Below are positions 1-49,887 of a DNA stretch of 49,887 nt, in pieces. Under the pieces are notes generated by a model. It had not been told where the DNA came from. It was given only the letters and a program-made list of their open reading frames with translations, and searched no databases. The stretch is from positions 1 through 49,887 of the forward strand of contig JALEPZ010000101.1 in the NCBI GenBank assembly GCA_022767125.1. The letters run 5' to 3'. The translations under genes and the position numbers were made by a program. The DNA comes from Phocaeicola plebeius. GTDB taxonomy: Bacteria > Bacteroidota > Bacteroidia > Bacteroidales > Bacteroidaceae. Position 1 is the stretch's first letter. Each line of letters begins with the position of its first letter.

Positions 1-1
1 C

Positions 2-196
2 AATGCCATAGCAGAACGCGTGAACGGCATCATCAAGCAGGAATGGCTTTATAAAATGAAACGTCCTCATGACCTTGAAGAAGCAAGATTGTTGATGACA
101 GACATCATTGAGTTCTACAATAACAAAAGGCCACATAGAAGCAATATGGACATGTTACCACCGAGAAGGATGAGGGAGTCGATTCATGTACATTGA
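2..196 (+). CDS. IS3-family transposase, C-terminal end (cut by window edge)
   Basis: The reading frame is open from the first bases to a TGA at 194-196 and encodes about 64 residues. It begins with the stretch NAIAERVNGIIKQEW and ends in FYNNKRPHRSNMDMLPPRRM. These are the hallmarks of the end of the DDE integrase core of IS3-family OrfB: the last catalytic Glu (in AER) followed by the YNxxRPH motif. The start and the rest of the element lie upstream of the window, so intactness cannot be judged. The terminal inverted repeat was not identified. The neighbouring short repeats and gene stub suggest an insertion hot spot. Confidence 0.85.
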   Translation, partial: NAIAERVNGIIKQEWLYKMKRPHDLEEARLLMTDIIEFYNNKRPHRSNMDMLPPRRMRESIHVH

Positions 197-204
197 AAGC
201 TCAA

Positions 205-223
205 TGGAGGCTTTGCGCCTCCA
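205..223 (+). terminator. Hairpin just after the transposase stop
   Basis: A perfect 7-bp stem (TGGAGGC at 205-211 and GCCTCCA at 217-223) with a 5-nt loop lies 8 nt after the transposase stop codon. There is no long T run directly after it, so calling it a terminator rests on position and stem only. Confidence 0.4.
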
Positions 224-282
224 GCTGCAAGGCTTCCTCCGCAGTGTTTTTCATGGATTTTTGCAGGAGCCGAAAATATAAC

Positions 283-290
283 TATCTTTG
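283..290 (+). promoter_or_regulatory. Orphan -7-like element
   Basis: TATCTTTG matches the Bacteroidetes -7 consensus TAnnTTTG. No convincing gene follows within 100 bp; the nearest open frame begins at 415. It may be an outward-facing or leftover promoter at the edge of the insertion element. Confidence 0.3.
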
Positions 291-414
291 CACCTGTGTA
301 CTGATTTAGTAACATCTGAACGACATTGTAAAGCGTCTTAGGAAGACATTGCAGAGTAAGTGAAGTAAAACAGTAAACTAACAAATAATCTGTGAAGTAA
401 AATCAGTCAAAGTC

Positions 415-615
415 ATGAAGGTATCTGCATGTGCCCACGAAGGTACCTTCGATGACCAACGCAGGTACCTGCATCGGGCTATGAAGGTATCTGCAAAAAA
501 ACAGCAGGAAAAGCATGTGAAACAGTATGAGGAGTTCTTCCTCGTTTCGGTCCGTCCCCCTGCCATCAAATTCTGCGAAACGTTTGGAAAAGTCAGGATT
601 ATTCCCTATTTTTGA
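415..615 (+). CDS. Short hypothetical ORF made partly of palindromic repeats
   Basis: This is an open frame of 66 codons. Its first third is made of the repeated unit that translates as MKVSA (positions 415-495) and its second half is KKQQEKHVKQYEEFF followed by a basic/hydrophobic tail. I recognise no domain. The frame may be a by-product of an intergenic repeat rather than a real gene, because the repeat units are DNA palindromes. No good promoter sits just upstream. Treat it as a weak candidate. Confidence 0.2.
   Translation: MKVSACAHEGTFDDQRRYLHRAMKVSAKKQQEKHVKQYEEFFLVSVRPPAIKFCETFGKVRIIPYF
418..495. repeat. Cluster of four AAGGTAYCTKCA-like units with two perfect palindromes
   Basis: The unit occurs at 418-429 (AAGGTATCTGCA), 440-450 (AAGGTACCTTC), 462-473 (CAGGTACCTGCA) and 484-495 (AAGGTATCTGCA). 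Two copies are perfect palindromes: CGAAGGTACCTTCG at 438-451 and GCAGGTACCTGC at 461-472. The spacing of about 22 bp is nearly regular. It lies between the transposase end and the truncated PD-(D/E)XK stub. Function is unknown; it could be a REP-like intergenic repeat or a protein-binding array. Confidence 0.6.
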
Positions 616-642
616 CCCAACTAAAATTTAAACTTGGTAAGT

Positions 643-771
643 ATGGCCAAATACCTCAACCCATTCACCGACATCGGATTCAAGCGCCTATTCGGACAGG
701 AGTTCTCGAAAGCATTGCTCATCGACTTCCTCAACAACCTGTTGGAGGGAGAGAAGAAGATTGTGGGACTT
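643..771 (+). pseudogene. N-terminal stub of a PD-(D/E)XK (Rpn-type) nuclease/transposase-family gene
   Basis: The start at 643 encodes MAKYLNPFTDIGFKRLFGQE and continues to LLEGEKKIVGL. This is the standard N-terminus of the PD-(D/E)XK nuclease family transposase / Rpn proteins common in Bacteroides. After about 43 codons the similarity ends and the frame runs into unrelated codons with a stop at 819. The catalytic core, normally another 200 or more residues, is missing. A full-length copy would be roughly 280-300 residues, so this is a deletion remnant. It sits directly upstream of an unrelated conserved gene at 852, which suggests the deletion fused the two loci. Confidence 0.75.
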
Positions 772-851
772 CTCGCTGGGGGGACATCGGGGAAAAGTTC
801 CGTACGGAGGTGGCACTGAGAAGTTGGCGGATATTGCGACACAAAGATGTT

Positions 852-1400
852 ATGGACTGGAGAAAACAACTGGACCGGAAACTGGGTATGGACGATATCC
901 ATGAACTGTGTTTCCTGGCCCAAGGAGCAGACAACGACAGACGGAAGGAGGAACTGTATGAATGGATATCCGATGCGGACACTCGCATAGCGTCGAATGC
1001 CCTGTGGGTGTTCACTCATTTCGCCCTTGACGACAACCGGTGGCTTTATGCCAAGCATGATGACCTGATAGACCGGGTGCTGGCAGAAACGAATACGACC
1101 AAGCGGCGTCTGCTGCTGGTTCTGCTGTACAGACAGCCGTTCGGACCGACGCGCTTCCGTACGGACTTCCTGGACTTCTGCCTTCGGAAGATGACGTCGT
1201 GCACGGAATCGTATGGGGTACGGGCGCTGTGCATGAAACTGGCATACGAGCAATGCCGGAACTATCCGGAACTGATGGAGGAGCTGAAAAGCGGACTGGA
1301 ACTGCTGGCGGACGAGCCGCTTTCGCCCGGACTGTTGTCGGCGCAACGACAGGTCTGGAAACAGATAACGACTAATCTCCAAAAGAATGAACGGACTTGA
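852..1400 (+). CDS. Conserved hypothetical protein upstream of hemW
   Basis: The product has 182 residues and starts MDWRKQLDRKLGMDDIHELC. The frame is open further upstream to 612, but that extension is read from the Rpn stub region in another frame and looks artificial, so I chose the ATG at 852. The protein is predicted helical and rich in Arg, Leu and Trp, with no signal peptide or membrane segment. I recall similar helical proteins of unknown function in Bacteroides, possibly of HEAT-repeat type, but recognise no catalytic motif. Its 3' end overlaps the hemW start by 14 nt, so the two are probably translationally coupled. Its own promoter may have been altered by the deletion upstream. 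Confidence 0.6.
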   Translation: MDWRKQLDRKLGMDDIHELCFLAQGADNDRRKEELYEWISDADTRIASNALWVFTHFALDDNRWLYAKHDDLIDRVLAETNTTKRRLLLVLLYRQPFGPTRFRTDFLDFCLRKMTSCTESYGVRALCMKLAYEQCRNYPELMEELKSGLELLADEPLSPGLLSAQRQVWKQITTNLQKNERT

Positions 1401-2559
1401 ACTTTGCCGGACGGCTACTGCCACTGCCGGCATCTATCTTCATATTCCTTTTTGCCAACGGCGGTGTATCTATTGCGACTTCTTCTCGTCGACCGACAGC
1501 GGGAAGAAGGCGGCGTATGTAGAGGCCTTGTGCCAGGAACTGGTGATGAGGAAAGAGTACCTGGACGGAAGGGCTATCGCTACCGTCTATTTCGGAGGAG
1601 GCACTCCTTCCCAACTGGCGGCTACGGATTTCCAACGTATCTTCGATACGATTTATACTCACTACGAGGTCTGCCCTTCTGCAGAAATCACGCTGGAGGC
1701 GAATCCGGACGACCTGACGGAAGCGTACCTGGAATCGCTCTCCGCCCTGCCTTTCAACCGCTTGAGCATGGGAATCCAGACTTTCCATGAGGAGACACTC
1801 CGTCTGCTCCGCCGACGACATACGGCCACCCAGGCCATAGCGGCGTTCCATCGCTGCCGACAAGCGGGATTCGGCAACCTCAGCATCGACCTGATGTATG
1901 GGCTGCCGGGAGAAACGCAGGAGCGGTGGGAGGCCGACCTGCAGCAGGCGCTGGAGCTACGGCCGGAACATATATCGGCCTACCACCTCATCTACGAAGA
2001 AGGTACGGCCCTCTGGCAACTGCGCGAGCAGCATCGTGTCAGCGAAGCGGACGAGGAACTGAGTCTGCGTCTGTTCAAACAGCTTATCCACCGGCTTCGG
2101 GAGAACGGCTACGAACAGTATGAAATCTCCAACTTCTGCCGGCCCGGATACCCTTCCCGCCACAACTCCAGTTATTGGGACGGGACTCCTTACCTGGGTT
2201 GTGGAGCGGCCGCCCATTCGTTCGACGGAACTTCCCGCCAATGGAACGTGGCTTCGATTGACCGGTACATACAGGGCATGCAGAAAGGTGTTCCAGACGC
2301 AGAACGTGAAGAACTGGATCTGGCCACCCGTTACAACGACCGTATCGTGACTGCCATGCGGACCCGCCGGGGCATTTCCTTGTCCTGCCTGCGCCAGGAG
2401 TTCGGCAAGGAGCTGGCTGACTATTGTCTGCAAATGGCTCGTCCGTACTTGGAGCAGGGTACGCTTGAAATCAGCAATGACCGGCTTCGACTCACGGAAA
2501 ATGGCATTTTTATCTCGGATGGCATCATGAGTGATATGATGTTTGTGAACGACGAATGA
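1387..2559 (+). CDS. hemW: Radical SAM protein HemW (coproporphyrinogen III oxidase-like)
   Basis: The product has 390 residues. The segment GIYLHIPFCQRRCIYCDFF carries the radical SAM CX3CX2C cluster ligands (Cys23, Cys27, Cys30), followed by the glycine-rich FGGGTPS SAM-binding motif near residue 65 and by RLSMGIQTF and GLPGET motifs of the HemN/HemW family. The C-terminal third fits the HemN_C domain. The extra CX2C Cys of true HemN is not evident, which favours HemW, a haem chaperone, over the oxidase. This is family knowledge; activity is not proven. The ATG at 1387 overlaps the upstream gene. A shorter start is possible because typical members begin close to AGIYLHIPF. Confidence 0.9.
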   Translation: MNGLELCRTATATAGIYLHIPFCQRRCIYCDFFSSTDSGKKAAYVEALCQELVMRKEYLDGRAIATVYFGGGTPSQLAATDFQRIFDTIYTHYEVCPSAEITLEANPDDLTEAYLESLSALPFNRLSMGIQTFHEETLRLLRRRHTATQAIAAFHRCRQAGFGNLSIDLMYGLPGETQERWEADLQQALELRPEHISAYHLIYEEGTALWQLREQHRVSEADEELSLRLFKQLIHRLRENGYEQYEISNFCRPGYPSRHNSSYWDGTPYLGCGAAAHSFDGTSRQWNVASIDRYIQGMQKGVPDAEREELDLATRYNDRIVTAMRTRRGISLSCLRQEFGKELADYCLQMARPYLEQGTLEISNDRLRLTENGIFISDGIMSDMMFVNDE

Positions 2560-2578
2560 AGGACGGAGACCCTAAAAA

Positions 2579-2643
2579 ATCATCCTGGATAGTAGCGAAG
2601 GAGGCTTGTGGGATGTCAGCTCTCCGCGAGTATCCAGGATGAT
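2579..2643. terminator. Inverted repeat between convergent hemW and glmM
   Basis: There is a perfect 13-bp inverted repeat: ATCATCCTGGATA at 2579-2591 and TATCCAGGATGAT at 2631-2643. The 39-nt spacer can itself fold partly (GCG..GGAG against CTC.CCGC). It sits 20 bp after hemW and 28 bp after the glmM stop on the other strand, so a bidirectional terminator is the simplest reading. The A run on its left side becomes a T run for the minus strand. The loop is long for a classical terminator. Confidence 0.6.
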
Positions 2644-2671
2644 GTATATCAGCGTTACAGTGCGTCAGTGA

Positions 2672-4060
2672 TTACTTGGCGAGACTGTAGACGATGTCCA
2701 TAATCTGCTTGCCGAGTTCGTCTGCCGCTTCCATCGTAGCCGCTTCTGAGTACACGCGAATGATCGGTTCGGTGTTACTCTTGCGCAGGTGAACCCATTT
2801 GTCGGGGAAGTCAATCTTCACACCATCGATGTCATTGATCTCCTCATTCTTATACAGTTCCTTCACCTTCAAGAGAATAGCGTCTACATCCGTATCAGGA
2901 GTCAGGTCGATGCGGTTCTTAGCGATGCAATAGTTGGGGTAAGAAGCCCGCAGTTCGCTCACCTTCTTGCCTTCGTGGGCCAGATGGCTCAGGAACAGGG
3001 CAATACCTACCAGGGCATCACGGCCATAGTGCGATTCGGGATAGATGACCCCGCCGTTGCCTTCACCGCCGATGACAGCCTGTACAGCCTTCATCTTGGT
3101 CGTCACGTTCACTTCACCGACTGCCGACGCAAAGTATTCCTGACCGTATTTGCGGGTCACGTCGCGCAAGGCACGGGTGGAACTGAGATTAGACACGGTA
3201 TTGCCCGGTGTGTGCTTCAGCACATAGTCGGCCACCGTCACCAATGTATATTCTTCACCGTACATTTTTCCGTCTTCACAGATCAGTGCCAGACGGTCCA
3301 CATCCGGGTCGACCACGAAAGCCACGTCATTCTCACCCTTCTTCATCAGGCTCATGATGTCGCCGAGGTTCTTCTCCAGCGGTTCCGGGTTGTGCTGGAA
3401 GTCACCCGTCGGTTCGCAATAGAGTTTCTCCACATGCTGTACCCCCAGCTGTTCGAGCAGCTGCGGAAGGATGATACCGCCGACAGAGTTCACACAGTCG
3501 ATGGCCACACGGAAATTGGCACGGCGGATAGCTTCCACATCCACCAGCTTCAGAGCCAGCACACTGTCGATGTGACGCTGGTTGAAGGAATCGTCTTCAC
3601 GATACTTTCCAATATGGTCGATGTCGGCATATTCGAAAGCCTCTGCAGCCGCAATGCGCAATACTTCATTGCCTTCGGCTGCATTCAGGAACTCACCGTG
3701 TTCATTGAGCAGTTTCAAGGCGTTCCACTGCCGCGGGTTGTGACTGGCCGTCAGAATGATGCCGCCACAGGCCCCTTCCATGGTCACAGCCAATTCGGTA
3801 GTAGGAGTGGAAGCCAAACCGATGTTCACCACATCGAAGCCCATTCCCATCAGGGTGCCACACACCACGTTCTTGACCATCTCGCCCGAGATACGGGCGT
3901 CACGGCCTACCACAATCTTGTTCGACTGGATACTGGTTGTCTTACGAATCAGCGTAGCATAGGCCGAAGTGAACTTCACAATGTCAAGCGGGTTCAAACC
4001 GTCGCCCGCATGTCCTCCAATAGTACCGCGAATACCGGAAATAGATTTAATTAATGTCAT
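2672..4060 (-). CDS. glmM: Phosphoglucosamine mutase
   Basis: The product has 462 residues and belongs to the alpha-D-phosphohexomutase family. The active-site phosphoserine loop reads TASHNPRQWNALK (Ser106), the metal-binding loop reads DPDVDR near residue 250, the sugar-binding loop reads GEGNGGVIYPESHYGRD, and the C-terminal phosphate-binding loop reads RKSNTEPIIRVY. All four mutase loops are intact. It converts glucosamine-6-phosphate to glucosamine-1-phosphate for UDP-GlcNAc and cell wall synthesis. It lies 10 bp downstream of the DUF4827 lipoprotein and is probably cotranscribed with it. A phosphomannomutase/phosphoglucomutase specificity cannot be wholly excluded from sequence. Confidence 0.9.
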   Translation of the reverse strand: MTLIKSISGIRGTIGGHAGDGLNPLDIVKFTSAYATLIRKTTSIQSNKIVVGRDARISGEMVKNVVCGTLMGMGFDVVNIGLASTPTTELAVTMEGACGGIILTASHNPRQWNALKLLNEHGEFLNAAEGNEVLRIAAAEAFEYADIDHIGKYREDDSFNQRHIDSVLALKLVDVEAIRRANFRVAIDCVNSVGGIILPQLLEQLGVQHVEKLYCEPTGDFQHNPEPLEKNLGDIMSLMKKGENDVAFVVDPDVDRLALICEDGKMYGEEYTLVTVADYVLKHTPGNTVSNLSSTRALRDVTRKYGQEYFASAVGEVNVTTKMKAVQAVIGGEGNGGVIYPESHYGRDALVGIALFLSHLAHEGKKVSELRASYPNYCIAKNRIDLTPDTDVDAILLKVKELYKNEEINDIDGVKIDFPDKWVHLRKSNTEPIIRVYSEAATMEAADELGKQIMDIVYSLAK

Positions 4061-4070
4061 AATAAGTTAA

Positions 4071-4730
4071 TTATTTACCAAGGTTATATGTTATCTCATA
4101 ATAGGCAGGATATACGTACTGGGATGCCTGGTAGGTGCCCTGGCTGTGCGGGACGATGAGGCGCACCCGGGCTACGTCCTCTGCCGACTGCGTACGCTGG
4201 GGACGCAGGTACTTGAGAGGCAGCAGCCAGCCGGTCGGCACGGAAGCACTCTGGTAGTAGCTGTACATCAGCGAATAGCCCTGGAAGGTGCCCGAATAGG
4301 TATTGTTGCTTACCGTCACCTTGTATTCCTCGGGCTGCGAGAGGTAGGTCGAGTTGACGATGTGCATGTTCGCCAACAGGGTGTCGCCCTTCGTGAACAG
4401 GTCCGACCGTTCCTGGATGGCCACCTCCACAAAGCGGGACAACAGCTGGTAATAACCGTCGGACAGACGGGTTTCGGCCTTTCCGCGCTGCAGGATATTC
4501 ATATAGACCCCCGACTCCTCGAACAGCACATACTCGTTCTCTTTCGTCAGGGTATCCTGATCATAGAATTCTTTTTCCGAAATGACCTTGATGTCATTCT
4601 CCAGAATAAACGCATTGATGGCATCGGCCTCTTCCTCCTTCATCTCGGCATAGGTCTTTCCGTTGTTGCAGCTCTGCAGAACAGCAGCTACAAGCAGGAA
4701 AAGCATCGCTATATACTTCGTTTCTTTCAT
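4071..4730 (-). CDS. DUF4827-type lipoprotein
   Basis: The product has 219 residues. The N-terminus MKETKYIAMLFLLVAAVLQSC is a lipoprotein signal peptide with lipobox LQSC. The mature protein is acidic at first and then rich in Tyr and Ser. I recognise the general form and position of the Bacteroidales DUF4827 proteins, which are encoded next to glmM and nrnA. Its fold resembles FKBP-type domains only by recollection, and no enzymatic motif can be pointed to. A -7 element lies 30 bp upstream of the start (4760-4767). It is probably anchored in the cell envelope; function unknown. Confidence 0.7.
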   Translation of the reverse strand: MKETKYIAMLFLLVAAVLQSCNNGKTYAEMKEEEADAINAFILENDIKVISEKEFYDQDTLTKENEYVLFEESGVYMNILQRGKAETRLSDGYYQLLSRFVEVAIQERSDLFTKGDTLLANMHIVNSTYLSQPEEYKVTVSNNTYSGTFQGYSLMYSYYQSASVPTGWLLPLKYLRPQRTQSAEDVARVRLIVPHSQGTYQASQYVYPAYYEITYNLGK

Positions 4731-4759
4731 TGCTTTGGTTATTGGAATGATTTATTGGG

Positions 4760-4767
4760 CAAAAGTA
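4760..4767 (-). promoter_or_regulatory. -7 promoter element for the DUF4827-glmM unit
   Basis: Read on the minus strand it is TACTTTTG, matching TAnnTTTG, 30 bp ahead of the lipoprotein ATG (4730). It lies between nrnA and the lipoprotein gene, so these two start separate transcripts or at least have an internal promoter. Confidence 0.55.
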
Positions 4768-4819
4768 ATAAAATGCTTTGGTTCACTTTCCCTTTTTCAT
4801 GGAAATCATCCATGAATAA

Positions 4820-5857
4820 CTAATTTTTTAACAGTTTTTCCTCGTAGTGGATCAACGCCCGCTTGAAGACCTCTATCGCTTCGTCCATGGTGCCGTAGAA
4901 TTCACCGCCCGAGGCATTGAGATGACCGCCACCATTGAAAAACTCGGCTGCCACCTGGTTGCAAGGGAACGCCCCCACCGAACGCAGCGACACCTTGACC
5001 ATCGGCTTCTCGGTGTCTTCACGCAGGAAGGCGGAAAAACAGACGCCCTTCATCTGCAGGGGGATATTGACAAAACCTTCCGTATCGCCTTTCACATAGT
5101 GGAACTTCGACTGCTCTGCCTTGGTGAGGCAAATCAGGGCCGAACGGAACTGGGGATAGACCTGCATCTTCTCGTAGAGCACGTAGCCCATCAGGCGCAG
5201 CCGCCCCTCGGAGTAGGTATTGAACACCTTGCGGTAGATTTCATCCTTGTCGATGCCCTTCGAGATCAGTTCACTGATGATGAAATAAATCTGACGGTCG
5301 TTCGAGTTGTAGGTGAAACCGCCTGTATCGGTCATCATGCCGGTATAGATGCATTGTGCCCCTTCCAGGGTAATGTCCTCGAAATACCCCAGCCGGCAGA
5401 TGAGGCGGAACACCAGTTCGGAGGTGGAAGAAATCTGGGGATGCGAGATGATGACATCGCAGAAGTCACCCGGATAGAGATGATGGTCCACCATCAGTTT
5501 CTTGCACCCGGCCGCCTCTACAGGACGGGCCACTGCATCGATACGGCTCAGCACGTTGAAGTCGAGACAGCAGATCAGGTCGGCCTCCGCAATCAGCTGG
5601 TTGGCAAAATCCGTGTAGCGGTCGTAGCGCACAATGTCTTTGGCTCCGGGCATCCAGCGCAAGAAATCCGGAAAGGCATTGGGCACCACCACATGGACGT
5701 TCTTGCCCTGTGTCTCGAGGAAATGAAGCAGTCCGAGGGAAGAGCCGATGGCATCCCCGTCGGGCGAGACATGCGTCACAATCACTATTTTCTCGGCATT
5801 GTCGAAGAGCTTGCCGGCTTTTTCGACATTGGACGGAAGGATCACTTTTTCTAACAT
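4820..5857 (-). CDS. nrnA: DHH-family bifunctional oligoribonuclease / pAp phosphatase
   Basis: The product has 345 residues with the DHH/DHHA1 architecture. Motif I is VTHVSPDGDAIGSSLG (metal-binding Asp residues), motif II is CLDFN, the signature is MVDHHLYPGD, motif IV is MMTDTGGFTYNS, and the DHHA1 substrate loop GGGHLNASGGEF lies near the C-terminus. All phosphoesterase residues expected for NrnA are present. Members degrade nano-RNAs and hydrolyse 3'-phosphoadenosine-5'-phosphate in the cytoplasm. A promoter element at 5887-5894 precedes it by 30 bp. The order nrnA, DUF4827 lipoprotein, glmM is usual in Bacteroidales. Confidence 0.9.
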   Translation of the reverse strand: MLEKVILPSNVEKAGKLFDNAEKIVIVTHVSPDGDAIGSSLGLLHFLETQGKNVHVVVPNAFPDFLRWMPGAKDIVRYDRYTDFANQLIAEADLICCLDFNVLSRIDAVARPVEAAGCKKLMVDHHLYPGDFCDVIISHPQISSTSELVFRLICRLGYFEDITLEGAQCIYTGMMTDTGGFTYNSNDRQIYFIISELISKGIDKDEIYRKVFNTYSEGRLRLMGYVLYEKMQVYPQFRSALICLTKAEQSKFHYVKGDTEGFVNIPLQMKGVCFSAFLREDTEKPMVKVSLRSVGAFPCNQVAAEFFNGGGHLNASGGEFYGTMDEAIEVFKRALIHYEEKLLKN

Positions 5858-5886
5858 ATTCTATATATTCCAATTAATTTTAGGGA

Positions 5887-5894
5887 CAAAAGTA
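5887..5894 (-). promoter_or_regulatory. -7 promoter element for nrnA
   Basis: On the minus strand this reads TACTTTTG, a match to the Bacteroidetes -7 consensus, 30 bp upstream of the nrnA start codon. It lies just before the end of comEC, so nrnA need not depend on the rpe-comEC transcript. Confidence 0.5.
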
Positions 5895-5898
5895 CAAC

Positions 5899-7887
5899 TT
5901 ATTTCTCATTCAACGGCACAATTCGCCAAGAACCTTTGCCGGTCAGGTCAATAAAAGGTGTTCCTGACTCCCGGCATTCCCGGCGAAGGCGTTCCGACAG
6001 TCCGGACGACAGGGCATCGTCGAGCACCACCTGCTTCACCTCGAACAGGCCAGACAGGGAACGCAGACGGCCTCGGAACCCGCGGCAGATATACAGGTAA
6101 TCCAGCTGCAGCCGCTCGCCCGTATTTACCCGTTGCTCCCATCGTCCATCGTCGACCACCGCCACGCGGCAACCGCCTACATTATATATAGGGTGTTCAT
6201 CTGACAATCTGCGCCAGTCGCGCCCCTGCTTCACACAGACCGATCCGTCGTAGAGATGGACGGTAGGCGGTTGGGGGGAAAGGCGGCCTGCCACTCCTGT
6301 TGCCGCCAGGCCGACACAGGCCAGCAGGAACAGCATCACCCCTCCGGGCCGACGGACATACAGCCAGCCCACAGCCGAGCTCAGGGCGACAAAGAGCAAG
6401 AAACCCTGCAGGCCGGACACATAGCACTGTGTCAGCTGGCTCCCCTCCCACTGGCTGATGCCCTCCATCAGGGCATTCATTCCGCCGGCCACTTCCTGCA
6501 GGCCCCACACCCCCAAACGGAAAGCAGGAGCCCAAGCGGAAACGGCCAGCAAAGCGACCGACAGCCACAACAAGACGGTGGCCAACGGAACGACCAGCAG
6601 ATTGGCCAGCAGGAAACAAACCGGGAAAGTGCCGAAATAATACAAGATGAAAGGCAAAGTCCCCCACTGGGCCGCCACCGACATTCCCATCAGCCGCAGC
6701 GCCTGACGCAGTCCCCAGGGAGCCCGCCGGGTCCATTGCCACAGAAAGGGTTGGAGAAGCAAGAGAAAGGCCACGGCCGCTACCGACAGCTGGAACCCGA
6801 CATCGAACAGCCACGCCGGACGGCACAGTAACATCAGGAATACGGCCAGCGAAAGTCCGTACATGCCCGAATAGCGTCCCTCGGTAAAACAGGCCGCCAG
6901 CACATAGAGGGTAAAGAGGGTAACGGCCCTAACGGCCGACACACTGCCTCCGGACAGGGCGGCAAAGCCCCACAAGGCAGCCACGACACACAACGACTGC
7001 AGCAGACGGCCACCCCTTACCCACCGCAGGGGGTAACTGAGCGCCAGCAGCAAGGCTGCCAGAATACCTACATGCATCCCCGACAGGGCCAAGATATGGC
7101 TGGCCCCCGCCGCACTGTAGGTCGCTTTCAGCGCCGGGCTCAGTTCCCGCTTCTCCCCTACCGTCAGGGCCGCCACTACCGCCAGAGCATCCCCATCCAG
7201 TCCTTCGCTGTGCAGCCTCGACAGCCAGCTGTCACGCAGCTTCCACAGCCGTTGCTGCAGACCCATCCGTTCTGCCTGCCCCACTTTCCGCCAGTTTCCG
7301 GCATAAACGATTCCAGTAGCGGCCAGTCCTTTTCGTTCCAGGTAGCGGCCGTAGTCGAACCCCGTCAGCTCATGGGCAGAGGGCCGTTCCAGCCGGGCAC
7401 GGAAACAGAAGCGGTCGCCACAGGCCAGCGGCTCCTGCAGCGAATCGGGCATCCAATACAAGCGGACCGACCGGCCGACCGGAAGCCAACAGTCGGACGT
7501 GCCGCCGCAGACAGCCTCCACCTCTACCACCGCCTGCCATGTCTTCTTTCCCCAGTGGGGCACTTCCTTCACCTCGCCCCGCCAGACCGCTTCGTGCAGG
7601 GGCCAGTCATAGGCAACCTGTCGCTGCTGCCGTTGCAGCAAGACAGCCCCCAGCAACGCGAAAGCCAACGCCACGCATCCGCCAAACAATACGGAGCACC
7701 CCCTACGACGCAGGAAATGGCCGCCCAAAGCCCCACCCACGGCCAGTGCGAAAGCGGCATACAGCCACGGCAACGCCTCCTTCCCGTAGAGGAAGGTATC
7801 GGCAAAAAAAATTCCGGTGGCCAAAGCGCAGGCCAGCCGGAATATAGGATATCGCCAGAAATTCAGCGTAGCGTCTTCCACCACCAT
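5899..7887 (-). CDS. comEC: ComEC/Rec2-family competence/DNA-channel protein
   Basis: The product has 662 residues. An N-terminal hydrophobic pair of helices and a soluble OB-like (DUF4131) domain span roughly residues 10-180. The competence domain follows, with the diagnostic ILALSGMHVGILAALLL and about eight to ten further membrane segments up to residue 530. The final 130 residues resemble the remnant of the beta-lactamase-like domain (VHLYDGSVCVKQG), but the HxHxDH zinc motif is absent, as in many Bacteroidetes ComEC proteins. The expected role is passage of single-stranded DNA through the inner membrane. It starts 6 bp after the rpe stop and is surely cotranscribed with rpe. Confidence 0.85.
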   Translation of the reverse strand: MVVEDATLNFWRYPIFRLACALATGIFFADTFLYGKEALPWLYAAFALAVGGALGGHFLRRRGCSVLFGGCVALAFALLGAVLLQRQQRQVAYDWPLHEAVWRGEVKEVPHWGKKTWQAVVEVEAVCGGTSDCWLPVGRSVRLYWMPDSLQEPLACGDRFCFRARLERPSAHELTGFDYGRYLERKGLAATGIVYAGNWRKVGQAERMGLQQRLWKLRDSWLSRLHSEGLDGDALAVVAALTVGEKRELSPALKATYSAAGASHILALSGMHVGILAALLLALSYPLRWVRGGRLLQSLCVVAALWGFAALSGGSVSAVRAVTLFTLYVLAACFTEGRYSGMYGLSLAVFLMLLCRPAWLFDVGFQLSVAAVAFLLLLQPFLWQWTRRAPWGLRQALRLMGMSVAAQWGTLPFILYYFGTFPVCFLLANLLVVPLATVLLWLSVALLAVSAWAPAFRLGVWGLQEVAGGMNALMEGISQWEGSQLTQCYVSGLQGFLLFVALSSAVGWLYVRRPGGVMLFLLACVGLAATGVAGRLSPQPPTVHLYDGSVCVKQGRDWRRLSDEHPIYNVGGCRVAVVDDGRWEQRVNTGERLQLDYLYICRGFRGRLRSLSGLFEVKQVVLDDALSSGLSERLRRECRESGTPFIDLTGKGSWRIVPLNEK

Positions 7888-7893
7888 TCCCGG

Positions 7894-8550
7894 TTACAGG
7901 TTCTTCAGCAGATGGATCATTTCCGCCATGTCGGGTGCCTTGAAGACAGCATTGCCTGCCACCAGCACATCGGCGCCGGCCTCCACGAGCTGCGCCCCCG
8001 TTTCCAGATTGACCCCTCCGTCTACTTCGAGCAGGACATCCGCTCCACACTTGTCGATCCGTTCCCGCAAATCGCGTACCTTATCCAACGTATGCGAAAT
8101 GAACTTCTGTCCCCCGAAACCCGGGTTCACGCTCATCAGAAGTACCATGTCCACATCCTCCAGTACATCCACCACTGCCGAAACGGGAGTAGCCGGATTC
8201 AATGTCACCCCTGCCTTCATCCCTGCTTCCTTGATTTGTTGGATGACTCGGTGCAGGTGCGGACACGTTTCGTAGTGCACGTTCATCATCATGGTACCCA
8301 ATTCCTTGAATTCACTGATGAATTTCTCCGGCTGCACAATCATCAGATGCACATCCAGCGGTTTTTTCGAGATCCGTGCCACATGCTTGAGCACAGGAAA
8401 TCCGAAGGAGATGTTCGGCACGAACACCCCGTCCATCACATCGACATGCAACCAGTCAGCCTCGCTGTTGTTAATCACTTCCAGGTCTTGCTCCAAATGG
8501 CCGAAGTTGGCCGACAGCATGGAAGGTGCAATTTTCACTTGTCTTTTCAT
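7894..8550 (-). CDS. rpe: Ribulose-phosphate 3-epimerase
   Basis: The product has 218 residues from the ATG at 8548-8550 (MKRQVKIAPSMLSANF). A longer frame to 8601 exists, but the family begins at IAPSMLSA and a -7 element overlaps the extension. The TIM-barrel motifs are DWLHVDVMDGVFVPNISFG, LDVHLMIVQPE, MSVNPGFGGQKF, LEVDGGVN and DVLVAGNAVF. These contain the expected metal and catalytic His/Asp residues. It interconverts ribulose-5-phosphate and xylulose-5-phosphate in the pentose phosphate pathway. It is a housekeeping gene, not obviously part of the sugar locus that begins on the other strand. Confidence 0.93.
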   Translation of the reverse strand: MKRQVKIAPSMLSANFGHLEQDLEVINNSEADWLHVDVMDGVFVPNISFGFPVLKHVARISKKPLDVHLMIVQPEKFISEFKELGTMMMNVHYETCPHLHRVIQQIKEAGMKAGVTLNPATPVSAVVDVLEDVDMVLLMSVNPGFGGQKFISHTLDKVRDLRERIDKCGADVLLEVDGGVNLETGAQLVEAGADVLVAGNAVFKAPDMAEMIHLLKNL

Positions 8551-8570
8551 GATTCTGTTCTTTGAGCTGG

Positions 8571-8578
8571 CAAAGGTA
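8571..8578 (-). promoter_or_regulatory. -7 promoter element for rpe-comEC
   Basis: On the minus strand this is TACCTTTG, matching TAnnTTTG, 21 bp before the rpe ATG at 8550. It supports the shorter rpe start. Confidence 0.55.
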
Positions 8579-8709
8579 GTCATTTTCTTCGTAACTACCA
8601 ACGCTTTCGCCCTATCTTGTGATGCAAGTTGCAGCCGGCAGCCTATTCCTACAGATAAGAGCCGGGAAATGGGGCCTCATCGTCTCCTGCCCATTGAGAG
8701 ATACGTTGT

Positions 8710-8806
8710 TTCCTTTTTGTACATTCTTTTACGATTCAATTTCCGCAATCGATAACCTTCCTCCCTCTTCCGGCAGACCTTTATTAACTTTTTCTCACTA
8801 CTTTTG
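8710..8806 (+). promoter_or_regulatory. Promoter/operator A of susC1-susD1 (shared regulon element)
   Basis: The element TTCCTTTTTGTACATT occupies 8710-8725, followed by a second conserved patch TTTCCGCAATCGATAACC (about 8740-8757) and a -7 element TACTTTTG at 8799-8806. The GTACATT core starts 80 bp upstream of the -7 element, exactly as at elements B, C and D (25331/25411, 27926/28006, 34894/34974). No good -33 box is visible, which fits an activator-dependent promoter. The rest of 8579-8709 shows no gene and nothing I can interpret. Confidence 0.7.
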
Positions 8807-8850
8807 CCATCGAACAAAATAATTATTCACCCCCAAAAAAACAACTGCCT

Positions 8851-8992
8851 ATGAAAGCAAAAAAGCCAGATAATGGGCAATATCATCTGGCTTGAAATCA
8901 AAGTCATCTCTGTAACAGTACAAGCACCTCGCACGTGCTTTCCGAAACAAAAAAAACTTTATTAACAAACAAAAATAGACATAATCTTTGTC
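8851..8992 (+). ncRNA. Conserved structured 5' leader of susC1
   Basis: The leader is about 180 nt from the predicted start of transcription. It has hairpin 1 (AAGCCAGAT at 8863-8871 with ATCTGGCTT at 8885-8893), hairpin 2 (AAGCAC at 8922-8927 with GTGCTT at 8935-8940, 7-nt loop) and a box AGACATAATCTTTGTCATGAA touching the susC start, in which GACA and TGTC can pair. The leader of susC2 has the same hairpin 1 with the same flanks (GGGCAA in the loop, TTGAAATC after it) and the same terminal box at the same distances. It is probably a cis-acting RNA element or pairing target; a function is not demonstrated. Confidence 0.55.
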
Positions 8993-11900
8993 ATGAACAC
9001 ACATATTAAATATTTTTTGCTGGCTTCCTGCATAATTAACGGTTATCCACTACTGGCAACTACCAACACAGGAAGCAACGCCTCATCCTCCTCTACCCAG
9101 GCACTGCAACAATCCACCCGTATATCGGGAAAAATCGTTGACAAGAACGGCGAACCGATTATCGGAGCCAATTTCCTCGAAAAAGGTACCACCAACGGTA
9201 CCATCACCAACATTGACGGCCGGTTCGAACTGACCGTACAGAAGAAAGCCATCGTCGTTTCCTATATCGGTTACATCACCAAAGAAGTCACCGTGAGCGG
9301 CCGCAACATGACCATCACACTGGAAGAAGATTCCAAAGCACTGGAAGAAGTGGTCATCGTCGGTTTCGGTACCCAAAAGAAAGTCAACCTCACCGGTTCG
9401 GTAAGCAGTGTCGATCAGGAAAAACTGGCAGGCGTACCGGCCACCAATGTCACTTCCATGCTGCAAGGCAAACTGCCGGGTGTGGCCATCACTCAAACTT
9501 CCGGTCTGCCAGGACGGGAGAACACCTCCATCCGCATCCGCGGTGTCGGGACGATGAACAATGCCGCACCGATGGTGTTGGTCGATGGACTGGAAGCCTC
9601 GATGGACGACGTGAATCCGAACGACATTGAGAGTGTCAGTGTCCTGAAGGATGCGGCAGCTGCCTCCATCTATGGAACGCGTGCCGCCAACGGTGTCATT
9701 CTGGTCACTACAAAACGAGGAAAAAGCGGCAAACCGACCTTGACCTATAACGGCTACGTGGGGTTCCAGCAGGCCATTCAACTGCCCGAACACCTCTCAT
9801 CAGCCGAATATGCCGAACTCTACAACGAAGGTCTGAAGAACGAGGGGGCCTCTCCTGCCTATTCCACTGAGGACATCGAAAAATACAGAAACGGCAGCGA
9901 TCCTTACAACTATCCCAATACCGACTGGATGGACGCTCTGCTGCAGGGCAGCGGCTTCACCCACAACCACAACCTGAGCATCAACGGCGGAACGGAAGCC
10001 ACCCGGTATGCCGTCTCGCTGGGTTACTACAACCAGGAAGGCCTGACCAAAAACACGGACTACGACCGCTACAACCTGCGGTTCAACATAGACACGAACA
10101 TCAACGACCGCATCAGCTTCGGCGTGAGCAGCAGTGTTTCGTACCGCGAAATCAATGTCCCCACCACGCCCTATGCCAACAGCAACGACATGTCGCAGTT
10201 CTTCCGTCAGGCCAATCGCATCCCCAACACCTATGTCAACCAGTACGAGGACGGCAGCTTCGGACGACACATCGACGGCAACCCCATCGCCTGGATTGAG
10301 GCAGGCGGGAAAGCCACTTCGCACTATACCCACGCACTGGGCAGTGTGTTCGGCGAAATCAAACTGATGGACGGGCTGACCCTGAAGGGAATCATGGGTG
10401 CCGACTACAGCATCGACGAAGGCAAGACCCACATTTTGGAGATTACCTACGCCAACGGTTCCGTACAGGGTCCGAACAGCGTTTCCGACTATTGGGCCCG
10501 CACCTCCACCATCACCTTGCAAGCCCTGCTCAATTACGAAAAGACCTTCGGGAAGCACGGTGTCAAGTCCATGGCCGGCGTATCGAGAGAAGCGTACCGC
10601 TACCATACCACTTCCGCCTATCGCAAGAACTTCCCCAGCAATGCCCTGACCGAGCTGAATGCCGGTTCTACCGACGGATGGTCGAACAGCGGAAGTTCGC
10701 TCGACAGCAACATCGGATCGTATTTCGGAAGAGTGAACTATGACTATGCGGGCCGCTACCTTTTCGAAGCCAATGTCCGTGCCGACGGTTCTTCCAAGTT
10801 CGCTGCCGGCCACCGCTGGGGCGTATTCCCCTCCTTCTCTGCCGGCTGGAGAATCTCCGAAGAATCGTTCATGAAAAAAGTGGAATGGCTGGACAACCTG
10901 AAGCTGCGAGCTTCCTGGGGCAAGCTGGGTAACCACCGCACCAGCGACTACCAGTACATCGCCACCATCACACTGGGCAAGAACTACCCGTTCGGAGGCA
11001 GCATCAGCGACGGAGCCGCACAGACCACCGCCAACAACGAGAACATCACCTGGGAAACCACTACCGAGTTCGATTTCGGCGTTGACTTTGGCATGCGTAA
11101 CGGCCTACTGACCTTCTCTGCCGACTATTACAACCGCTACACTGACAACATTCTGACCGTGGTGCCCGTCACCTATATCTACGGACTGAGTGCCCCGGTT
11201 TCCAATGCCGGCGCCATGCGCAACAAAGGATTCGAGTTTTCAATAGGACATCAATATTCCATCGGCAAATTCAACTATAACCTCGACGGTTACATCGCCT
11301 TCAACAAAAACAAAGTAGAAAAGTATTCGAACCCCTCGAAGGGTGACTACATCCAGATGGAAGGTGAAGCCTGGAACTCATTCTACGGCTACGAGTGCAT
11401 CGGTATCTTCGAAAGCGACGAGGAAGCCGCCAACAGTCCCACCCAGTCGTCGCTGGTAAAAGCGGGCGACCTGAAGTTCAAGGACCAGAACGGCGATGGT
11501 GTCATCAATGCCGACGACCGTGTCGTACTGGGCAACACCATCCCGAACATTACCTACGGCTTCAATATCGGCCTCAACTACCAGGGCTTCGATGTATCGG
11601 CAGCCTTCCAAGGTGCAGCCGACGTGTACCGCACGATGGACCGAGAAACGATGTGGGGATTCATTGACGGAGCCAATGCCAGCAAGCGCCACCTCGACCG
11701 CACCATCGTGGAAAACGGCGTCGTTACACATTACGGCAAGTATCCGAGAGTCCTCATCACGCAATCCCAGAACCGGGTGATGAGCTCCTTCCTTGCCATG
11801 GATGCCAGCTACCTCCGACTGAAGAACCTGCAAGTGGGCTACACCTTCCCCAAGAAATGGCTGGAGCCGCTCCACATACAACGGGCACGCATCTACGCCA

Positions 11901-12028
11901 GCGGACAGAACCTACTGACCTTCACCAGCTTCCCGAAGGACTGTGACCCTGAAGTATCCAACGGCTATGCCGGCTATTCGTACCCACAAGTAGCCATCTA
12001 CACCTTTGGACTGGACATTACTTTTTAA
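8993..12028 (+). CDS. susC: SusC/RagA-family TonB-dependent outer-membrane transporter 1
   Basis: The product has 1011 residues. There is a signal peptide (residues 1 to about 22), a carboxypeptidase-regulatory-like domain from about residue 42 (ISGKIVDKNGEPIIGANFLEKG), the TonB-box/plug start LEEVVIVGFGTQKK, and a plug domain with the SusC-class motif IRIRGVGTMNN...VLVDGLE...IESVSVLKDAAAASIYGTRAANGVI. A 22-strand barrel follows, ending in a terminal Phe (FGLDITF). It would import oligosaccharides across the outer membrane with SusD1, whose gene starts 12 bp later. It is expressed from promoter A with a structured leader. Confidence 0.95.
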   Translation: MNTHIKYFLLASCIINGYPLLATTNTGSNASSSSTQALQQSTRISGKIVDKNGEPIIGANFLEKGTTNGTITNIDGRFELTVQKKAIVVSYIGYITKEVTVSGRNMTITLEEDSKALEEVVIVGFGTQKKVNLTGSVSSVDQEKLAGVPATNVTSMLQGKLPGVAITQTSGLPGRENTSIRIRGVGTMNNAAPMVLVDGLEASMDDVNPNDIESVSVLKDAAAASIYGTRAANGVILVTTKRGKSGKPTLTYNGYVGFQQAIQLPEHLSSAEYAELYNEGLKNEGASPAYSTEDIEKYRNGSDPYNYPNTDWMDALLQGSGFTHNHNLSINGGTEATRYAVSLGYYNQEGLTKNTDYDRYNLRFNIDTNINDRISFGVSSSVSYREINVPTTPYANSNDMSQFFRQANRIPNTYVNQYEDGSFGRHIDGNPIAWIEAGGKATSHYTHALGSVFGEIKLMDGLTLKGIMGADYSIDEGKTHILEITYANGSVQGPNSVSDYWARTSTITLQALLNYEKTFGKHGVKSMAGVSREAYRYHTTSAYRKNFPSNALTELNAGSTDGWSNSGSSLDSNIGSYFGRVNYDYAGRYLFEANVRADGSSKFAAGHRWGVFPSFSAGWRISEESFMKKVEWLDNLKLRASWGKLGNHRTSDYQYIATITLGKNYPFGGSISDGAAQTTANNENITWETTTEFDFGVDFGMRNGLLTFSADYYNRYTDNILTVVPVTYIYGLSAPVSNAGAMRNKGFEFSIGHQYSIGKFNYNLDGYIAFNKNKVEKYSNPSKGDYIQMEGEAWNSFYGYECIGIFESDEEAANSPTQSSLVKAGDLKFKDQNGDGVINADDRVVLGNTIPNITYGFNIGLNYQGFDVSAAFQGAADVYRTMDRETMWGFIDGANASKRHLDRTIVENGVVTHYGKYPRVLITQSQNRVMSSFLAMDASYLRLKNLQVGYTFPKKWLEPLHIQRARIYASGQNLLTFTSFPKDCDPEVSNGYAGYSYPQVAIYTFGLDITF

Positions 12029-12040
12029 AACAAAACACCT

Positions 12041-13648
12041 ATGATCATGAAAAAACAAATATTGCTGCCATTGTTTGGAATGGCTTTATTGTCGACCTCA
12101 TGTGGAGACAGTTTCCTGAATGTCGCTCCTGCTGACCAGTTGTCGGATGCCACGTATTGGAAAACGGAAGCCGATGCAGCCAGTGCCCTGACGGGATGCT
12201 ACAACGGATGGGAAACCATCACCAACATTGTTTTTCTGGATGCTGCCACCGACAACGGCTACGAGCAGTTCAACTATCTGTACCAGCCCATCGGCAACGG
12301 CCAGCTGCTGCCTACCTCCTCTACCGGCTATGAAGCTCCGTGGGTAGACGGCAGTGCGACCCGCTGGTTCACCTACGACCGCATCCGCAAGTACAACAAC
12401 TTCCTGGAGAAAATCGACGGTGTGGAAATGGACGAAACGACTAAAGAACGCTACAAGGCGGAAGTCCGCTTCCTCCGCGCCTACGACTACTACAACAAAG
12501 TGATGTTCTACGGCGACATTCCTTTGGTGACGAGTGTCATCTCCGATGCTGAAGAAGCCAAGATGACCCGTACACCAGCCGCTGAAGTCACCGAATTTGT
12601 TCTGAAAGAACTGACAGAAGTAGCCGCCGTCCTCCCCACACAGAACCAGGTACAATCGGGCGGTCACATCACGAAAGGTGCAGCACTGGCCCTCAAGAGC
12701 CGGTTCGAGCTCTACCTGGGCAACTATGAAGCGGCACAAGCCGATGCCGCCACTGTCATCGGCATGGGCTGCTACGAGCTGTACCCCGACTACGAAACCC
12801 TTTTCTATCCGTCGGCAAAGAATGCCAACAAAGAATCCATTCTGGACGTGCAATACATGAAGGACCACTATGCCAGCATGATTCCCCAGCTCAATCTGCC
12901 TGCCATAGAAGGCGGATGGTCGGCACTGAACGCGCTGTGGCCGTTCATTGATGCTGCCCAGATGAGCAACGGCAAGTTCAAGGATGAAGAGGGTTCGGGT
13001 TACGATGACAACCGTCCGTTCGACAATCGCGACCCGCGCCTGACCGCCATCGTACTCTGTCCGGGACAACCCTACAACGGACGCATCTACAACCCCTTGG
13101 ACAAGACCATCAACGGCAACAACAACGACGATTATCATGTGAACGCTGCCGCATCGAGAGGAGGCCTGCTGATCAAGAAGTTCATCTATCCGATGTCGAT
13201 AGACGACGCCAACAACTACGACGCCAACGGCATGGTCATCCGCCTGGCAGAAGTCTATATCACCTTCGCCGAATGTGCCCTGCAGACCGGGAAGGACAAG
13301 GACAAGGCACTGGGCTACCTCAACCTGATACGGCAACGGGCAGGGATGCCAGCCGCCGACATCCTGACAGACCAGTTAGTGAAATACGAACGGAGGATGG
13401 AACTGGCCTTCGAAGGGTTGAGATACTTCGACCTGAAACGTTGGGACCTCGGTCCGAGCGTCCTCAACGGACCCGCCCGAGGCAGCCGTGACGGATCGGT
13501 CAACTCGCAGACAGGCGAAGTGACCTGGAACGGAGACTACATCGTGCTGGAAGAACGGACCTTCATTCCCGAGCGCAAGTATCTGCTGCCCATTCCGCAA
13601 AACGAACTGGACCGCAACGAGAACATGAAACAGAATAACGGTTACTAA
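12041..13648 (+). CDS. susD: SusD/RagB-family outer-membrane glycan-binding lipoprotein 1
   Basis: The product has 535 residues. A lipoprotein signal peptide ends in STSC, followed by GDSFLNVAPADQLSDATYW, the typical SusD start. The helical TPR-rich N-terminal part contains ERYKAEVRFLRAYDYYNKVMFYGDIPLVT. The C-terminal motifs are GYLNLIRQRAGMP, RRMELAFEGLRYFDLKRWD and KYLLPIPQNELDRNENMKQN. It caps SusC1 and binds substrate at the cell surface. Two in-frame ATGs (12041 and 12047) are possible; the second gives MKKQILL. A strong inverted repeat at 13664-13733 ends the unit. Confidence 0.94.
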   Translation: MIMKKQILLPLFGMALLSTSCGDSFLNVAPADQLSDATYWKTEADAASALTGCYNGWETITNIVFLDAATDNGYEQFNYLYQPIGNGQLLPTSSTGYEAPWVDGSATRWFTYDRIRKYNNFLEKIDGVEMDETTKERYKAEVRFLRAYDYYNKVMFYGDIPLVTSVISDAEEAKMTRTPAAEVTEFVLKELTEVAAVLPTQNQVQSGGHITKGAALALKSRFELYLGNYEAAQADAATVIGMGCYELYPDYETLFYPSAKNANKESILDVQYMKDHYASMIPQLNLPAIEGGWSALNALWPFIDAAQMSNGKFKDEEGSGYDDNRPFDNRDPRLTAIVLCPGQPYNGRIYNPLDKTINGNNNDDYHVNAAASRGGLLIKKFIYPMSIDDANNYDANGMVIRLAEVYITFAECALQTGKDKDKALGYLNLIRQRAGMPAADILTDQLVKYERRMELAFEGLRYFDLKRWDLGPSVLNGPARGSRDGSVNSQTGEVTWNGDYIVLEERTFIPERKYLLPIPQNELDRNENMKQNNGY

Positions 13649-13663
13649 ACAATGTTTTCTTTG

Positions 13664-13733
13664 AGACACCAAGACGCAGCCATGCCATGTCCGGACACCT
13701 TCCGTTCTCATGCATCCCTGTGTCTTGGTGTCT
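13664..13733. terminator. Long-stem inverted repeat between susD1 and araC regulator 1
   Basis: AGACACCAAGACGCAG (13664-13679) pairs with CTGTGTCTTGGTGTCT (13718-13733) with a single mismatch. It lies 15 bp after susD1 and 2 bp from the end of the convergent regulator gene. A bidirectional terminator is likely. Repeats of the form GACACCAAGACACAG are, as I recall, scattered in Bacteroides genomes, so this may be a dispersed repeat reused as a terminator. Confidence 0.6.
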
Positions 13734-13735
13734 AA

Positions 13736-14623
13736 TCACCCTTTCCGTTGCTGGCGGTAGCTACGGGGAGACATGCCCATGATTTTGGTGAACAGCCTGG
13801 AGAAATAATACGAATCGTCAATGCCGATTTTGAAACAGATCTGGTTAACCTTCATATCGGTAGCATCCAGCAGGTAACAGGCTTGTTGGATTTTCAACAG
13901 ATTAAGATAAGCCAGAGGAGTGTGCCCGGTCATTTGTTTGAACAGCATGGAATAGTGGGACACCGAATAGCCGATATAACCGGCAATTTCCTCCAATGTC
14001 AGCCGTTTCTCCAGGTTCTCTTTCATATAATGGATGGACTGCTGGACAGCATTACCATCGTTGCTGTCCTCCTGCTTGCCGGCCCTGTACTGCTGGATGT
14101 TCAGCAGGGAGCCGAAGAAGTAATGGAGCAAGGAGGAGGCATAATACAGGTTGTCGATTGCATAGCCCGACTGTAACGTAGTGAAGATTTCCTCAAAAAT
14201 GGCCACCCGGGTCTGGATGCGGGAATTCTGCCGGGGCTCGACGCTGACAGGGCACAGGGCATGGCGGGCATAATGGGCAGCCAGGTGCCCTTTGAAGTGA
14301 ATCCAGTAGATGGTCCATGAATGCCGTTCATCGGTCCCATAGCTGTGCGGCTGGCCGGAGGGCAGGATGAAATACTGGTTGGCATGCACGGTCTGGAGCT
14401 TTCCGTTCACCTTATACCACCCCTTCCCATCGACACAATAGATAAACACGTACTGGTCGATGGGGGTCAGCCTTTCCCGGAAATGGTTGGTAGCCTTGGG
14501 GAAATAGCCGATGTCTGTCAAGTGCAAGGCGGCGGTCATCTCGTCCTTCTCCAGCAGGTTGACCACCAGTTGGGGCAATACGAGGATGCGCGAGCCTTGG
14601 AATCCGTCTTTCTGTCTTATCAT
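13736..14623 (-). CDS. AraC-family transcriptional regulator 1
   Basis: The product has 295 residues with an N-terminal cupin-like effector domain (roughly 15-150; FRERLTPIDQYVFIYCVDGKGWYKV and ANQYFILPSGQPHSYG) and a C-terminal pair of helix-turn-helix motifs (about 195-292; LTLEEIAGYIGYSVSHYSMLF and KVNQICFKIGIDDSYYFSRLFTKIMGMSPRSYR). Both HTH units fit the AraC/XylS signature. It is cytoplasmic. It is divergent from the sugar porter operon at 14761 and convergent with susD1, so the porter operon is its most likely target. The intergenic region between them contains direct repeats suitable as binding sites. Confidence 0.9.
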   Translation of the reverse strand: MIRQKDGFQGSRILVLPQLVVNLLEKDEMTAALHLTDIGYFPKATNHFRERLTPIDQYVFIYCVDGKGWYKVNGKLQTVHANQYFILPSGQPHSYGTDERHSWTIYWIHFKGHLAAHYARHALCPVSVEPRQNSRIQTRVAIFEEIFTTLQSGYAIDNLYYASSLLHYFFGSLLNIQQYRAGKQEDSNDGNAVQQSIHYMKENLEKRLTLEEIAGYIGYSVSHYSMLFKQMTGHTPLAYLNLLKIQQACYLLDATDMKVNQICFKIGIDDSYYFSRLFTKIMGMSPRSYRQQRKG

Positions 14624-14760
14624 AGTTTTGCAAATATATGTAATTCTTCGGAACCGTCCAACCGTTCATCAGAAAAAAGTCCATCATCAGAAGAATATCG
14701 TCTATTTTTCCAACAGGGGATTCCTCCTAATTTTGCAGTCGTAATCATTAAAGCTGTTAT
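14624..14760. promoter_or_regulatory. Divergent promoter region of araC regulator 1 and the MFS operon
   Basis: Plus strand: TAATTTTG at 14728-14735 is a good -7 element, 33 bp before the porter ATG. Upstream are direct repeats TCATCAGAA at 14666-14674 and 14684-14692 (18 bp apart) and two AACCGT units near 14652-14665, placed where an AraC-type activator would bind. Minus strand: TATATTTG near 14633-14640 is a -7 candidate for the regulator. The GTACATT element of the other units is absent, so this operon is probably controlled differently. Confidence 0.5.
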
Positions 14761-16143
14761 ATGAAAGACTTGAACAAACGTTTTATTTATTTTATCTGCA
14801 CCGTCTCGGCCATGGGAGGCCTGCTGTTCGGATACGACTGGGTGGTAATTGGCGGTGCTAAAATCTTCTACGAAGAATTTTTCGGTATCGGGCATGACCC
14901 GAACCTACAGGGATGGGCGATGAGCATTGCATTGATCGGATGCCTGTTGGGCGCACTGACAGCCGGTTCCATGGCCGACCGTTACGGACGGAAGCCGTTG
15001 CTGGTGGCTGCAGCCTTCATTTTTCTGGTGTCGGCCTACGGGACAGGGGCCTACAGCAGTTTCACCGGTTTTTTGGCGGCACGGTTTGTAGGAGGCATCG
15101 CCATCGGCATCGCCTCCGGGCTGTCCCCCATGTATATCGCAGAAATCTCCCCCGCTTCCATTCGTGGCCGCTTAGTGTCGCTGAACCAGTTAGCGATTGT
15201 GGTAGGCATCCTGGCGGCCCAGGTGGTCAACTGGCTGCTGGCCGGAGACGATACGGATTGGAACGTAGCGGAAGGATGGCGATGGATGTTCTGGGCGGAA
15301 GCGTTTCCAGCCGCAGCCTTCTTGGTAATGACCCTTTTCATCCCGGAAAGTCCCCGCTGGCTGGTCATGCATGGACAAAAGGAAAAGGCAGCCGCCATCT
15401 TCCGCCGTGTGGGGGGCGAAAGACATGCCGAACAAGAGCTTCAGGCCCTTGCGGCGATGCGGAACGAACAGCATGAAGGAGGCCTTTCCCTGTTGTTCAG
15501 CCGCCCCTACCGCCGGGTGCTGGTACTGGGGGTTATCGTGGCCGTCTTCCAGCAGTGGTGCGGCACGAATGTCATCTTCAACTACGCACAGGAAGTGTTC
15601 CAAGGTGCGGGTTACAATGTGGACAACACGTTTATCAATATCGTCGTAACGGGAATCGCTAACCTGGTGTTCACCGGCGTGGCCATCTATACCGTCGACC
15701 GACTGGGACGCCGGACGCTGATGCTGATAGGAGCCGGAGGACTGGGCCTCATCTATCTCCTGCTGGGAGCCTGTTATTACTGGCAGGTCAGCGGCATCTT
15801 CATGGTCGTGCTCGTCGTGCTGGCCATCTCCTGCTACGCCATGTCGTTAGGCCCCGTCACCTGGGTGCTCCTGGCCGAAATCTTCCCCGGCAGGGTGAGA
15901 GGGGTAGCGATAGCAGCCGCCACCTTCGCGCTTTGGACCGGCAGCTTCCTGCTGACCTATTCGTTCCCGTTCCTGAACCGCGATCTGGGTACGTACGGCA
16001 CGTTCTGGATCTACACGGTCATTTGTGCGGCCGGCTTTGCCTTCTTCTGGCGCACACTGCCTGAAACAAAGGGGAAGCCGCTGGAAGAGCTGGAGAAACA
16101 GCTGGTCAAGGACAACAACGAATCATCATGTAACAACCTATAA
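14761..16143 (+). CDS. MFS sugar porter (sugar:H+ symporter family)
   Basis: The product has 460 residues and 12 predicted membrane helices. Sugar porter signatures are present: GGLLFGYDWVVIGGA in helix 1, MADRYGRKPLL between helices 2 and 3, SPMYIAEISPASIRGRLVSLNQ, the PESPRWLV motif at the end of helix 6, DRLGRRTLM, and PETKGKPLEELE at the C-terminus. Family members carry hexoses or pentoses across the inner membrane (XylE, GLUT-like). It is the first gene of an operon with a DUF5107 protein (15 bp to its ancestral start) and two GH2-like proteins. The exact sugar cannot be deduced. Confidence 0.9.
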   Translation: MKDLNKRFIYFICTVSAMGGLLFGYDWVVIGGAKIFYEEFFGIGHDPNLQGWAMSIALIGCLLGALTAGSMADRYGRKPLLVAAAFIFLVSAYGTGAYSSFTGFLAARFVGGIAIGIASGLSPMYIAEISPASIRGRLVSLNQLAIVVGILAAQVVNWLLAGDDTDWNVAEGWRWMFWAEAFPAAAFLVMTLFIPESPRWLVMHGQKEKAAAIFRRVGGERHAEQELQALAAMRNEQHEGGLSLLFSRPYRRVLVLGVIVAVFQQWCGTNVIFNYAQEVFQGAGYNVDNTFINIVVTGIANLVFTGVAIYTVDRLGRRTLMLIGAGGLGLIYLLLGACYYWQVSGIFMVVLVVLAISCYAMSLGPVTWVLLAEIFPGRVRGVAIAAATFALWTGSFLLTYSFPFLNRDLGTYGTFWIYTVICAAGFAFFWRTLPETKGKPLEELEKQLVKDNNESSCNNL

Positions 16144-16185
16144 AACAACTCATCGAAAATGGTAAAAGCTTGGAAATAAACTGTA

Positions 16186-19100
16186 GTGATTCCCACCTAT
16201 GAGGTGGGGAAAGCGGAAAAGAACCCGATTTTCCTGGAGAAACGAGTCTATCAGGGAAGCAGCGGGGTGGTCTATCCCTACCCCGTCATCGAATCCATCA
16301 GCAACGAAAAGACAGACAAGGCCTACCAGGCCATCTATCTGGAGAACGAATATATCAAAGTCATGATTCTGCCGGAACTGGGAGGACGGGTACAGATGGC
16401 CTACGACAAGATCCGTCAACGCCATTTCATCTATTACAACCGGGTCATCAAGCCGGCACTGGTCGGACTGACCGGTCCCTGGATTTCGGGAGGCATCGAA
16501 TTCAACTGGCCCCAGCACCATCGTCCCAGCACCTTCCTGCCGGTGGATGCCACCATCGAAGAACATGCAGACGGTAGCGTCACCGTATGGGTCAACGAAA
16601 TGGAACGGATGTTCCACCAGAAGGGCATGGCAGGATTCACGTTGCGACCGGGATGTGCCTATCTGGAAATCAAGGGAGTGGTCTATAACCGGACGGAAGT
16701 CCCCCAGACGTTTCTCTGGTGGGCGAATCCGGCCGTAGCAGTCAACGACCACTACCAAAGCGTCTTCCCGCCCGACATCAATGCCGTGTTCGACCATGGG
16801 AAGCGGGCGGTGAGCAGCTTCCCCATCGCTACGGGCACGTATTACAAGATTGACTACTCGGCAGGAGTGGACATCTCCAACTACAAGAATATCCCTGTCC
16901 CCACCAGCTATATGGCGGTAAACAGCCGCTTCGATTTTGAAGGTGGCTATGAGAATGACACTCAGGCAGGTATGCTGCATGTGGCCAACCACCACATCTC
17001 TCCGGGCAAGAAACAATGGACATGGGGGAACGGCGATTTCGGCAAGGCCTGGGACCGCAACCTGACGGATGAGGACGGCCCCTACATCGAACTCATGGCA
17101 GGCGTCTATACCGAGAACCAGCCGGACTTTACCTGGCTGCAGCCCTACGAGGAAAAGAGTTTCGTGCAGTATTTCATGCCCTACCGAGAGCTGGGCATCG
17201 TGAAGAATGCCTCGAAGGACCTGCTGATGAATGTCGAGCCAGACGGAACGGACAGCATCCGACTGAAAGTCATGGCTACCCGTCGGCTGACGGTCGAGCT
17301 GACCGTGCGGAAAGACGACGGCTCCCTCCTCCACCGCCAGACACTGGAACTGTCGCCCGAAGCTGTCTTCCATGAAAGCATCCCGACGGAGGGTGTGGCG
17401 TTCAACCACCTGCTCCTGACCTTCGTTGCCGACGGCAAGGAGCTGTTGTCCTGGCAGGCCGAACCCGATGAAGTGAAGCCGGTACCCGATGCGGCGGAAG
17501 CAGCTGGCCTTCCCGAAGAGATTGCCACGACCGAACAACTGTACCTTACCGGACTGCACCTGGAGCAATACCGCCATGCCACCTATAATCCGGTCGACTA
17601 TTACGAGGAAGCCCTTCGGCGCGACCCGCTGGACATCCGGAACAACAATGCGCTGGGACTGTGGTATCTCCGGAAGGGATGCTTCGAAAAGGCCGAGCAG
17701 TACCTTGCCACCGCCGTCAGGATGTTGCAGAAGCGCAACCCGAATCCCTACGACGGGGAACCGCTGTACAACCTGGGCCTGGCCCTCAAGTACCAGGGCC
17801 GGATGTCGGAGGCATACGACCGGTTCTACAAGAGCTGCTGGAATGCCGCCTGGCAGGATGCCGGTTACCTGGCCTGCGCACAGATTTCCACCCTGCAGCA
17901 CCGCTACGACGATGCGCTCGATGAAATCGACCGCTCCCTGATACGCAACTGGCACAACCATAAGGCCCGGGCACTGAAGACGGCCCTGTTGCGCAAGATG
18001 AACCGTCGGGAAGAGGCAGCCGCTCTGGTGGAAGATTCGTTACGCATCGACCCCTTCAACTATGGTTGCCGCTACGAATCCTGGCTGATGACAGGAGAGG
18101 ATAGCCAACTGGAAAAGCTGAAGGAACTGATGCGGAAGGAGGCCAACAATTACGATGAAATCGCGCTGGACTACTGCGCTGCCGGCTGCTACGAAGAAGC
18201 CATCGCAGTATGGAAACTGGCCGTCACCGAAGGGGCCGTCACCCCGATGACTTATTATTATATGGCCTGGGCAATGACCTTGTCGGGAGATGAAGGTGCG
18301 GAACAGGCCCGACAGCAGGCCGCCACATCCAGTCCCGACTATTGCTTCCCGAACCGCCTGGAGGCAGTACTTGCCTTGCAGTCGGCCATGGAAGCGCGTC
18401 CGGACGATGCCAAAGCCCCCTATTATTTAGGCAACCTGTATTACGACAAGCGGCAGTATGACAAGGCATTGAAACTGTGGGAGCAGTCAGCTGCGTCAGA
18501 CGGCCAGTTCCCCACGGTCTGGAGAAACCTGGCGCTGGGGTACTTCAACAAGCGCAACGAGTCCGCAACAGCCGTGGCTTGCATGGAGAAAGCCTTTGCG
18601 CTGGATCCGACCGATGCCCGTGTGCTGATGGAGCTGGACCAGCTGTACAAACGCCTGCAATACAGTCATGCGTTCCGGTTGGAGCACCTCGACCGTTATC
18701 CCGAACTGATAGCCATGCGCGATGACCTGCTGCTGGAACGGATTACCCTGCTGAACCAGCTGGGACGTTATGAGGAGGCCAAAAACCTGTTAGACAGCCA
18801 CATCTTCCATCCTTGGGAAGGAGGAGAAGGAAAGGTTTCCACCCAATACCAGTTTGCCCGTGTCGGACTGGCCAAGCAAGCGCTGGAAGGGAAACGCTAC
18901 GAGGAGGCCTTGCAGCTGCTGCACGAATGCCTGGAGTACCCCCACCACCTCGGCGAAGGAAAGCTGCAGGGAGCGCAGGAGAACGACTTCTACTATTGGA
19001 TGGGCTGTGCCTACCAGGCCCAAGGAGACGAGCAGCATGCCGTAGAATGCTGGGAAAAGGGAACCTACGGTCCGACCGAACCGGCGGCTGCCTTGTATTA

Positions 19101-19440
19101 CAACGATGCCAAGCCCGACAAGATTTTCTATGCCGGACTCTGCCTGAGAAAGCTCCACCAGGAGGACAAAGCCCGCAGCTACTTCTACAAGTTGCTGAAC
19201 TACGGGAAGAACCACCTGTTTGACACCGTCCGGATGGACTATTTCGCCGTCTCGCTGCCCGACTTGCTGATCTGGGAAGACGACCTGCAGGTACGCAATA
19301 CCCTTCATTGCCGGTACATGATGGCATTGGGATACTGGGGCCTGGAGGAAACGGAGAAGGCGGAAAAACTGATGGAGGAAGTGGCGAAGATGGACCGGAA
19401 CCATTTGGGGGTTCAGTCTGTCATGAAATGGATTCTGTAA
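16186..19440 (+). CDS. DUF5107 and TPR-repeat protein, with an early nonsense codon in the ancestral frame
   Basis: The product has 1084 residues from a GTG at 16186, with no signal peptide. The N-terminal half (to about 340) is a DUF5107-type beta-sandwich with FLEKRVYQGSSGVVYPYPV and GPWISGGIEFNWPQHHRPSTF; it resembles mutarotase-like folds by inference only. From about 430 onward there are many TPR-like helix pairs (NNNALGLWYLRKGCFEKAEQYL; PYYLGNLYYDKRQYDKALKLWE). The probable original start is the ATG at 16159, 15 bp after the porter gene (MVKAWK), but codon 7 is TAA (16177-16179), after which TVVIPTYE continues in frame. The next in-frame ATG is residue 60, inside the conserved domain. 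Reinitiation at GTG is possible. Its role in sugar use is unknown. Confidence 0.75.
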   Translation: MIPTYEVGKAEKNPIFLEKRVYQGSSGVVYPYPVIESISNEKTDKAYQAIYLENEYIKVMILPELGGRVQMAYDKIRQRHFIYYNRVIKPALVGLTGPWISGGIEFNWPQHHRPSTFLPVDATIEEHADGSVTVWVNEMERMFHQKGMAGFTLRPGCAYLEIKGVVYNRTEVPQTFLWWANPAVAVNDHYQSVFPPDINAVFDHGKRAVSSFPIATGTYYKIDYSAGVDISNYKNIPVPTSYMAVNSRFDFEGGYENDTQAGMLHVANHHISPGKKQWTWGNGDFGKAWDRNLTDEDGPYIELMAGVYTENQPDFTWLQPYEEKSFVQYFMPYRELGIVKNASKDLLMNVEPDGTDSIRLKVMATRRLTVELTVRKDDGSLLHRQTLELSPEAVFHESIPTEGVAFNHLLLTFVADGKELLSWQAEPDEVKPVPDAAEAAGLPEEIATTEQLYLTGLHLEQYRHATYNPVDYYEEALRRDPLDIRNNNALGLWYLRKGCFEKAEQYLATAVRMLQKRNPNPYDGEPLYNLGLALKYQGRMSEAYDRFYKSCWNAAWQDAGYLACAQISTLQHRYDDALDEIDRSLIRNWHNHKARALKTALLRKMNRREEAAALVEDSLRIDPFNYGCRYESWLMTGEDSQLEKLKELMRKEANNYDEIALDYCAAGCYEEAIAVWKLAVTEGAVTPMTYYYMAWAMTLSGDEGAEQARQQAATSSPDYCFPNRLEAVLALQSAMEARPDDAKAPYYLGNLYYDKRQYDKALKLWEQSAASDGQFPTVWRNLALGYFNKRNESATAVACMEKAFALDPTDARVLMELDQLYKRLQYSHAFRLEHLDRYPELIAMRDDLLLERITLLNQLGRYEEAKNLLDSHIFHPWEGGEGKVSTQYQFARVGLAKQALEGKRYEEALQLLHECLEYPHHLGEGKLQGAQENDFYYWMGCAYQAQGDEQHAVECWEKGTYGPTEPAAALYYNDAKPDKIFYAGLCLRKLHQEDKARSYFYKLLNYGKNHLFDTVRMDYFAVSLPDLLIWEDDLQVRNTLHCRYMMALGYWGLEETEKAEKLMEEVAKMDRNHLGVQSVMKWIL

Positions 19441-19459
19441 CCAGCGGAACAAAGATATC

Positions 19460-22204
19460 ATGAAAAAAAGACTCCTCCTTTGGATGGGATGCTGTCTGCT
19501 CGGCCTCCTGCCCGCGAATGCCAACCCACAACGGATGGACCTGTCGGGCATCTGGCGTTTCCAGCTGGACCCGTTAGGCTTTGGGAAAACACCGGGCTCG
19601 GAACTGTATCTGGACAAACTGGTAGAAACCATCGTACTGCCCGGATCGACCGACGAGGCGGGAAAAGGCGTGAAGAACAATGCCCGCTACGTGGATCGCC
19701 TGAGCCGGAAATTCGAATACCAGGGACCGGCCTGGTACCAGCGTGAAGTGGTGGTGCCTGCATCGTGGACAGGAAAACACATCGTGCTGCACCTGGAACG
19801 CTGTCATTGGGAAACAACGGTGTATATAGACGGACAACTGGCCGGGACAGACGAACGCCTCTCGACCCCCAACCGGTTCGATGTGTCGCGTTTCCTGACC
19901 CCCGGTGTCCACACACTGACCCTCTGTGTGGACAACCGGCTGAAATACCCGATGGACCATTGGAACCACGGGACGACAGAATATACCCAGACCAACTGGA
20001 ACGGCATTGTGGGCGACATTTCCCTGGTGGCTTCGGAAACCGTCCGTATCGGGCAGACCCATGTCTATCCCGATGTAGAAGGCCGGCGCATCCAGACCCG
20101 CATCGCCATCGACGGACTGTGCCAGGGTCAGCAGGCCCGGCTGCAGCTGTCGGTCCGCGAGAAAGGCGGGCGGCAGGTGGCCGCTTCAGATCTGCTGGTG
20201 GACAGCCTCTCTGCCGCCCAGGGCATCTGCACGGAATTGGCGATGGGAAAGAACGTACGGCTGTGGGATGAATTCTCGCCGTTCCTCTATGAACTGGAGG
20301 CGGTGGTGGAGACCGGCGGCAAGTCGGATGCCCGCCGGGTGACTTTCGGAATGCGCTCTGTCGAACAGGGAAAACACCATGTGCGTCTGAACGGCCGCGA
20401 CATCCACCTGCGCGGCGTGCTTGACTGTGCCGTCTTTCCGCTGACGGGGTACCCTTCCACCTGCCCGGACGACTGGAAACGTATCTTCACCACCATCAAG
20501 TCATACGGCATGAACCATGTACGCTTTCACTCCTGGTGCCCGCCCGAAGCGGCTTTCGAGGCCGCCGACGAAATAGGGATGTACCTTCAGGCAGAACTGC
20601 CCATGTGGATAAAGGATGTGGGACAATACCCTGCCCGCCGTGACTTTTTCGAGAAGGAGATGTATGCCATCCTGGATGCCTACGGCAATCATCCTTCCTT
20701 TGTCCTGATGTGCAACGGCAATGAGAACGAAGGGGACTTCGCCGTGCTGGAAGACCTGGTGAAGAAGGCGCAGGCGCATGACAACCGTCGTCTGTATTCC
20801 GCCTCCACAGCCCGTACGCATGTGGCTGCCGATCAGTTCTATGTGTCGCACGTCACCCAGAAAGGATGGATTACGGTGTACGAAGGAAAACCTTCTACAG
20901 ACTGGGACCGCAGCGCAACATCGAGCATAGATGTGCCAGTCATTGCCCACGAGACAGGGCAACGGTGCATGTATCCCAACTTCGAGGAAATCAAGAAATA
21001 CACCGGTGTGGTGGAAGCCCGAAACATGGAAGTGTTCCGCGAGCGGCTGACCCGCAACGGGATGTTGCATCAGGCCGATGACTTCTTCCATGCTACGGGA
21101 GCACACACGGTGCTGCAGTATAAGGAAGTGAACGAATCGTTGCTGCGGACAGCCAACTCCGGCGGCTTCCAGCTGCTGGGACTGGCCGACTTCCCGGGAC
21201 AGGGCAGTGCGTTCGTGGGCATTCTCGACGCCTTCTGGGAAAGCAAGGGACTGGTCACTCCGGAGAAATTCCGCGAATCGTGTGCGCCTACCGTCTTGCT
21301 GGCGAGACTGCCGAAGCGGATCTTTGCCACTTCCGAGCTGCTGCAGGCCAAAATGGGCATTTACCATTACGGTGCCACCCGCCTGCAAGGACAGCGGCTG
21401 CAATGGCAACTGGTGGATGCCACCGGGAAGTCATTGTCGGAAGGACAGCTGAAAGGCAAGCCCATTGAAGTGGCGACCGTCGATTCGTTGGGAGTGGTGA
21501 CCATCGGACTGTCGGGCATCCGGCAAGCCGGCAAGTACACCCTGAAGGCTTGTCTGGGAACGGTGAAGAACGAATGGGACATTTGGGTATATCCCGATAC
21601 CGACGAACCCGTCTTCGGGACTGTTCAGGTGACCCGTCAGTGGAACGAGCAGGTGAAACACGACCTGGAAGCCGGAAAGGATGTGCTGCTGGTCCCCGAC
21701 GCTGCACCGGGCCGGAAGACCAAGTTCGCCAGTCATTTCTGGAACCCCATCATGTTCAATTGGAATCCGATGATTGTGGGAACACTGATAGACGCTGCCC
21801 ATCCCGTATTTTCGGATTTCCCCACCGATTCATATGCCGACTGGCAGTGGTGGGACATCCTGAACCATTCCCGTGCGCTCGAACTGGATGGTCTGAAGAA
21901 CCTCACTCCGATGGTGCAGAGCATCGACTCCTACGAAACGAACCACAAACTGGGCATTCTGTTTGAAGCGCGTGTCGGCAAAGGCCGGTTGGTCGTGGCT
22001 GCCATTGACATCGACAAAGACATGGACCAGCGTCCCGCCACCCGACAGTTGTTCCGCTCTGTCTGCCGCTACATGCAGTCAGACCGGTTCGAGCCGAAGG
22101 CCACCGTTTCTGCCTACGAACTGGATGCCTTGTTCGATGGTGCGGACAGCACTTCCGAAGCCGCCTCTTCCAACGCCGCTATCCAGCAACTGTTGAACAA
22201 GTAA
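19460..22204 (+). CDS. Secreted GH2-like glycoside hydrolase a
   Basis: The product has 914 residues with a signal peptide (about 1-21). An N-terminal jelly-roll sugar-binding domain (about 25-190; WRFQLDPLGFG, AWYQREVVVPASWTGKHIVLHLERCHWETTVYIDG), an Ig-like domain (about 195-300) and a TIM barrel (from about 305; HLRGVLDCAVFPLTG, MNHVRFHSWCPPEAAFEAADEIG) follow the GH2 order. The candidate acid/base is Glu422 in NGNEN and the nucleophile Glu498 in AHETG. The barrel is followed by an unusual GFQLLGLADFPGQGSAFVG segment. It is not a classical beta-galactosidase and the bond cleaved is unknown. The paralogue follows 33 bp downstream. Confidence 0.8.
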   Translation: MKKRLLLWMGCCLLGLLPANANPQRMDLSGIWRFQLDPLGFGKTPGSELYLDKLVETIVLPGSTDEAGKGVKNNARYVDRLSRKFEYQGPAWYQREVVVPASWTGKHIVLHLERCHWETTVYIDGQLAGTDERLSTPNRFDVSRFLTPGVHTLTLCVDNRLKYPMDHWNHGTTEYTQTNWNGIVGDISLVASETVRIGQTHVYPDVEGRRIQTRIAIDGLCQGQQARLQLSVREKGGRQVAASDLLVDSLSAAQGICTELAMGKNVRLWDEFSPFLYELEAVVETGGKSDARRVTFGMRSVEQGKHHVRLNGRDIHLRGVLDCAVFPLTGYPSTCPDDWKRIFTTIKSYGMNHVRFHSWCPPEAAFEAADEIGMYLQAELPMWIKDVGQYPARRDFFEKEMYAILDAYGNHPSFVLMCNGNENEGDFAVLEDLVKKAQAHDNRRLYSASTARTHVAADQFYVSHVTQKGWITVYEGKPSTDWDRSATSSIDVPVIAHETGQRCMYPNFEEIKKYTGVVEARNMEVFRERLTRNGMLHQADDFFHATGAHTVLQYKEVNESLLRTANSGGFQLLGLADFPGQGSAFVGILDAFWESKGLVTPEKFRESCAPTVLLARLPKRIFATSELLQAKMGIYHYGATRLQGQRLQWQLVDATGKSLSEGQLKGKPIEVATVDSLGVVTIGLSGIRQAGKYTLKACLGTVKNEWDIWVYPDTDEPVFGTVQVTRQWNEQVKHDLEAGKDVLLVPDAAPGRKTKFASHFWNPIMFNWNPMIVGTLIDAAHPVFSDFPTDSYADWQWWDILNHSRALELDGLKNLTPMVQSIDSYETNHKLGILFEARVGKGRLVVAAIDIDKDMDQRPATRQLFRSVCRYMQSDRFEPKATVSAYELDALFDGADSTSEAASSNAAIQQLLNK

Positions 22205-22237
22205 CCGAATCGTTTACCCCAAAAACAATGATCCATC

Positions 22238-24994
22238 ATGAAAAAGAACCTGTTTCTACTGCTCCTTGCCTTCACAGTTGCCCTGCTGCCGGCCTGCAAG
22301 GAGCCTGCCACCACCCTTTCGCTGGCCGGCAACTGGCAGTTCGCCATTGACAGTACGGATGTAGGTATCGACGAACAATGGTACAACCGTAGCTTCACTG
22401 ACGAGATAACCCTGCCCGGCACCCTGGACGAGGCGGGTTACGGCACACCGAACACCCTCCTCCCCTCATTGGAGAAGCCGCAAGTGCTGCATCTCACCCG
22501 CAAAGTACGCTATGTAGGTCCGGCGTGGTACCTGCGTTCCATCGATATCCCCTCCCACTGGGAAGGCAAAGACATCGTGCTTCATCTCGAACGCACCTTG
22601 TGGCAGACTCAAGTGTGGGTGGACGGACAGGCCGTCGGTCCTGCACAAGAGAGTCTCACCACGCCCCACCGATATGATCTGACACCCTATCTCACCCCTG
22701 GCCGGCATACGCTGGCCATACGGGTGGACAACCGCAAGCGGTATGACATCTCGACGGGCGAATCGAACATGGCACATGCCTATACCGACCATACCCAAAT
22801 CATCTGGAACGGACTGCTCGGAGAGCTGTCGCTAAAGGCCTATGACCAACTGGAAATAGCAGACCTACAGGTCTATCCCAACGCAGAACTGAACAAAGTA
22901 TGCGTGAAAGTCCAGCTGAACCGTCCCGCTGCTACCGGACAGGGAACCTTACACCTCACCCTCCGCGAAAAGGAAAGCGGGAAGGTGGCCGCCGAAGTCG
23001 AAACGGCCATCCCGCAAGGAGCCGGCAGCCGTCCTATCAACGTGGAATGCCCGATTGACCAGCCACGACTCTGGGACGAGCTGCATCCTCACCTGTACGA
23101 ATTGTCCGCCCACGCCACGATCGATGGACACGAAGCAAAGCGTCAGACCACGTTCGGAATGAGACAGATCAGCAACAAGGATGCCCGCCTGCAGATCAAC
23201 GGCCAGCCGCTGTTCTTGCGCGGAACACTGGAATGCTGCATTTTCCCCCTCACCGGCCGTCCGCCCATGCAGACCGACGAATGGCTCCAACTGTTCCACA
23301 CCGCCCGCGAATGGGGACTCAACCATCTGCGGTTCCACTCCTGGTGTCCTCCAGCCGCCGCCTTTGAGGCTGCCGACCAAGTAGGATTCTACCTGCAGGT
23401 GGAACTGCCCGTATGGTCGTACACCATCGGAGAAGATGAAGCCATGACCCGCTTCCTCCGTGACGAAGCCGACCGTATCCTGAAAGAATACGGGAATCAT
23501 CCCTCTTTCTGCTTCCTGAGCATGGGGAACGAACTGCAATCCGACTTCACCTGCCTGGAGCAACTGATGCAGCATGTCAAACAGGCCGACCCTCGCCACC
23601 TTTACACCACCACTTCCTTCACCTTCGAACGTGGACATGGCGACTGGCCGGAAGCGCTCGACGATTACTTCGTCACCCAATGGACCCGGAAAGGATGGGT
23701 GCGCGGACAGGGCGTCTTCAATGCCGAATCCCCGAATTTTTCCAAAGACTATTCGGCATCGGTGGAAGGAATGCCAGTACCTGTCGTCACGCACGAAATC
23801 GGACAATATGCCGTCTATCCCGATCTGCGCGAGATTGAGAAATACACCGGTGTACTGGATCCGCTCAACCTGAAAGGGGTGCGTAGCGACTTGCAGGAAA
23901 AGGGACTGCTGCACAAGGCAAACGACTATCTGACCGCTTCGGGTAAACTCGCCTGCTTATTGTATAAGGAAGAGATAGAGCGTGCGCTCAAGACACCCGG
24001 CATCAGTGGTTTCCAACTGCTGGACCTCCATGATTTTCCGGGACAGGGAACGGCACTGGTCGGCCTGTTGAATGCCTTTTGGGAAAGCAAAGGCATCATT
24101 GGGGCAGACGAGTTCAGACAATTCTGCTCCCCCACCGTCCCGCTCGCCCGTTTTCCCCAGGCTGTTTACAGGAACAGCGACCGTTTTGAGGCAGACATTG
24201 AAATCGCCAACTATGGAGACGAATTGCCTTCCACGGAAGTCGTGTGGGAGCTGGCAGATACGGCAGGCAACCTCCTTCATTCAGGAACGTTGGGCAGTCA
24301 TCCGATCGGCCGTGGCGTTGTCCGTACCGGAAAAGTCACCTGCCCGCTGTCGGCTATTGACCAGGCCTCCCGCCTTGTCTTCACTGTCCGCCTCAACGCT
24401 ACGGAATTCAAGAACAGCTGGAACCTGTGGGTCTATCCCTGTGACCTCCGCCTGCCGGGAACCGACATTGTCGTGACACGCCGACTGGAGGAAGCCCTCG
24501 CCTCCTTGCGGGCAGGAAAGAAAGTGTTGTTCAATCCTCCGTATGCCCAATGCAACGGACTGCCGGGCAAGTTCGTCCCCGTGTTCTGGAGTCCTGTCCA
24601 CTTCCCGACACAAGCCGGCACCATGGGCCTGCTCCTCGCTCCCGAGCATCCGGCGTTTGCCCACTTCCCCACCGACGGGCATACCGACTGGCAGTGGTGG
24701 AGCCTCACGACGCAATCCAGCCCGTTCATTACCGACAGCATCTGTCATCACTTGACACCGCTGGTAGAATGTGTGGACAACTTCGCGAACAATCGTCGTC
24801 TGTCCCCTCTGTTCGAGGCCCAGTGTGAAAAGGGTTCGTTAGTCGTCTGCAGCATGGACCTGATGGAGCAACAGGAGAAGTTCCCAGAAAAGCGCCAGCT
24901 GCTCTACAGCTTGCTCCGTTACATGCAATCGGATGATTTCCATCCTTCGCAGACCTTGTCTGCCACCGAACTCCAGTCGCTGCTGAAACACTAA
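22238..24994 (+). CDS. GH2-like glycoside hydrolase b (lipoprotein, paralogue of a)
   Basis: The product has 918 residues. A lipoprotein signal ends in LLPAC (Cys20), so the enzyme is probably membrane-anchored, unlike its neighbour. The domain order is the same as in the preceding protein: jelly roll (30-200), Ig-like domain, TIM barrel with LRGTLECCIFPLTG and LNHLRFHSWCPPAAAFEAADQVG. The candidate acid/base is Glu432 in SMGNE and the nucleophile Glu520 in VTHEIG. It carries the same segment GFQLLDLHDFPGQGTALVG. The tandem arrangement and shared motifs indicate duplication followed by divergence in location and probably in substrate. The stop codon lies inside the terminator stem. Confidence 0.8.
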   Translation: MKKNLFLLLLAFTVALLPACKEPATTLSLAGNWQFAIDSTDVGIDEQWYNRSFTDEITLPGTLDEAGYGTPNTLLPSLEKPQVLHLTRKVRYVGPAWYLRSIDIPSHWEGKDIVLHLERTLWQTQVWVDGQAVGPAQESLTTPHRYDLTPYLTPGRHTLAIRVDNRKRYDISTGESNMAHAYTDHTQIIWNGLLGELSLKAYDQLEIADLQVYPNAELNKVCVKVQLNRPAATGQGTLHLTLREKESGKVAAEVETAIPQGAGSRPINVECPIDQPRLWDELHPHLYELSAHATIDGHEAKRQTTFGMRQISNKDARLQINGQPLFLRGTLECCIFPLTGRPPMQTDEWLQLFHTAREWGLNHLRFHSWCPPAAAFEAADQVGFYLQVELPVWSYTIGEDEAMTRFLRDEADRILKEYGNHPSFCFLSMGNELQSDFTCLEQLMQHVKQADPRHLYTTTSFTFERGHGDWPEALDDYFVTQWTRKGWVRGQGVFNAESPNFSKDYSASVEGMPVPVVTHEIGQYAVYPDLREIEKYTGVLDPLNLKGVRSDLQEKGLLHKANDYLTASGKLACLLYKEEIERALKTPGISGFQLLDLHDFPGQGTALVGLLNAFWESKGIIGADEFRQFCSPTVPLARFPQAVYRNSDRFEADIEIANYGDELPSTEVVWELADTAGNLLHSGTLGSHPIGRGVVRTGKVTCPLSAIDQASRLVFTVRLNATEFKNSWNLWVYPCDLRLPGTDIVVTRRLEEALASLRAGKKVLFNPPYAQCNGLPGKFVPVFWSPVHFPTQAGTMGLLLAPEHPAFAHFPTDGHTDWQWWSLTTQSSPFITDSICHHLTPLVECVDNFANNRRLSPLFEAQCEKGSLVVCSMDLMEQQEKFPEKRQLLYSLLRYMQSDDFHPSQTLSATELQSLLKH

Positions 24995-25049
24995 TAGTTG
25001 TCCCCACCGACCAGCCCTTACCTCAAGGTTGTCAGTGGGGATAACTATT
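24993..25049 (+). terminator. Rho-independent terminator of the MFS/GH2-like operon
   Basis: AATAGTTGTCCCCAC (24993-25007) pairs with GTGGGGATAACTATT (25035-25049) over 15 bp with one G-T pair, followed by a T run. It overlaps the stop codon of the GH2-like gene. Confidence 0.75.
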
Positions 25050-25117
25050 TTTACAACCTTCACATTCCCGTCAATCTCTTTATGTATTTGCTTCCATTCC
25101 ACTTTTGTCATTTGACG

Positions 25118-25147
25118 GGGGACCTGTCCGAAAACCTTGGGGTCCCC
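25118..25147 (+). other. Small intergenic hairpin
   Basis: GGGGACC (25118-25124) and GGTCCCC (25141-25147) form a perfect 7-bp stem with a 16-nt loop, between the operon terminator and the next palindromic repeat. Function is unknown. Confidence 0.4.
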
Positions 25148-25155
25148 TATCTAAC

Positions 25156-25232
25156 TGTCATGCTGAACGGAGTGAAGCAGCTGGATACATCCGCTTTGTG
25201 CGGACAGATTTCTCACTTCGTTCGAAATGACA
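25156..25232. repeat. REP-like imperfect palindrome
   Basis: TGTCATGCTGAACGGAGTG at 25156-25174 is mirrored by CACTTCGTTCGAAATGACA at 25214-25232 with a few mismatches, and an inner perfect hairpin TCCGC/GCGGA lies at 25190-25204. Palindromes of this TGTCATGCTGAACGAAGTGAAG type are, as I recall, dispersed intergenic repeats in many bacterial genomes. It has no visible coding role. Confidence 0.55.
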
Positions 25233-25321
25233 GGGGAAAAGGGAAAGCGGAAATACAATTCTCGGACAGCCTGGGAGAGGTTCAGAGGATGCACCAAAAG
25301 GGACAGCCTTTCTCCAGCCGG

Positions 25322-25418
25322 TTCCTTTTTGTACATTTTTTCACGTTTTGGCTTCCGTAATCAACAGCCTTCACCTTCCTTTTTTCAAAGGGGCAACGAT
25401 GATTTTTCACTATCTTTG
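25322..25418 (+). promoter_or_regulatory. Promoter/operator B of the triple-esterase gene (shared regulon element)
   Basis: TTCCTTTTTGTACATT lies at 25322-25337, CTTCCGTAATCAACAGCC at about 25352-25369, and the -7 element TATCTTTG at 25411-25418. The core-to-(-7) distance is 80 bp. Sequence from about 25300 to the start of translation is closely similar to promoter C (AAAGGGACAG upstream; AGAATCAACCT and TTTTATTCATCAA downstream), so B and C arose by duplication. The ATG is 46 bp from the -7 element, almost the same as at D (45 bp). Confidence 0.7.
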
Positions 25419-25456
25419 CAATCGTAAGAATCAACCTGTTTTATTCATCAAGAACC

Positions 25457-27565
25457 ATGAAAAGAATCTTTTTGGCATGTATTTGGTGTCTGTTGATTTT
25501 GCCTACAGGCTTATGGGCAAAACGAATTAAGGTGGCGTGCGTGGGCAATAGCATCACGTACGGTGCAGGTATTTCCAACCGGGAGAAAAATTCTTATCCC
25601 GCTCAGTTGCAGTATTACCTGGGCGACGGTTACGAAGTCCGCAATTTCGGCTCGAACGGAGCAACGGCGCAGTCGGACGGCGATTTCCCGTATGTTCGTA
25701 CAGGGGTGTACGGCGAATCAAAGAATTTTCTTCCAGATATTGTTCTGATTAAATTGGGAACCAACGACACCAAACCCCAAAACTGGAAAGACGAAAAGCA
25801 TTTTATGGAAGAGTATCAGACGCTTATCGATACCTACCGCTCGCTGGATTCACATCCGCAGGTGATTCTGCTCACTCCGGTGCGTTGCTTCCTTACCGAA
25901 AAGAACACCATCAGTCCGCGCATTATCGAAGAAAAGGTACATCCGGTAGTCGAACAGCTGGCTTATGATAACGAACTGGGTATCATCAATCTGCATAATC
26001 TATTCGGCAACCAGTGGAATCAGGTCATTATGCCAGACCGTTTGCATCCGTCTTCTATCGGTGCGGGTGAGATAGCGCGTAAAATCGGCGATTACCTGCT
26101 GAATGCAGCTCAAAGGATGCCGGCTGACTTTCTACCCGAAAATGCTACCTCCTTCAATTTTCACGGCTATCAGGGATACGATTTCCAGTTGGATGGGGTT
26201 CCTTGTAAAGTGGTACGTCCGGCTAAAGAAGCACAGGGAAGACCCTGGATATGGCGGGCGCGTTTCTGGGGACATGAGCCGCAGACCGACATCGACTTGC
26301 TGGAGCAAGGTTTCCATGTGGTATATTGCGATGTGACCGACTTGTATGGTGCCGATAAGGCAGTCAAACGCTGGAACAAGTTCTACAAATACCTGGTAAA
26401 TAACGGTTTTCATGAAAAGGCCGTACTGGAGGGTATGAGCCGTGGCGGACTGATTGTTTATAACTGGGCTGCACAAAACACTGATAAAGTGGCTTGTATT
26501 TATGCCGATGCACCGGTTATGGACGTTAAGAGCTGGCCGATGGGAACAGGTGCTTATGCAGGTTCGACCGAGGATATGGCTCGGATGCTGGCAGCCTACG
26601 GCTTTAAGAATGAGGAACAGGCTTTACGCTGGAAAAAGAATCCGCTGAATCATGCGGCCAAGATAGTACGTGCCGGCATTCAGGTGCTACACGTAGTGGG
26701 CGATGCAGACAACATTGTTCCGGTGGCAGAGAATACGGCCCTTTTCGAAGCAGAAATGAAACGTCTCGGTGCTCCGATTACCGTAATTCACAAACCGGGT
26801 ATCGGCCATCATCCGCATTCACTGAATAATCCCGAATCGATTGTACGTTTCATCCTGAAAGCTACCGGCCGGTGGTCCAACAATTGTGCTCATGCCGTTC
26901 CCGGAAATGAGTACCGTTCGGCTGCCGGATGGGTGGAAGGCTCGGAGTGGCATTCGGTAGCACAGGATATCGAAACCACACTGAACGGACGTAAACTGAA
27001 ACTGCTGTTGCTGGGCAATTCTATTACACAAGGCTGGGGCGGCATGCGCAAGCTCGTCAACTACCAACTGGGCAAGCAGGCCATGGACAACGCTTTAGGA
27101 CAGGGGAACTGGGAGAGTGCCGGTATCTCGGGCGACCGTACACAGAACTTGCTTTGGCGTGTCCGCTACGGAAACTACAACCGTTGTACGCCCGAATATG
27201 TGGTGATTGCCATCGGAATCAATAATCTGATAGTCGATCAGGACACAGCAGACGATACGGCTGAAGGTATCATTGCCGTTACAGAAGAAGCGTGCAAACA
27301 GTTCCCTGATTCAAAGATTATCCTGTTGGGACTTTTCCCTTCCGGAAAAGAGCAGGGCAGTGCAGCCCGTGAACAGTGTAACCGCGTTCATAAACTGCTG
27401 GGAACATATAACTTCGGAGTTCAGGTCAGTTACACCAATCCTACAGACTGGTTTCTTGACGAACATGGAACGATTCGTGATGGACTTTACATCGGCGATT
27501 ATATCCACTTTACCGACAAAGGTTATGCTTGTGTTGCCTCACATTTGATACAGTTAATGAAATAA
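25457..27565 (+). CDS. Secreted three-domain esterase: SGNH, alpha/beta-hydrolase, SGNH
   Basis: The product has 702 residues with a signal peptide (1-21). Domain 1 (about 23-215) is SGNH/GDSL: Ser32 in GNSIT, Asn103 in GTND, Asp194/His197 in DRLHPS. Domain 2 (about 230-470) is an alpha/beta-hydrolase: nucleophile Ser328 in GMSRGG, acid in VVGDADNIVP (Asp416 or Asp418), His451 in GIGHHPHS. Domain 3 (about 510-702) is a second SGNH unit: Ser522 in GNSITQGWGG, Asn589 in IGINN, Asp681/His684 in GDYIHFTDKGY. All three catalytic sets look intact. Such enzymes usually remove acetyl or other acyl groups from glycans. It is a single-gene unit behind promoter B, and its codon use is more AT-rich than that of the flanking GH2 genes. 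Confidence 0.85.
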   Translation: MKRIFLACIWCLLILPTGLWAKRIKVACVGNSITYGAGISNREKNSYPAQLQYYLGDGYEVRNFGSNGATAQSDGDFPYVRTGVYGESKNFLPDIVLIKLGTNDTKPQNWKDEKHFMEEYQTLIDTYRSLDSHPQVILLTPVRCFLTEKNTISPRIIEEKVHPVVEQLAYDNELGIINLHNLFGNQWNQVIMPDRLHPSSIGAGEIARKIGDYLLNAAQRMPADFLPENATSFNFHGYQGYDFQLDGVPCKVVRPAKEAQGRPWIWRARFWGHEPQTDIDLLEQGFHVVYCDVTDLYGADKAVKRWNKFYKYLVNNGFHEKAVLEGMSRGGLIVYNWAAQNTDKVACIYADAPVMDVKSWPMGTGAYAGSTEDMARMLAAYGFKNEEQALRWKKNPLNHAAKIVRAGIQVLHVVGDADNIVPVAENTALFEAEMKRLGAPITVIHKPGIGHHPHSLNNPESIVRFILKATGRWSNNCAHAVPGNEYRSAAGWVEGSEWHSVAQDIETTLNGRKLKLLLLGNSITQGWGGMRKLVNYQLGKQAMDNALGQGNWESAGISGDRTQNLLWRVRYGNYNRCTPEYVVIAIGINNLIVDQDTADDTAEGIIAVTEEACKQFPDSKIILLGLFPSGKEQGSAAREQCNRVHKLLGTYNFGVQVSYTNPTDWFLDEHGTIRDGLYIGDYIHFTDKGYACVASHLIQLMK

Positions 27566-27712
27566 CATTTATAAAAACAGATTTGTCACGAATGACATAC
27601 CAGTTGCCGACGGACAGCAGTTCAACGCCATCTCTTACCCAAAGCGAAGTGCGGCTCATCGCCGTTTTGGGGGGCGAATCGTGGGCCGGTAAAACCGCAG
27701 TTATCAACCCAT

Positions 27713-27774
27713 AAGAATGGCTGTTGTAATTCTACTACAACAACTATTATAAAACACTTACAACGGCTATTCTT
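27713..27774. repeat. Nested inverted repeat after the triple-esterase gene
   Basis: AAGAATGGCTGTTGTAA (27713-27729) pairs with TTACAACGGCTATTCTT (27758-27774), 17 bp with two G-T pairs; an inner alternative hairpin GTTGTA/TACAAC shares part of the left arm. It could terminate the upstream transcript. The flanks (27600-27712 and 27775-27880) contain no gene I can support, though GTTAACGACGC and similar short palindromes near 27790 hint at recombination-related DNA. Confidence 0.45.
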
Positions 27775-27916
27775 GCAAAATACCGCCGAGTTAACGACGC
27801 TAAACGAGGTCTGCCCCTCCTTTAGTTATAATTCAACCGTGAAGCCACAAATGGGATAGCATGCGCCTATGTAGGGTGGTGTACGAAAAGGGACAGACTT
27901 CCCCATTCAGAGTCTG

Positions 27917-28013
27917 TTCCTTTTTATCTATTTTTTCATGTTTTTGACTTCCGAAATCTATAACCTTCCTTTCTCATTTTCCAAGGGGCAATCGTGAATA
28001 AACCCTATCTTTG
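27917..28013 (+). promoter_or_regulatory. Promoter/operator C of susC2-susD2 (shared regulon element)
   Basis: TTCCTTTTTATCTATT at 27917-27932 (GTACATT changed to ATCTATT), ACTTCCGAAATCTATAACC near 27948-27966, and the -7 element TATCTTTG at 28006-28013. The core-to-(-7) distance is again 80 bp. The three altered core bases may weaken or change regulation relative to A, B and D. Confidence 0.65.
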
Positions 28014-28059
28014 CAATTGTGAGAATCAACCTATTTTATTCATCAAAGAACTAATGCTA

Positions 28060-28198
28060 ATGAAGGAAAAAAGCCAGACAATGGGCAAGATTATCTGGCT
28101 TGAAATCTAAGCTCAAATTGTTTTAAAAGGGGCAGTAACTATGCCGTCATCAATTCAAACCTTACAATTATCGAACAAAATTAGACATAATAATTGTC
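28060..28198 (+). ncRNA. Conserved structured 5' leader of susC2
   Basis: Hairpin 1 is AAGCCAGA (28071-28078) with TCTGGCTT (28094-28101), its loop holding ATGGGCAA as in the susC1 leader. A weak hairpin 2 is GGCA (28131-28134) with TGCC (28142-28145), 7-nt loop. The box TAGACATAATAATTGTCATGAA touches the start codon. Distances to the ATG (128 bp from hairpin 1) and to the -7 element (65 bp) match those of susC1 (130 and 64). A short frame through hairpin 1 differs in reading frame between the two leaders, so RNA structure rather than a leader peptide is conserved. Confidence 0.55.
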
Positions 28199-31100
28199 AT
28201 GAATAAATGTTTTAAATACTTTTCAAGCAAATATGGTAAATTTTTCATAGCAGCCAGCATTATAGGTTTACCTACAGTGGCTGAACATGCATTCGCTGTT
28301 CAACACACTCTCTCGCAGATAGAGCAACAAAAGAAAATCACAGTCAGTGGTAAAGTGTTAGATACCAATAACGAAGCCATTATCGGTGCTACCATTTTGG
28401 AAAAGGGAAGCGGAAATGGAACCGTCACCAATATGAACGGTGAGTTCTCGTTGGATGTAGCCCCCAATGCTATTCTGGAAGTATCCTATATTGGATATAC
28501 TACCACAACCGTAAAGGTTCCTCGGGGTGCCAATCGTGTAATGAGCATCAAGTTGCAAGAAGACAACAAAATTCTGGATGAAGTGATTGTGGTCGGTTAT
28601 GGTACGACCAGTACCCGAAAGAACAGTACCGCCGTGTCCGTTGTGGACAATACTAAGATCAAAGAAGTTCCTTTTTCAGACATGGGATCCAGTCTTCAAG
28701 GTCGTGTAGCGGGTATCATCGTACAGCAAGGCTCGGCAGAACCGGGTCAGAACGGAGCCAGTGTCTCTATTCGCGGAAATGGTGCTCCCCTCTATGTCAT
28801 CGATGGTTTTGTATCCACTTCGGCACAATTCATGCAGTTGAACAAGAATGATATTGAGTCGTTGACTGTCTTGAAAGATGCCGCTTCAACAACCGTTTAT
28901 GGTATGAATGCCGGAAACGGAGTCGTGGTGGTCAAGACCAAGCAAGGGTCTGTAGGTAAGCTGGGGGTCAGCTACCAGGGGAATTTTGCCTTCAATTCTC
29001 CTTCTTATCCTGCGGAAAGAATGGACGCCTATGAATATGCGACCGCAATTAATAAACTATACCAGGGCTTGGGTTATGGTATCAACAGTTTTAAGACTCC
29101 CGAGGAGATGGCAGAAATTGCCGCCAATGTAGGCTCATATACAAACTGGGAAAAAGAACTCCTCAAGAACCATGCGGCCCAGAGTGAGCATACCCTTTCT
29201 GTCACTGGAGGCAACGAAAAGGTGAAAATGTTCAGCAGCCTTAATTATCTGACGCAGGATGGTATCATTAAAGGCGACGCTCTTCAATACCACCGATACA
29301 ATTACCGCATCAATGCCTCGGGTAATTTTGAAGAGATTGGACTTACGGTAGGCATGGGAGTCAACGGGACATTGACGGATGAAGATTATCCTGCAGCCAG
29401 TGCCTATACTATCTACTCCCGCCTGAAAGACAGAAATCCGTTTGAAATCGCCTATAACCCGGATGGCACCATATCCAATCAGTTTGACAATCCTGCATTG
29501 GTAATCGAGAGCCCGGGCTATTACAAGCTGCGTACGGTATATAACCAGCTCACAATGAATGTCAACTGGAATATTCCTTGGGTCAAGGGGTTGAGTGTTG
29601 GATTTGATGGTAATTACAATATCACGTCAAAAGATGAGGCGGATTGGATAGAAACAGCTCCCTATTATGACGCAGATGGGAATGTGACCTACCCGAATCC
29701 TTCTGACATTAGTCTCACGCGGTCTTCCTACCAGAACCATCGGTATGACATCAATTTCAAGGTAGACTACAAGAATACGTTTGCAGAAAAGCATAATGTG
29801 GCCGCTACGTTTGTACACAATCGGCAGTATTATCATGGGAATTCGTTGAGCGCATACGCCAACACCTTCTATACCAATGTCATTCATCAATTACAGAAGG
29901 GCGATGCCGAGAGTGTGACAGCCAGCAACAGTGAAAGCGAACAAGCCTCTCTGGGCTATGTAGGGCGTCTGCACTACGACTTTAACAACCGGTACATGAT
30001 TGAATTTGCCGGACGCTATGACGGATCGGACTGTTTCCCCAAAAACAAACGTTTTGGATTCTTCCCCTCTGTCTCCGCGGGTTGGACCATTTCGGATGAG
30101 GGTTTCTTCGATTTCCTGAAAAGAAACAAGATTCTGGACTATCTGAAGATACGTGCCTCTTACGGAGAATTGGGTATCAATGGAGCCAGTCACGATGCCT
30201 ATGCGTATCTGCAGACCTATAATTACAATTCCAGTGCCTATGTCATCGGTGGGAAACTTGTCAATTCAGTCACTCCAGGTGTCACGCCCAGTGAGAACCT
30301 GACATGGTACACCCGCAGGAAAACAGACGTAGGTATAGACTTTGCCACGTTGAACAATAAGTTGGAAGGAGCAGTTGACTGGTTCTATGAAAGCACCAAG
30401 GGTTATTTAGCTTCTCCGAACTATGAGTACACCGATCCGTTGGGCTATAGTCTGCCCCAGATAGTGTCGGACGCAGAAGACCGCAATGAAGGCCTGGATG
30501 GATACTTGAAATATAAGGACAAGGCTGGTACGTTAGAGTACTCAGTGGGCGCCAACTTTACGTGGTATCACGCCATAGCTGCAAAAACCAACGAGGACAA
30601 GGTGACTTTATCCAATCCTTATACCAGAACCCAAGGCTATCTTTATAACTATTTGGGCACGGGATATGTCGGTAGCCAGATTTACCAGACGGCTGAAGAA
30701 ATTCTGAACAATCCTAAACGGGAAAAGTCGCGAGATTTGCGTCCGGGTGACCTCTGGTATGAAGATGTGAACGGTGACGGTAAGATTGACGGTCAGGACC
30801 AAAGAAAGTATGGACACAGCAAGAATCCGACTTTTGTCTATGGTTTTGACATATCACTGGCATGGAAGGGATTCAGCCTGTTGGCAAACATCCAAGGTAC
30901 TGGACGCAGACAGATATACATGAGCAATATAGCTCAAGGACAAGAAGGGGAAAGAAGACTGGACTTTGCTTATCAATTGGATACCTGGAGTCCTGAAAAC
31001 ACCAATTCCTCCTTCCCGCGTCCCGGTAACCTCTCGTTGAACGAGAACAACAACTATGCAAGTTCGGATTTCTGGGCACGTGACGCACAATACATCCGGC

Positions 31101-31309
31101 TGAAGTCACTGACCATCGCCTATGACTTTAAGCATGCGCTGTTGAAAAAGGAGAACTGGGTGAAAGAATTGTCGGTATTCGCATCGGGTGTCAACTTGTT
31201 TGCCATAGGTCCTTCTGTCAAGTACGCCGATCCCGAGGCCTCGAATTTTGATGGATATGCTTATCCGATGATGAGGACAATCTCATTTGGACTCCAATTA
31301 GGATTTTGA
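28199..31309 (+). CDS. susC: SusC/RagA-family TonB-dependent outer-membrane transporter 2
   Basis: The product has 1036 residues with an N-terminal signal region (FSSKYGKFFIAASIIGLPTV) and a carboxypeptidase-regulatory-like domain from about residue 46 (ITVSGKVLDTNNEAIIGATI). The plug has LDEVIVVGYGTTSTRKNS, VSIRGNGAPLYVIDGF, and IESLTVLKDAASTTVYGMNAGNGVVVV. The C-terminal barrel ends in ...ISFGLQLGF. It is only distantly related to SusC1, so it is not a recent duplicate, although the two share promoter and leader elements. It has lower GC than most of the locus. It forms an operon with susD2 (29 bp) and a small lipoprotein. Confidence 0.95.
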   Translation: MNKCFKYFSSKYGKFFIAASIIGLPTVAEHAFAVQHTLSQIEQQKKITVSGKVLDTNNEAIIGATILEKGSGNGTVTNMNGEFSLDVAPNAILEVSYIGYTTTTVKVPRGANRVMSIKLQEDNKILDEVIVVGYGTTSTRKNSTAVSVVDNTKIKEVPFSDMGSSLQGRVAGIIVQQGSAEPGQNGASVSIRGNGAPLYVIDGFVSTSAQFMQLNKNDIESLTVLKDAASTTVYGMNAGNGVVVVKTKQGSVGKLGVSYQGNFAFNSPSYPAERMDAYEYATAINKLYQGLGYGINSFKTPEEMAEIAANVGSYTNWEKELLKNHAAQSEHTLSVTGGNEKVKMFSSLNYLTQDGIIKGDALQYHRYNYRINASGNFEEIGLTVGMGVNGTLTDEDYPAASAYTIYSRLKDRNPFEIAYNPDGTISNQFDNPALVIESPGYYKLRTVYNQLTMNVNWNIPWVKGLSVGFDGNYNITSKDEADWIETAPYYDADGNVTYPNPSDISLTRSSYQNHRYDINFKVDYKNTFAEKHNVAATFVHNRQYYHGNSLSAYANTFYTNVIHQLQKGDAESVTASNSESEQASLGYVGRLHYDFNNRYMIEFAGRYDGSDCFPKNKRFGFFPSVSAGWTISDEGFFDFLKRNKILDYLKIRASYGELGINGASHDAYAYLQTYNYNSSAYVIGGKLVNSVTPGVTPSENLTWYTRRKTDVGIDFATLNNKLEGAVDWFYESTKGYLASPNYEYTDPLGYSLPQIVSDAEDRNEGLDGYLKYKDKAGTLEYSVGANFTWYHAIAAKTNEDKVTLSNPYTRTQGYLYNYLGTGYVGSQIYQTAEEILNNPKREKSRDLRPGDLWYEDVNGDGKIDGQDQRKYGHSKNPTFVYGFDISLAWKGFSLLANIQGTGRRQIYMSNIAQGQEGERRLDFAYQLDTWSPENTNSSFPRPGNLSLNENNNYASSDFWARDAQYIRLKSLTIAYDFKHALLKKENWVKELSVFASGVNLFAIGPSVKYADPEASNFDGYAYPMMRTISFGLQLGF

Positions 31310-31338
31310 TAATCGAATTAATTAAATAGATACAAGTG

Positions 31339-33216
31339 ATGAAAAAATATCTATATGCAGCATTGTTGGGTATCGCCACATTAGGAGCGACATCATGCTC
31401 CGACTTCTTGGATACCAAACCTTATGATAAGATCACCAGCGACGACACATGGAACAATGAAGAGTTGACCAAGTCATACATCTATTCTCTGTATTCGGAT
31501 GTGCTCCAGCAGAACTTGTGGTTGGGTGCGTACGGCGCGGTGTATAGTTGCCGTGCGGAGAGTTGCACAAAGAATGCCATGACGGGAACACTGAATGGTT
31601 CTTACTGGTCCAGAGACCGTGCTGAGTTGCTTACCAACGATGACAATTACGGATGGCTGAGTTTTAATGTCTTGTGGAGAATCCATACCGCCATGGAGGA
31701 AATCAATAACAGTTCCCTCTTCTCCGAAGCATTCAAGGAGCAATTAGTAGGAGAATTGAAGTTCCTGCGGGCGGCACACTATTTTCTGTACGCAAGACAA
31801 TATGGAGGACTGCAGATCATTGACCGGGTGCTGACCCTGGACGACGATATGCAGATACCCCGTGCGGGTATCCGTGAGACGTATGATTTCATACTGAACG
31901 ACTTGAAGGAGGCAGCCAAAGTACTCCCTTCGCCGGAAGCAACGGAAAGAGGACGTGCCAGCAATGCTGCAGCCAATGCCCTTTTGATGAGGGTTGCCAA
32001 CCAAGCTGCGGCCTACGTTGATGGAGGCAAATCAGACAGCAACTATTACAATGATGTCATAGCTGCCGGAAATGCCATTGGCTTGGATGCGAGCGGTAGT
32101 CAACTCAGTCCTTATTATAACTTGTTCCGTTCGTATGAAACGGCCGTTGATGCTTCCGAACAAATCCTGATTGTAGAACGTTCCAGCAAAAACACCTCCT
32201 TGTTCAGTGTACCTATGCAGTATCAGGGATTATGGTACGCTGGCCATATCTCTCAATATGCGAAGGAACACTTTCCTATAACCGTCACCATGAACTTTTG
32301 GGGCATGGATGGAGGATCGTGGCCCACGCAAGACCTGGTGGATGACTATCTGGTTCGGGATGTTGCCGACGGACAAATGAAGTACTGGGAGGATGCCTCC
32401 TATGTGCAGACTGGAGTGAATGTGGATGAAAAAATGTATTTTAGCCGTGATAGGCATCGGGACCTGCGATTCTATACGACCGTCCTTTACGACAGCTGTA
32501 TGTACTTCAATGAGCAGGCCCGCATTTTCTTCCGTCGGGATGGTAACTGCAGCAATTCCAACAGCAAGATCAATGAGGGCGCTTTTGAAGAATATGGATG
32601 TCTGGCAGGTGATTTAGACAACTATAACTCATCTACTGGATATGCTATGGTGAAATACCATTATGACCACATTGTTAGCTTACCCTCACCCTCAGCGCAG
32701 ATGTTGGATTATTGCTTTTCTGTGTTACGATATGGAGAGGCATATTTGAACATGGCAGAAGCTTACCTGATGAAAGGCGATTTTGAGAATGCGAAGCGGT
32801 ATATGATTCCGACAATGGTCAAGCATGGAGGATTCAATGAACAGCAGGCGCAGGACTATCTGGCAGGCAAATCAGGAAACGGATGGTATGATTCGCTGTT
32901 CGAGGCGTACAAGCGGGAACGTAATGTTGAGATGGTGTACGAGAACAACGACCGCTATTGGTCATTGCTCCGGTGGGGAATGCGCCAGAGCGGAGGAGCT
33001 GAGGACAACGGCTATGTCACGAATGGCTTTGTCATCCCAGAGCTGACAGGTTCGTTGAGAGGTATCCGTATCTCACGGGATGGCCGGGACTATAGTTTCT
33101 TTGAAGATAACAATGTTATCGGAGAGGCCAAATTCACCCCGAAACGATATCTATTGCCTTTGAGCCGCAGTTTCTGCATGAAATCAGGAGTGAAGCAAAA
33201 TCCCGGATGGGAATAA
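31339..33216 (+). CDS. susD: SusD/RagB-family outer-membrane glycan-binding lipoprotein 2
   Basis: The product has 625 residues from the ATG at 31339; a GTG just before it (31336) is a less likely start. The lipoprotein signal is MKKYLYAALLGIATLGATSC, followed by SDFLDTKPYDKITSDDTWNN. SusD features include VGELKFLRAAHYFLYARQYGGLQIIDRV, YGEAYLNMAEAYLMKGDFENAKRY, ERNVEMVYENNDRYWSLLRWGM and the C-terminal KRYLLPLSRSF. It is longer than SusD1 and is paired with SusC2 for uptake, probably of a different oligosaccharide size or type. Confidence 0.93.
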   Translation: MKKYLYAALLGIATLGATSCSDFLDTKPYDKITSDDTWNNEELTKSYIYSLYSDVLQQNLWLGAYGAVYSCRAESCTKNAMTGTLNGSYWSRDRAELLTNDDNYGWLSFNVLWRIHTAMEEINNSSLFSEAFKEQLVGELKFLRAAHYFLYARQYGGLQIIDRVLTLDDDMQIPRAGIRETYDFILNDLKEAAKVLPSPEATERGRASNAAANALLMRVANQAAAYVDGGKSDSNYYNDVIAAGNAIGLDASGSQLSPYYNLFRSYETAVDASEQILIVERSSKNTSLFSVPMQYQGLWYAGHISQYAKEHFPITVTMNFWGMDGGSWPTQDLVDDYLVRDVADGQMKYWEDASYVQTGVNVDEKMYFSRDRHRDLRFYTTVLYDSCMYFNEQARIFFRRDGNCSNSNSKINEGAFEEYGCLAGDLDNYNSSTGYAMVKYHYDHIVSLPSPSAQMLDYCFSVLRYGEAYLNMAEAYLMKGDFENAKRYMIPTMVKHGGFNEQQAQDYLAGKSGNGWYDSLFEAYKRERNVEMVYENNDRYWSLLRWGMRQSGGAEDNGYVTNGFVIPELTGSLRGIRISRDGRDYSFFEDNNVIGEAKFTPKRYLLPLSRSFCMKSGVKQNPGWE

Positions 33217-33241
33217 GACAACAATCAAAAGTTTATAGAAT

Positions 33242-33784
33242 ATGAAAGCAATTTTTAATAGATTACTGGTCGCACTGTTCTCGGTTTTCTTATTCTCAAG
33301 CTGTCTGTATCATAATTTGGAGGAACTGGAGAATTCGAGTGACAAAGACATGACGAATGTAAATTATTCGTATCGTTTTCTGTACAATGATACCATCAAA
33401 AAAGGAACGGTGAACGAAGAAATACAAAAAGACAGAGTGTGTGAAGTGATTTTTAATAAATCACTGGAGAAAACCGAGCAAGGTGGTTTGACGCATTTCA
33501 AAGCTACCCTTACGCATAATGTGAATTGTGTTCAAAAGGGTGGTCCTTCCGGATCGGTCACCAAACAGATGCTGTATGATATGTTCACAAAGAAGATTAC
33601 CCAAGATGGACTGAGTTCATTATGGGTGTATGTATCTATCTCTGATGCGGCGACTGTGACTCCGTTGGACGGAGCTCCTAAACTGGGTACTCCCGGTGAT
33701 TTTTCAGCAAACCGTACCTACCGGGTAACTGCCGCTGACGGTTCATATTCAGATTATGTGTTGGAGACCATCAAGGGATTCTGA
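33242..33784 (+). CDS. Small PUL lipoprotein (possible surface glycan-binding protein)
   Basis: The product has 180 residues. The lipoprotein signal peptide ends in FLFSSC (Cys about 21). The mature part is Thr/Lys-rich beta-type sequence and ends in YRVTAADGSYSDYVLETIKGF, which resembles the DUF5018-type beta domains of PUL lipoproteins; I am not certain of the family. Its position directly after susD2 (25 bp) is where SusE/SusF-like or SGBP proteins are encoded, but it is much shorter than those. No catalytic motif was seen. A strong terminator follows. Confidence 0.65.
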   Translation: MKAIFNRLLVALFSVFLFSSCLYHNLEELENSSDKDMTNVNYSYRFLYNDTIKKGTVNEEIQKDRVCEVIFNKSLEKTEQGGLTHFKATLTHNVNCVQKGGPSGSVTKQMLYDMFTKKITQDGLSSLWVYVSISDAATVTPLDGAPKLGTPGDFSANRTYRVTAADGSYSDYVLETIKGF

Positions 33785-33853
33785 CGATACTCGTGATGGA
33801 CTGAAACCAATCATGGAGTAAGGCACTTATAAACTGCCGATACCGAAGGACTT

Positions 33854-33919
33854 GAATCGTGTATAGGAGTTAAAGCTAATGGATCTCAACATCCTTAGCT
33901 TTGGCTCCTAACACGATTC
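33854..33919 (+). terminator. Long-stem terminator of susC2-susD2-lipoprotein
   Basis: The arms 33854-33879 (GAATCGTG...AAAGCTAA) and 33895-33919 (TTAGCTTT...CACGATTC) pair over about 25 bp with one bulge and two G-T pairs, loop about 15 nt. A short T/C-rich stretch follows further on. It lies 70 bp after the lipoprotein stop and before the araC regulator promoter. Confidence 0.65.
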
Positions 33920-33979
33920 TAATGGTTCTTCCTGTTGAATTTTCCTCCTTCTTGTTTTGCATTCCTCAAAAATTATACG

Positions 33980-33987
33980 TACCTTTA
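33980..33987 (+). promoter_or_regulatory. -7-like element for araC regulator 2
   Basis: TACCTTTA matches TAnnTTTG in all but the last base, 37 bp before the ATG at 34017, with a TTTG about 22-25 bp further upstream (near 33955) acting as a possible -33 box. It suggests a regulator gene with its own basal promoter. Confidence 0.4.
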
Positions 33988-34016
33988 CATCACAATACAG
34001 AAAAAGATTGGACACT

Positions 34017-34880
34017 ATGGAAACAGCTATTGATAATGCTTCCCTTTGGGACTTCCTCAAGCACATTTGCGACGGCCTGCAGAGCAAGCGGCTGGCCGAC
34101 GTCTTCCGGTTTATTTCCTTCTACCCCAACGAGACTTATGGACCACACAGCCACCTGCGCATCGAAATCAACTATGTCAAGAAAGGAAGCTGCTTCATCC
34201 ATCTCGACAAGGAAAGCGTCACGTTCCGCGAGGGGGAAATCATGATTATCTCGTCGAATGTGGAACATTTATTCGAGGCGGGATCGGAAGGCTGTACCCT
34301 CATGCAGTTGGAATTTCTTCCTGAAATCTTCACCCGGTTCAACCGCCCGGACAACGACGGGAATCCCCTCAGCTCCGTCTTCCTGTTCAGCGAAGAAAAC
34401 CGCCTCATCAAGATTACCAACAACGTGCGCATCATGCGCACCGTGCAGCGCATCGTGAACGAACTGGAAGCCAAGAGCCCCTACTACCAGCACTTGGTGG
34501 TGATGTACTATGCCGAACTGCTGATTCTCATCAACCGCCACATGGATGAAGCCTTCCTGCCCATCTGCGCCAACGAGTCGCTGAAGAAGTCCATCGCCTA
34601 CCTGCGCCACCATTTCCAATCGAACATCTCTATAGCCGATGTGGCCCGCCACTGCGACATCAGCGAACGCTACCTGCGTATCCTGTTTGCCCAGCACCTG
34701 AAAATCACGCCGCTGGACTACCTGAACCAGCTCCGCATCAACAAGTCCATCGAACTGCTGCGCAACACCGAACTGTCGATCAAGGAAATCAGCTTCCAGT
34801 GCGGATTCCAGTCGCCCCAGTACTTCTCCCGTATCTTCAAGCAACAGACCGGAAAGACCCCTCGGGAGATGACGCGATAA
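34017..34880 (+). CDS. AraC-family transcriptional regulator 2
   Basis: The product has 287 residues from the ATG at 34017 (METAIDNASLWDFL); the frame is open from 33957, but the -7-like element lies in that extension. The N-terminal cupin-like ligand domain (about 30-140) has SFYPNETYGPHSHLRIEINYVKKG and EGEIMIISSNVEHLFEAG. The C-terminal double HTH (about 190-285) has SIADVARHCDISERYLRILF and SIKEISFQCGFQSPQYFSRIFKQQTGKTPREM. The stop codon is only 14 bp from the GTACATT element of promoter D, so it is the best candidate regulator of the A-D elements (inference from position). It would respond to a small cytoplasmic ligand, perhaps the incoming sugar or a pathway intermediate. Confidence 0.9.
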   Translation: METAIDNASLWDFLKHICDGLQSKRLADVFRFISFYPNETYGPHSHLRIEINYVKKGSCFIHLDKESVTFREGEIMIISSNVEHLFEAGSEGCTLMQLEFLPEIFTRFNRPDNDGNPLSSVFLFSEENRLIKITNNVRIMRTVQRIVNELEAKSPYYQHLVVMYYAELLILINRHMDEAFLPICANESLKKSIAYLRHHFQSNISIADVARHCDISERYLRILFAQHLKITPLDYLNQLRINKSIELLRNTELSIKEISFQCGFQSPQYFSRIFKQQTGKTPREMTR

Positions 34881-34884
34881 GCAT

Positions 34885-34981
34885 GTCCGTTTTGTACATT
34901 TTTTCCTTGATTTCTTGCCTAATTGCGCAACTGATACAGCGGTTGGATTCCACTTTCTCCAGCAAAGATAGCGTAACTTTG
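34885..34981 (+). promoter_or_regulatory. Promoter/operator D of the catabolic/GH2 operon (shared regulon element)
   Basis: TGTCCGTTTTGTACATTTTT at about 34885-34904 is followed by TTGCC near 34916 (equivalent to TTCCG of the other copies) and the -7 element TAACTTTG at 34974-34981. The GTACATT core begins 80 bp before the -7 element, as in A-C, while the rest of the sequence has diverged; this points to selection for the core and its helical phase. The ATG of the first gene follows the -7 element by 45 bp. Confidence 0.65.
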
Positions 34982-35018
34982 TCACATAACAAAAAACCTA
35001 TAAACACCTGCTGAAAAA

Positions 35019-35711
35019 ATGAAAGAATGGAACAACGACCAGGAACTGGTCAACCTTATTAAAGAAGAACTGTACACCGCCGTCATCGGTGACATCATGG
35101 ACAAAATGGGCTACACCCGCCAGTTTCTCTGTCCGCAGATACGCCCTCTGCGCAACGACATGTTCGTGGCCGGACGTGCCATGACCGTGCTCGAAGCCGA
35201 TGTCCTCGGCAATGACACCGGATCCGGCAACAATCCCCTCCTGCAACGCCCCTTCGGACTGATGCTGGAAGCCCTCGACAACCTGCAAGAAAACGAAGTC
35301 TATATCTGTTCCGGCTCGTCGCCCGACTATGCCCTGTGGGGAGAACTGATGAGCGCACGCGCCCTGCAATGCAAGGCAGCCGGTGCCGTGGTCAACGGCT
35401 ATTCCCGTGACACGAACGGCATCCTGAAACTGGACTTCCCCTGTTTCTCCTACGGACCTTACGCACAGGACCAGGCACCGCGCGGAAAGGTCATCGACTA
35501 CCGGGTTCCCATCGAGATCAACGGCGTGACGGTGAACGACGGCGATATGGTCATCGGCGACATCGATGGTGTCTGCATCGTGCCGCGCGCCATTGAGGAA
35601 GAAGTATTTACACGTGCACTCGAAAAGGCACGCGGAGAACGCATCGTGCTCAAGAAAATACAGGAAGGAATGCCCTCGCGCGAGGCATTCGACAAATATG
35701 GAATCATGTAA
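35019..35711 (+). CDS. RraA-family protein, probable class II 2-keto-3-deoxy-sugar-acid aldolase
   Basis: The product has 230 residues and is cytoplasmic. RraA/HMG-aldolase fold motifs are TAVIGDIMDKMGY, AGRAMTVLEAD, ALWGELMSARALQCKAAGAVVNGYSRDTNGI and IGDIDGVCIVPR. Metal-dependent HMG/CHA aldolases of this fold carry a D-X20-R-D motif; here I count E-X20-R-D (Glu of GELM, then Arg-Asp of YSRD). This suggests a catalytic aldolase or decarboxylase rather than the RNase E inhibitor RraA. It is the first gene of the operon, 20 bp before an aldonate-dehydratase-like gene, so cleavage of a 2-keto-3-deoxy-aldonate to pyruvate and an aldehyde is the likely role (inference). Confidence 0.75.
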   Translation: MKEWNNDQELVNLIKEELYTAVIGDIMDKMGYTRQFLCPQIRPLRNDMFVAGRAMTVLEADVLGNDTGSGNNPLLQRPFGLMLEALDNLQENEVYICSGSSPDYALWGELMSARALQCKAAGAVVNGYSRDTNGILKLDFPCFSYGPYAQDQAPRGKVIDYRVPIEINGVTVNDGDMVIGDIDGVCIVPRAIEEEVFTRALEKARGERIVLKKIQEGMPSREAFDKYGIM

Positions 35712-35731
35712 ACCTATAAAAATAAACGATT

Positions 35732-36901
35732 ATGAAAATTACTGACGTAAAGGTGTGGTTGGTGCAAGGCATCAAGTACAATTGGACATTATTGAAGATT
35801 TATACCGACGAAGGATATACGGGTGTGGGCGAAGCCACCAACTGGCCGGGCAGCCCCATCGTCTATGAGGCCGCCAAACACATCGGCCGGCGCATCATCG
35901 GACTGGACCCCATGCGGACGGACTTTATCTGGACCAAGCTCTACCGCGACCTGAACTGGGTAGGTCCCTACGGAGCCAGCATGTGTGCCATCAGCGGCAT
36001 CGACATGGCCCTGCTCGACTTGAAAGGCAAGGTGCTGGGTGCCCCCTGTTATGAACTGCTGGGCGGTGCCTATCGCAAGAACATCCTGCTCTATGCCAAC
36101 TACTGGTTCACGAAGGGCGGCCACAACGAAGCCGACTATGCCCAGGAAGCAAGAATCGTGCGCGAGGCGGGATTCACGGGACTGAAGTTCGACCCCTTTG
36201 CCCATACCAACTATTTCTATGGTGAGGACCTGTCGTCGAACCTGACCCTCACGCCTGCCCAGCAGGACCTGGCGTTCAACGTATCGAAGGCCGTGCGCGA
36301 AGCTGTCGGTCCGGACGTGGACATCATGATCGAGACACACGCCATGCTGAACTACCGCATTGCCGTGAAGATGGCCGAGCGGTTGGCGAAGCTCGACATT
36401 GCCTGGTACGAAGAACCGGCCGGCCCGGAGAGTGCCCAGACCTTGAGAGCCATGCGCGAGCGCATCCCCTCGGATGTGTCGATCTGCGTAGGCGAACGCC
36501 ACTATACCCGTTTCGCCATCCGTCCGGTGCTGGAACGACACATCTGCGATGTCATCATGCCCGACATCACCCGTTGCGGAGGTCCCTCAGAAATGAAACG
36601 AATGGCCACCATGGCCGAAGCCTACAACGTACTGCTGGCACCGCACAATCCCAACGGTCCGCTCTCTACACTGGCTTCCGCCCACGTATGCGCATCGGTT
36701 CCGAACTTCTTCCGTCAGGAGTTCATGTTCTACGATGTGCCTTGGCGCGACACCGTCATCGACCATCCCATCGCCGATATGGTGTATGACGGACATCTGC
36801 ACCTCTCCGACCGTCCCGGCCTGGGCGTGGACCTCGTGGAAGAGGAAATGGAAAAGCATCCCGGCATTACCGAAAATGCTCCCGATAACTTCTACATCTG
36901 A
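35732..36901 (+). CDS. Enolase-superfamily (mandelate racemase/galactonate dehydratase-like) sugar-acid dehydratase
   Basis: The product has 389 residues. An N-terminal capping domain (1-120) precedes a TIM barrel. Candidate metal ligands are Glu201 (IETHA), Glu227 or Glu228 (WYEEP) and Glu255 (VGERH). The general base pair of the mandelate racemase subgroup appears as Asp278 (MPDITRCGG) and His305 (APHNPNGP), 27 residues apart as in mandelate racemase (Asp270/His297). Lys152 (LKFDPF) sits at the end of barrel strand 2. Members dehydrate aldonates such as galactonate or fuconate to 2-keto-3-deoxy acids; some are cycloisomerases, so 3,6-anhydrogalactonate is an alternative substrate. The stop overlaps the next start (ATGA). 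Confidence 0.87.
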   Translation: MKITDVKVWLVQGIKYNWTLLKIYTDEGYTGVGEATNWPGSPIVYEAAKHIGRRIIGLDPMRTDFIWTKLYRDLNWVGPYGASMCAISGIDMALLDLKGKVLGAPCYELLGGAYRKNILLYANYWFTKGGHNEADYAQEARIVREAGFTGLKFDPFAHTNYFYGEDLSSNLTLTPAQQDLAFNVSKAVREAVGPDVDIMIETHAMLNYRIAVKMAERLAKLDIAWYEEPAGPESAQTLRAMRERIPSDVSICVGERHYTRFAIRPVLERHICDVIMPDITRCGGPSEMKRMATMAEAYNVLLAPHNPNGPLSTLASAHVCASVPNFFRQEFMFYDVPWRDTVIDHPIADMVYDGHLHLSDRPGLGVDLVEEEMEKHPGITENAPDNFYI

Positions 36902-37698
36902 TGCCTATGTCATTCCAGATAGATTTAAGAGGAAAAGTCGTGCTGATTACCGGAGTAAGCTCCGGTATCGGCCTCGGCGTCGCCCGGCAGTTTGCCCGTG
37001 CTGGTGCGAAAGTGGCAGGCTGTGCCCGCAAGACCCCTGATGCGCCTTGTGTGAAGGAGTTCATGGACACGATCCGCACGGAAGGCGGCGAACCGCTCTA
37101 TGTGCAGACGGACGTTTCCGTGGCCGACGAACTGGCCACGCTGGTGGAACAAGTCATCCGGACCTTCGGACGACTGGATATCCTGGTGTCGAATGCCGGA
37201 CAGAACGTATTTGAAGGAGCGGCCGGCTGCAACGAACAGCAATGGCAGTACAACCTGGACCTGAACCTGGCTTCCCACTGGCGGCTGTCCCAACTGTGCC
37301 GTCCCTACTTGGCACAACACGGCGAGGGAGTCATCCTGCTGATGACGTCCAACCATGCCTTCAGCTCCATCCCCGGCTGCTTCCCCTACAACGTGACCAA
37401 GACGGCAATTACCGGATTGGTGCGCAGCCTGGCCATCGAATGGGGGCCTGATATCCGTACGGTAGGCATCGCCCCCGGCTTCATCGACACGGCCGGGAAC
37501 GACACGTGGTTCGATTCCTTCCCCGACCCGCAGGCGGAACGCCAGCGCACCATCGACCTGCATCCCGTAAAACGCATCGGCACCGTGGATGAAGTAGGCG
37601 CCCTGTGTGTCTTCCTCGCCTCGCCCTGGGCGAATTTCATCAGCGGCACCACCCTCCTGATGGACGGCGGCCGCTCCGCCCTGATGCAAGATTCCTGA
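36901..37698 (+). CDS. SDR-family oxidoreductase, probable aldose dehydrogenase
   Basis: The product has 265 residues and belongs to the classical short-chain dehydrogenases. The cofactor motif TGVSSGIG lies at 17-24, NAG at 98-100, and the catalytic set is Ser150, Tyr163 and Lys167 (YNVTK), with the C-terminal FISGTTLLMDGG. The residue after the second beta strand is CAR, which would favour NADP over NAD, but this is weak evidence. The start at 36901 overlaps the stop of the dehydratase gene; MSFQ at 36907 is an alternative. In context it should oxidise the imported sugar to its lactone (inference). SDRs also act on many other alcohols. Confidence 0.85.
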   Translation: MPMSFQIDLRGKVVLITGVSSGIGLGVARQFARAGAKVAGCARKTPDAPCVKEFMDTIRTEGGEPLYVQTDVSVADELATLVEQVIRTFGRLDILVSNAGQNVFEGAAGCNEQQWQYNLDLNLASHWRLSQLCRPYLAQHGEGVILLMTSNHAFSSIPGCFPYNVTKTAITGLVRSLAIEWGPDIRTVGIAPGFIDTAGNDTWFDSFPDPQAERQRTIDLHPVKRIGTVDEVGALCVFLASPWANFISGTTLLMDGGRSALMQDS

Positions 37699-37731
37699 TT
37701 GTTTAACCTCCCTTATCTGACGACCTGAAAC

Positions 37732-38619
37732 ATGAAAGCTCATCTTTTCCATCCCTGTTCCGACCAGACCGGCGAAGCCGCCACCTGGCTCCCCCACCAG
37801 AACCTCCTGCTGTGGGTGGACATCGACAACGGTATTCTTCACCAGTACGATGCCAACCGTTCGGCGTTCACTGACTTCCGCTTGCCGGAGGTCATCACCT
37901 CTATCATCCCCTGGCAAGACCATGACCGGGAAGTCATCCTTGCCATGAAGAACCGTCTGGTCCGATTCGACTTAGACAGCCAACGCTACTGCACCTTGGT
38001 CGAACTGACCGGGCTGCATCCGAAATGGCGCACCAACGACTGCAAAGCCTCGCCTGCCGGCCGCATCTGGTGCGGCGTGATGCACTGCACCGAACATTCC
38101 GGAAACGGCAGTCTGTATTGTGTAGATAATGACTTGACGGTAGCACCGGTTTTAGACCGTCAGAGCATTCCCAACGGAATTGTCTGGAACAAGGCTGGCG
38201 ACCGGATGTACTACGCCGACTCCGGCCGGAGGTGTATCGAAGAATATGCCTACGACCGTCTGACCGGTGCCATCTATTTCATCCGCACACTGGTACAAGT
38301 GCCCGAAGAAATGGGCGTGCCCGACGGCATGACCATCGACGGCAACGGTCACCTGTGGGTCGCCCACTGGGGCGGATTCGGCGTATATGTGTGGAGCACC
38401 ACGAAAGGCGAACTGGTACGGAAAATCGAAGTGCCTGTGCCCAACGTTGCTTCGTGCACATTCGGCGGCAAGGACGGGCACACCCTGTTCATCACGACCG
38501 CCCGCGACGGACTGTCGCCGCAAGAGCTGGAACACTACCCACAAAGCGGCAGCCTTTTTGCCGCTGATGTGCCTGACGTCGTTCCCGGAGAGAATCATTA
38601 CCCGTTCATCACCCGTTAA
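37732..38619 (+). CDS. SMP-30/gluconolactonase-family lactonase
   Basis: The product has 295 residues and forms a six-bladed beta-propeller. Metal-site residues of the family can be placed: Glu15 (TGEAATW), Asn102 (RTNDCKA), Asn148 (IPNGIVW) and Asp198 (VPDGMTID); the Asn-to-Asp distance of 50 equals that in SMP-30. No signal peptide, so it is cytoplasmic. Members hydrolyse aldonolactones. It fits between the SDR (lactone formation) and the dehydratase (aldonate use) in an oxidative pathway encoded by adjacent genes. Confidence 0.88.
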   Translation: MKAHLFHPCSDQTGEAATWLPHQNLLLWVDIDNGILHQYDANRSAFTDFRLPEVITSIIPWQDHDREVILAMKNRLVRFDLDSQRYCTLVELTGLHPKWRTNDCKASPAGRIWCGVMHCTEHSGNGSLYCVDNDLTVAPVLDRQSIPNGIVWNKAGDRMYYADSGRRCIEEYAYDRLTGAIYFIRTLVQVPEEMGVPDGMTIDGNGHLWVAHWGGFGVYVWSTTKGELVRKIEVPVPNVASCTFGGKDGHTLFITTARDGLSPQELEHYPQSGSLFAADVPDVVPGENHYPFITR

Positions 38620-38636
38620 ACATACAGAAAGGAATC

Positions 38637-40193
38637 ATGCATATCTCCGCCATTGACATAGGTATCTTCTTCGGATACGGACTCCTGATCCTGCTGGTGG
38701 GCTTCCTCGTTTCGCGGAAGTCGGAACACGGTCCCCAGAACGCCAGCGACTACTTTCTGGCAGGCCGCGGACTGGCCTGGTGGGCCATCGGCGCCTCCAT
38801 CATCGCTTCGAATATTTCCGCCGAGCAGTTCGTAGGCATGTCCGGCAGCGGCTATGCCATCGGGCTGGCCATGGCCACCTACGAATGGATAGCCGCCGCC
38901 GGGCTGATTCTCATCGCCAAGTATTTCATCCCCATCTTCTTGGAAAAGCGCATCTTCACCATGCCCCAGTTTCTGGAAGAGCGGTTCGACAAACGGGTGA
39001 AGACTGTCATGACCATCTTTTGGCTGACCGTATTCGTATTCATCAACCTGACTTCCATCCTCTACCTCGGTGCCCTGACCATCGAGAACATCGTAGGGGT
39101 GCCGCTGATGGCCGGCATCATCGGACTGGCGGCCTTTGCCGGCATCTACTCCGTCTATGGGGGACTGAAGGCGGTGGCCCTGACCGATGTCATCCAAGTC
39201 ATCTTCCTGACGGCCGGCGGACTGATTACTACGTACATTGCCCTCGACCTGCTGGGAGAGAGCGAAGGAGCCGTGGCCGGCTGCCGGCGGCTGTACGAAG
39301 CAGCCGGCGACCGGTTCCACCTGATTCTGGACAAGAGCCATCCGGGCTACCAGGACCTGCCGGGAATGTCGGTCATCTTCGGCGGACTATGGGTCGCCAA
39401 CCTCTACTACTGGGGATGCAACCAGTACATCATCCAGCGGGCACTGGCCGCCAAGTCGGTCCGCGAGGCCCAGAACGGTATGCTGTTTGCGGGGTTCATC
39501 AAACTCATCATCCCCATCCTGGTCGTGGTACCCGGCATTGCCGCCTACGCCCTCGGCGCCCCGTTGGAGAAATCGGATGAAGCCTACCCGTGGCTGCTGG
39601 GCAACCTGCTGCCCACCGGCATCAAGGGCATTGCCTTTGCAGCCCTCACCGCTGCCATCGTCAGTTCCTTGGCATCGATGATGAACAGCATCTCCACCAT
39701 CTTCACGATGGATCTCTACCACTCCTATTTCCGCCGCCAGGCCAGCGAGCGGGAACTGGTCAAGGTGGGCCGGTGGACCAGTGTCATTGCCCTGTTGGTG
39801 GCCGTGAGCATTGCGCCCCTCCTGACCCGGCTCGACCAGGCCTTCCAGTACATCCAGGAATTCACCGGCTTTGTCAGTCCGGGAGCCCTTGCCATTTTCC
39901 TGGCCGGCTTCTTCTACCGCAAGGCCACGGCCAACGGAGCACTGGCGGCTGCCATCGGCTCGTTTGTCTTCTCGCTGCTGCTGAAGTTCCTCTGTCCCGC
40001 CCTGCCTTGGATGGACCGCATGGGCATCGTCTTCCTGCTGTGTTGCGGCGTGATCGTGCTGCTCGCCGGCAGGCATGACCACCCGTCCGCCCTCGTCCTC
40101 CAGCCCACGCTGTTCCGCACCGGGCGGTGGTTCAATGTTTTTTCCTGTATTATTCTCGCCATACTGGTGTGTTTCTACGCCCTATGGTGGTAA
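38637..40193 (+). CDS. Sodium:solute symporter (SSS/SGLT-type sugar transporter)
   Basis: The product has 518 residues and 13-14 predicted membrane helices. Family signatures are ASDYFLAGRGLAWWAIGASIIASNISAEQFVGMSGSGY in the first helices, IYSVYGGLKAVALTDVIQV, YWGCNQYIIQRALAAKS and AALTAAIVSSLASMMNSISTIFTMDLY, all typical of the SGLT-like branch. It imports a monosaccharide or related solute with Na+. It lies 17 bp after the lactonase gene and 24 bp before a GH2 gene, so it probably delivers the substrate of the oxidative enzymes released by the GH2 proteins. Confidence 0.9.
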   Translation: MHISAIDIGIFFGYGLLILLVGFLVSRKSEHGPQNASDYFLAGRGLAWWAIGASIIASNISAEQFVGMSGSGYAIGLAMATYEWIAAAGLILIAKYFIPIFLEKRIFTMPQFLEERFDKRVKTVMTIFWLTVFVFINLTSILYLGALTIENIVGVPLMAGIIGLAAFAGIYSVYGGLKAVALTDVIQVIFLTAGGLITTYIALDLLGESEGAVAGCRRLYEAAGDRFHLILDKSHPGYQDLPGMSVIFGGLWVANLYYWGCNQYIIQRALAAKSVREAQNGMLFAGFIKLIIPILVVVPGIAAYALGAPLEKSDEAYPWLLGNLLPTGIKGIAFAALTAAIVSSLASMMNSISTIFTMDLYHSYFRRQASERELVKVGRWTSVIALLVAVSIAPLLTRLDQAFQYIQEFTGFVSPGALAIFLAGFFYRKATANGALAAAIGSFVFSLLLKFLCPALPWMDRMGIVFLLCCGVIVLLAGRHDHPSALVLQPTLFRTGRWFNVFSCIILAILVCFYALWW

Positions 40194-40217
40194 CCTTTTA
40201 AAACAAACTATCCTCTC

Positions 40218-43217
40218 ATGAGCAAATATCTTTATTCATTATTAACAGGAGTCCTCCTCTGCTGGTGGTGCACCGGAAGTAGCATGGCCTCCTCCCTTTC
40301 CGATGATGAGCTTTCCGTCATCGCCTACCCGCTTCCACAGTCGGTAGCGCAGACCCGGCAACCGGTCATCTGCCTCAACGGTGACTGGCAGTTCAAGTTC
40401 TCCGACAACCACCCATGGACCTCCATTCGCGTGCCTGGCGAAGCCGCCATGCAAGGATTTGCCATTGAGCACGACCGTCCCTTCTACTACCGCAAGCAAT
40501 TCACCGTACCTGCCGACTTTGCAGGCAAGCGCATCATCCTCCGCTTCGATGGGGTCTATAGCCATGCCGTGCTCTCCGTGAACGGCCAGAAAATCCGGGA
40601 ACACCACGGCGGTTTTACCCGGTGGGAGACCGACATTACCCCCTACGTGAAAACCGGTAAGAAGAACAACCTCCAGCTGCAGGTCACCGACCGGCTGGAC
40701 GACATCTCTTACGCCGCCGGCTATGCCCACCATCCCATTGGCGGCATCCTGCGCGATGTCACTCTTTTTGCCCTCCCGGCTTCACATCTGTATGATGTCG
40801 CTATCGAGACCGAACTGGATACCCTCTACCAGGATGCCCGGCTGCATTTCGGCTGCAGCTATCAGGGAGCTGCAGGCAGCCAGCTCTGCCTGCGGCTGAA
40901 AGATGCCAAGGGAATGACAGTCAGTGACCAACGTCTTGCCTTGCAAGCAGGCAGCAACCGCTACACCCTCGATGTCCAACGTCCTCAGAAGTGGGATGCC
41001 GAGCATCCATACCTCTATACATTGGAGGTCAGCTTGTGTGGAGCGGACACAAAGGAACTGACCCGTTTCGAACGACACATTGGCTTCCGCAAGGTGGAAG
41101 TCGTGAAAGACCGGATGCTGGTCAACGGACAACCCGTCAAGCTGCGCGGAGCCTGCCGCCACGACATCCATCCCACCCTGGGCCGAACCACCACCCGCGA
41201 ACTGGACAGTCTGGACGTACAACTGTTCAAACAGTCGAACATGAACTTCGTCCGCACCTCGCACTATCCACCCAACGAACGGTTCCTGGACTTCTGCGAC
41301 CGCTACGGCATCTACGTGGAAAGTGAGACCGCCGTCTGCTTCGTCAACACCTACCGGCAGAAGAATTACGCGCCGGGAGCGACACAGGACGACCCGCTGT
41401 TCCGCAACCGTTATCTCGGGCAATGCCAGGAAATGGTGAAGCACACCCGTAACCATGCCTCCATCATACTGTGGAGCATCGGCAACGAGAGCGTATATGG
41501 CAGCAACTTCCAGGCCAGCTGGGACTGGGTGAAAGCCGCCGATACCACCCGCCCCGTCATCTTCAGCTATCCCGGTTCGGCGGAAGAGAAAAAGGCCCGC
41601 ATCTTCGATGTGTTGAGCATGCACTACCAGGATGTGAACGGCAACATCTATCAATGGGGCATGACGACCCGCAACTTCCAGGGACATGGTCTTCCCGTAC
41701 TCTACGACGAGTGGGCACACCCTGCCTGCTACACCTATGCTACCCTGCAGGACGACCCGAATATCCGTGAGTTCTGGGGACAATCGCTCGACAAGATGTG
41801 GGCAGGACTGTTTGAGGCTCGCGGTGGCCTAGGCGGTGCCATCTGGGGCTACATCGACGAGACGTTCGCCCTGCCCGTTCCCAACACGGGTACTCCCTAC
41901 TGGCAAGAGTTCGCGCATACGGCCAAGCCGGAAGGCTACCGGGGTAACTGTGTAGGCTATGGCGAATGGGGTATCGTGGACGTATGGCGGCGGCACAAGC
42001 CAGAGTTCTGGGCTACCAAGAAAGCCTACTCGCCCGTCCGTCTGCTGACCGTAGGCGAACTGGACTATTCCTCCGGACTGCCGCTGCAGCTGACTGTCTA
42101 TAACCGTTTCGACCATACGGACCTGAACGAACTGACCGCTACCTTCACGTATCAAGGCAACACCGCACCACTGGCATTGCCATCCCTGCAGCCGCACCAG
42201 AAAGGGCGGATAGAAGTGCCTGCCCGCCCGTGGGCGGAAGGCGAGCAGGTAGGTGTGGCCTTCTATACGGCACAAGGCGAACTGGTGGACGAATACCGGC
42301 TGACCCTGGGCAAAGCCGCTGTAGAACTTCCGGCACTGGCAGCAGGTACTACCCTGCGCACCGACGACAACGGCACCACCCTTACCGTCCGTGGCGACGG
42401 GTTCGAGATTCCCTTCAGCCGGGCGGACGGACTGATTACGAATGCCCGCGCCGGCGACCGCCTGTTGATCGAGAAAGGCCCCTTCCTGCACCTCTATATC
42501 AACCTGAACCACTTGTCGGGAGCTGAAATCCGCAAAATCGCCTCGTTCATCCAGACCCAAGAGGAAGACTGGCAGAAAACTTCCTTCGAGTGGCGGACCG
42601 AGGGCAATGACGTACGGGTGACGACGGTCGGTACCTACCGGGACATCCAGGTACGGTTCGACTTCCGCATCACCCCTCGGGGCGAACTGACCGTCTCCTA
42701 TGTGACACAGGGTGCCCCCAACGGCTTCCTGCGCGAAAGCGGCATCGATTTCCGCCTGCCCGACGGCTTCCAGGAACTGGCCTGGCGGCGCAAGGGCTAC
42801 TGGGACTATTATCCTGCTGGAGAGATGGCCGGCAATGAGGGGCGAGTTTCCCTCTACCATTCCCGTCAGAGCGCATACGGCGAACCGCCGGTACAGCCCT
42901 GGGCCGACGATACCCACAACTACTATTACTGGGCAGATGCCGGTGCCAACTGCCGTCAGCCGCTGACCCAGGCGGCTAAGGGACGGAAAGAAAACATCTG
43001 GTGGTACACGCTGTCGTTTGGCGACGGATCCGACCACCGGCTGTCGGTGGTATCGCCTTCCGCCTCCACCTCCTGCCGCCTGCAGAAACGCCCGGACGAG
43101 CAGCTGCACCTCTATGTTGACAACCGATGGGATTATCCTGAAATCGCCTGGGGCAACTATTGCAAAGTACTCGAAGCAGTGCCGTGCTACGGAACCCTAT
43201 TCCTTAACCTCAAATAA
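40218..43217 (+). CDS. Secreted GH2 family glycoside hydrolase c (beta-galactosidase-like)
   Basis: The product has 999 residues with a signal peptide (to about 25). The jelly-roll domain (about 48-190) has NGDWQFKFS, GEAAMQGFAIEHDRPFYYRKQF and the GH2 HHPIGGILRDVTL segment; Ig-like domain; TIM barrel from about 298 (VNGQPVKLRGACRHDIHPTLG, NFVRTSHYPPNERFLDFCDRYG). The acid/base candidate is Glu424 in SIGNES and the nucleophile Glu498 in LYDEWAH. The C-terminal 300 residues are beta-rich (DUF4982/GH2_N-like fold not assigned). It is an exo-acting enzyme of GH2 type (beta-galactosidase, glucuronidase or mannosidase not distinguished). Only 7 bp separate it from the next GH2. Confidence 0.88.
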   Translation: MSKYLYSLLTGVLLCWWCTGSSMASSLSDDELSVIAYPLPQSVAQTRQPVICLNGDWQFKFSDNHPWTSIRVPGEAAMQGFAIEHDRPFYYRKQFTVPADFAGKRIILRFDGVYSHAVLSVNGQKIREHHGGFTRWETDITPYVKTGKKNNLQLQVTDRLDDISYAAGYAHHPIGGILRDVTLFALPASHLYDVAIETELDTLYQDARLHFGCSYQGAAGSQLCLRLKDAKGMTVSDQRLALQAGSNRYTLDVQRPQKWDAEHPYLYTLEVSLCGADTKELTRFERHIGFRKVEVVKDRMLVNGQPVKLRGACRHDIHPTLGRTTTRELDSLDVQLFKQSNMNFVRTSHYPPNERFLDFCDRYGIYVESETAVCFVNTYRQKNYAPGATQDDPLFRNRYLGQCQEMVKHTRNHASIILWSIGNESVYGSNFQASWDWVKAADTTRPVIFSYPGSAEEKKARIFDVLSMHYQDVNGNIYQWGMTTRNFQGHGLPVLYDEWAHPACYTYATLQDDPNIREFWGQSLDKMWAGLFEARGGLGGAIWGYIDETFALPVPNTGTPYWQEFAHTAKPEGYRGNCVGYGEWGIVDVWRRHKPEFWATKKAYSPVRLLTVGELDYSSGLPLQLTVYNRFDHTDLNELTATFTYQGNTAPLALPSLQPHQKGRIEVPARPWAEGEQVGVAFYTAQGELVDEYRLTLGKAAVELPALAAGTTLRTDDNGTTLTVRGDGFEIPFSRADGLITNARAGDRLLIEKGPFLHLYINLNHLSGAEIRKIASFIQTQEEDWQKTSFEWRTEGNDVRVTTVGTYRDIQVRFDFRITPRGELTVSYVTQGAPNGFLRESGIDFRLPDGFQELAWRRKGYWDYYPAGEMAGNEGRVSLYHSRQSAYGEPPVQPWADDTHNYYYWADAGANCRQPLTQAAKGRKENIWWYTLSFGDGSDHRLSVVSPSASTSCRLQKRPDEQLHLYVDNRWDYPEIAWGNYCKVLEAVPCYGTLFLNLK

Positions 43218-43224
43218 CCACATC

Positions 43225-46200
43225 ATGAAACTCTCATTTGTATCCCCTATTTTGATGTGTCTGGGAATGCTGCTGACCGCAGCATTCCCCCTTTCGGCAC
43301 AACAACGCATCTGGCACCCGGTCGCAGCCAACGACTGCGGCGTAGAGGGTGCTCAGCCTTTCCTCGTGAAAGGAGACAACTATACGTTCCCGGCCTCCGT
43401 CGGAGGCAGTCCGACCGCCCGCACCTGTAACTTCGGCGGCAAGGTGATTTATGCCTTCAATCAGTTGGACATCCATGCCGACTACCAGTTGGAGGTGGTC
43501 TATCTGGCCGATCACGACCGCGACCAGCACATCGTCGTCGATGGCAACGAACTGCACGCCGTCCGCCTGAAGGCCAACGAAGAGCAGCATCACCGCATCG
43601 ACCTGCCGAGAAAAGCGTATGCCTATGGCCAGTTGGTATTGGTGTTCGAGCTGAATGGAAAAGGAGCCAACGCCGTGGTATCCGAAGTGAACCTGTACTC
43701 CACCAACGCGCAAAAGGCACAACCCTTCGAGGGAGCGGAAAAAGAAACGCTGAGCCATACCGTCACCTATCACATCGACACCGATGTGGATGTGGAGGCA
43801 GTGCTGCCCACCTATGCTCCCCTGCCCAAGAGCGTCAGCGGCACCTACCAGCCCCTTCTGTCGCTCAACGGTACCTGGCTGTTCCATCCTGCGCCGGCCC
43901 AGGACTTCTACCGGCAACCGGCGACAGCGGAATGGAAAGGCATCGTCGTGCCCGGACAATGGTCGATGCAAGGATTCCAGGTCGATTCCATGGCCTTTGC
44001 CGGTTACCGCAAGACCTTCCTGCTGCCGGATGACTGGACAGACAAGACCGTAAAGGTCCGCTTCGACGGGGTACACAGCGAATACTATGTCTATCTTAAC
44101 GGACAGGAAGTGGGCTACCACCTGGGCGGGATGACCCCCTTCGAAGCTGACCTGACCCCTTATCTGCGCAGCGGCCAGAACGAACTTGCCCTGCGGGTGC
44201 GGAGCGAATCCCTCGCCGATATGCTGGGCAGCCTCACCCAGTATGCCGCCCACCAGTTGGGCGGCATCACCCGCAAGGTCACGCTCATGGCTCTCCCCCG
44301 CCAGTCGGTCACCGACCTGCGCATTGTCACCGACCTGGACGAACAGTACCGCAACGCCACCTTGTCGGTACACACCGGCATCGTCAACCAGAGCGGACAG
44401 GTGCAGAAAGGCCTGCAGCTCCGCCTGTCCATCGACGGACTGCCCAACCACACCCTCCTCGATGTGCCTGCCCTCGCAGCCGGAAAAAGCTGGACCGGGC
44501 AACTGACCACACCGGTAACGGCTCCCCGACTCTGGAACAGCGAACAGCCTCACCTATATACCCTCCGTCTGGAACTGTGCCAGGGCGCAGAAGTCCTCGA
44601 GACCATTGAGAAGCGGTTCGGATTCCGCGAAGTGGAAGTACGGGGCAACGAGCTGCTGGTCAACGGCAGAGCCGTAAAGCTGAGAGGTGTCTGCCACCAC
44701 GAGATGCACCCGCTGACCGGCCGGGTCATGACCGCCGAACTGGAACGGCAGGACATGGAACTGTACAAGGCCGCCAACTGCAATTTCATCCGCACCTCCC
44801 ACTATCCTCCTTGCGAGGAAATGCTGGACATCTGCGACGAGATGGGCATGTTTGTCGAAGTGGAGGCGCCTGTCTGCTGGATGGGGCACGGTGCCAACGA
44901 GAACTGGCAGACCCTCAACTACCAGGACAGCCGCTACTACGGCTATGTCCGGCAGGCCGACTTGGAGACCATCCATTTCAACCGCAACCATCCCAGCGTA
45001 CTGTTCTGGTCGATGGCCAACGAATCGTACTGGAACAAGGAGTTTGCCCAAGTACAGGAATATGTGAAGAAAGCCGACCCCACCCGTCCGCATACCTTCC
45101 ACGACCAGGCCTACGGCGGCTTCAACAATCAGGGCAGCACGGCTCCCATCGCCAATATCCACTATCCCGGCCCCAACGGCTACAAGGTGGCCGCCAAGAG
45201 CCAGCGCCCCATGACCTACGGCGAATACTGCCACCTGAATGTCTATAACCGCAGCGAACTGGAGACCGACCCCGGCATCCGCAGTGACTGGGCACTGGCC
45301 CTGTCGCCCACCTGGGAGAACATGTACCGCACGAAAGGCGTACTGGGCGGTTCCATTTGGTCGGGCATCGATGACATCTTCCAGCTACCCGACGGCAACG
45401 CCGTGGGCTATGGTGCCTGGGGACCCATCGACGGCTGGCGACGCCCCAAGCCCGAATACTGGGACATGAAGAAAATCTACAGTCCTATCCGCATCCTGAC
45501 GTCGGGTTCCACTGCAGAAGGCCGCTTCCAGATCAGGATGGAGAACCGCTTCACCTACCTCTCTACCGCCGACCTGAGCATCCGTTACCGCTACGGCAAC
45601 CAGCAAGGCAGCGTCACCGCCGACATCGCAGCGGGACAGCAGGGAGAACTGCTCCTGCCCCTTTGCCTGCAGGACACGGTACGGACCGTCTATCTGTCGT
45701 TTGCCGACCCGCAGGGCCGCCTCATCGACGAGTTCCTGCTGCCGACAGGTGCCGAAGAAGCGCCAACGGTGTCCGCCGTTCCTGCCGTACCGACCCGGCT
45801 GAAGAAGACCGACCGGCTGTTCGTCGTGACCGGGAAAGGATTCCGCTGCGAAATCAACCGTCAGGACGGACGCATCGTCTCCCTCAGCCGGAACGGGAAA
45901 ACCATTCTGTGCGGAGGCCCTTTCCTGATGGCGCTGCCCCTCACCGGCGGTGGCTGCTATCCCAACCACAACGCCCATACCCCGCTCTTCAACGAGGTCT
46001 GCCAGGCATGGACAGCCAACAGTGTGGAAGCCCATGAGGAAGGCACATCTGTCGTGCTCACCGTCAAAGGAAGTTACGACGGATGGGAAGGCGAATACCA
46101 GCTGCACCTGTCCGCCAACGGCGAACTGACGGCAGACTACCGCTTCACCGCCCTCGCGGACATCAACCCGCGGCAATGGGGACTCGTGTTCGAAGCACCC

Positions 46201-46659
46201 GTCACCTTCGACCGGACCTTCTGGGACCGGAAAGGGATGTGGAGTGTCTATCCTGCCTACCACATCAGCCGTCCGCAAGGCACCGCTCCCCTGTTCTACC
46301 CGGGCGTACCGCAAGAACCGCAGCCGCGCATCGCACCAACCTGGGAGTGGAGCATGGACAGCAACGAACTGGGAAGCAATGACTTCCGATCCACCCGCCG
46401 CAACATCCGCCAGGCAGGACTCTGCGACGAAGCCGGCAACCGCATCACTGCCGTCTCGAACGGCGAACAGCACTGGCGCAGCTGGTTGGAGAAAGACCGC
46501 ATCCGTTTCTTAGTCGCCGACTTCGTGACTGCCGGCAACGAGATGTTCCTCGAAAGCTACTACGCCCCTTACCGGAAACCGGTGAAGAAAGGAGAGACCA
46601 TCAAAGGAAGCCTCCAGCTCCGCTATGAGACCTCTTCTGCTTCCTCCACTCAACAATGA
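43225..46659 (+). CDS. Secreted GH2 family glycoside hydrolase d with extra N-terminal beta domain
   Basis: The product has 1144 residues from the ATG at 43225 (MKLSFVSPILMC..., signal peptide to about 26). The frame is open back to 43018, but that part overlaps the upstream gene. Residues about 28-165 form an additional jelly-roll, CBM-like domain (VGGSPTARTCNFGGKVIYAF, VDGNELHAVRL) absent from the other GH2 proteins here. The GH2 part starts near 205. The acid/base candidate is Glu600 (SMANES) and the nucleophile Glu667 (TYGEYCHLN). Barrel motifs are VKLRGVCHHEMHPLTG and NFIRTSHYPPCEEML. It is closely related to the next protein over the barrel and its C-terminus. Confidence 0.88.
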   Translation: MKLSFVSPILMCLGMLLTAAFPLSAQQRIWHPVAANDCGVEGAQPFLVKGDNYTFPASVGGSPTARTCNFGGKVIYAFNQLDIHADYQLEVVYLADHDRDQHIVVDGNELHAVRLKANEEQHHRIDLPRKAYAYGQLVLVFELNGKGANAVVSEVNLYSTNAQKAQPFEGAEKETLSHTVTYHIDTDVDVEAVLPTYAPLPKSVSGTYQPLLSLNGTWLFHPAPAQDFYRQPATAEWKGIVVPGQWSMQGFQVDSMAFAGYRKTFLLPDDWTDKTVKVRFDGVHSEYYVYLNGQEVGYHLGGMTPFEADLTPYLRSGQNELALRVRSESLADMLGSLTQYAAHQLGGITRKVTLMALPRQSVTDLRIVTDLDEQYRNATLSVHTGIVNQSGQVQKGLQLRLSIDGLPNHTLLDVPALAAGKSWTGQLTTPVTAPRLWNSEQPHLYTLRLELCQGAEVLETIEKRFGFREVEVRGNELLVNGRAVKLRGVCHHEMHPLTGRVMTAELERQDMELYKAANCNFIRTSHYPPCEEMLDICDEMGMFVEVEAPVCWMGHGANENWQTLNYQDSRYYGYVRQADLETIHFNRNHPSVLFWSMANESYWNKEFAQVQEYVKKADPTRPHTFHDQAYGGFNNQGSTAPIANIHYPGPNGYKVAAKSQRPMTYGEYCHLNVYNRSELETDPGIRSDWALALSPTWENMYRTKGVLGGSIWSGIDDIFQLPDGNAVGYGAWGPIDGWRRPKPEYWDMKKIYSPIRILTSGSTAEGRFQIRMENRFTYLSTADLSIRYRYGNQQGSVTADIAAGQQGELLLPLCLQDTVRTVYLSFADPQGRLIDEFLLPTGAEEAPTVSAVPAVPTRLKKTDRLFVVTGKGFRCEINRQDGRIVSLSRNGKTILCGGPFLMALPLTGGGCYPNHNAHTPLFNEVCQAWTANSVEAHEEGTSVVLTVKGSYDGWEGEYQLHLSANGELTADYRFTALADINPRQWGLVFEAPVTFDRTFWDRKGMWSVYPAYHISRPQGTAPLFYPGVPQEPQPRIAPTWEWSMDSNELGSNDFRSTRRNIRQAGLCDEAGNRITAVSNGEQHWRSWLEKDRIRFLVADFVTAGNEMFLESYYAPYRKPVKKGETIKGSLQLRYETSSASSTQQ

Positions 46660-49586
46660 CAACAACCATGAAACAACAGACATCAACCATGAAACGACTG
46701 ATCAATCTCCTGCTATTATCGGCGGTGCTCTGCTTCGGCAGGGCCGCAGCCGCTGATATCACCGTGCCCCGGCTGACCCCTCCCGGCAGTCCGGAACGCA
46801 TCGATCTGAACGGTACCTGGCATTTCTGCGACTCCATCGGTCCCGAACGCCAGGAAGAACATTTCCCCATCGGCGGAGCCTCCATCGAGGTTCCGGGCGA
46901 ATGGGTCATGCAAGGCTTCCAGGTGAAACCGGGCAATACCGCTGGGTACAGCCGTTCCTTCTTCCTCCCTGCCTCGTGGCAAGGCCGGCGCATCAAACTG
47001 CGCTGCAACGGCGTATATAGCCGTGCCGAGGTATTCGTCAACCGCCGCCCTGCCGGCAGCCACCTGGGCGGATTCACCCCGTTCGAACTGGATGTCACCG
47101 ACCTGGTAACACCCGGACAGGAGAACCGCATCGCCTTAGCGGTCACCTCCGAAAGCATTGCCGACAGCACCTCGAACGGCTCCTTCTATGCCGTCCATCC
47201 GCTGGGAGGCATCACGCGCGACATCTGTCTGCTGGCACTGCCCGAAGTCAACCTCTCGTCGCTGCATGCCGCCACCACGTTCGACTCCCTCTTCACCGAT
47301 GCCGTACTGGCCGCGGACATTGAGGTGACGAACGAAGGGGCAACGGCAGCGGAAGGACTGGCTGTCACCCTCGAACTGAAGGACGCAGACGGACGGACGG
47401 TGGCCTTAGACAGCTGTACTCGCGTCCTCCATACCCTACCGTCGGGACAGGCCGTTCAGCTCTGCCTCCGCTCGGACGTGCGCCGTCCCCGCCAGTGGGA
47501 TCCGGAGCATCCGTACCTCTACACCCTGACCTGCCGGTTGGAGCGGAAGGGAACCGTAGTGCAGACCGCCACTCGCCGCATCGGTTTCCGACAGATCGAG
47601 GTACGGAAGAACCAGGTGTTCGTCAACGGCCATGCCATCAAGCTGCGCGGAGTCTGCCGCCACGAGGTCATGCCCTTGCGCGGACGGTCGCTGACCGGCG
47701 ATATCTGGCGGAAAGATGTCGAACTCTTCCGTCGGGGCAATGTCAACTACATCCGTACCTCGCACTATCCCCCCGATGAGGCCCTTCTCGATGCCTGCGA
47801 CGAGCTGGGGATGTTTGTCGAAGTGGAAGCCCCCCTCTGCTGGGCGCACCAGACCCAAGTGCCCGAACACCTGCACACCGACGTATTGGTCCGCCAACAC
47901 GTGGAGATGGTGCACCGCGACCGCAGCCACCCCTCTGTCCTGATGTGGTCGATGGGCAACGAATCGACCAAGTTTGAAGAGTATTTCCGGGAAGCTGCTG
48001 AAACGGTCCGTCTGCTGGACCCTACCCGTCCCCGCAACTTCAGCCAGTGGGGACCCGATGCCGACGGTGGGGCACTGGAAGTGACCAACCATCACTACCC
48101 CGGTCCGAAAGGCCCTGACCAGTACCGTTCGCATCCGCGCCCGGTGGTCTTCGACGAATACTGCCACATGAATGCCTACAACCGGCTGGAACTGTCGGCC
48201 GACCCCGGCTTGCGCAGCAAGTGGGGCGACCTGCTCGACGAGATGTGGAGCAATATGTACCACAGCCGGGGCGTACTGGGCGGTGCCATCTGGGTAGGCA
48301 TTGACGATACCTTCTTTCTGCCCGACGGACGCACCGTAGGCTATGGGACATGGGGCGTCATCGACGGCTGGCGGCGGGAAAAACCCGAATACTGGGGCAT
48401 GAAGAAAGCCTACAGTCCCGTAAAGGTTCGGCTGAAGGGCAACATGGATGCCGAAGGACGGGTGGTGTTCGACATCGAGAACCGGCACCTGTTCAGCAAC
48501 CTGGACGAGTGCGTCCTAGAATGGACCGCCGACGGATGCAGCGGCACCCTGGCCGCGGCCTTGCCTCCCGGCGGCAAGGGCGAAACGGTGCTCACCTTGC
48601 CGTCGGCTGCCCGTAATGCCCGCTACCTCGACCTGCGCGTCGTCGGTGTACGAGGATTCGAGACCGACCGCTACCGCTTCCAGCTCCTGCCGATCGCGGA
48701 AGCGGATGCCGCCCCTCCTGCCACCACGAAGGAACGGATGGTCTGCCAGGCAGACGACCATACGCTGACCGTGCGCACCCGGCAGACAGTCTTCCGTCTG
48801 AACCGGAGGAACGGACAATTAGACATCCTGCGTGCCGACGGTGACACGACGACGTGCGGCCCCGCACTGATGCTACTGCCCCTGAACAATGAAGGCGAGG
48901 GCATACAGATGATCGGCAGGAGCCAGACCTTCGCTCCCTATACACCCTGCTGCACCCATTGGGTGGCCCGTCGCATCGGCTGGAAAGCGGACAAGAACCA
49001 GGTGGTCATCTCCGTAGAAGGAGACTATGAAGAGGCGGAAGGCGGCTTCACCTACACCATCCGTCCCGACGGACAACTGGAAACGGAGTATCGCTTCACC
49101 GTCAGGAAAGAGATTTCGCCCCGACAAATCGGCCTGGTCTTCCGGTGCCCGGACACGTACGACCGGCTGTACTGGCAGCGGAAAGGCTACTGGAACGCTT
49201 ATCCGGAACACCACATTGCCGCGCTGGAAGGCACGGCACAGGCATTCGACCCATCACTGCCCATTTCCGGCATAGCCGGTCCCAGCGAAGAACCGCACCG
49301 TGAATGGGCTTTCGACCAGACGAAGAACGGCTCCAACCTGTTCCGTTCCACCAAAGAGAACATCCGCCTGGCCCAGCTGACGGACGACAAAGGCCGTAGC
49401 ATCACCCTCACGTCCGATGCTACCCAGCACTTCCGTGCCTGGGTGGATCAGGAACACACGTACTTCCTGGTGGCCGACTATACCAATGCCGGCAGCGACA
49501 CCTACTTTGCCGCACACGCCGCGCTGGGCTATCGTCCGCTCAAGAGAGGAGACTGCGTCAGCGGCAAGGCAACTCTCTGTTTCTGA
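46656..49586 (+). CDS. Secreted GH2 family glycoside hydrolase e
   Basis: The product has up to 976 residues. The ATG at 46656 overlaps the preceding stop (ATGA), but ATGs at 46668 and 46689 also exist; 46689 (MKRLINLLLLSAVLC) gives the best signal peptide. The jelly roll (about 50-200) has DLNGTWHFCDSIG and HPLGGITRDICLLALP; the barrel has AIKLRGVCRHEVMPLRG and NYIRTSHYPPDEALLDACDELG. The acid/base candidate is Glu436 (SMGNES) and the nucleophile Glu501 (VFDEYCHMN), numbering from 46656. It shares the EYCHxNxYNR motif with enzyme d, so the two are paralogues with probably related beta-glycoside targets. It is the last gene of the operon; a strong terminator follows. Confidence 0.88.
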   Translation: MTTTMKQQTSTMKRLINLLLLSAVLCFGRAAAADITVPRLTPPGSPERIDLNGTWHFCDSIGPERQEEHFPIGGASIEVPGEWVMQGFQVKPGNTAGYSRSFFLPASWQGRRIKLRCNGVYSRAEVFVNRRPAGSHLGGFTPFELDVTDLVTPGQENRIALAVTSESIADSTSNGSFYAVHPLGGITRDICLLALPEVNLSSLHAATTFDSLFTDAVLAADIEVTNEGATAAEGLAVTLELKDADGRTVALDSCTRVLHTLPSGQAVQLCLRSDVRRPRQWDPEHPYLYTLTCRLERKGTVVQTATRRIGFRQIEVRKNQVFVNGHAIKLRGVCRHEVMPLRGRSLTGDIWRKDVELFRRGNVNYIRTSHYPPDEALLDACDELGMFVEVEAPLCWAHQTQVPEHLHTDVLVRQHVEMVHRDRSHPSVLMWSMGNESTKFEEYFREAAETVRLLDPTRPRNFSQWGPDADGGALEVTNHHYPGPKGPDQYRSHPRPVVFDEYCHMNAYNRLELSADPGLRSKWGDLLDEMWSNMYHSRGVLGGAIWVGIDDTFFLPDGRTVGYGTWGVIDGWRREKPEYWGMKKAYSPVKVRLKGNMDAEGRVVFDIENRHLFSNLDECVLEWTADGCSGTLAAALPPGGKGETVLTLPSAARNARYLDLRVVGVRGFETDRYRFQLLPIAEADAAPPATTKERMVCQADDHTLTVRTRQTVFRLNRRNGQLDILRADGDTTTCGPALMLLPLNNEGEGIQMIGRSQTFAPYTPCCTHWVARRIGWKADKNQVVISVEGDYEEAEGGFTYTIRPDGQLETEYRFTVRKEISPRQIGLVFRCPDTYDRLYWQRKGYWNAYPEHHIAALEGTAQAFDPSLPISGIAGPSEEPHREWAFDQTKNGSNLFRSTKENIRLAQLTDDKGRSITLTSDATQHFRAWVDQEHTYFLVADYTNAGSDTYFAAHAALGYRPLKRGDCVSGKATLCF

Positions 49587-49590
49587 TCGT

Positions 49591-49643
49591 TTCATGCTGT
49601 CTTGTCGTCCTTTGCTTGGATCAGGATGACAAGACAGCATGAA
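49591..49643 (+). terminator. Terminator of the catabolic/GH2 operon
   Basis: TTCATGCTGTCTTGTCGTCC (49591-49610) pairs with GGATGACAAGACAGCATGAA (49624-49643) over 20 bp with one G-T pair, 13-nt loop. It is 5 bp after the GH2 stop. The stem sequence resembles a dispersed palindromic repeat. Confidence 0.75.
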
Positions 49644-49783
49644 AAGCTGATAAGTTTCCAAAGTTCTCCGGATCGCATTTCCCGATCAGGAGAAACCCGA
49701 TTCGGAGAAAAAGAACTTCCATCACTTGGAGATATGGAAGGAAACGAGTACCTTTACCGACAGATTTCAAGAGCAGCACAGTT

Positions 49784-49887
49784 ATGGAAGAAAGAGCAGC
49801 AAGACCCAAGCCCAAGCGCATCCCCTACGGGATGATGAACTTCGTGGCCATCCGCGAGGACAACTGTTACTATGTCGACAAGACACG
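49784..49887 (+). CDS. AAA-ATPase-like / PD-(D/E)XK family protein, N-terminal fragment (cut by window edge)
   Basis: From the ATG at 49784 the frame reads MEERAARPKPKRIPYGMMNF then VAIREDNCYYVDKTR, up to the window end. IPYGxxNFxxIREDxxYYVDKT is the characteristic start of the AAA-ATPase-like proteins with C-terminal PD-(D/E)XK domain that are very abundant in Bacteroidales. Only about 35 residues are visible. A -7-like TACCTTTA lies at 49749-49756. It does not belong functionally to the sugar locus and marks its right border. Confidence 0.75.
   Translation, partial: MEERAARPKPKRIPYGMMNFVAIREDNCYYVDKT

Follow-up and report, generated by a model that had tools for sequence, protein, structure and literature searches.

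Does an element that recurs ahead of four promoters mark a single regulon, and which protein would bind it? The question arose from a preliminary description of one stretch of Phocaeicola plebeius DNA (GCA_022767125.1, contig JALEPZ010000101.1; 49,887 nt, hereafter the window; coordinates are those of the forward strand), in which a core and a TAnnTTTG box were said to stand 80 bp apart at all four sites.

The four elements and their promoters

The elements were recovered at the positions described, with core starts at 8719 (A), 25331 (B), 27926 (C) and 34894 (D) and the first base of the TAnnTTTG box at 8799, 25411, 28006 and 34974, exactly 80 bp on in all four cases; the core at C reads ATCTATT in place of GTACATT. 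Searched with up to three mismatches, TTCCTTTTTGTACATTTTTTC matched the window at exactly these four places and at none in 100 shuffles. The distance from core to start codon was not constant (274, 126, 273 and 125 bp for A to D), which indicates that the spacing is anchored on the promoter and not on the gene.

All elements lie on the plus strand, their first half-sites placed by pattern match and site alignment and their second by site alignment, supported at A by a sliding profile. At A, half-site 1 (TTCCTTTTTGTACA, 8710..8723) is followed 31 bp further by half-site 2 (TTCCGCAATCGATA, 8741..8754) and by the -7 box TACTTTTG (8799..8806) of a susCD unit (susC 8993-12028, susD 12041-13648). 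Element B (TTCCTTTTTGTACA, 25322..25335; TTCCGTAATCAACA, 25353..25366) precedes the box TATCTTTG (25411..25418) of an esterase gene (25457-27565) with GDSL, S9 and GDSL domains. Element C combines a half-site with the diverged core (TTCCTTTTTATCTA, 27917..27930) with a second one 32 bp past it (TTCCGAAATCTATA, 27949..27962), and its box TATCTTTG (28006..28013) serves a second susCD unit (28199-31309, 31336-33216). At D, half-site 1 (GTCCGTTTTGTACA, 34885..34898) and half-site 2 (TTGCCTAATTGCGC, 34916..34929, its CC 31 bp past the first) lead to the box TAACTTTG (34974..34981) of an operon (35019..49586, plus strand) encoding an RraA-like protein, an MR_MLE dehydratase, an SDR protein, an SMP-30 lactonase, an SSS symporter and three GH2 enzymes, genes whose order suggests co-transcription. 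The MR_MLE protein came nearest to galactonate dehydratase models, below their cut-off, and the proteins of solved structure closest to it bear generic names only. Immediately upstream of D lies the gene of AraC regulator 2 (AraC2; 34017..34880, plus strand, in a frame open from TTG 33957), the candidate binder; it ends 4 bp before the element and 14 bp before the core, and not 14 bp from the element as first reported. There was no operator ahead of AraC2 itself in the window.

The sequence between element and box had been called strongly diverged. Between half-site 2 and box this held for every pair with D (10-12/43 identical positions with A, B or C) and for A-C (10/43); it did not hold for B-C (26/43, and 27/30 after the box) nor fully for A-B (21/43), and this similarity suggests that promoters A-C may partly have arisen by copying of a single promoter. 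The second conserved patch, placed about 20 bp on in the preliminary description, does exist but is more regular than that, its CC following that of half-site 1 by 31 bp (32 at C). As aligned, this patch completes a direct repeat whose period is 31 bp: when a half-site profile was moved along the sites, its maximum in direct orientation came at +31 (z 3.8). In 32 aligned sites, CC at -7/-6, TTT at -4 to -2 and T at +1 were invariant, but these sites had been picked for a box at 79-81 bp and a good first half-site, so the invariance of box and half-site 1 follows from the selection. The C at +25, kept in 32/32 sites, lies outside the selected part. The unselected evidence consists of half-site 2 and of the distances from the window and locus, own-assembly, 20-genome and family searches, among which orthologous promoters are not independent. 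The TAnnTTTG box, again a selection criterion in the 32-site set, is that of the sigma-ABfr promoter type; the TTTG near -33 of that type was not generally found, being present 24-16 bp ahead of the box in 2/32 of these sites, counted on their own.

Recurrence of the operator beside AraC2

A genome-wide search had been proposed, with the element standing before many unrelated genes named as the outcome that would speak against a regulon. In the strain's own assembly (3.12 Mb, 92.8% complete) a slightly degenerate pattern with up to three mismatches was found at seven places, against three for its reversed control: A-D, two places at the three-mismatch limit and one perfect new site on contig C75. 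This one further good copy lies 79 bp ahead of TATCTTTG at a GH29 alpha-L-fucosidase gene, although it scored only 10.1 in the operator profile against a threshold of 15; the element was not spread in front of many unrelated genes in this assembly. In wider searches the totals were no higher than, or close to, those of the reversed pattern (9 vs 10 in the own assembly, 73 vs 62 in the family), so that only distance and score single out true sites.

By profile, an operator 79-81 bp from TAnnTTTG lay just downstream (within 400 bp) of AraC2 in 15/21 orthologue loci, and in all but one of the 15 it stood before a GH2 gene or the RraA/sugar-acid operon known from the window. Loci with an operator came from three Bacteroidales families. 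Two further loci (L011, L014) carried it at another place in the locus, a third (L026) had a weak site found by eye, and three Parabacteroides had an operator before AraC2 itself; no operator was found at the AraC2 locus in 3/21 (L017, L018, L019), the L018 contig ending 30 bp past the gene. In the window and loci L005-L032 (28 in number), matches to the consensus, three mismatches being allowed, were paired with any box 40-130 bp downstream, and 28 of the 45 pairs fell at 79, 80 or 81 bp with at most two at any other distance, the consensus having been drawn partly from the same loci. The pattern TTCCKTTTTGTN{63,93}TANNTTTG occurred at 23 places in 20 genomes (our own and 19 with loci found with the AraC2 query), 18 of them at 79-81 bp, three of 31 allowed distances (binomial 1e-14, the places not all being independent), whereas its reversed control gave 12 places in all. 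One of the 18 (G656:C27), outside the 20 best by profile, is probably a chance match. Sites unlinked to the regulator headed a GH2 gene 61% identical to the window's GH2e in Phocaeicola massiliensis, about 138 kb from AraC2, and, in the L021 genome, another GH2 gene separated from AraC2 by about 0.97 Mb. No TAnnTTTG followed a strong operator-like site on the minus strand of L124 (6844, score 26.8) at a distance of 40-130 bp. In Parabacteroides gordonii the susC_A orthologue (70%) had no high-scoring operator; TTCC pairs 31 bp apart were seen there by eye, the second C 55 bp before the variant box TTACTTTG, which is suggestive only.

AraC2 was found in at least 5/301 family genomes and AraC regulator 1 (AraC1; 13736-14623, minus strand) in at least 39/301. 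A profile score above 15 near 80 bp, a threshold set after the scores were known, occurred in 4/5 genomes with AraC2 compared to 2/296 others (Fisher 2e-7; AraC2 status among the matches listed). Genomes without AraC2 nevertheless displayed a mild excess at 79-81 bp (13/64 places, p 0.008; 10/60, p 0.06 with copies removed), so the spacing is perhaps not private to AraC2. This leaves room for 79-81 bp being the general docking distance of a class of AraC-type activators on Bacteroidales sigma-ABfr promoters, a possibility we regard as rather unlikely. A strict GTACATT pattern, restricted to 80-82 bp by construction, had a single outside match in the 301 genomes (G276, at 80 bp), which was without the CC of half-site 1.

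The regulator and competing explanations

AraC2 (287-307 aa) matched only cupin-type and helix-turn-helix domains in Pfam (HTH_AraC, PF00165, 4.5e-23; HTH_18, PF12833, 2.2e-22; AraC_binding, PF02311, 2.9e-12), and the NCBIfam models RhaS, RhaR and AraC, all under cut-off. An HTCS regulon was rejected, as it needs a sensor kinase, a receiver and an AraC domain in one protein. Contrary to expectation, conservation of the DNA-binding domain did not exceed that of the remainder of AraC2.

Recurrence of element and spacing beside AraC2 orthologues in three families argues for the activator bound in a fixed helical phase that had been postulated, and comparative genomics likewise favours the proposed grouping of two susCD units, esterase and oxidative/GH2 operon in one regulon. 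A-D and the C75 site are probably operators of one regulon driven by AraC2, which would activate from two half-sites at a fixed spacing. Since the spacing is kept beside the same regulator gene in relatives of other families, AraC2, already the candidate regulator of the preliminary description, is the likely master switch of these sugar-digestion gene sets.

Another regulator, above all AraC1, might bind the element with AraC2 a mere neighbour: AraC1 was present in all five AraC2 genomes of the family sample, among the matches listed, and at E 1e-40 in 18/20 AraC2 locus genomes, with at least 48% identity in 16. We consider this improbable, for only one (G291) of the 34 genomes listed with AraC1 but without AraC2 had a site above 15, and the genomes of L013 and L025 have operators but no AraC1 at E 1e-40 (uncertain for L013, a 2.2 Mb assembly), that of L023 only a 39% relative. 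Locus to locus, the operator tracks AraC2 and not AraC1. There is slightly more to be said for AraC2 acting as a repressor or dual regulator, or sharing its sites with AraC2b, a paralogue 64% identical to it found in some Phocaeicola, yet this too seems improbable. Two AraC2-like genes occur in G062 and G080, and the Parabacteroides operator ahead of araC2 is compatible with feedback; the operator, however, ends 44 bp before the box, a position that should not block polymerase, the strain itself has a single AraC2 at E 1e-60 among the matches listed, and no operator was found around AraC2b in L017.

That the similarity is a functionless remnant of promoter duplication, with inherited spacing, would suit the B-C (26/43 and 27/30) and A-B (21/43) identities but not the 10-12/43 of D, nor the same geometry before RraA, GH2, susC, araC2 and GH29 genes in three families, and is very improbable. 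Equally hard to credit is a T-rich UP-like or bent-DNA element touched by RNA polymerase itself: the core is T-rich, but good copies in the strain's assembly number only five, CC pairs stand 31 bp apart and the element co-occurs with one regulator gene.

To return to activation by AraC2, we infer its binding, dimerisation, activation rather than repression, ligand and regulon function from the sequence, geometry, conservation and co-occurrence of the operator. AraC2, as a one-component protein, would bind as a dimer to TTCCKTTTTGTAYA and then to a weaker TTCC.. half-site in direct repeat, the 31-bp period equalling three helical turns and so placing both monomers on one face of the DNA. Counted from a transcript start assumed to lie 14 bp past the box's first base, the operator would span about -103 to -59. 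AraC2 would be switched on by a sugar or sugar acid derived from the imported glycan, and would then contact or recruit sigma-ABfr RNA polymerase at the -7 box, a contact whose need for a fixed helix face would explain the conserved 79-81 bp. The outcome would be co-induction of two SusCD importers, the esterase, the fucosidase and the oxidative sugar-acid operon with its GH2 beta-galactosidase-type enzymes.

Comparison with known systems and significance

AraC2 resembles E. coli AraC, RhaS and RhaR in its cupin N-terminal domain, its AraC-type helix-turn-helix and two half-sites ahead of target operons. The I1-I2 repeat of E. coli AraC has a 21-bp period and overlaps -35, and the RhaS/RhaR half-sites are inverted, whereas the repeat described here is direct, has a 31-bp period and ends 44 bp before the box of a sigma-ABfr-type promoter.

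Operators of Bacteroides HTCS regulators, also AraC-type, have been predicted (Ravcheev et al., 2013; PMC3878776), and share with ours direct half-site repeats ahead of susCD and glycosidase operons and an AraC-type DNA-binding domain. Their motifs (16+5, 12+9 and 14+6 bp) have periods of 20-21 bp, the protein is a membrane sensor-kinase fusion and not a cupin-HTH regulator, and the portion of the text consulted specifies no constant spacing relative to the -7 box. SusR-like motifs, treated there too, also form direct repeats ahead of susCD-type operons, with the monomers interpreted as sharing one side of the DNA, but their site centres are 67 or 77 bp apart and the protein belongs to a different family. 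Neither operator motif nor regulon was found in the open-access literature (texts without supplements), matches to the motif letters being unrelated by title; the accessible parts of PMC11253607 and PMC12596196 held nothing bearing on the operator.

As a separate observation, there are ahead of susC A and C a minus-strand box and a terminator-like hairpin, which would delimit a stretch of about 105 nt. DonS-type antisense RNAs, divergent to susC, are given as 78-128 nt in the part of PMC7366714 consulted; the putative antisense RNA ahead of susC A and C had no match in Rfam.

The data are best read as a regulon that is new but belongs to a known kind, that of an AraC-family one-component sugar regulator, with an unusually rigid geometry. 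One-component AraC operators in gut Bacteroidales seem little mapped, and in this case the regulator, its two-part operator, the strict spacing and the target set would all be open to direct testing. An oxidative sugar-acid pathway and an unlinked fucosidase gene would be tied to a PUL-like region, and the defined promoter architecture would lend itself to studies of how activators cooperate with sigma-ABfr polymerase. Should the spacing be shared by other AraC regulators, it would aid regulon prediction across the order; and if 79-81 bp were a general docking distance, regulated promoters and their operators would become predictable from geometry alone.

Position and anatomy of the operator

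The preliminary description placed one upstream element before four promoters, A (8710), B (25322), C (27917) and D (34885), which head two susCD units (A and C), the triple-domain esterase gene (B; 25457-27565, one protein of 702 aa with GDSL, S9-type and GDSL domains) and the RraA/sugar-acid operon with GH2 genes (D). The locations of elements and TAnnTTTG (-7) boxes were borne out at all four, and the first bases of core and box are 80 bp apart in 4/4. A 21-base motif with up to three mismatches matched only these four elements in the window and gave no match in 100 shuffles. The same search of the organism's own assembly (3.12 Mb, 125 contigs, 92.8% complete) returned seven places, consisting of the four elements, a perfect fifth and two at the mismatch limit, compared to three for a reversed control pattern; occurrence in front of many unrelated genes genome-wide, which would have spoken against a regulon, was therefore not seen in this assembly. 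For the fifth operator, on contig C75 and unlinked to the window, the distance to TATCTTTG is 79 bp; the gene at this promoter (locus L034; G000:C75:3273-4862, minus strand) encodes an alpha-L-fucosidase domain (GH29, Pfam E 3e-56) and adjoins a GH125 mannosidase gene. The longest fucosidase reading frame begins upstream of the box, so the true start must be further in.

Across the comparison loci 33 sites were gathered and 32 aligned after removal of the near-identical L024 site. They follow TTCCKTTTTGTAYA: the CC, the TTT and the T at +1 are kept in 32/32. Further on, beyond the stretch that served for selection, 32/32 have C at +25 and 25/32 have C at +24. A profile of half-site 1 slid along the 32 sites had its direct-orientation maximum at +31 (z 3.8; the top-scoring place was 31 in 12/32 sites and 32 in 3/32); the best inverted place was at 38 (z 2.5). 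The direct peak therefore identifies the second patch, which had been put about 20 bp on, as half-site 2 of a direct repeat; the patch exists, and its distance is sharpened to a 31-bp period, or three helix turns. A two-half profile scored >13 at 30 places in the window and L006-L032 (27/30 being training sites), with a box at 79-81 in 29/30, and on ~1.0 Mb of random sequence from a Markov model, scanned on both strands, one position exceeded 8 and none exceeded 9. In B. thetaiotaomicron a sigma-ABfr-type promoter (-7 and -33 elements) is reported upstream of 81% of primary starts (PMC7366714). TTTG 24-16 bp upstream of the box was found at 2/32 sites (operator promoters only counted), a scarcity that would suit activator-dependent promoters.

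The sequence between element and box had been called strongly diverged. From half-site 2 to the box this holds for every pair with D and for A-C (10 to 12 of 43 identical) and fails for B-C (26/43) and A-B (21/43). Promoters B and C (25331-25448 and 27926-28043), with 27/30 identity downstream of the box, look like copies of one promoter, and A is perhaps in part a copy as well; D is independent or long diverged, in line with the preliminary description. Between promoter and susC, units A and C carry minus-strand features at 8858-8977 (TAnnTTTG box 8977, intrinsic-terminator-like hairpin and T run 8893-8863) and 28066-28183 (box 28183, hairpin and T run 28101-28071). These may delimit an antisense RNA that would be ~105 nt long, resembling the DonS family; Rfam gave no match for either candidate.

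Operators at loci of AraC2 relatives

A query with AraC regulator 2 (AraC2; 34017-34880, plus strand), one genome per species, gave 27 loci, of which 21 contain an orthologue of nearly full length (46-72% identity). At L006-L010, L012, L015 and L025 AraC2 is followed by RraA, MR_MLE and SDR genes as in the window, with an SSS symporter in most and SMP-30 in three; at L013, L016, L020, L021, L023, L024 and L026 the next window relative past AraC2 is a GH2 gene, and at L022 the gene past the site was left unassigned. The element recurs in the stretch downstream of AraC2: by profile, an operator lies within 400 bp at 15/21 orthologue loci, a weak one was spotted by eye at L026, and L011 and L014 have theirs elsewhere in the locus. 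None was found at L017, L018 or L019 (3/21), the L018 contig stopping 30 bp past the gene. Operator-bearing loci span Bacteroidaceae, Tannerellaceae and Rikenellaceae. Three Parabacteroides loci (L008, L009, L010) have a second copy upstream of AraC2 itself; the window has no operator there. With the distance left free (consensus with up to three mismatches and any box 40-130 bp downstream, window and L005-L032), 45 pairs were obtained, 9 at 79, 16 at 80 and 3 at 81, with at most two at each other distance.

Several further sites were observed. In L017 a paralogue, AraC2b (64%), is flanked by GH2b and GH2a, syntenic to the window's AraC1-MFS-TPR-GH2, with no operator found around it, and its copy in G080 (L074) has an in-frame stop. 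In L124 an operator-like site (minus strand, 6844; score 26.8) faces a susC-like gene with no TAnnTTTG 40-130 bp downstream; a separate operator, at 80, stands before the divergent GH2d gene. Upstream of the Parabacteroides gordonii susC_A orthologue (L123) there is no high-scoring operator; TTCC pairs spaced by 31 bp, with the second C 55 bp upstream of TTACTTTG, a variant box, are maybe a diverged operator of the same geometry.

AraC2 compared to AraC1 as the candidate regulator

Across 344 genomes of the order, an exact search with TTCCKTTTTGTAYA and an allowed gap of 60-90 gave 79, 80 and 80 in the own genome and six places in five other genomes (65, 74, 75, 87, 94, 95). Its reversed control yielded 10 places, which marks the matches beyond the own genome as background. 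The pattern TTCCKTTTTGTN{63,93}TANNTTTG, run on the own genome and 19 others with AraC2-query loci (those of L008 and L027-L032 left out), returned 23 places in these 20, with 18 at 79-81 and 5 elsewhere, compared to 12 for its reversed control. Two of these sites are remote from AraC2 and head GH2 genes: one is ~138 kb away in Phocaeicola massiliensis, its gene having 61% identity to the window GH2e, and the other ~0.97 Mb away in the L021 genome. The window genome probably belongs to Phocaeicola as well, since G080, recorded under its genus, has site coordinates identical to those in the P. massiliensis genome of L006.

AraC2 was detected in 5/301 family genomes (E 1e-60) and AraC regulator 1 (AraC1; 13736-14623, minus strand) in 39/301 (E 1e-90), including all five. 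A loose pattern, which requires TTCC and GT and is blind to sites C and D, gave 73 places in the 301 genomes against 62 for its reversed control, and 8/9 were at 79-81 in AraC2 genomes compared to 13/64 in others (Fisher 1e-4). A profile trained without the genomes tested scored >15 in 4/5 AraC2 genomes and 2/296 others (Fisher 2e-7; cut picked after seeing scores), the own C75 site falling under the cut at 10.1. Only one (G291) of the 34 further AraC1-bearing genomes has a site >15, and the co-occurrence therefore favours AraC2, the candidate originally proposed, over AraC1. Places at 79-81 are mildly over-represented in genomes without AraC2 (p 0.008; p 0.06 minus copies), a result that may reflect chance or point to a more general rule. 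The G291 site (L115; G291:C36:28189-28286, 81 bp, score 20.8) lies close to a contig end past a GDSL-type gene and lacks CC at +24/+25; AraC2 is absent from this genome at E 1e-60.

Proposed regulon and known systems

AraC2 has a sugar-binding-type cupin and AraC-type HTH motifs; conservation is not higher in its DNA-binding domain than in the cupin domain. The upstream position of the operator argues for AraC2 as an activator. An AraC2 dimer would occupy both half-sites, about -103 to -59, on one helix face, and would there contact the RNA polymerase that uses the -7 box. A sugar or sugar acid from the operon D pathway is the probable ligand; the genes of this pathway are RraA-like, galactonate-dehydratase-like MR_MLE, SDR, lactonase, symporter and GH2.

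For Bacteroides, PMC3878776 describes predicted motifs of HTCS AraC-type regulators as direct repeats with a period of 20-21 bp and gives a separation of 67 or 77 bp for SusR motifs; the candidate AraC2 operator is likewise a direct repeat but differs from the HTCS motifs in its 31-bp period. A literature search found no publication on this operator. The proposed AraC2 regulon is new, though of a known kind, and unusual in its 31-bp direct repeat and in a rigid spacing kept in three families.
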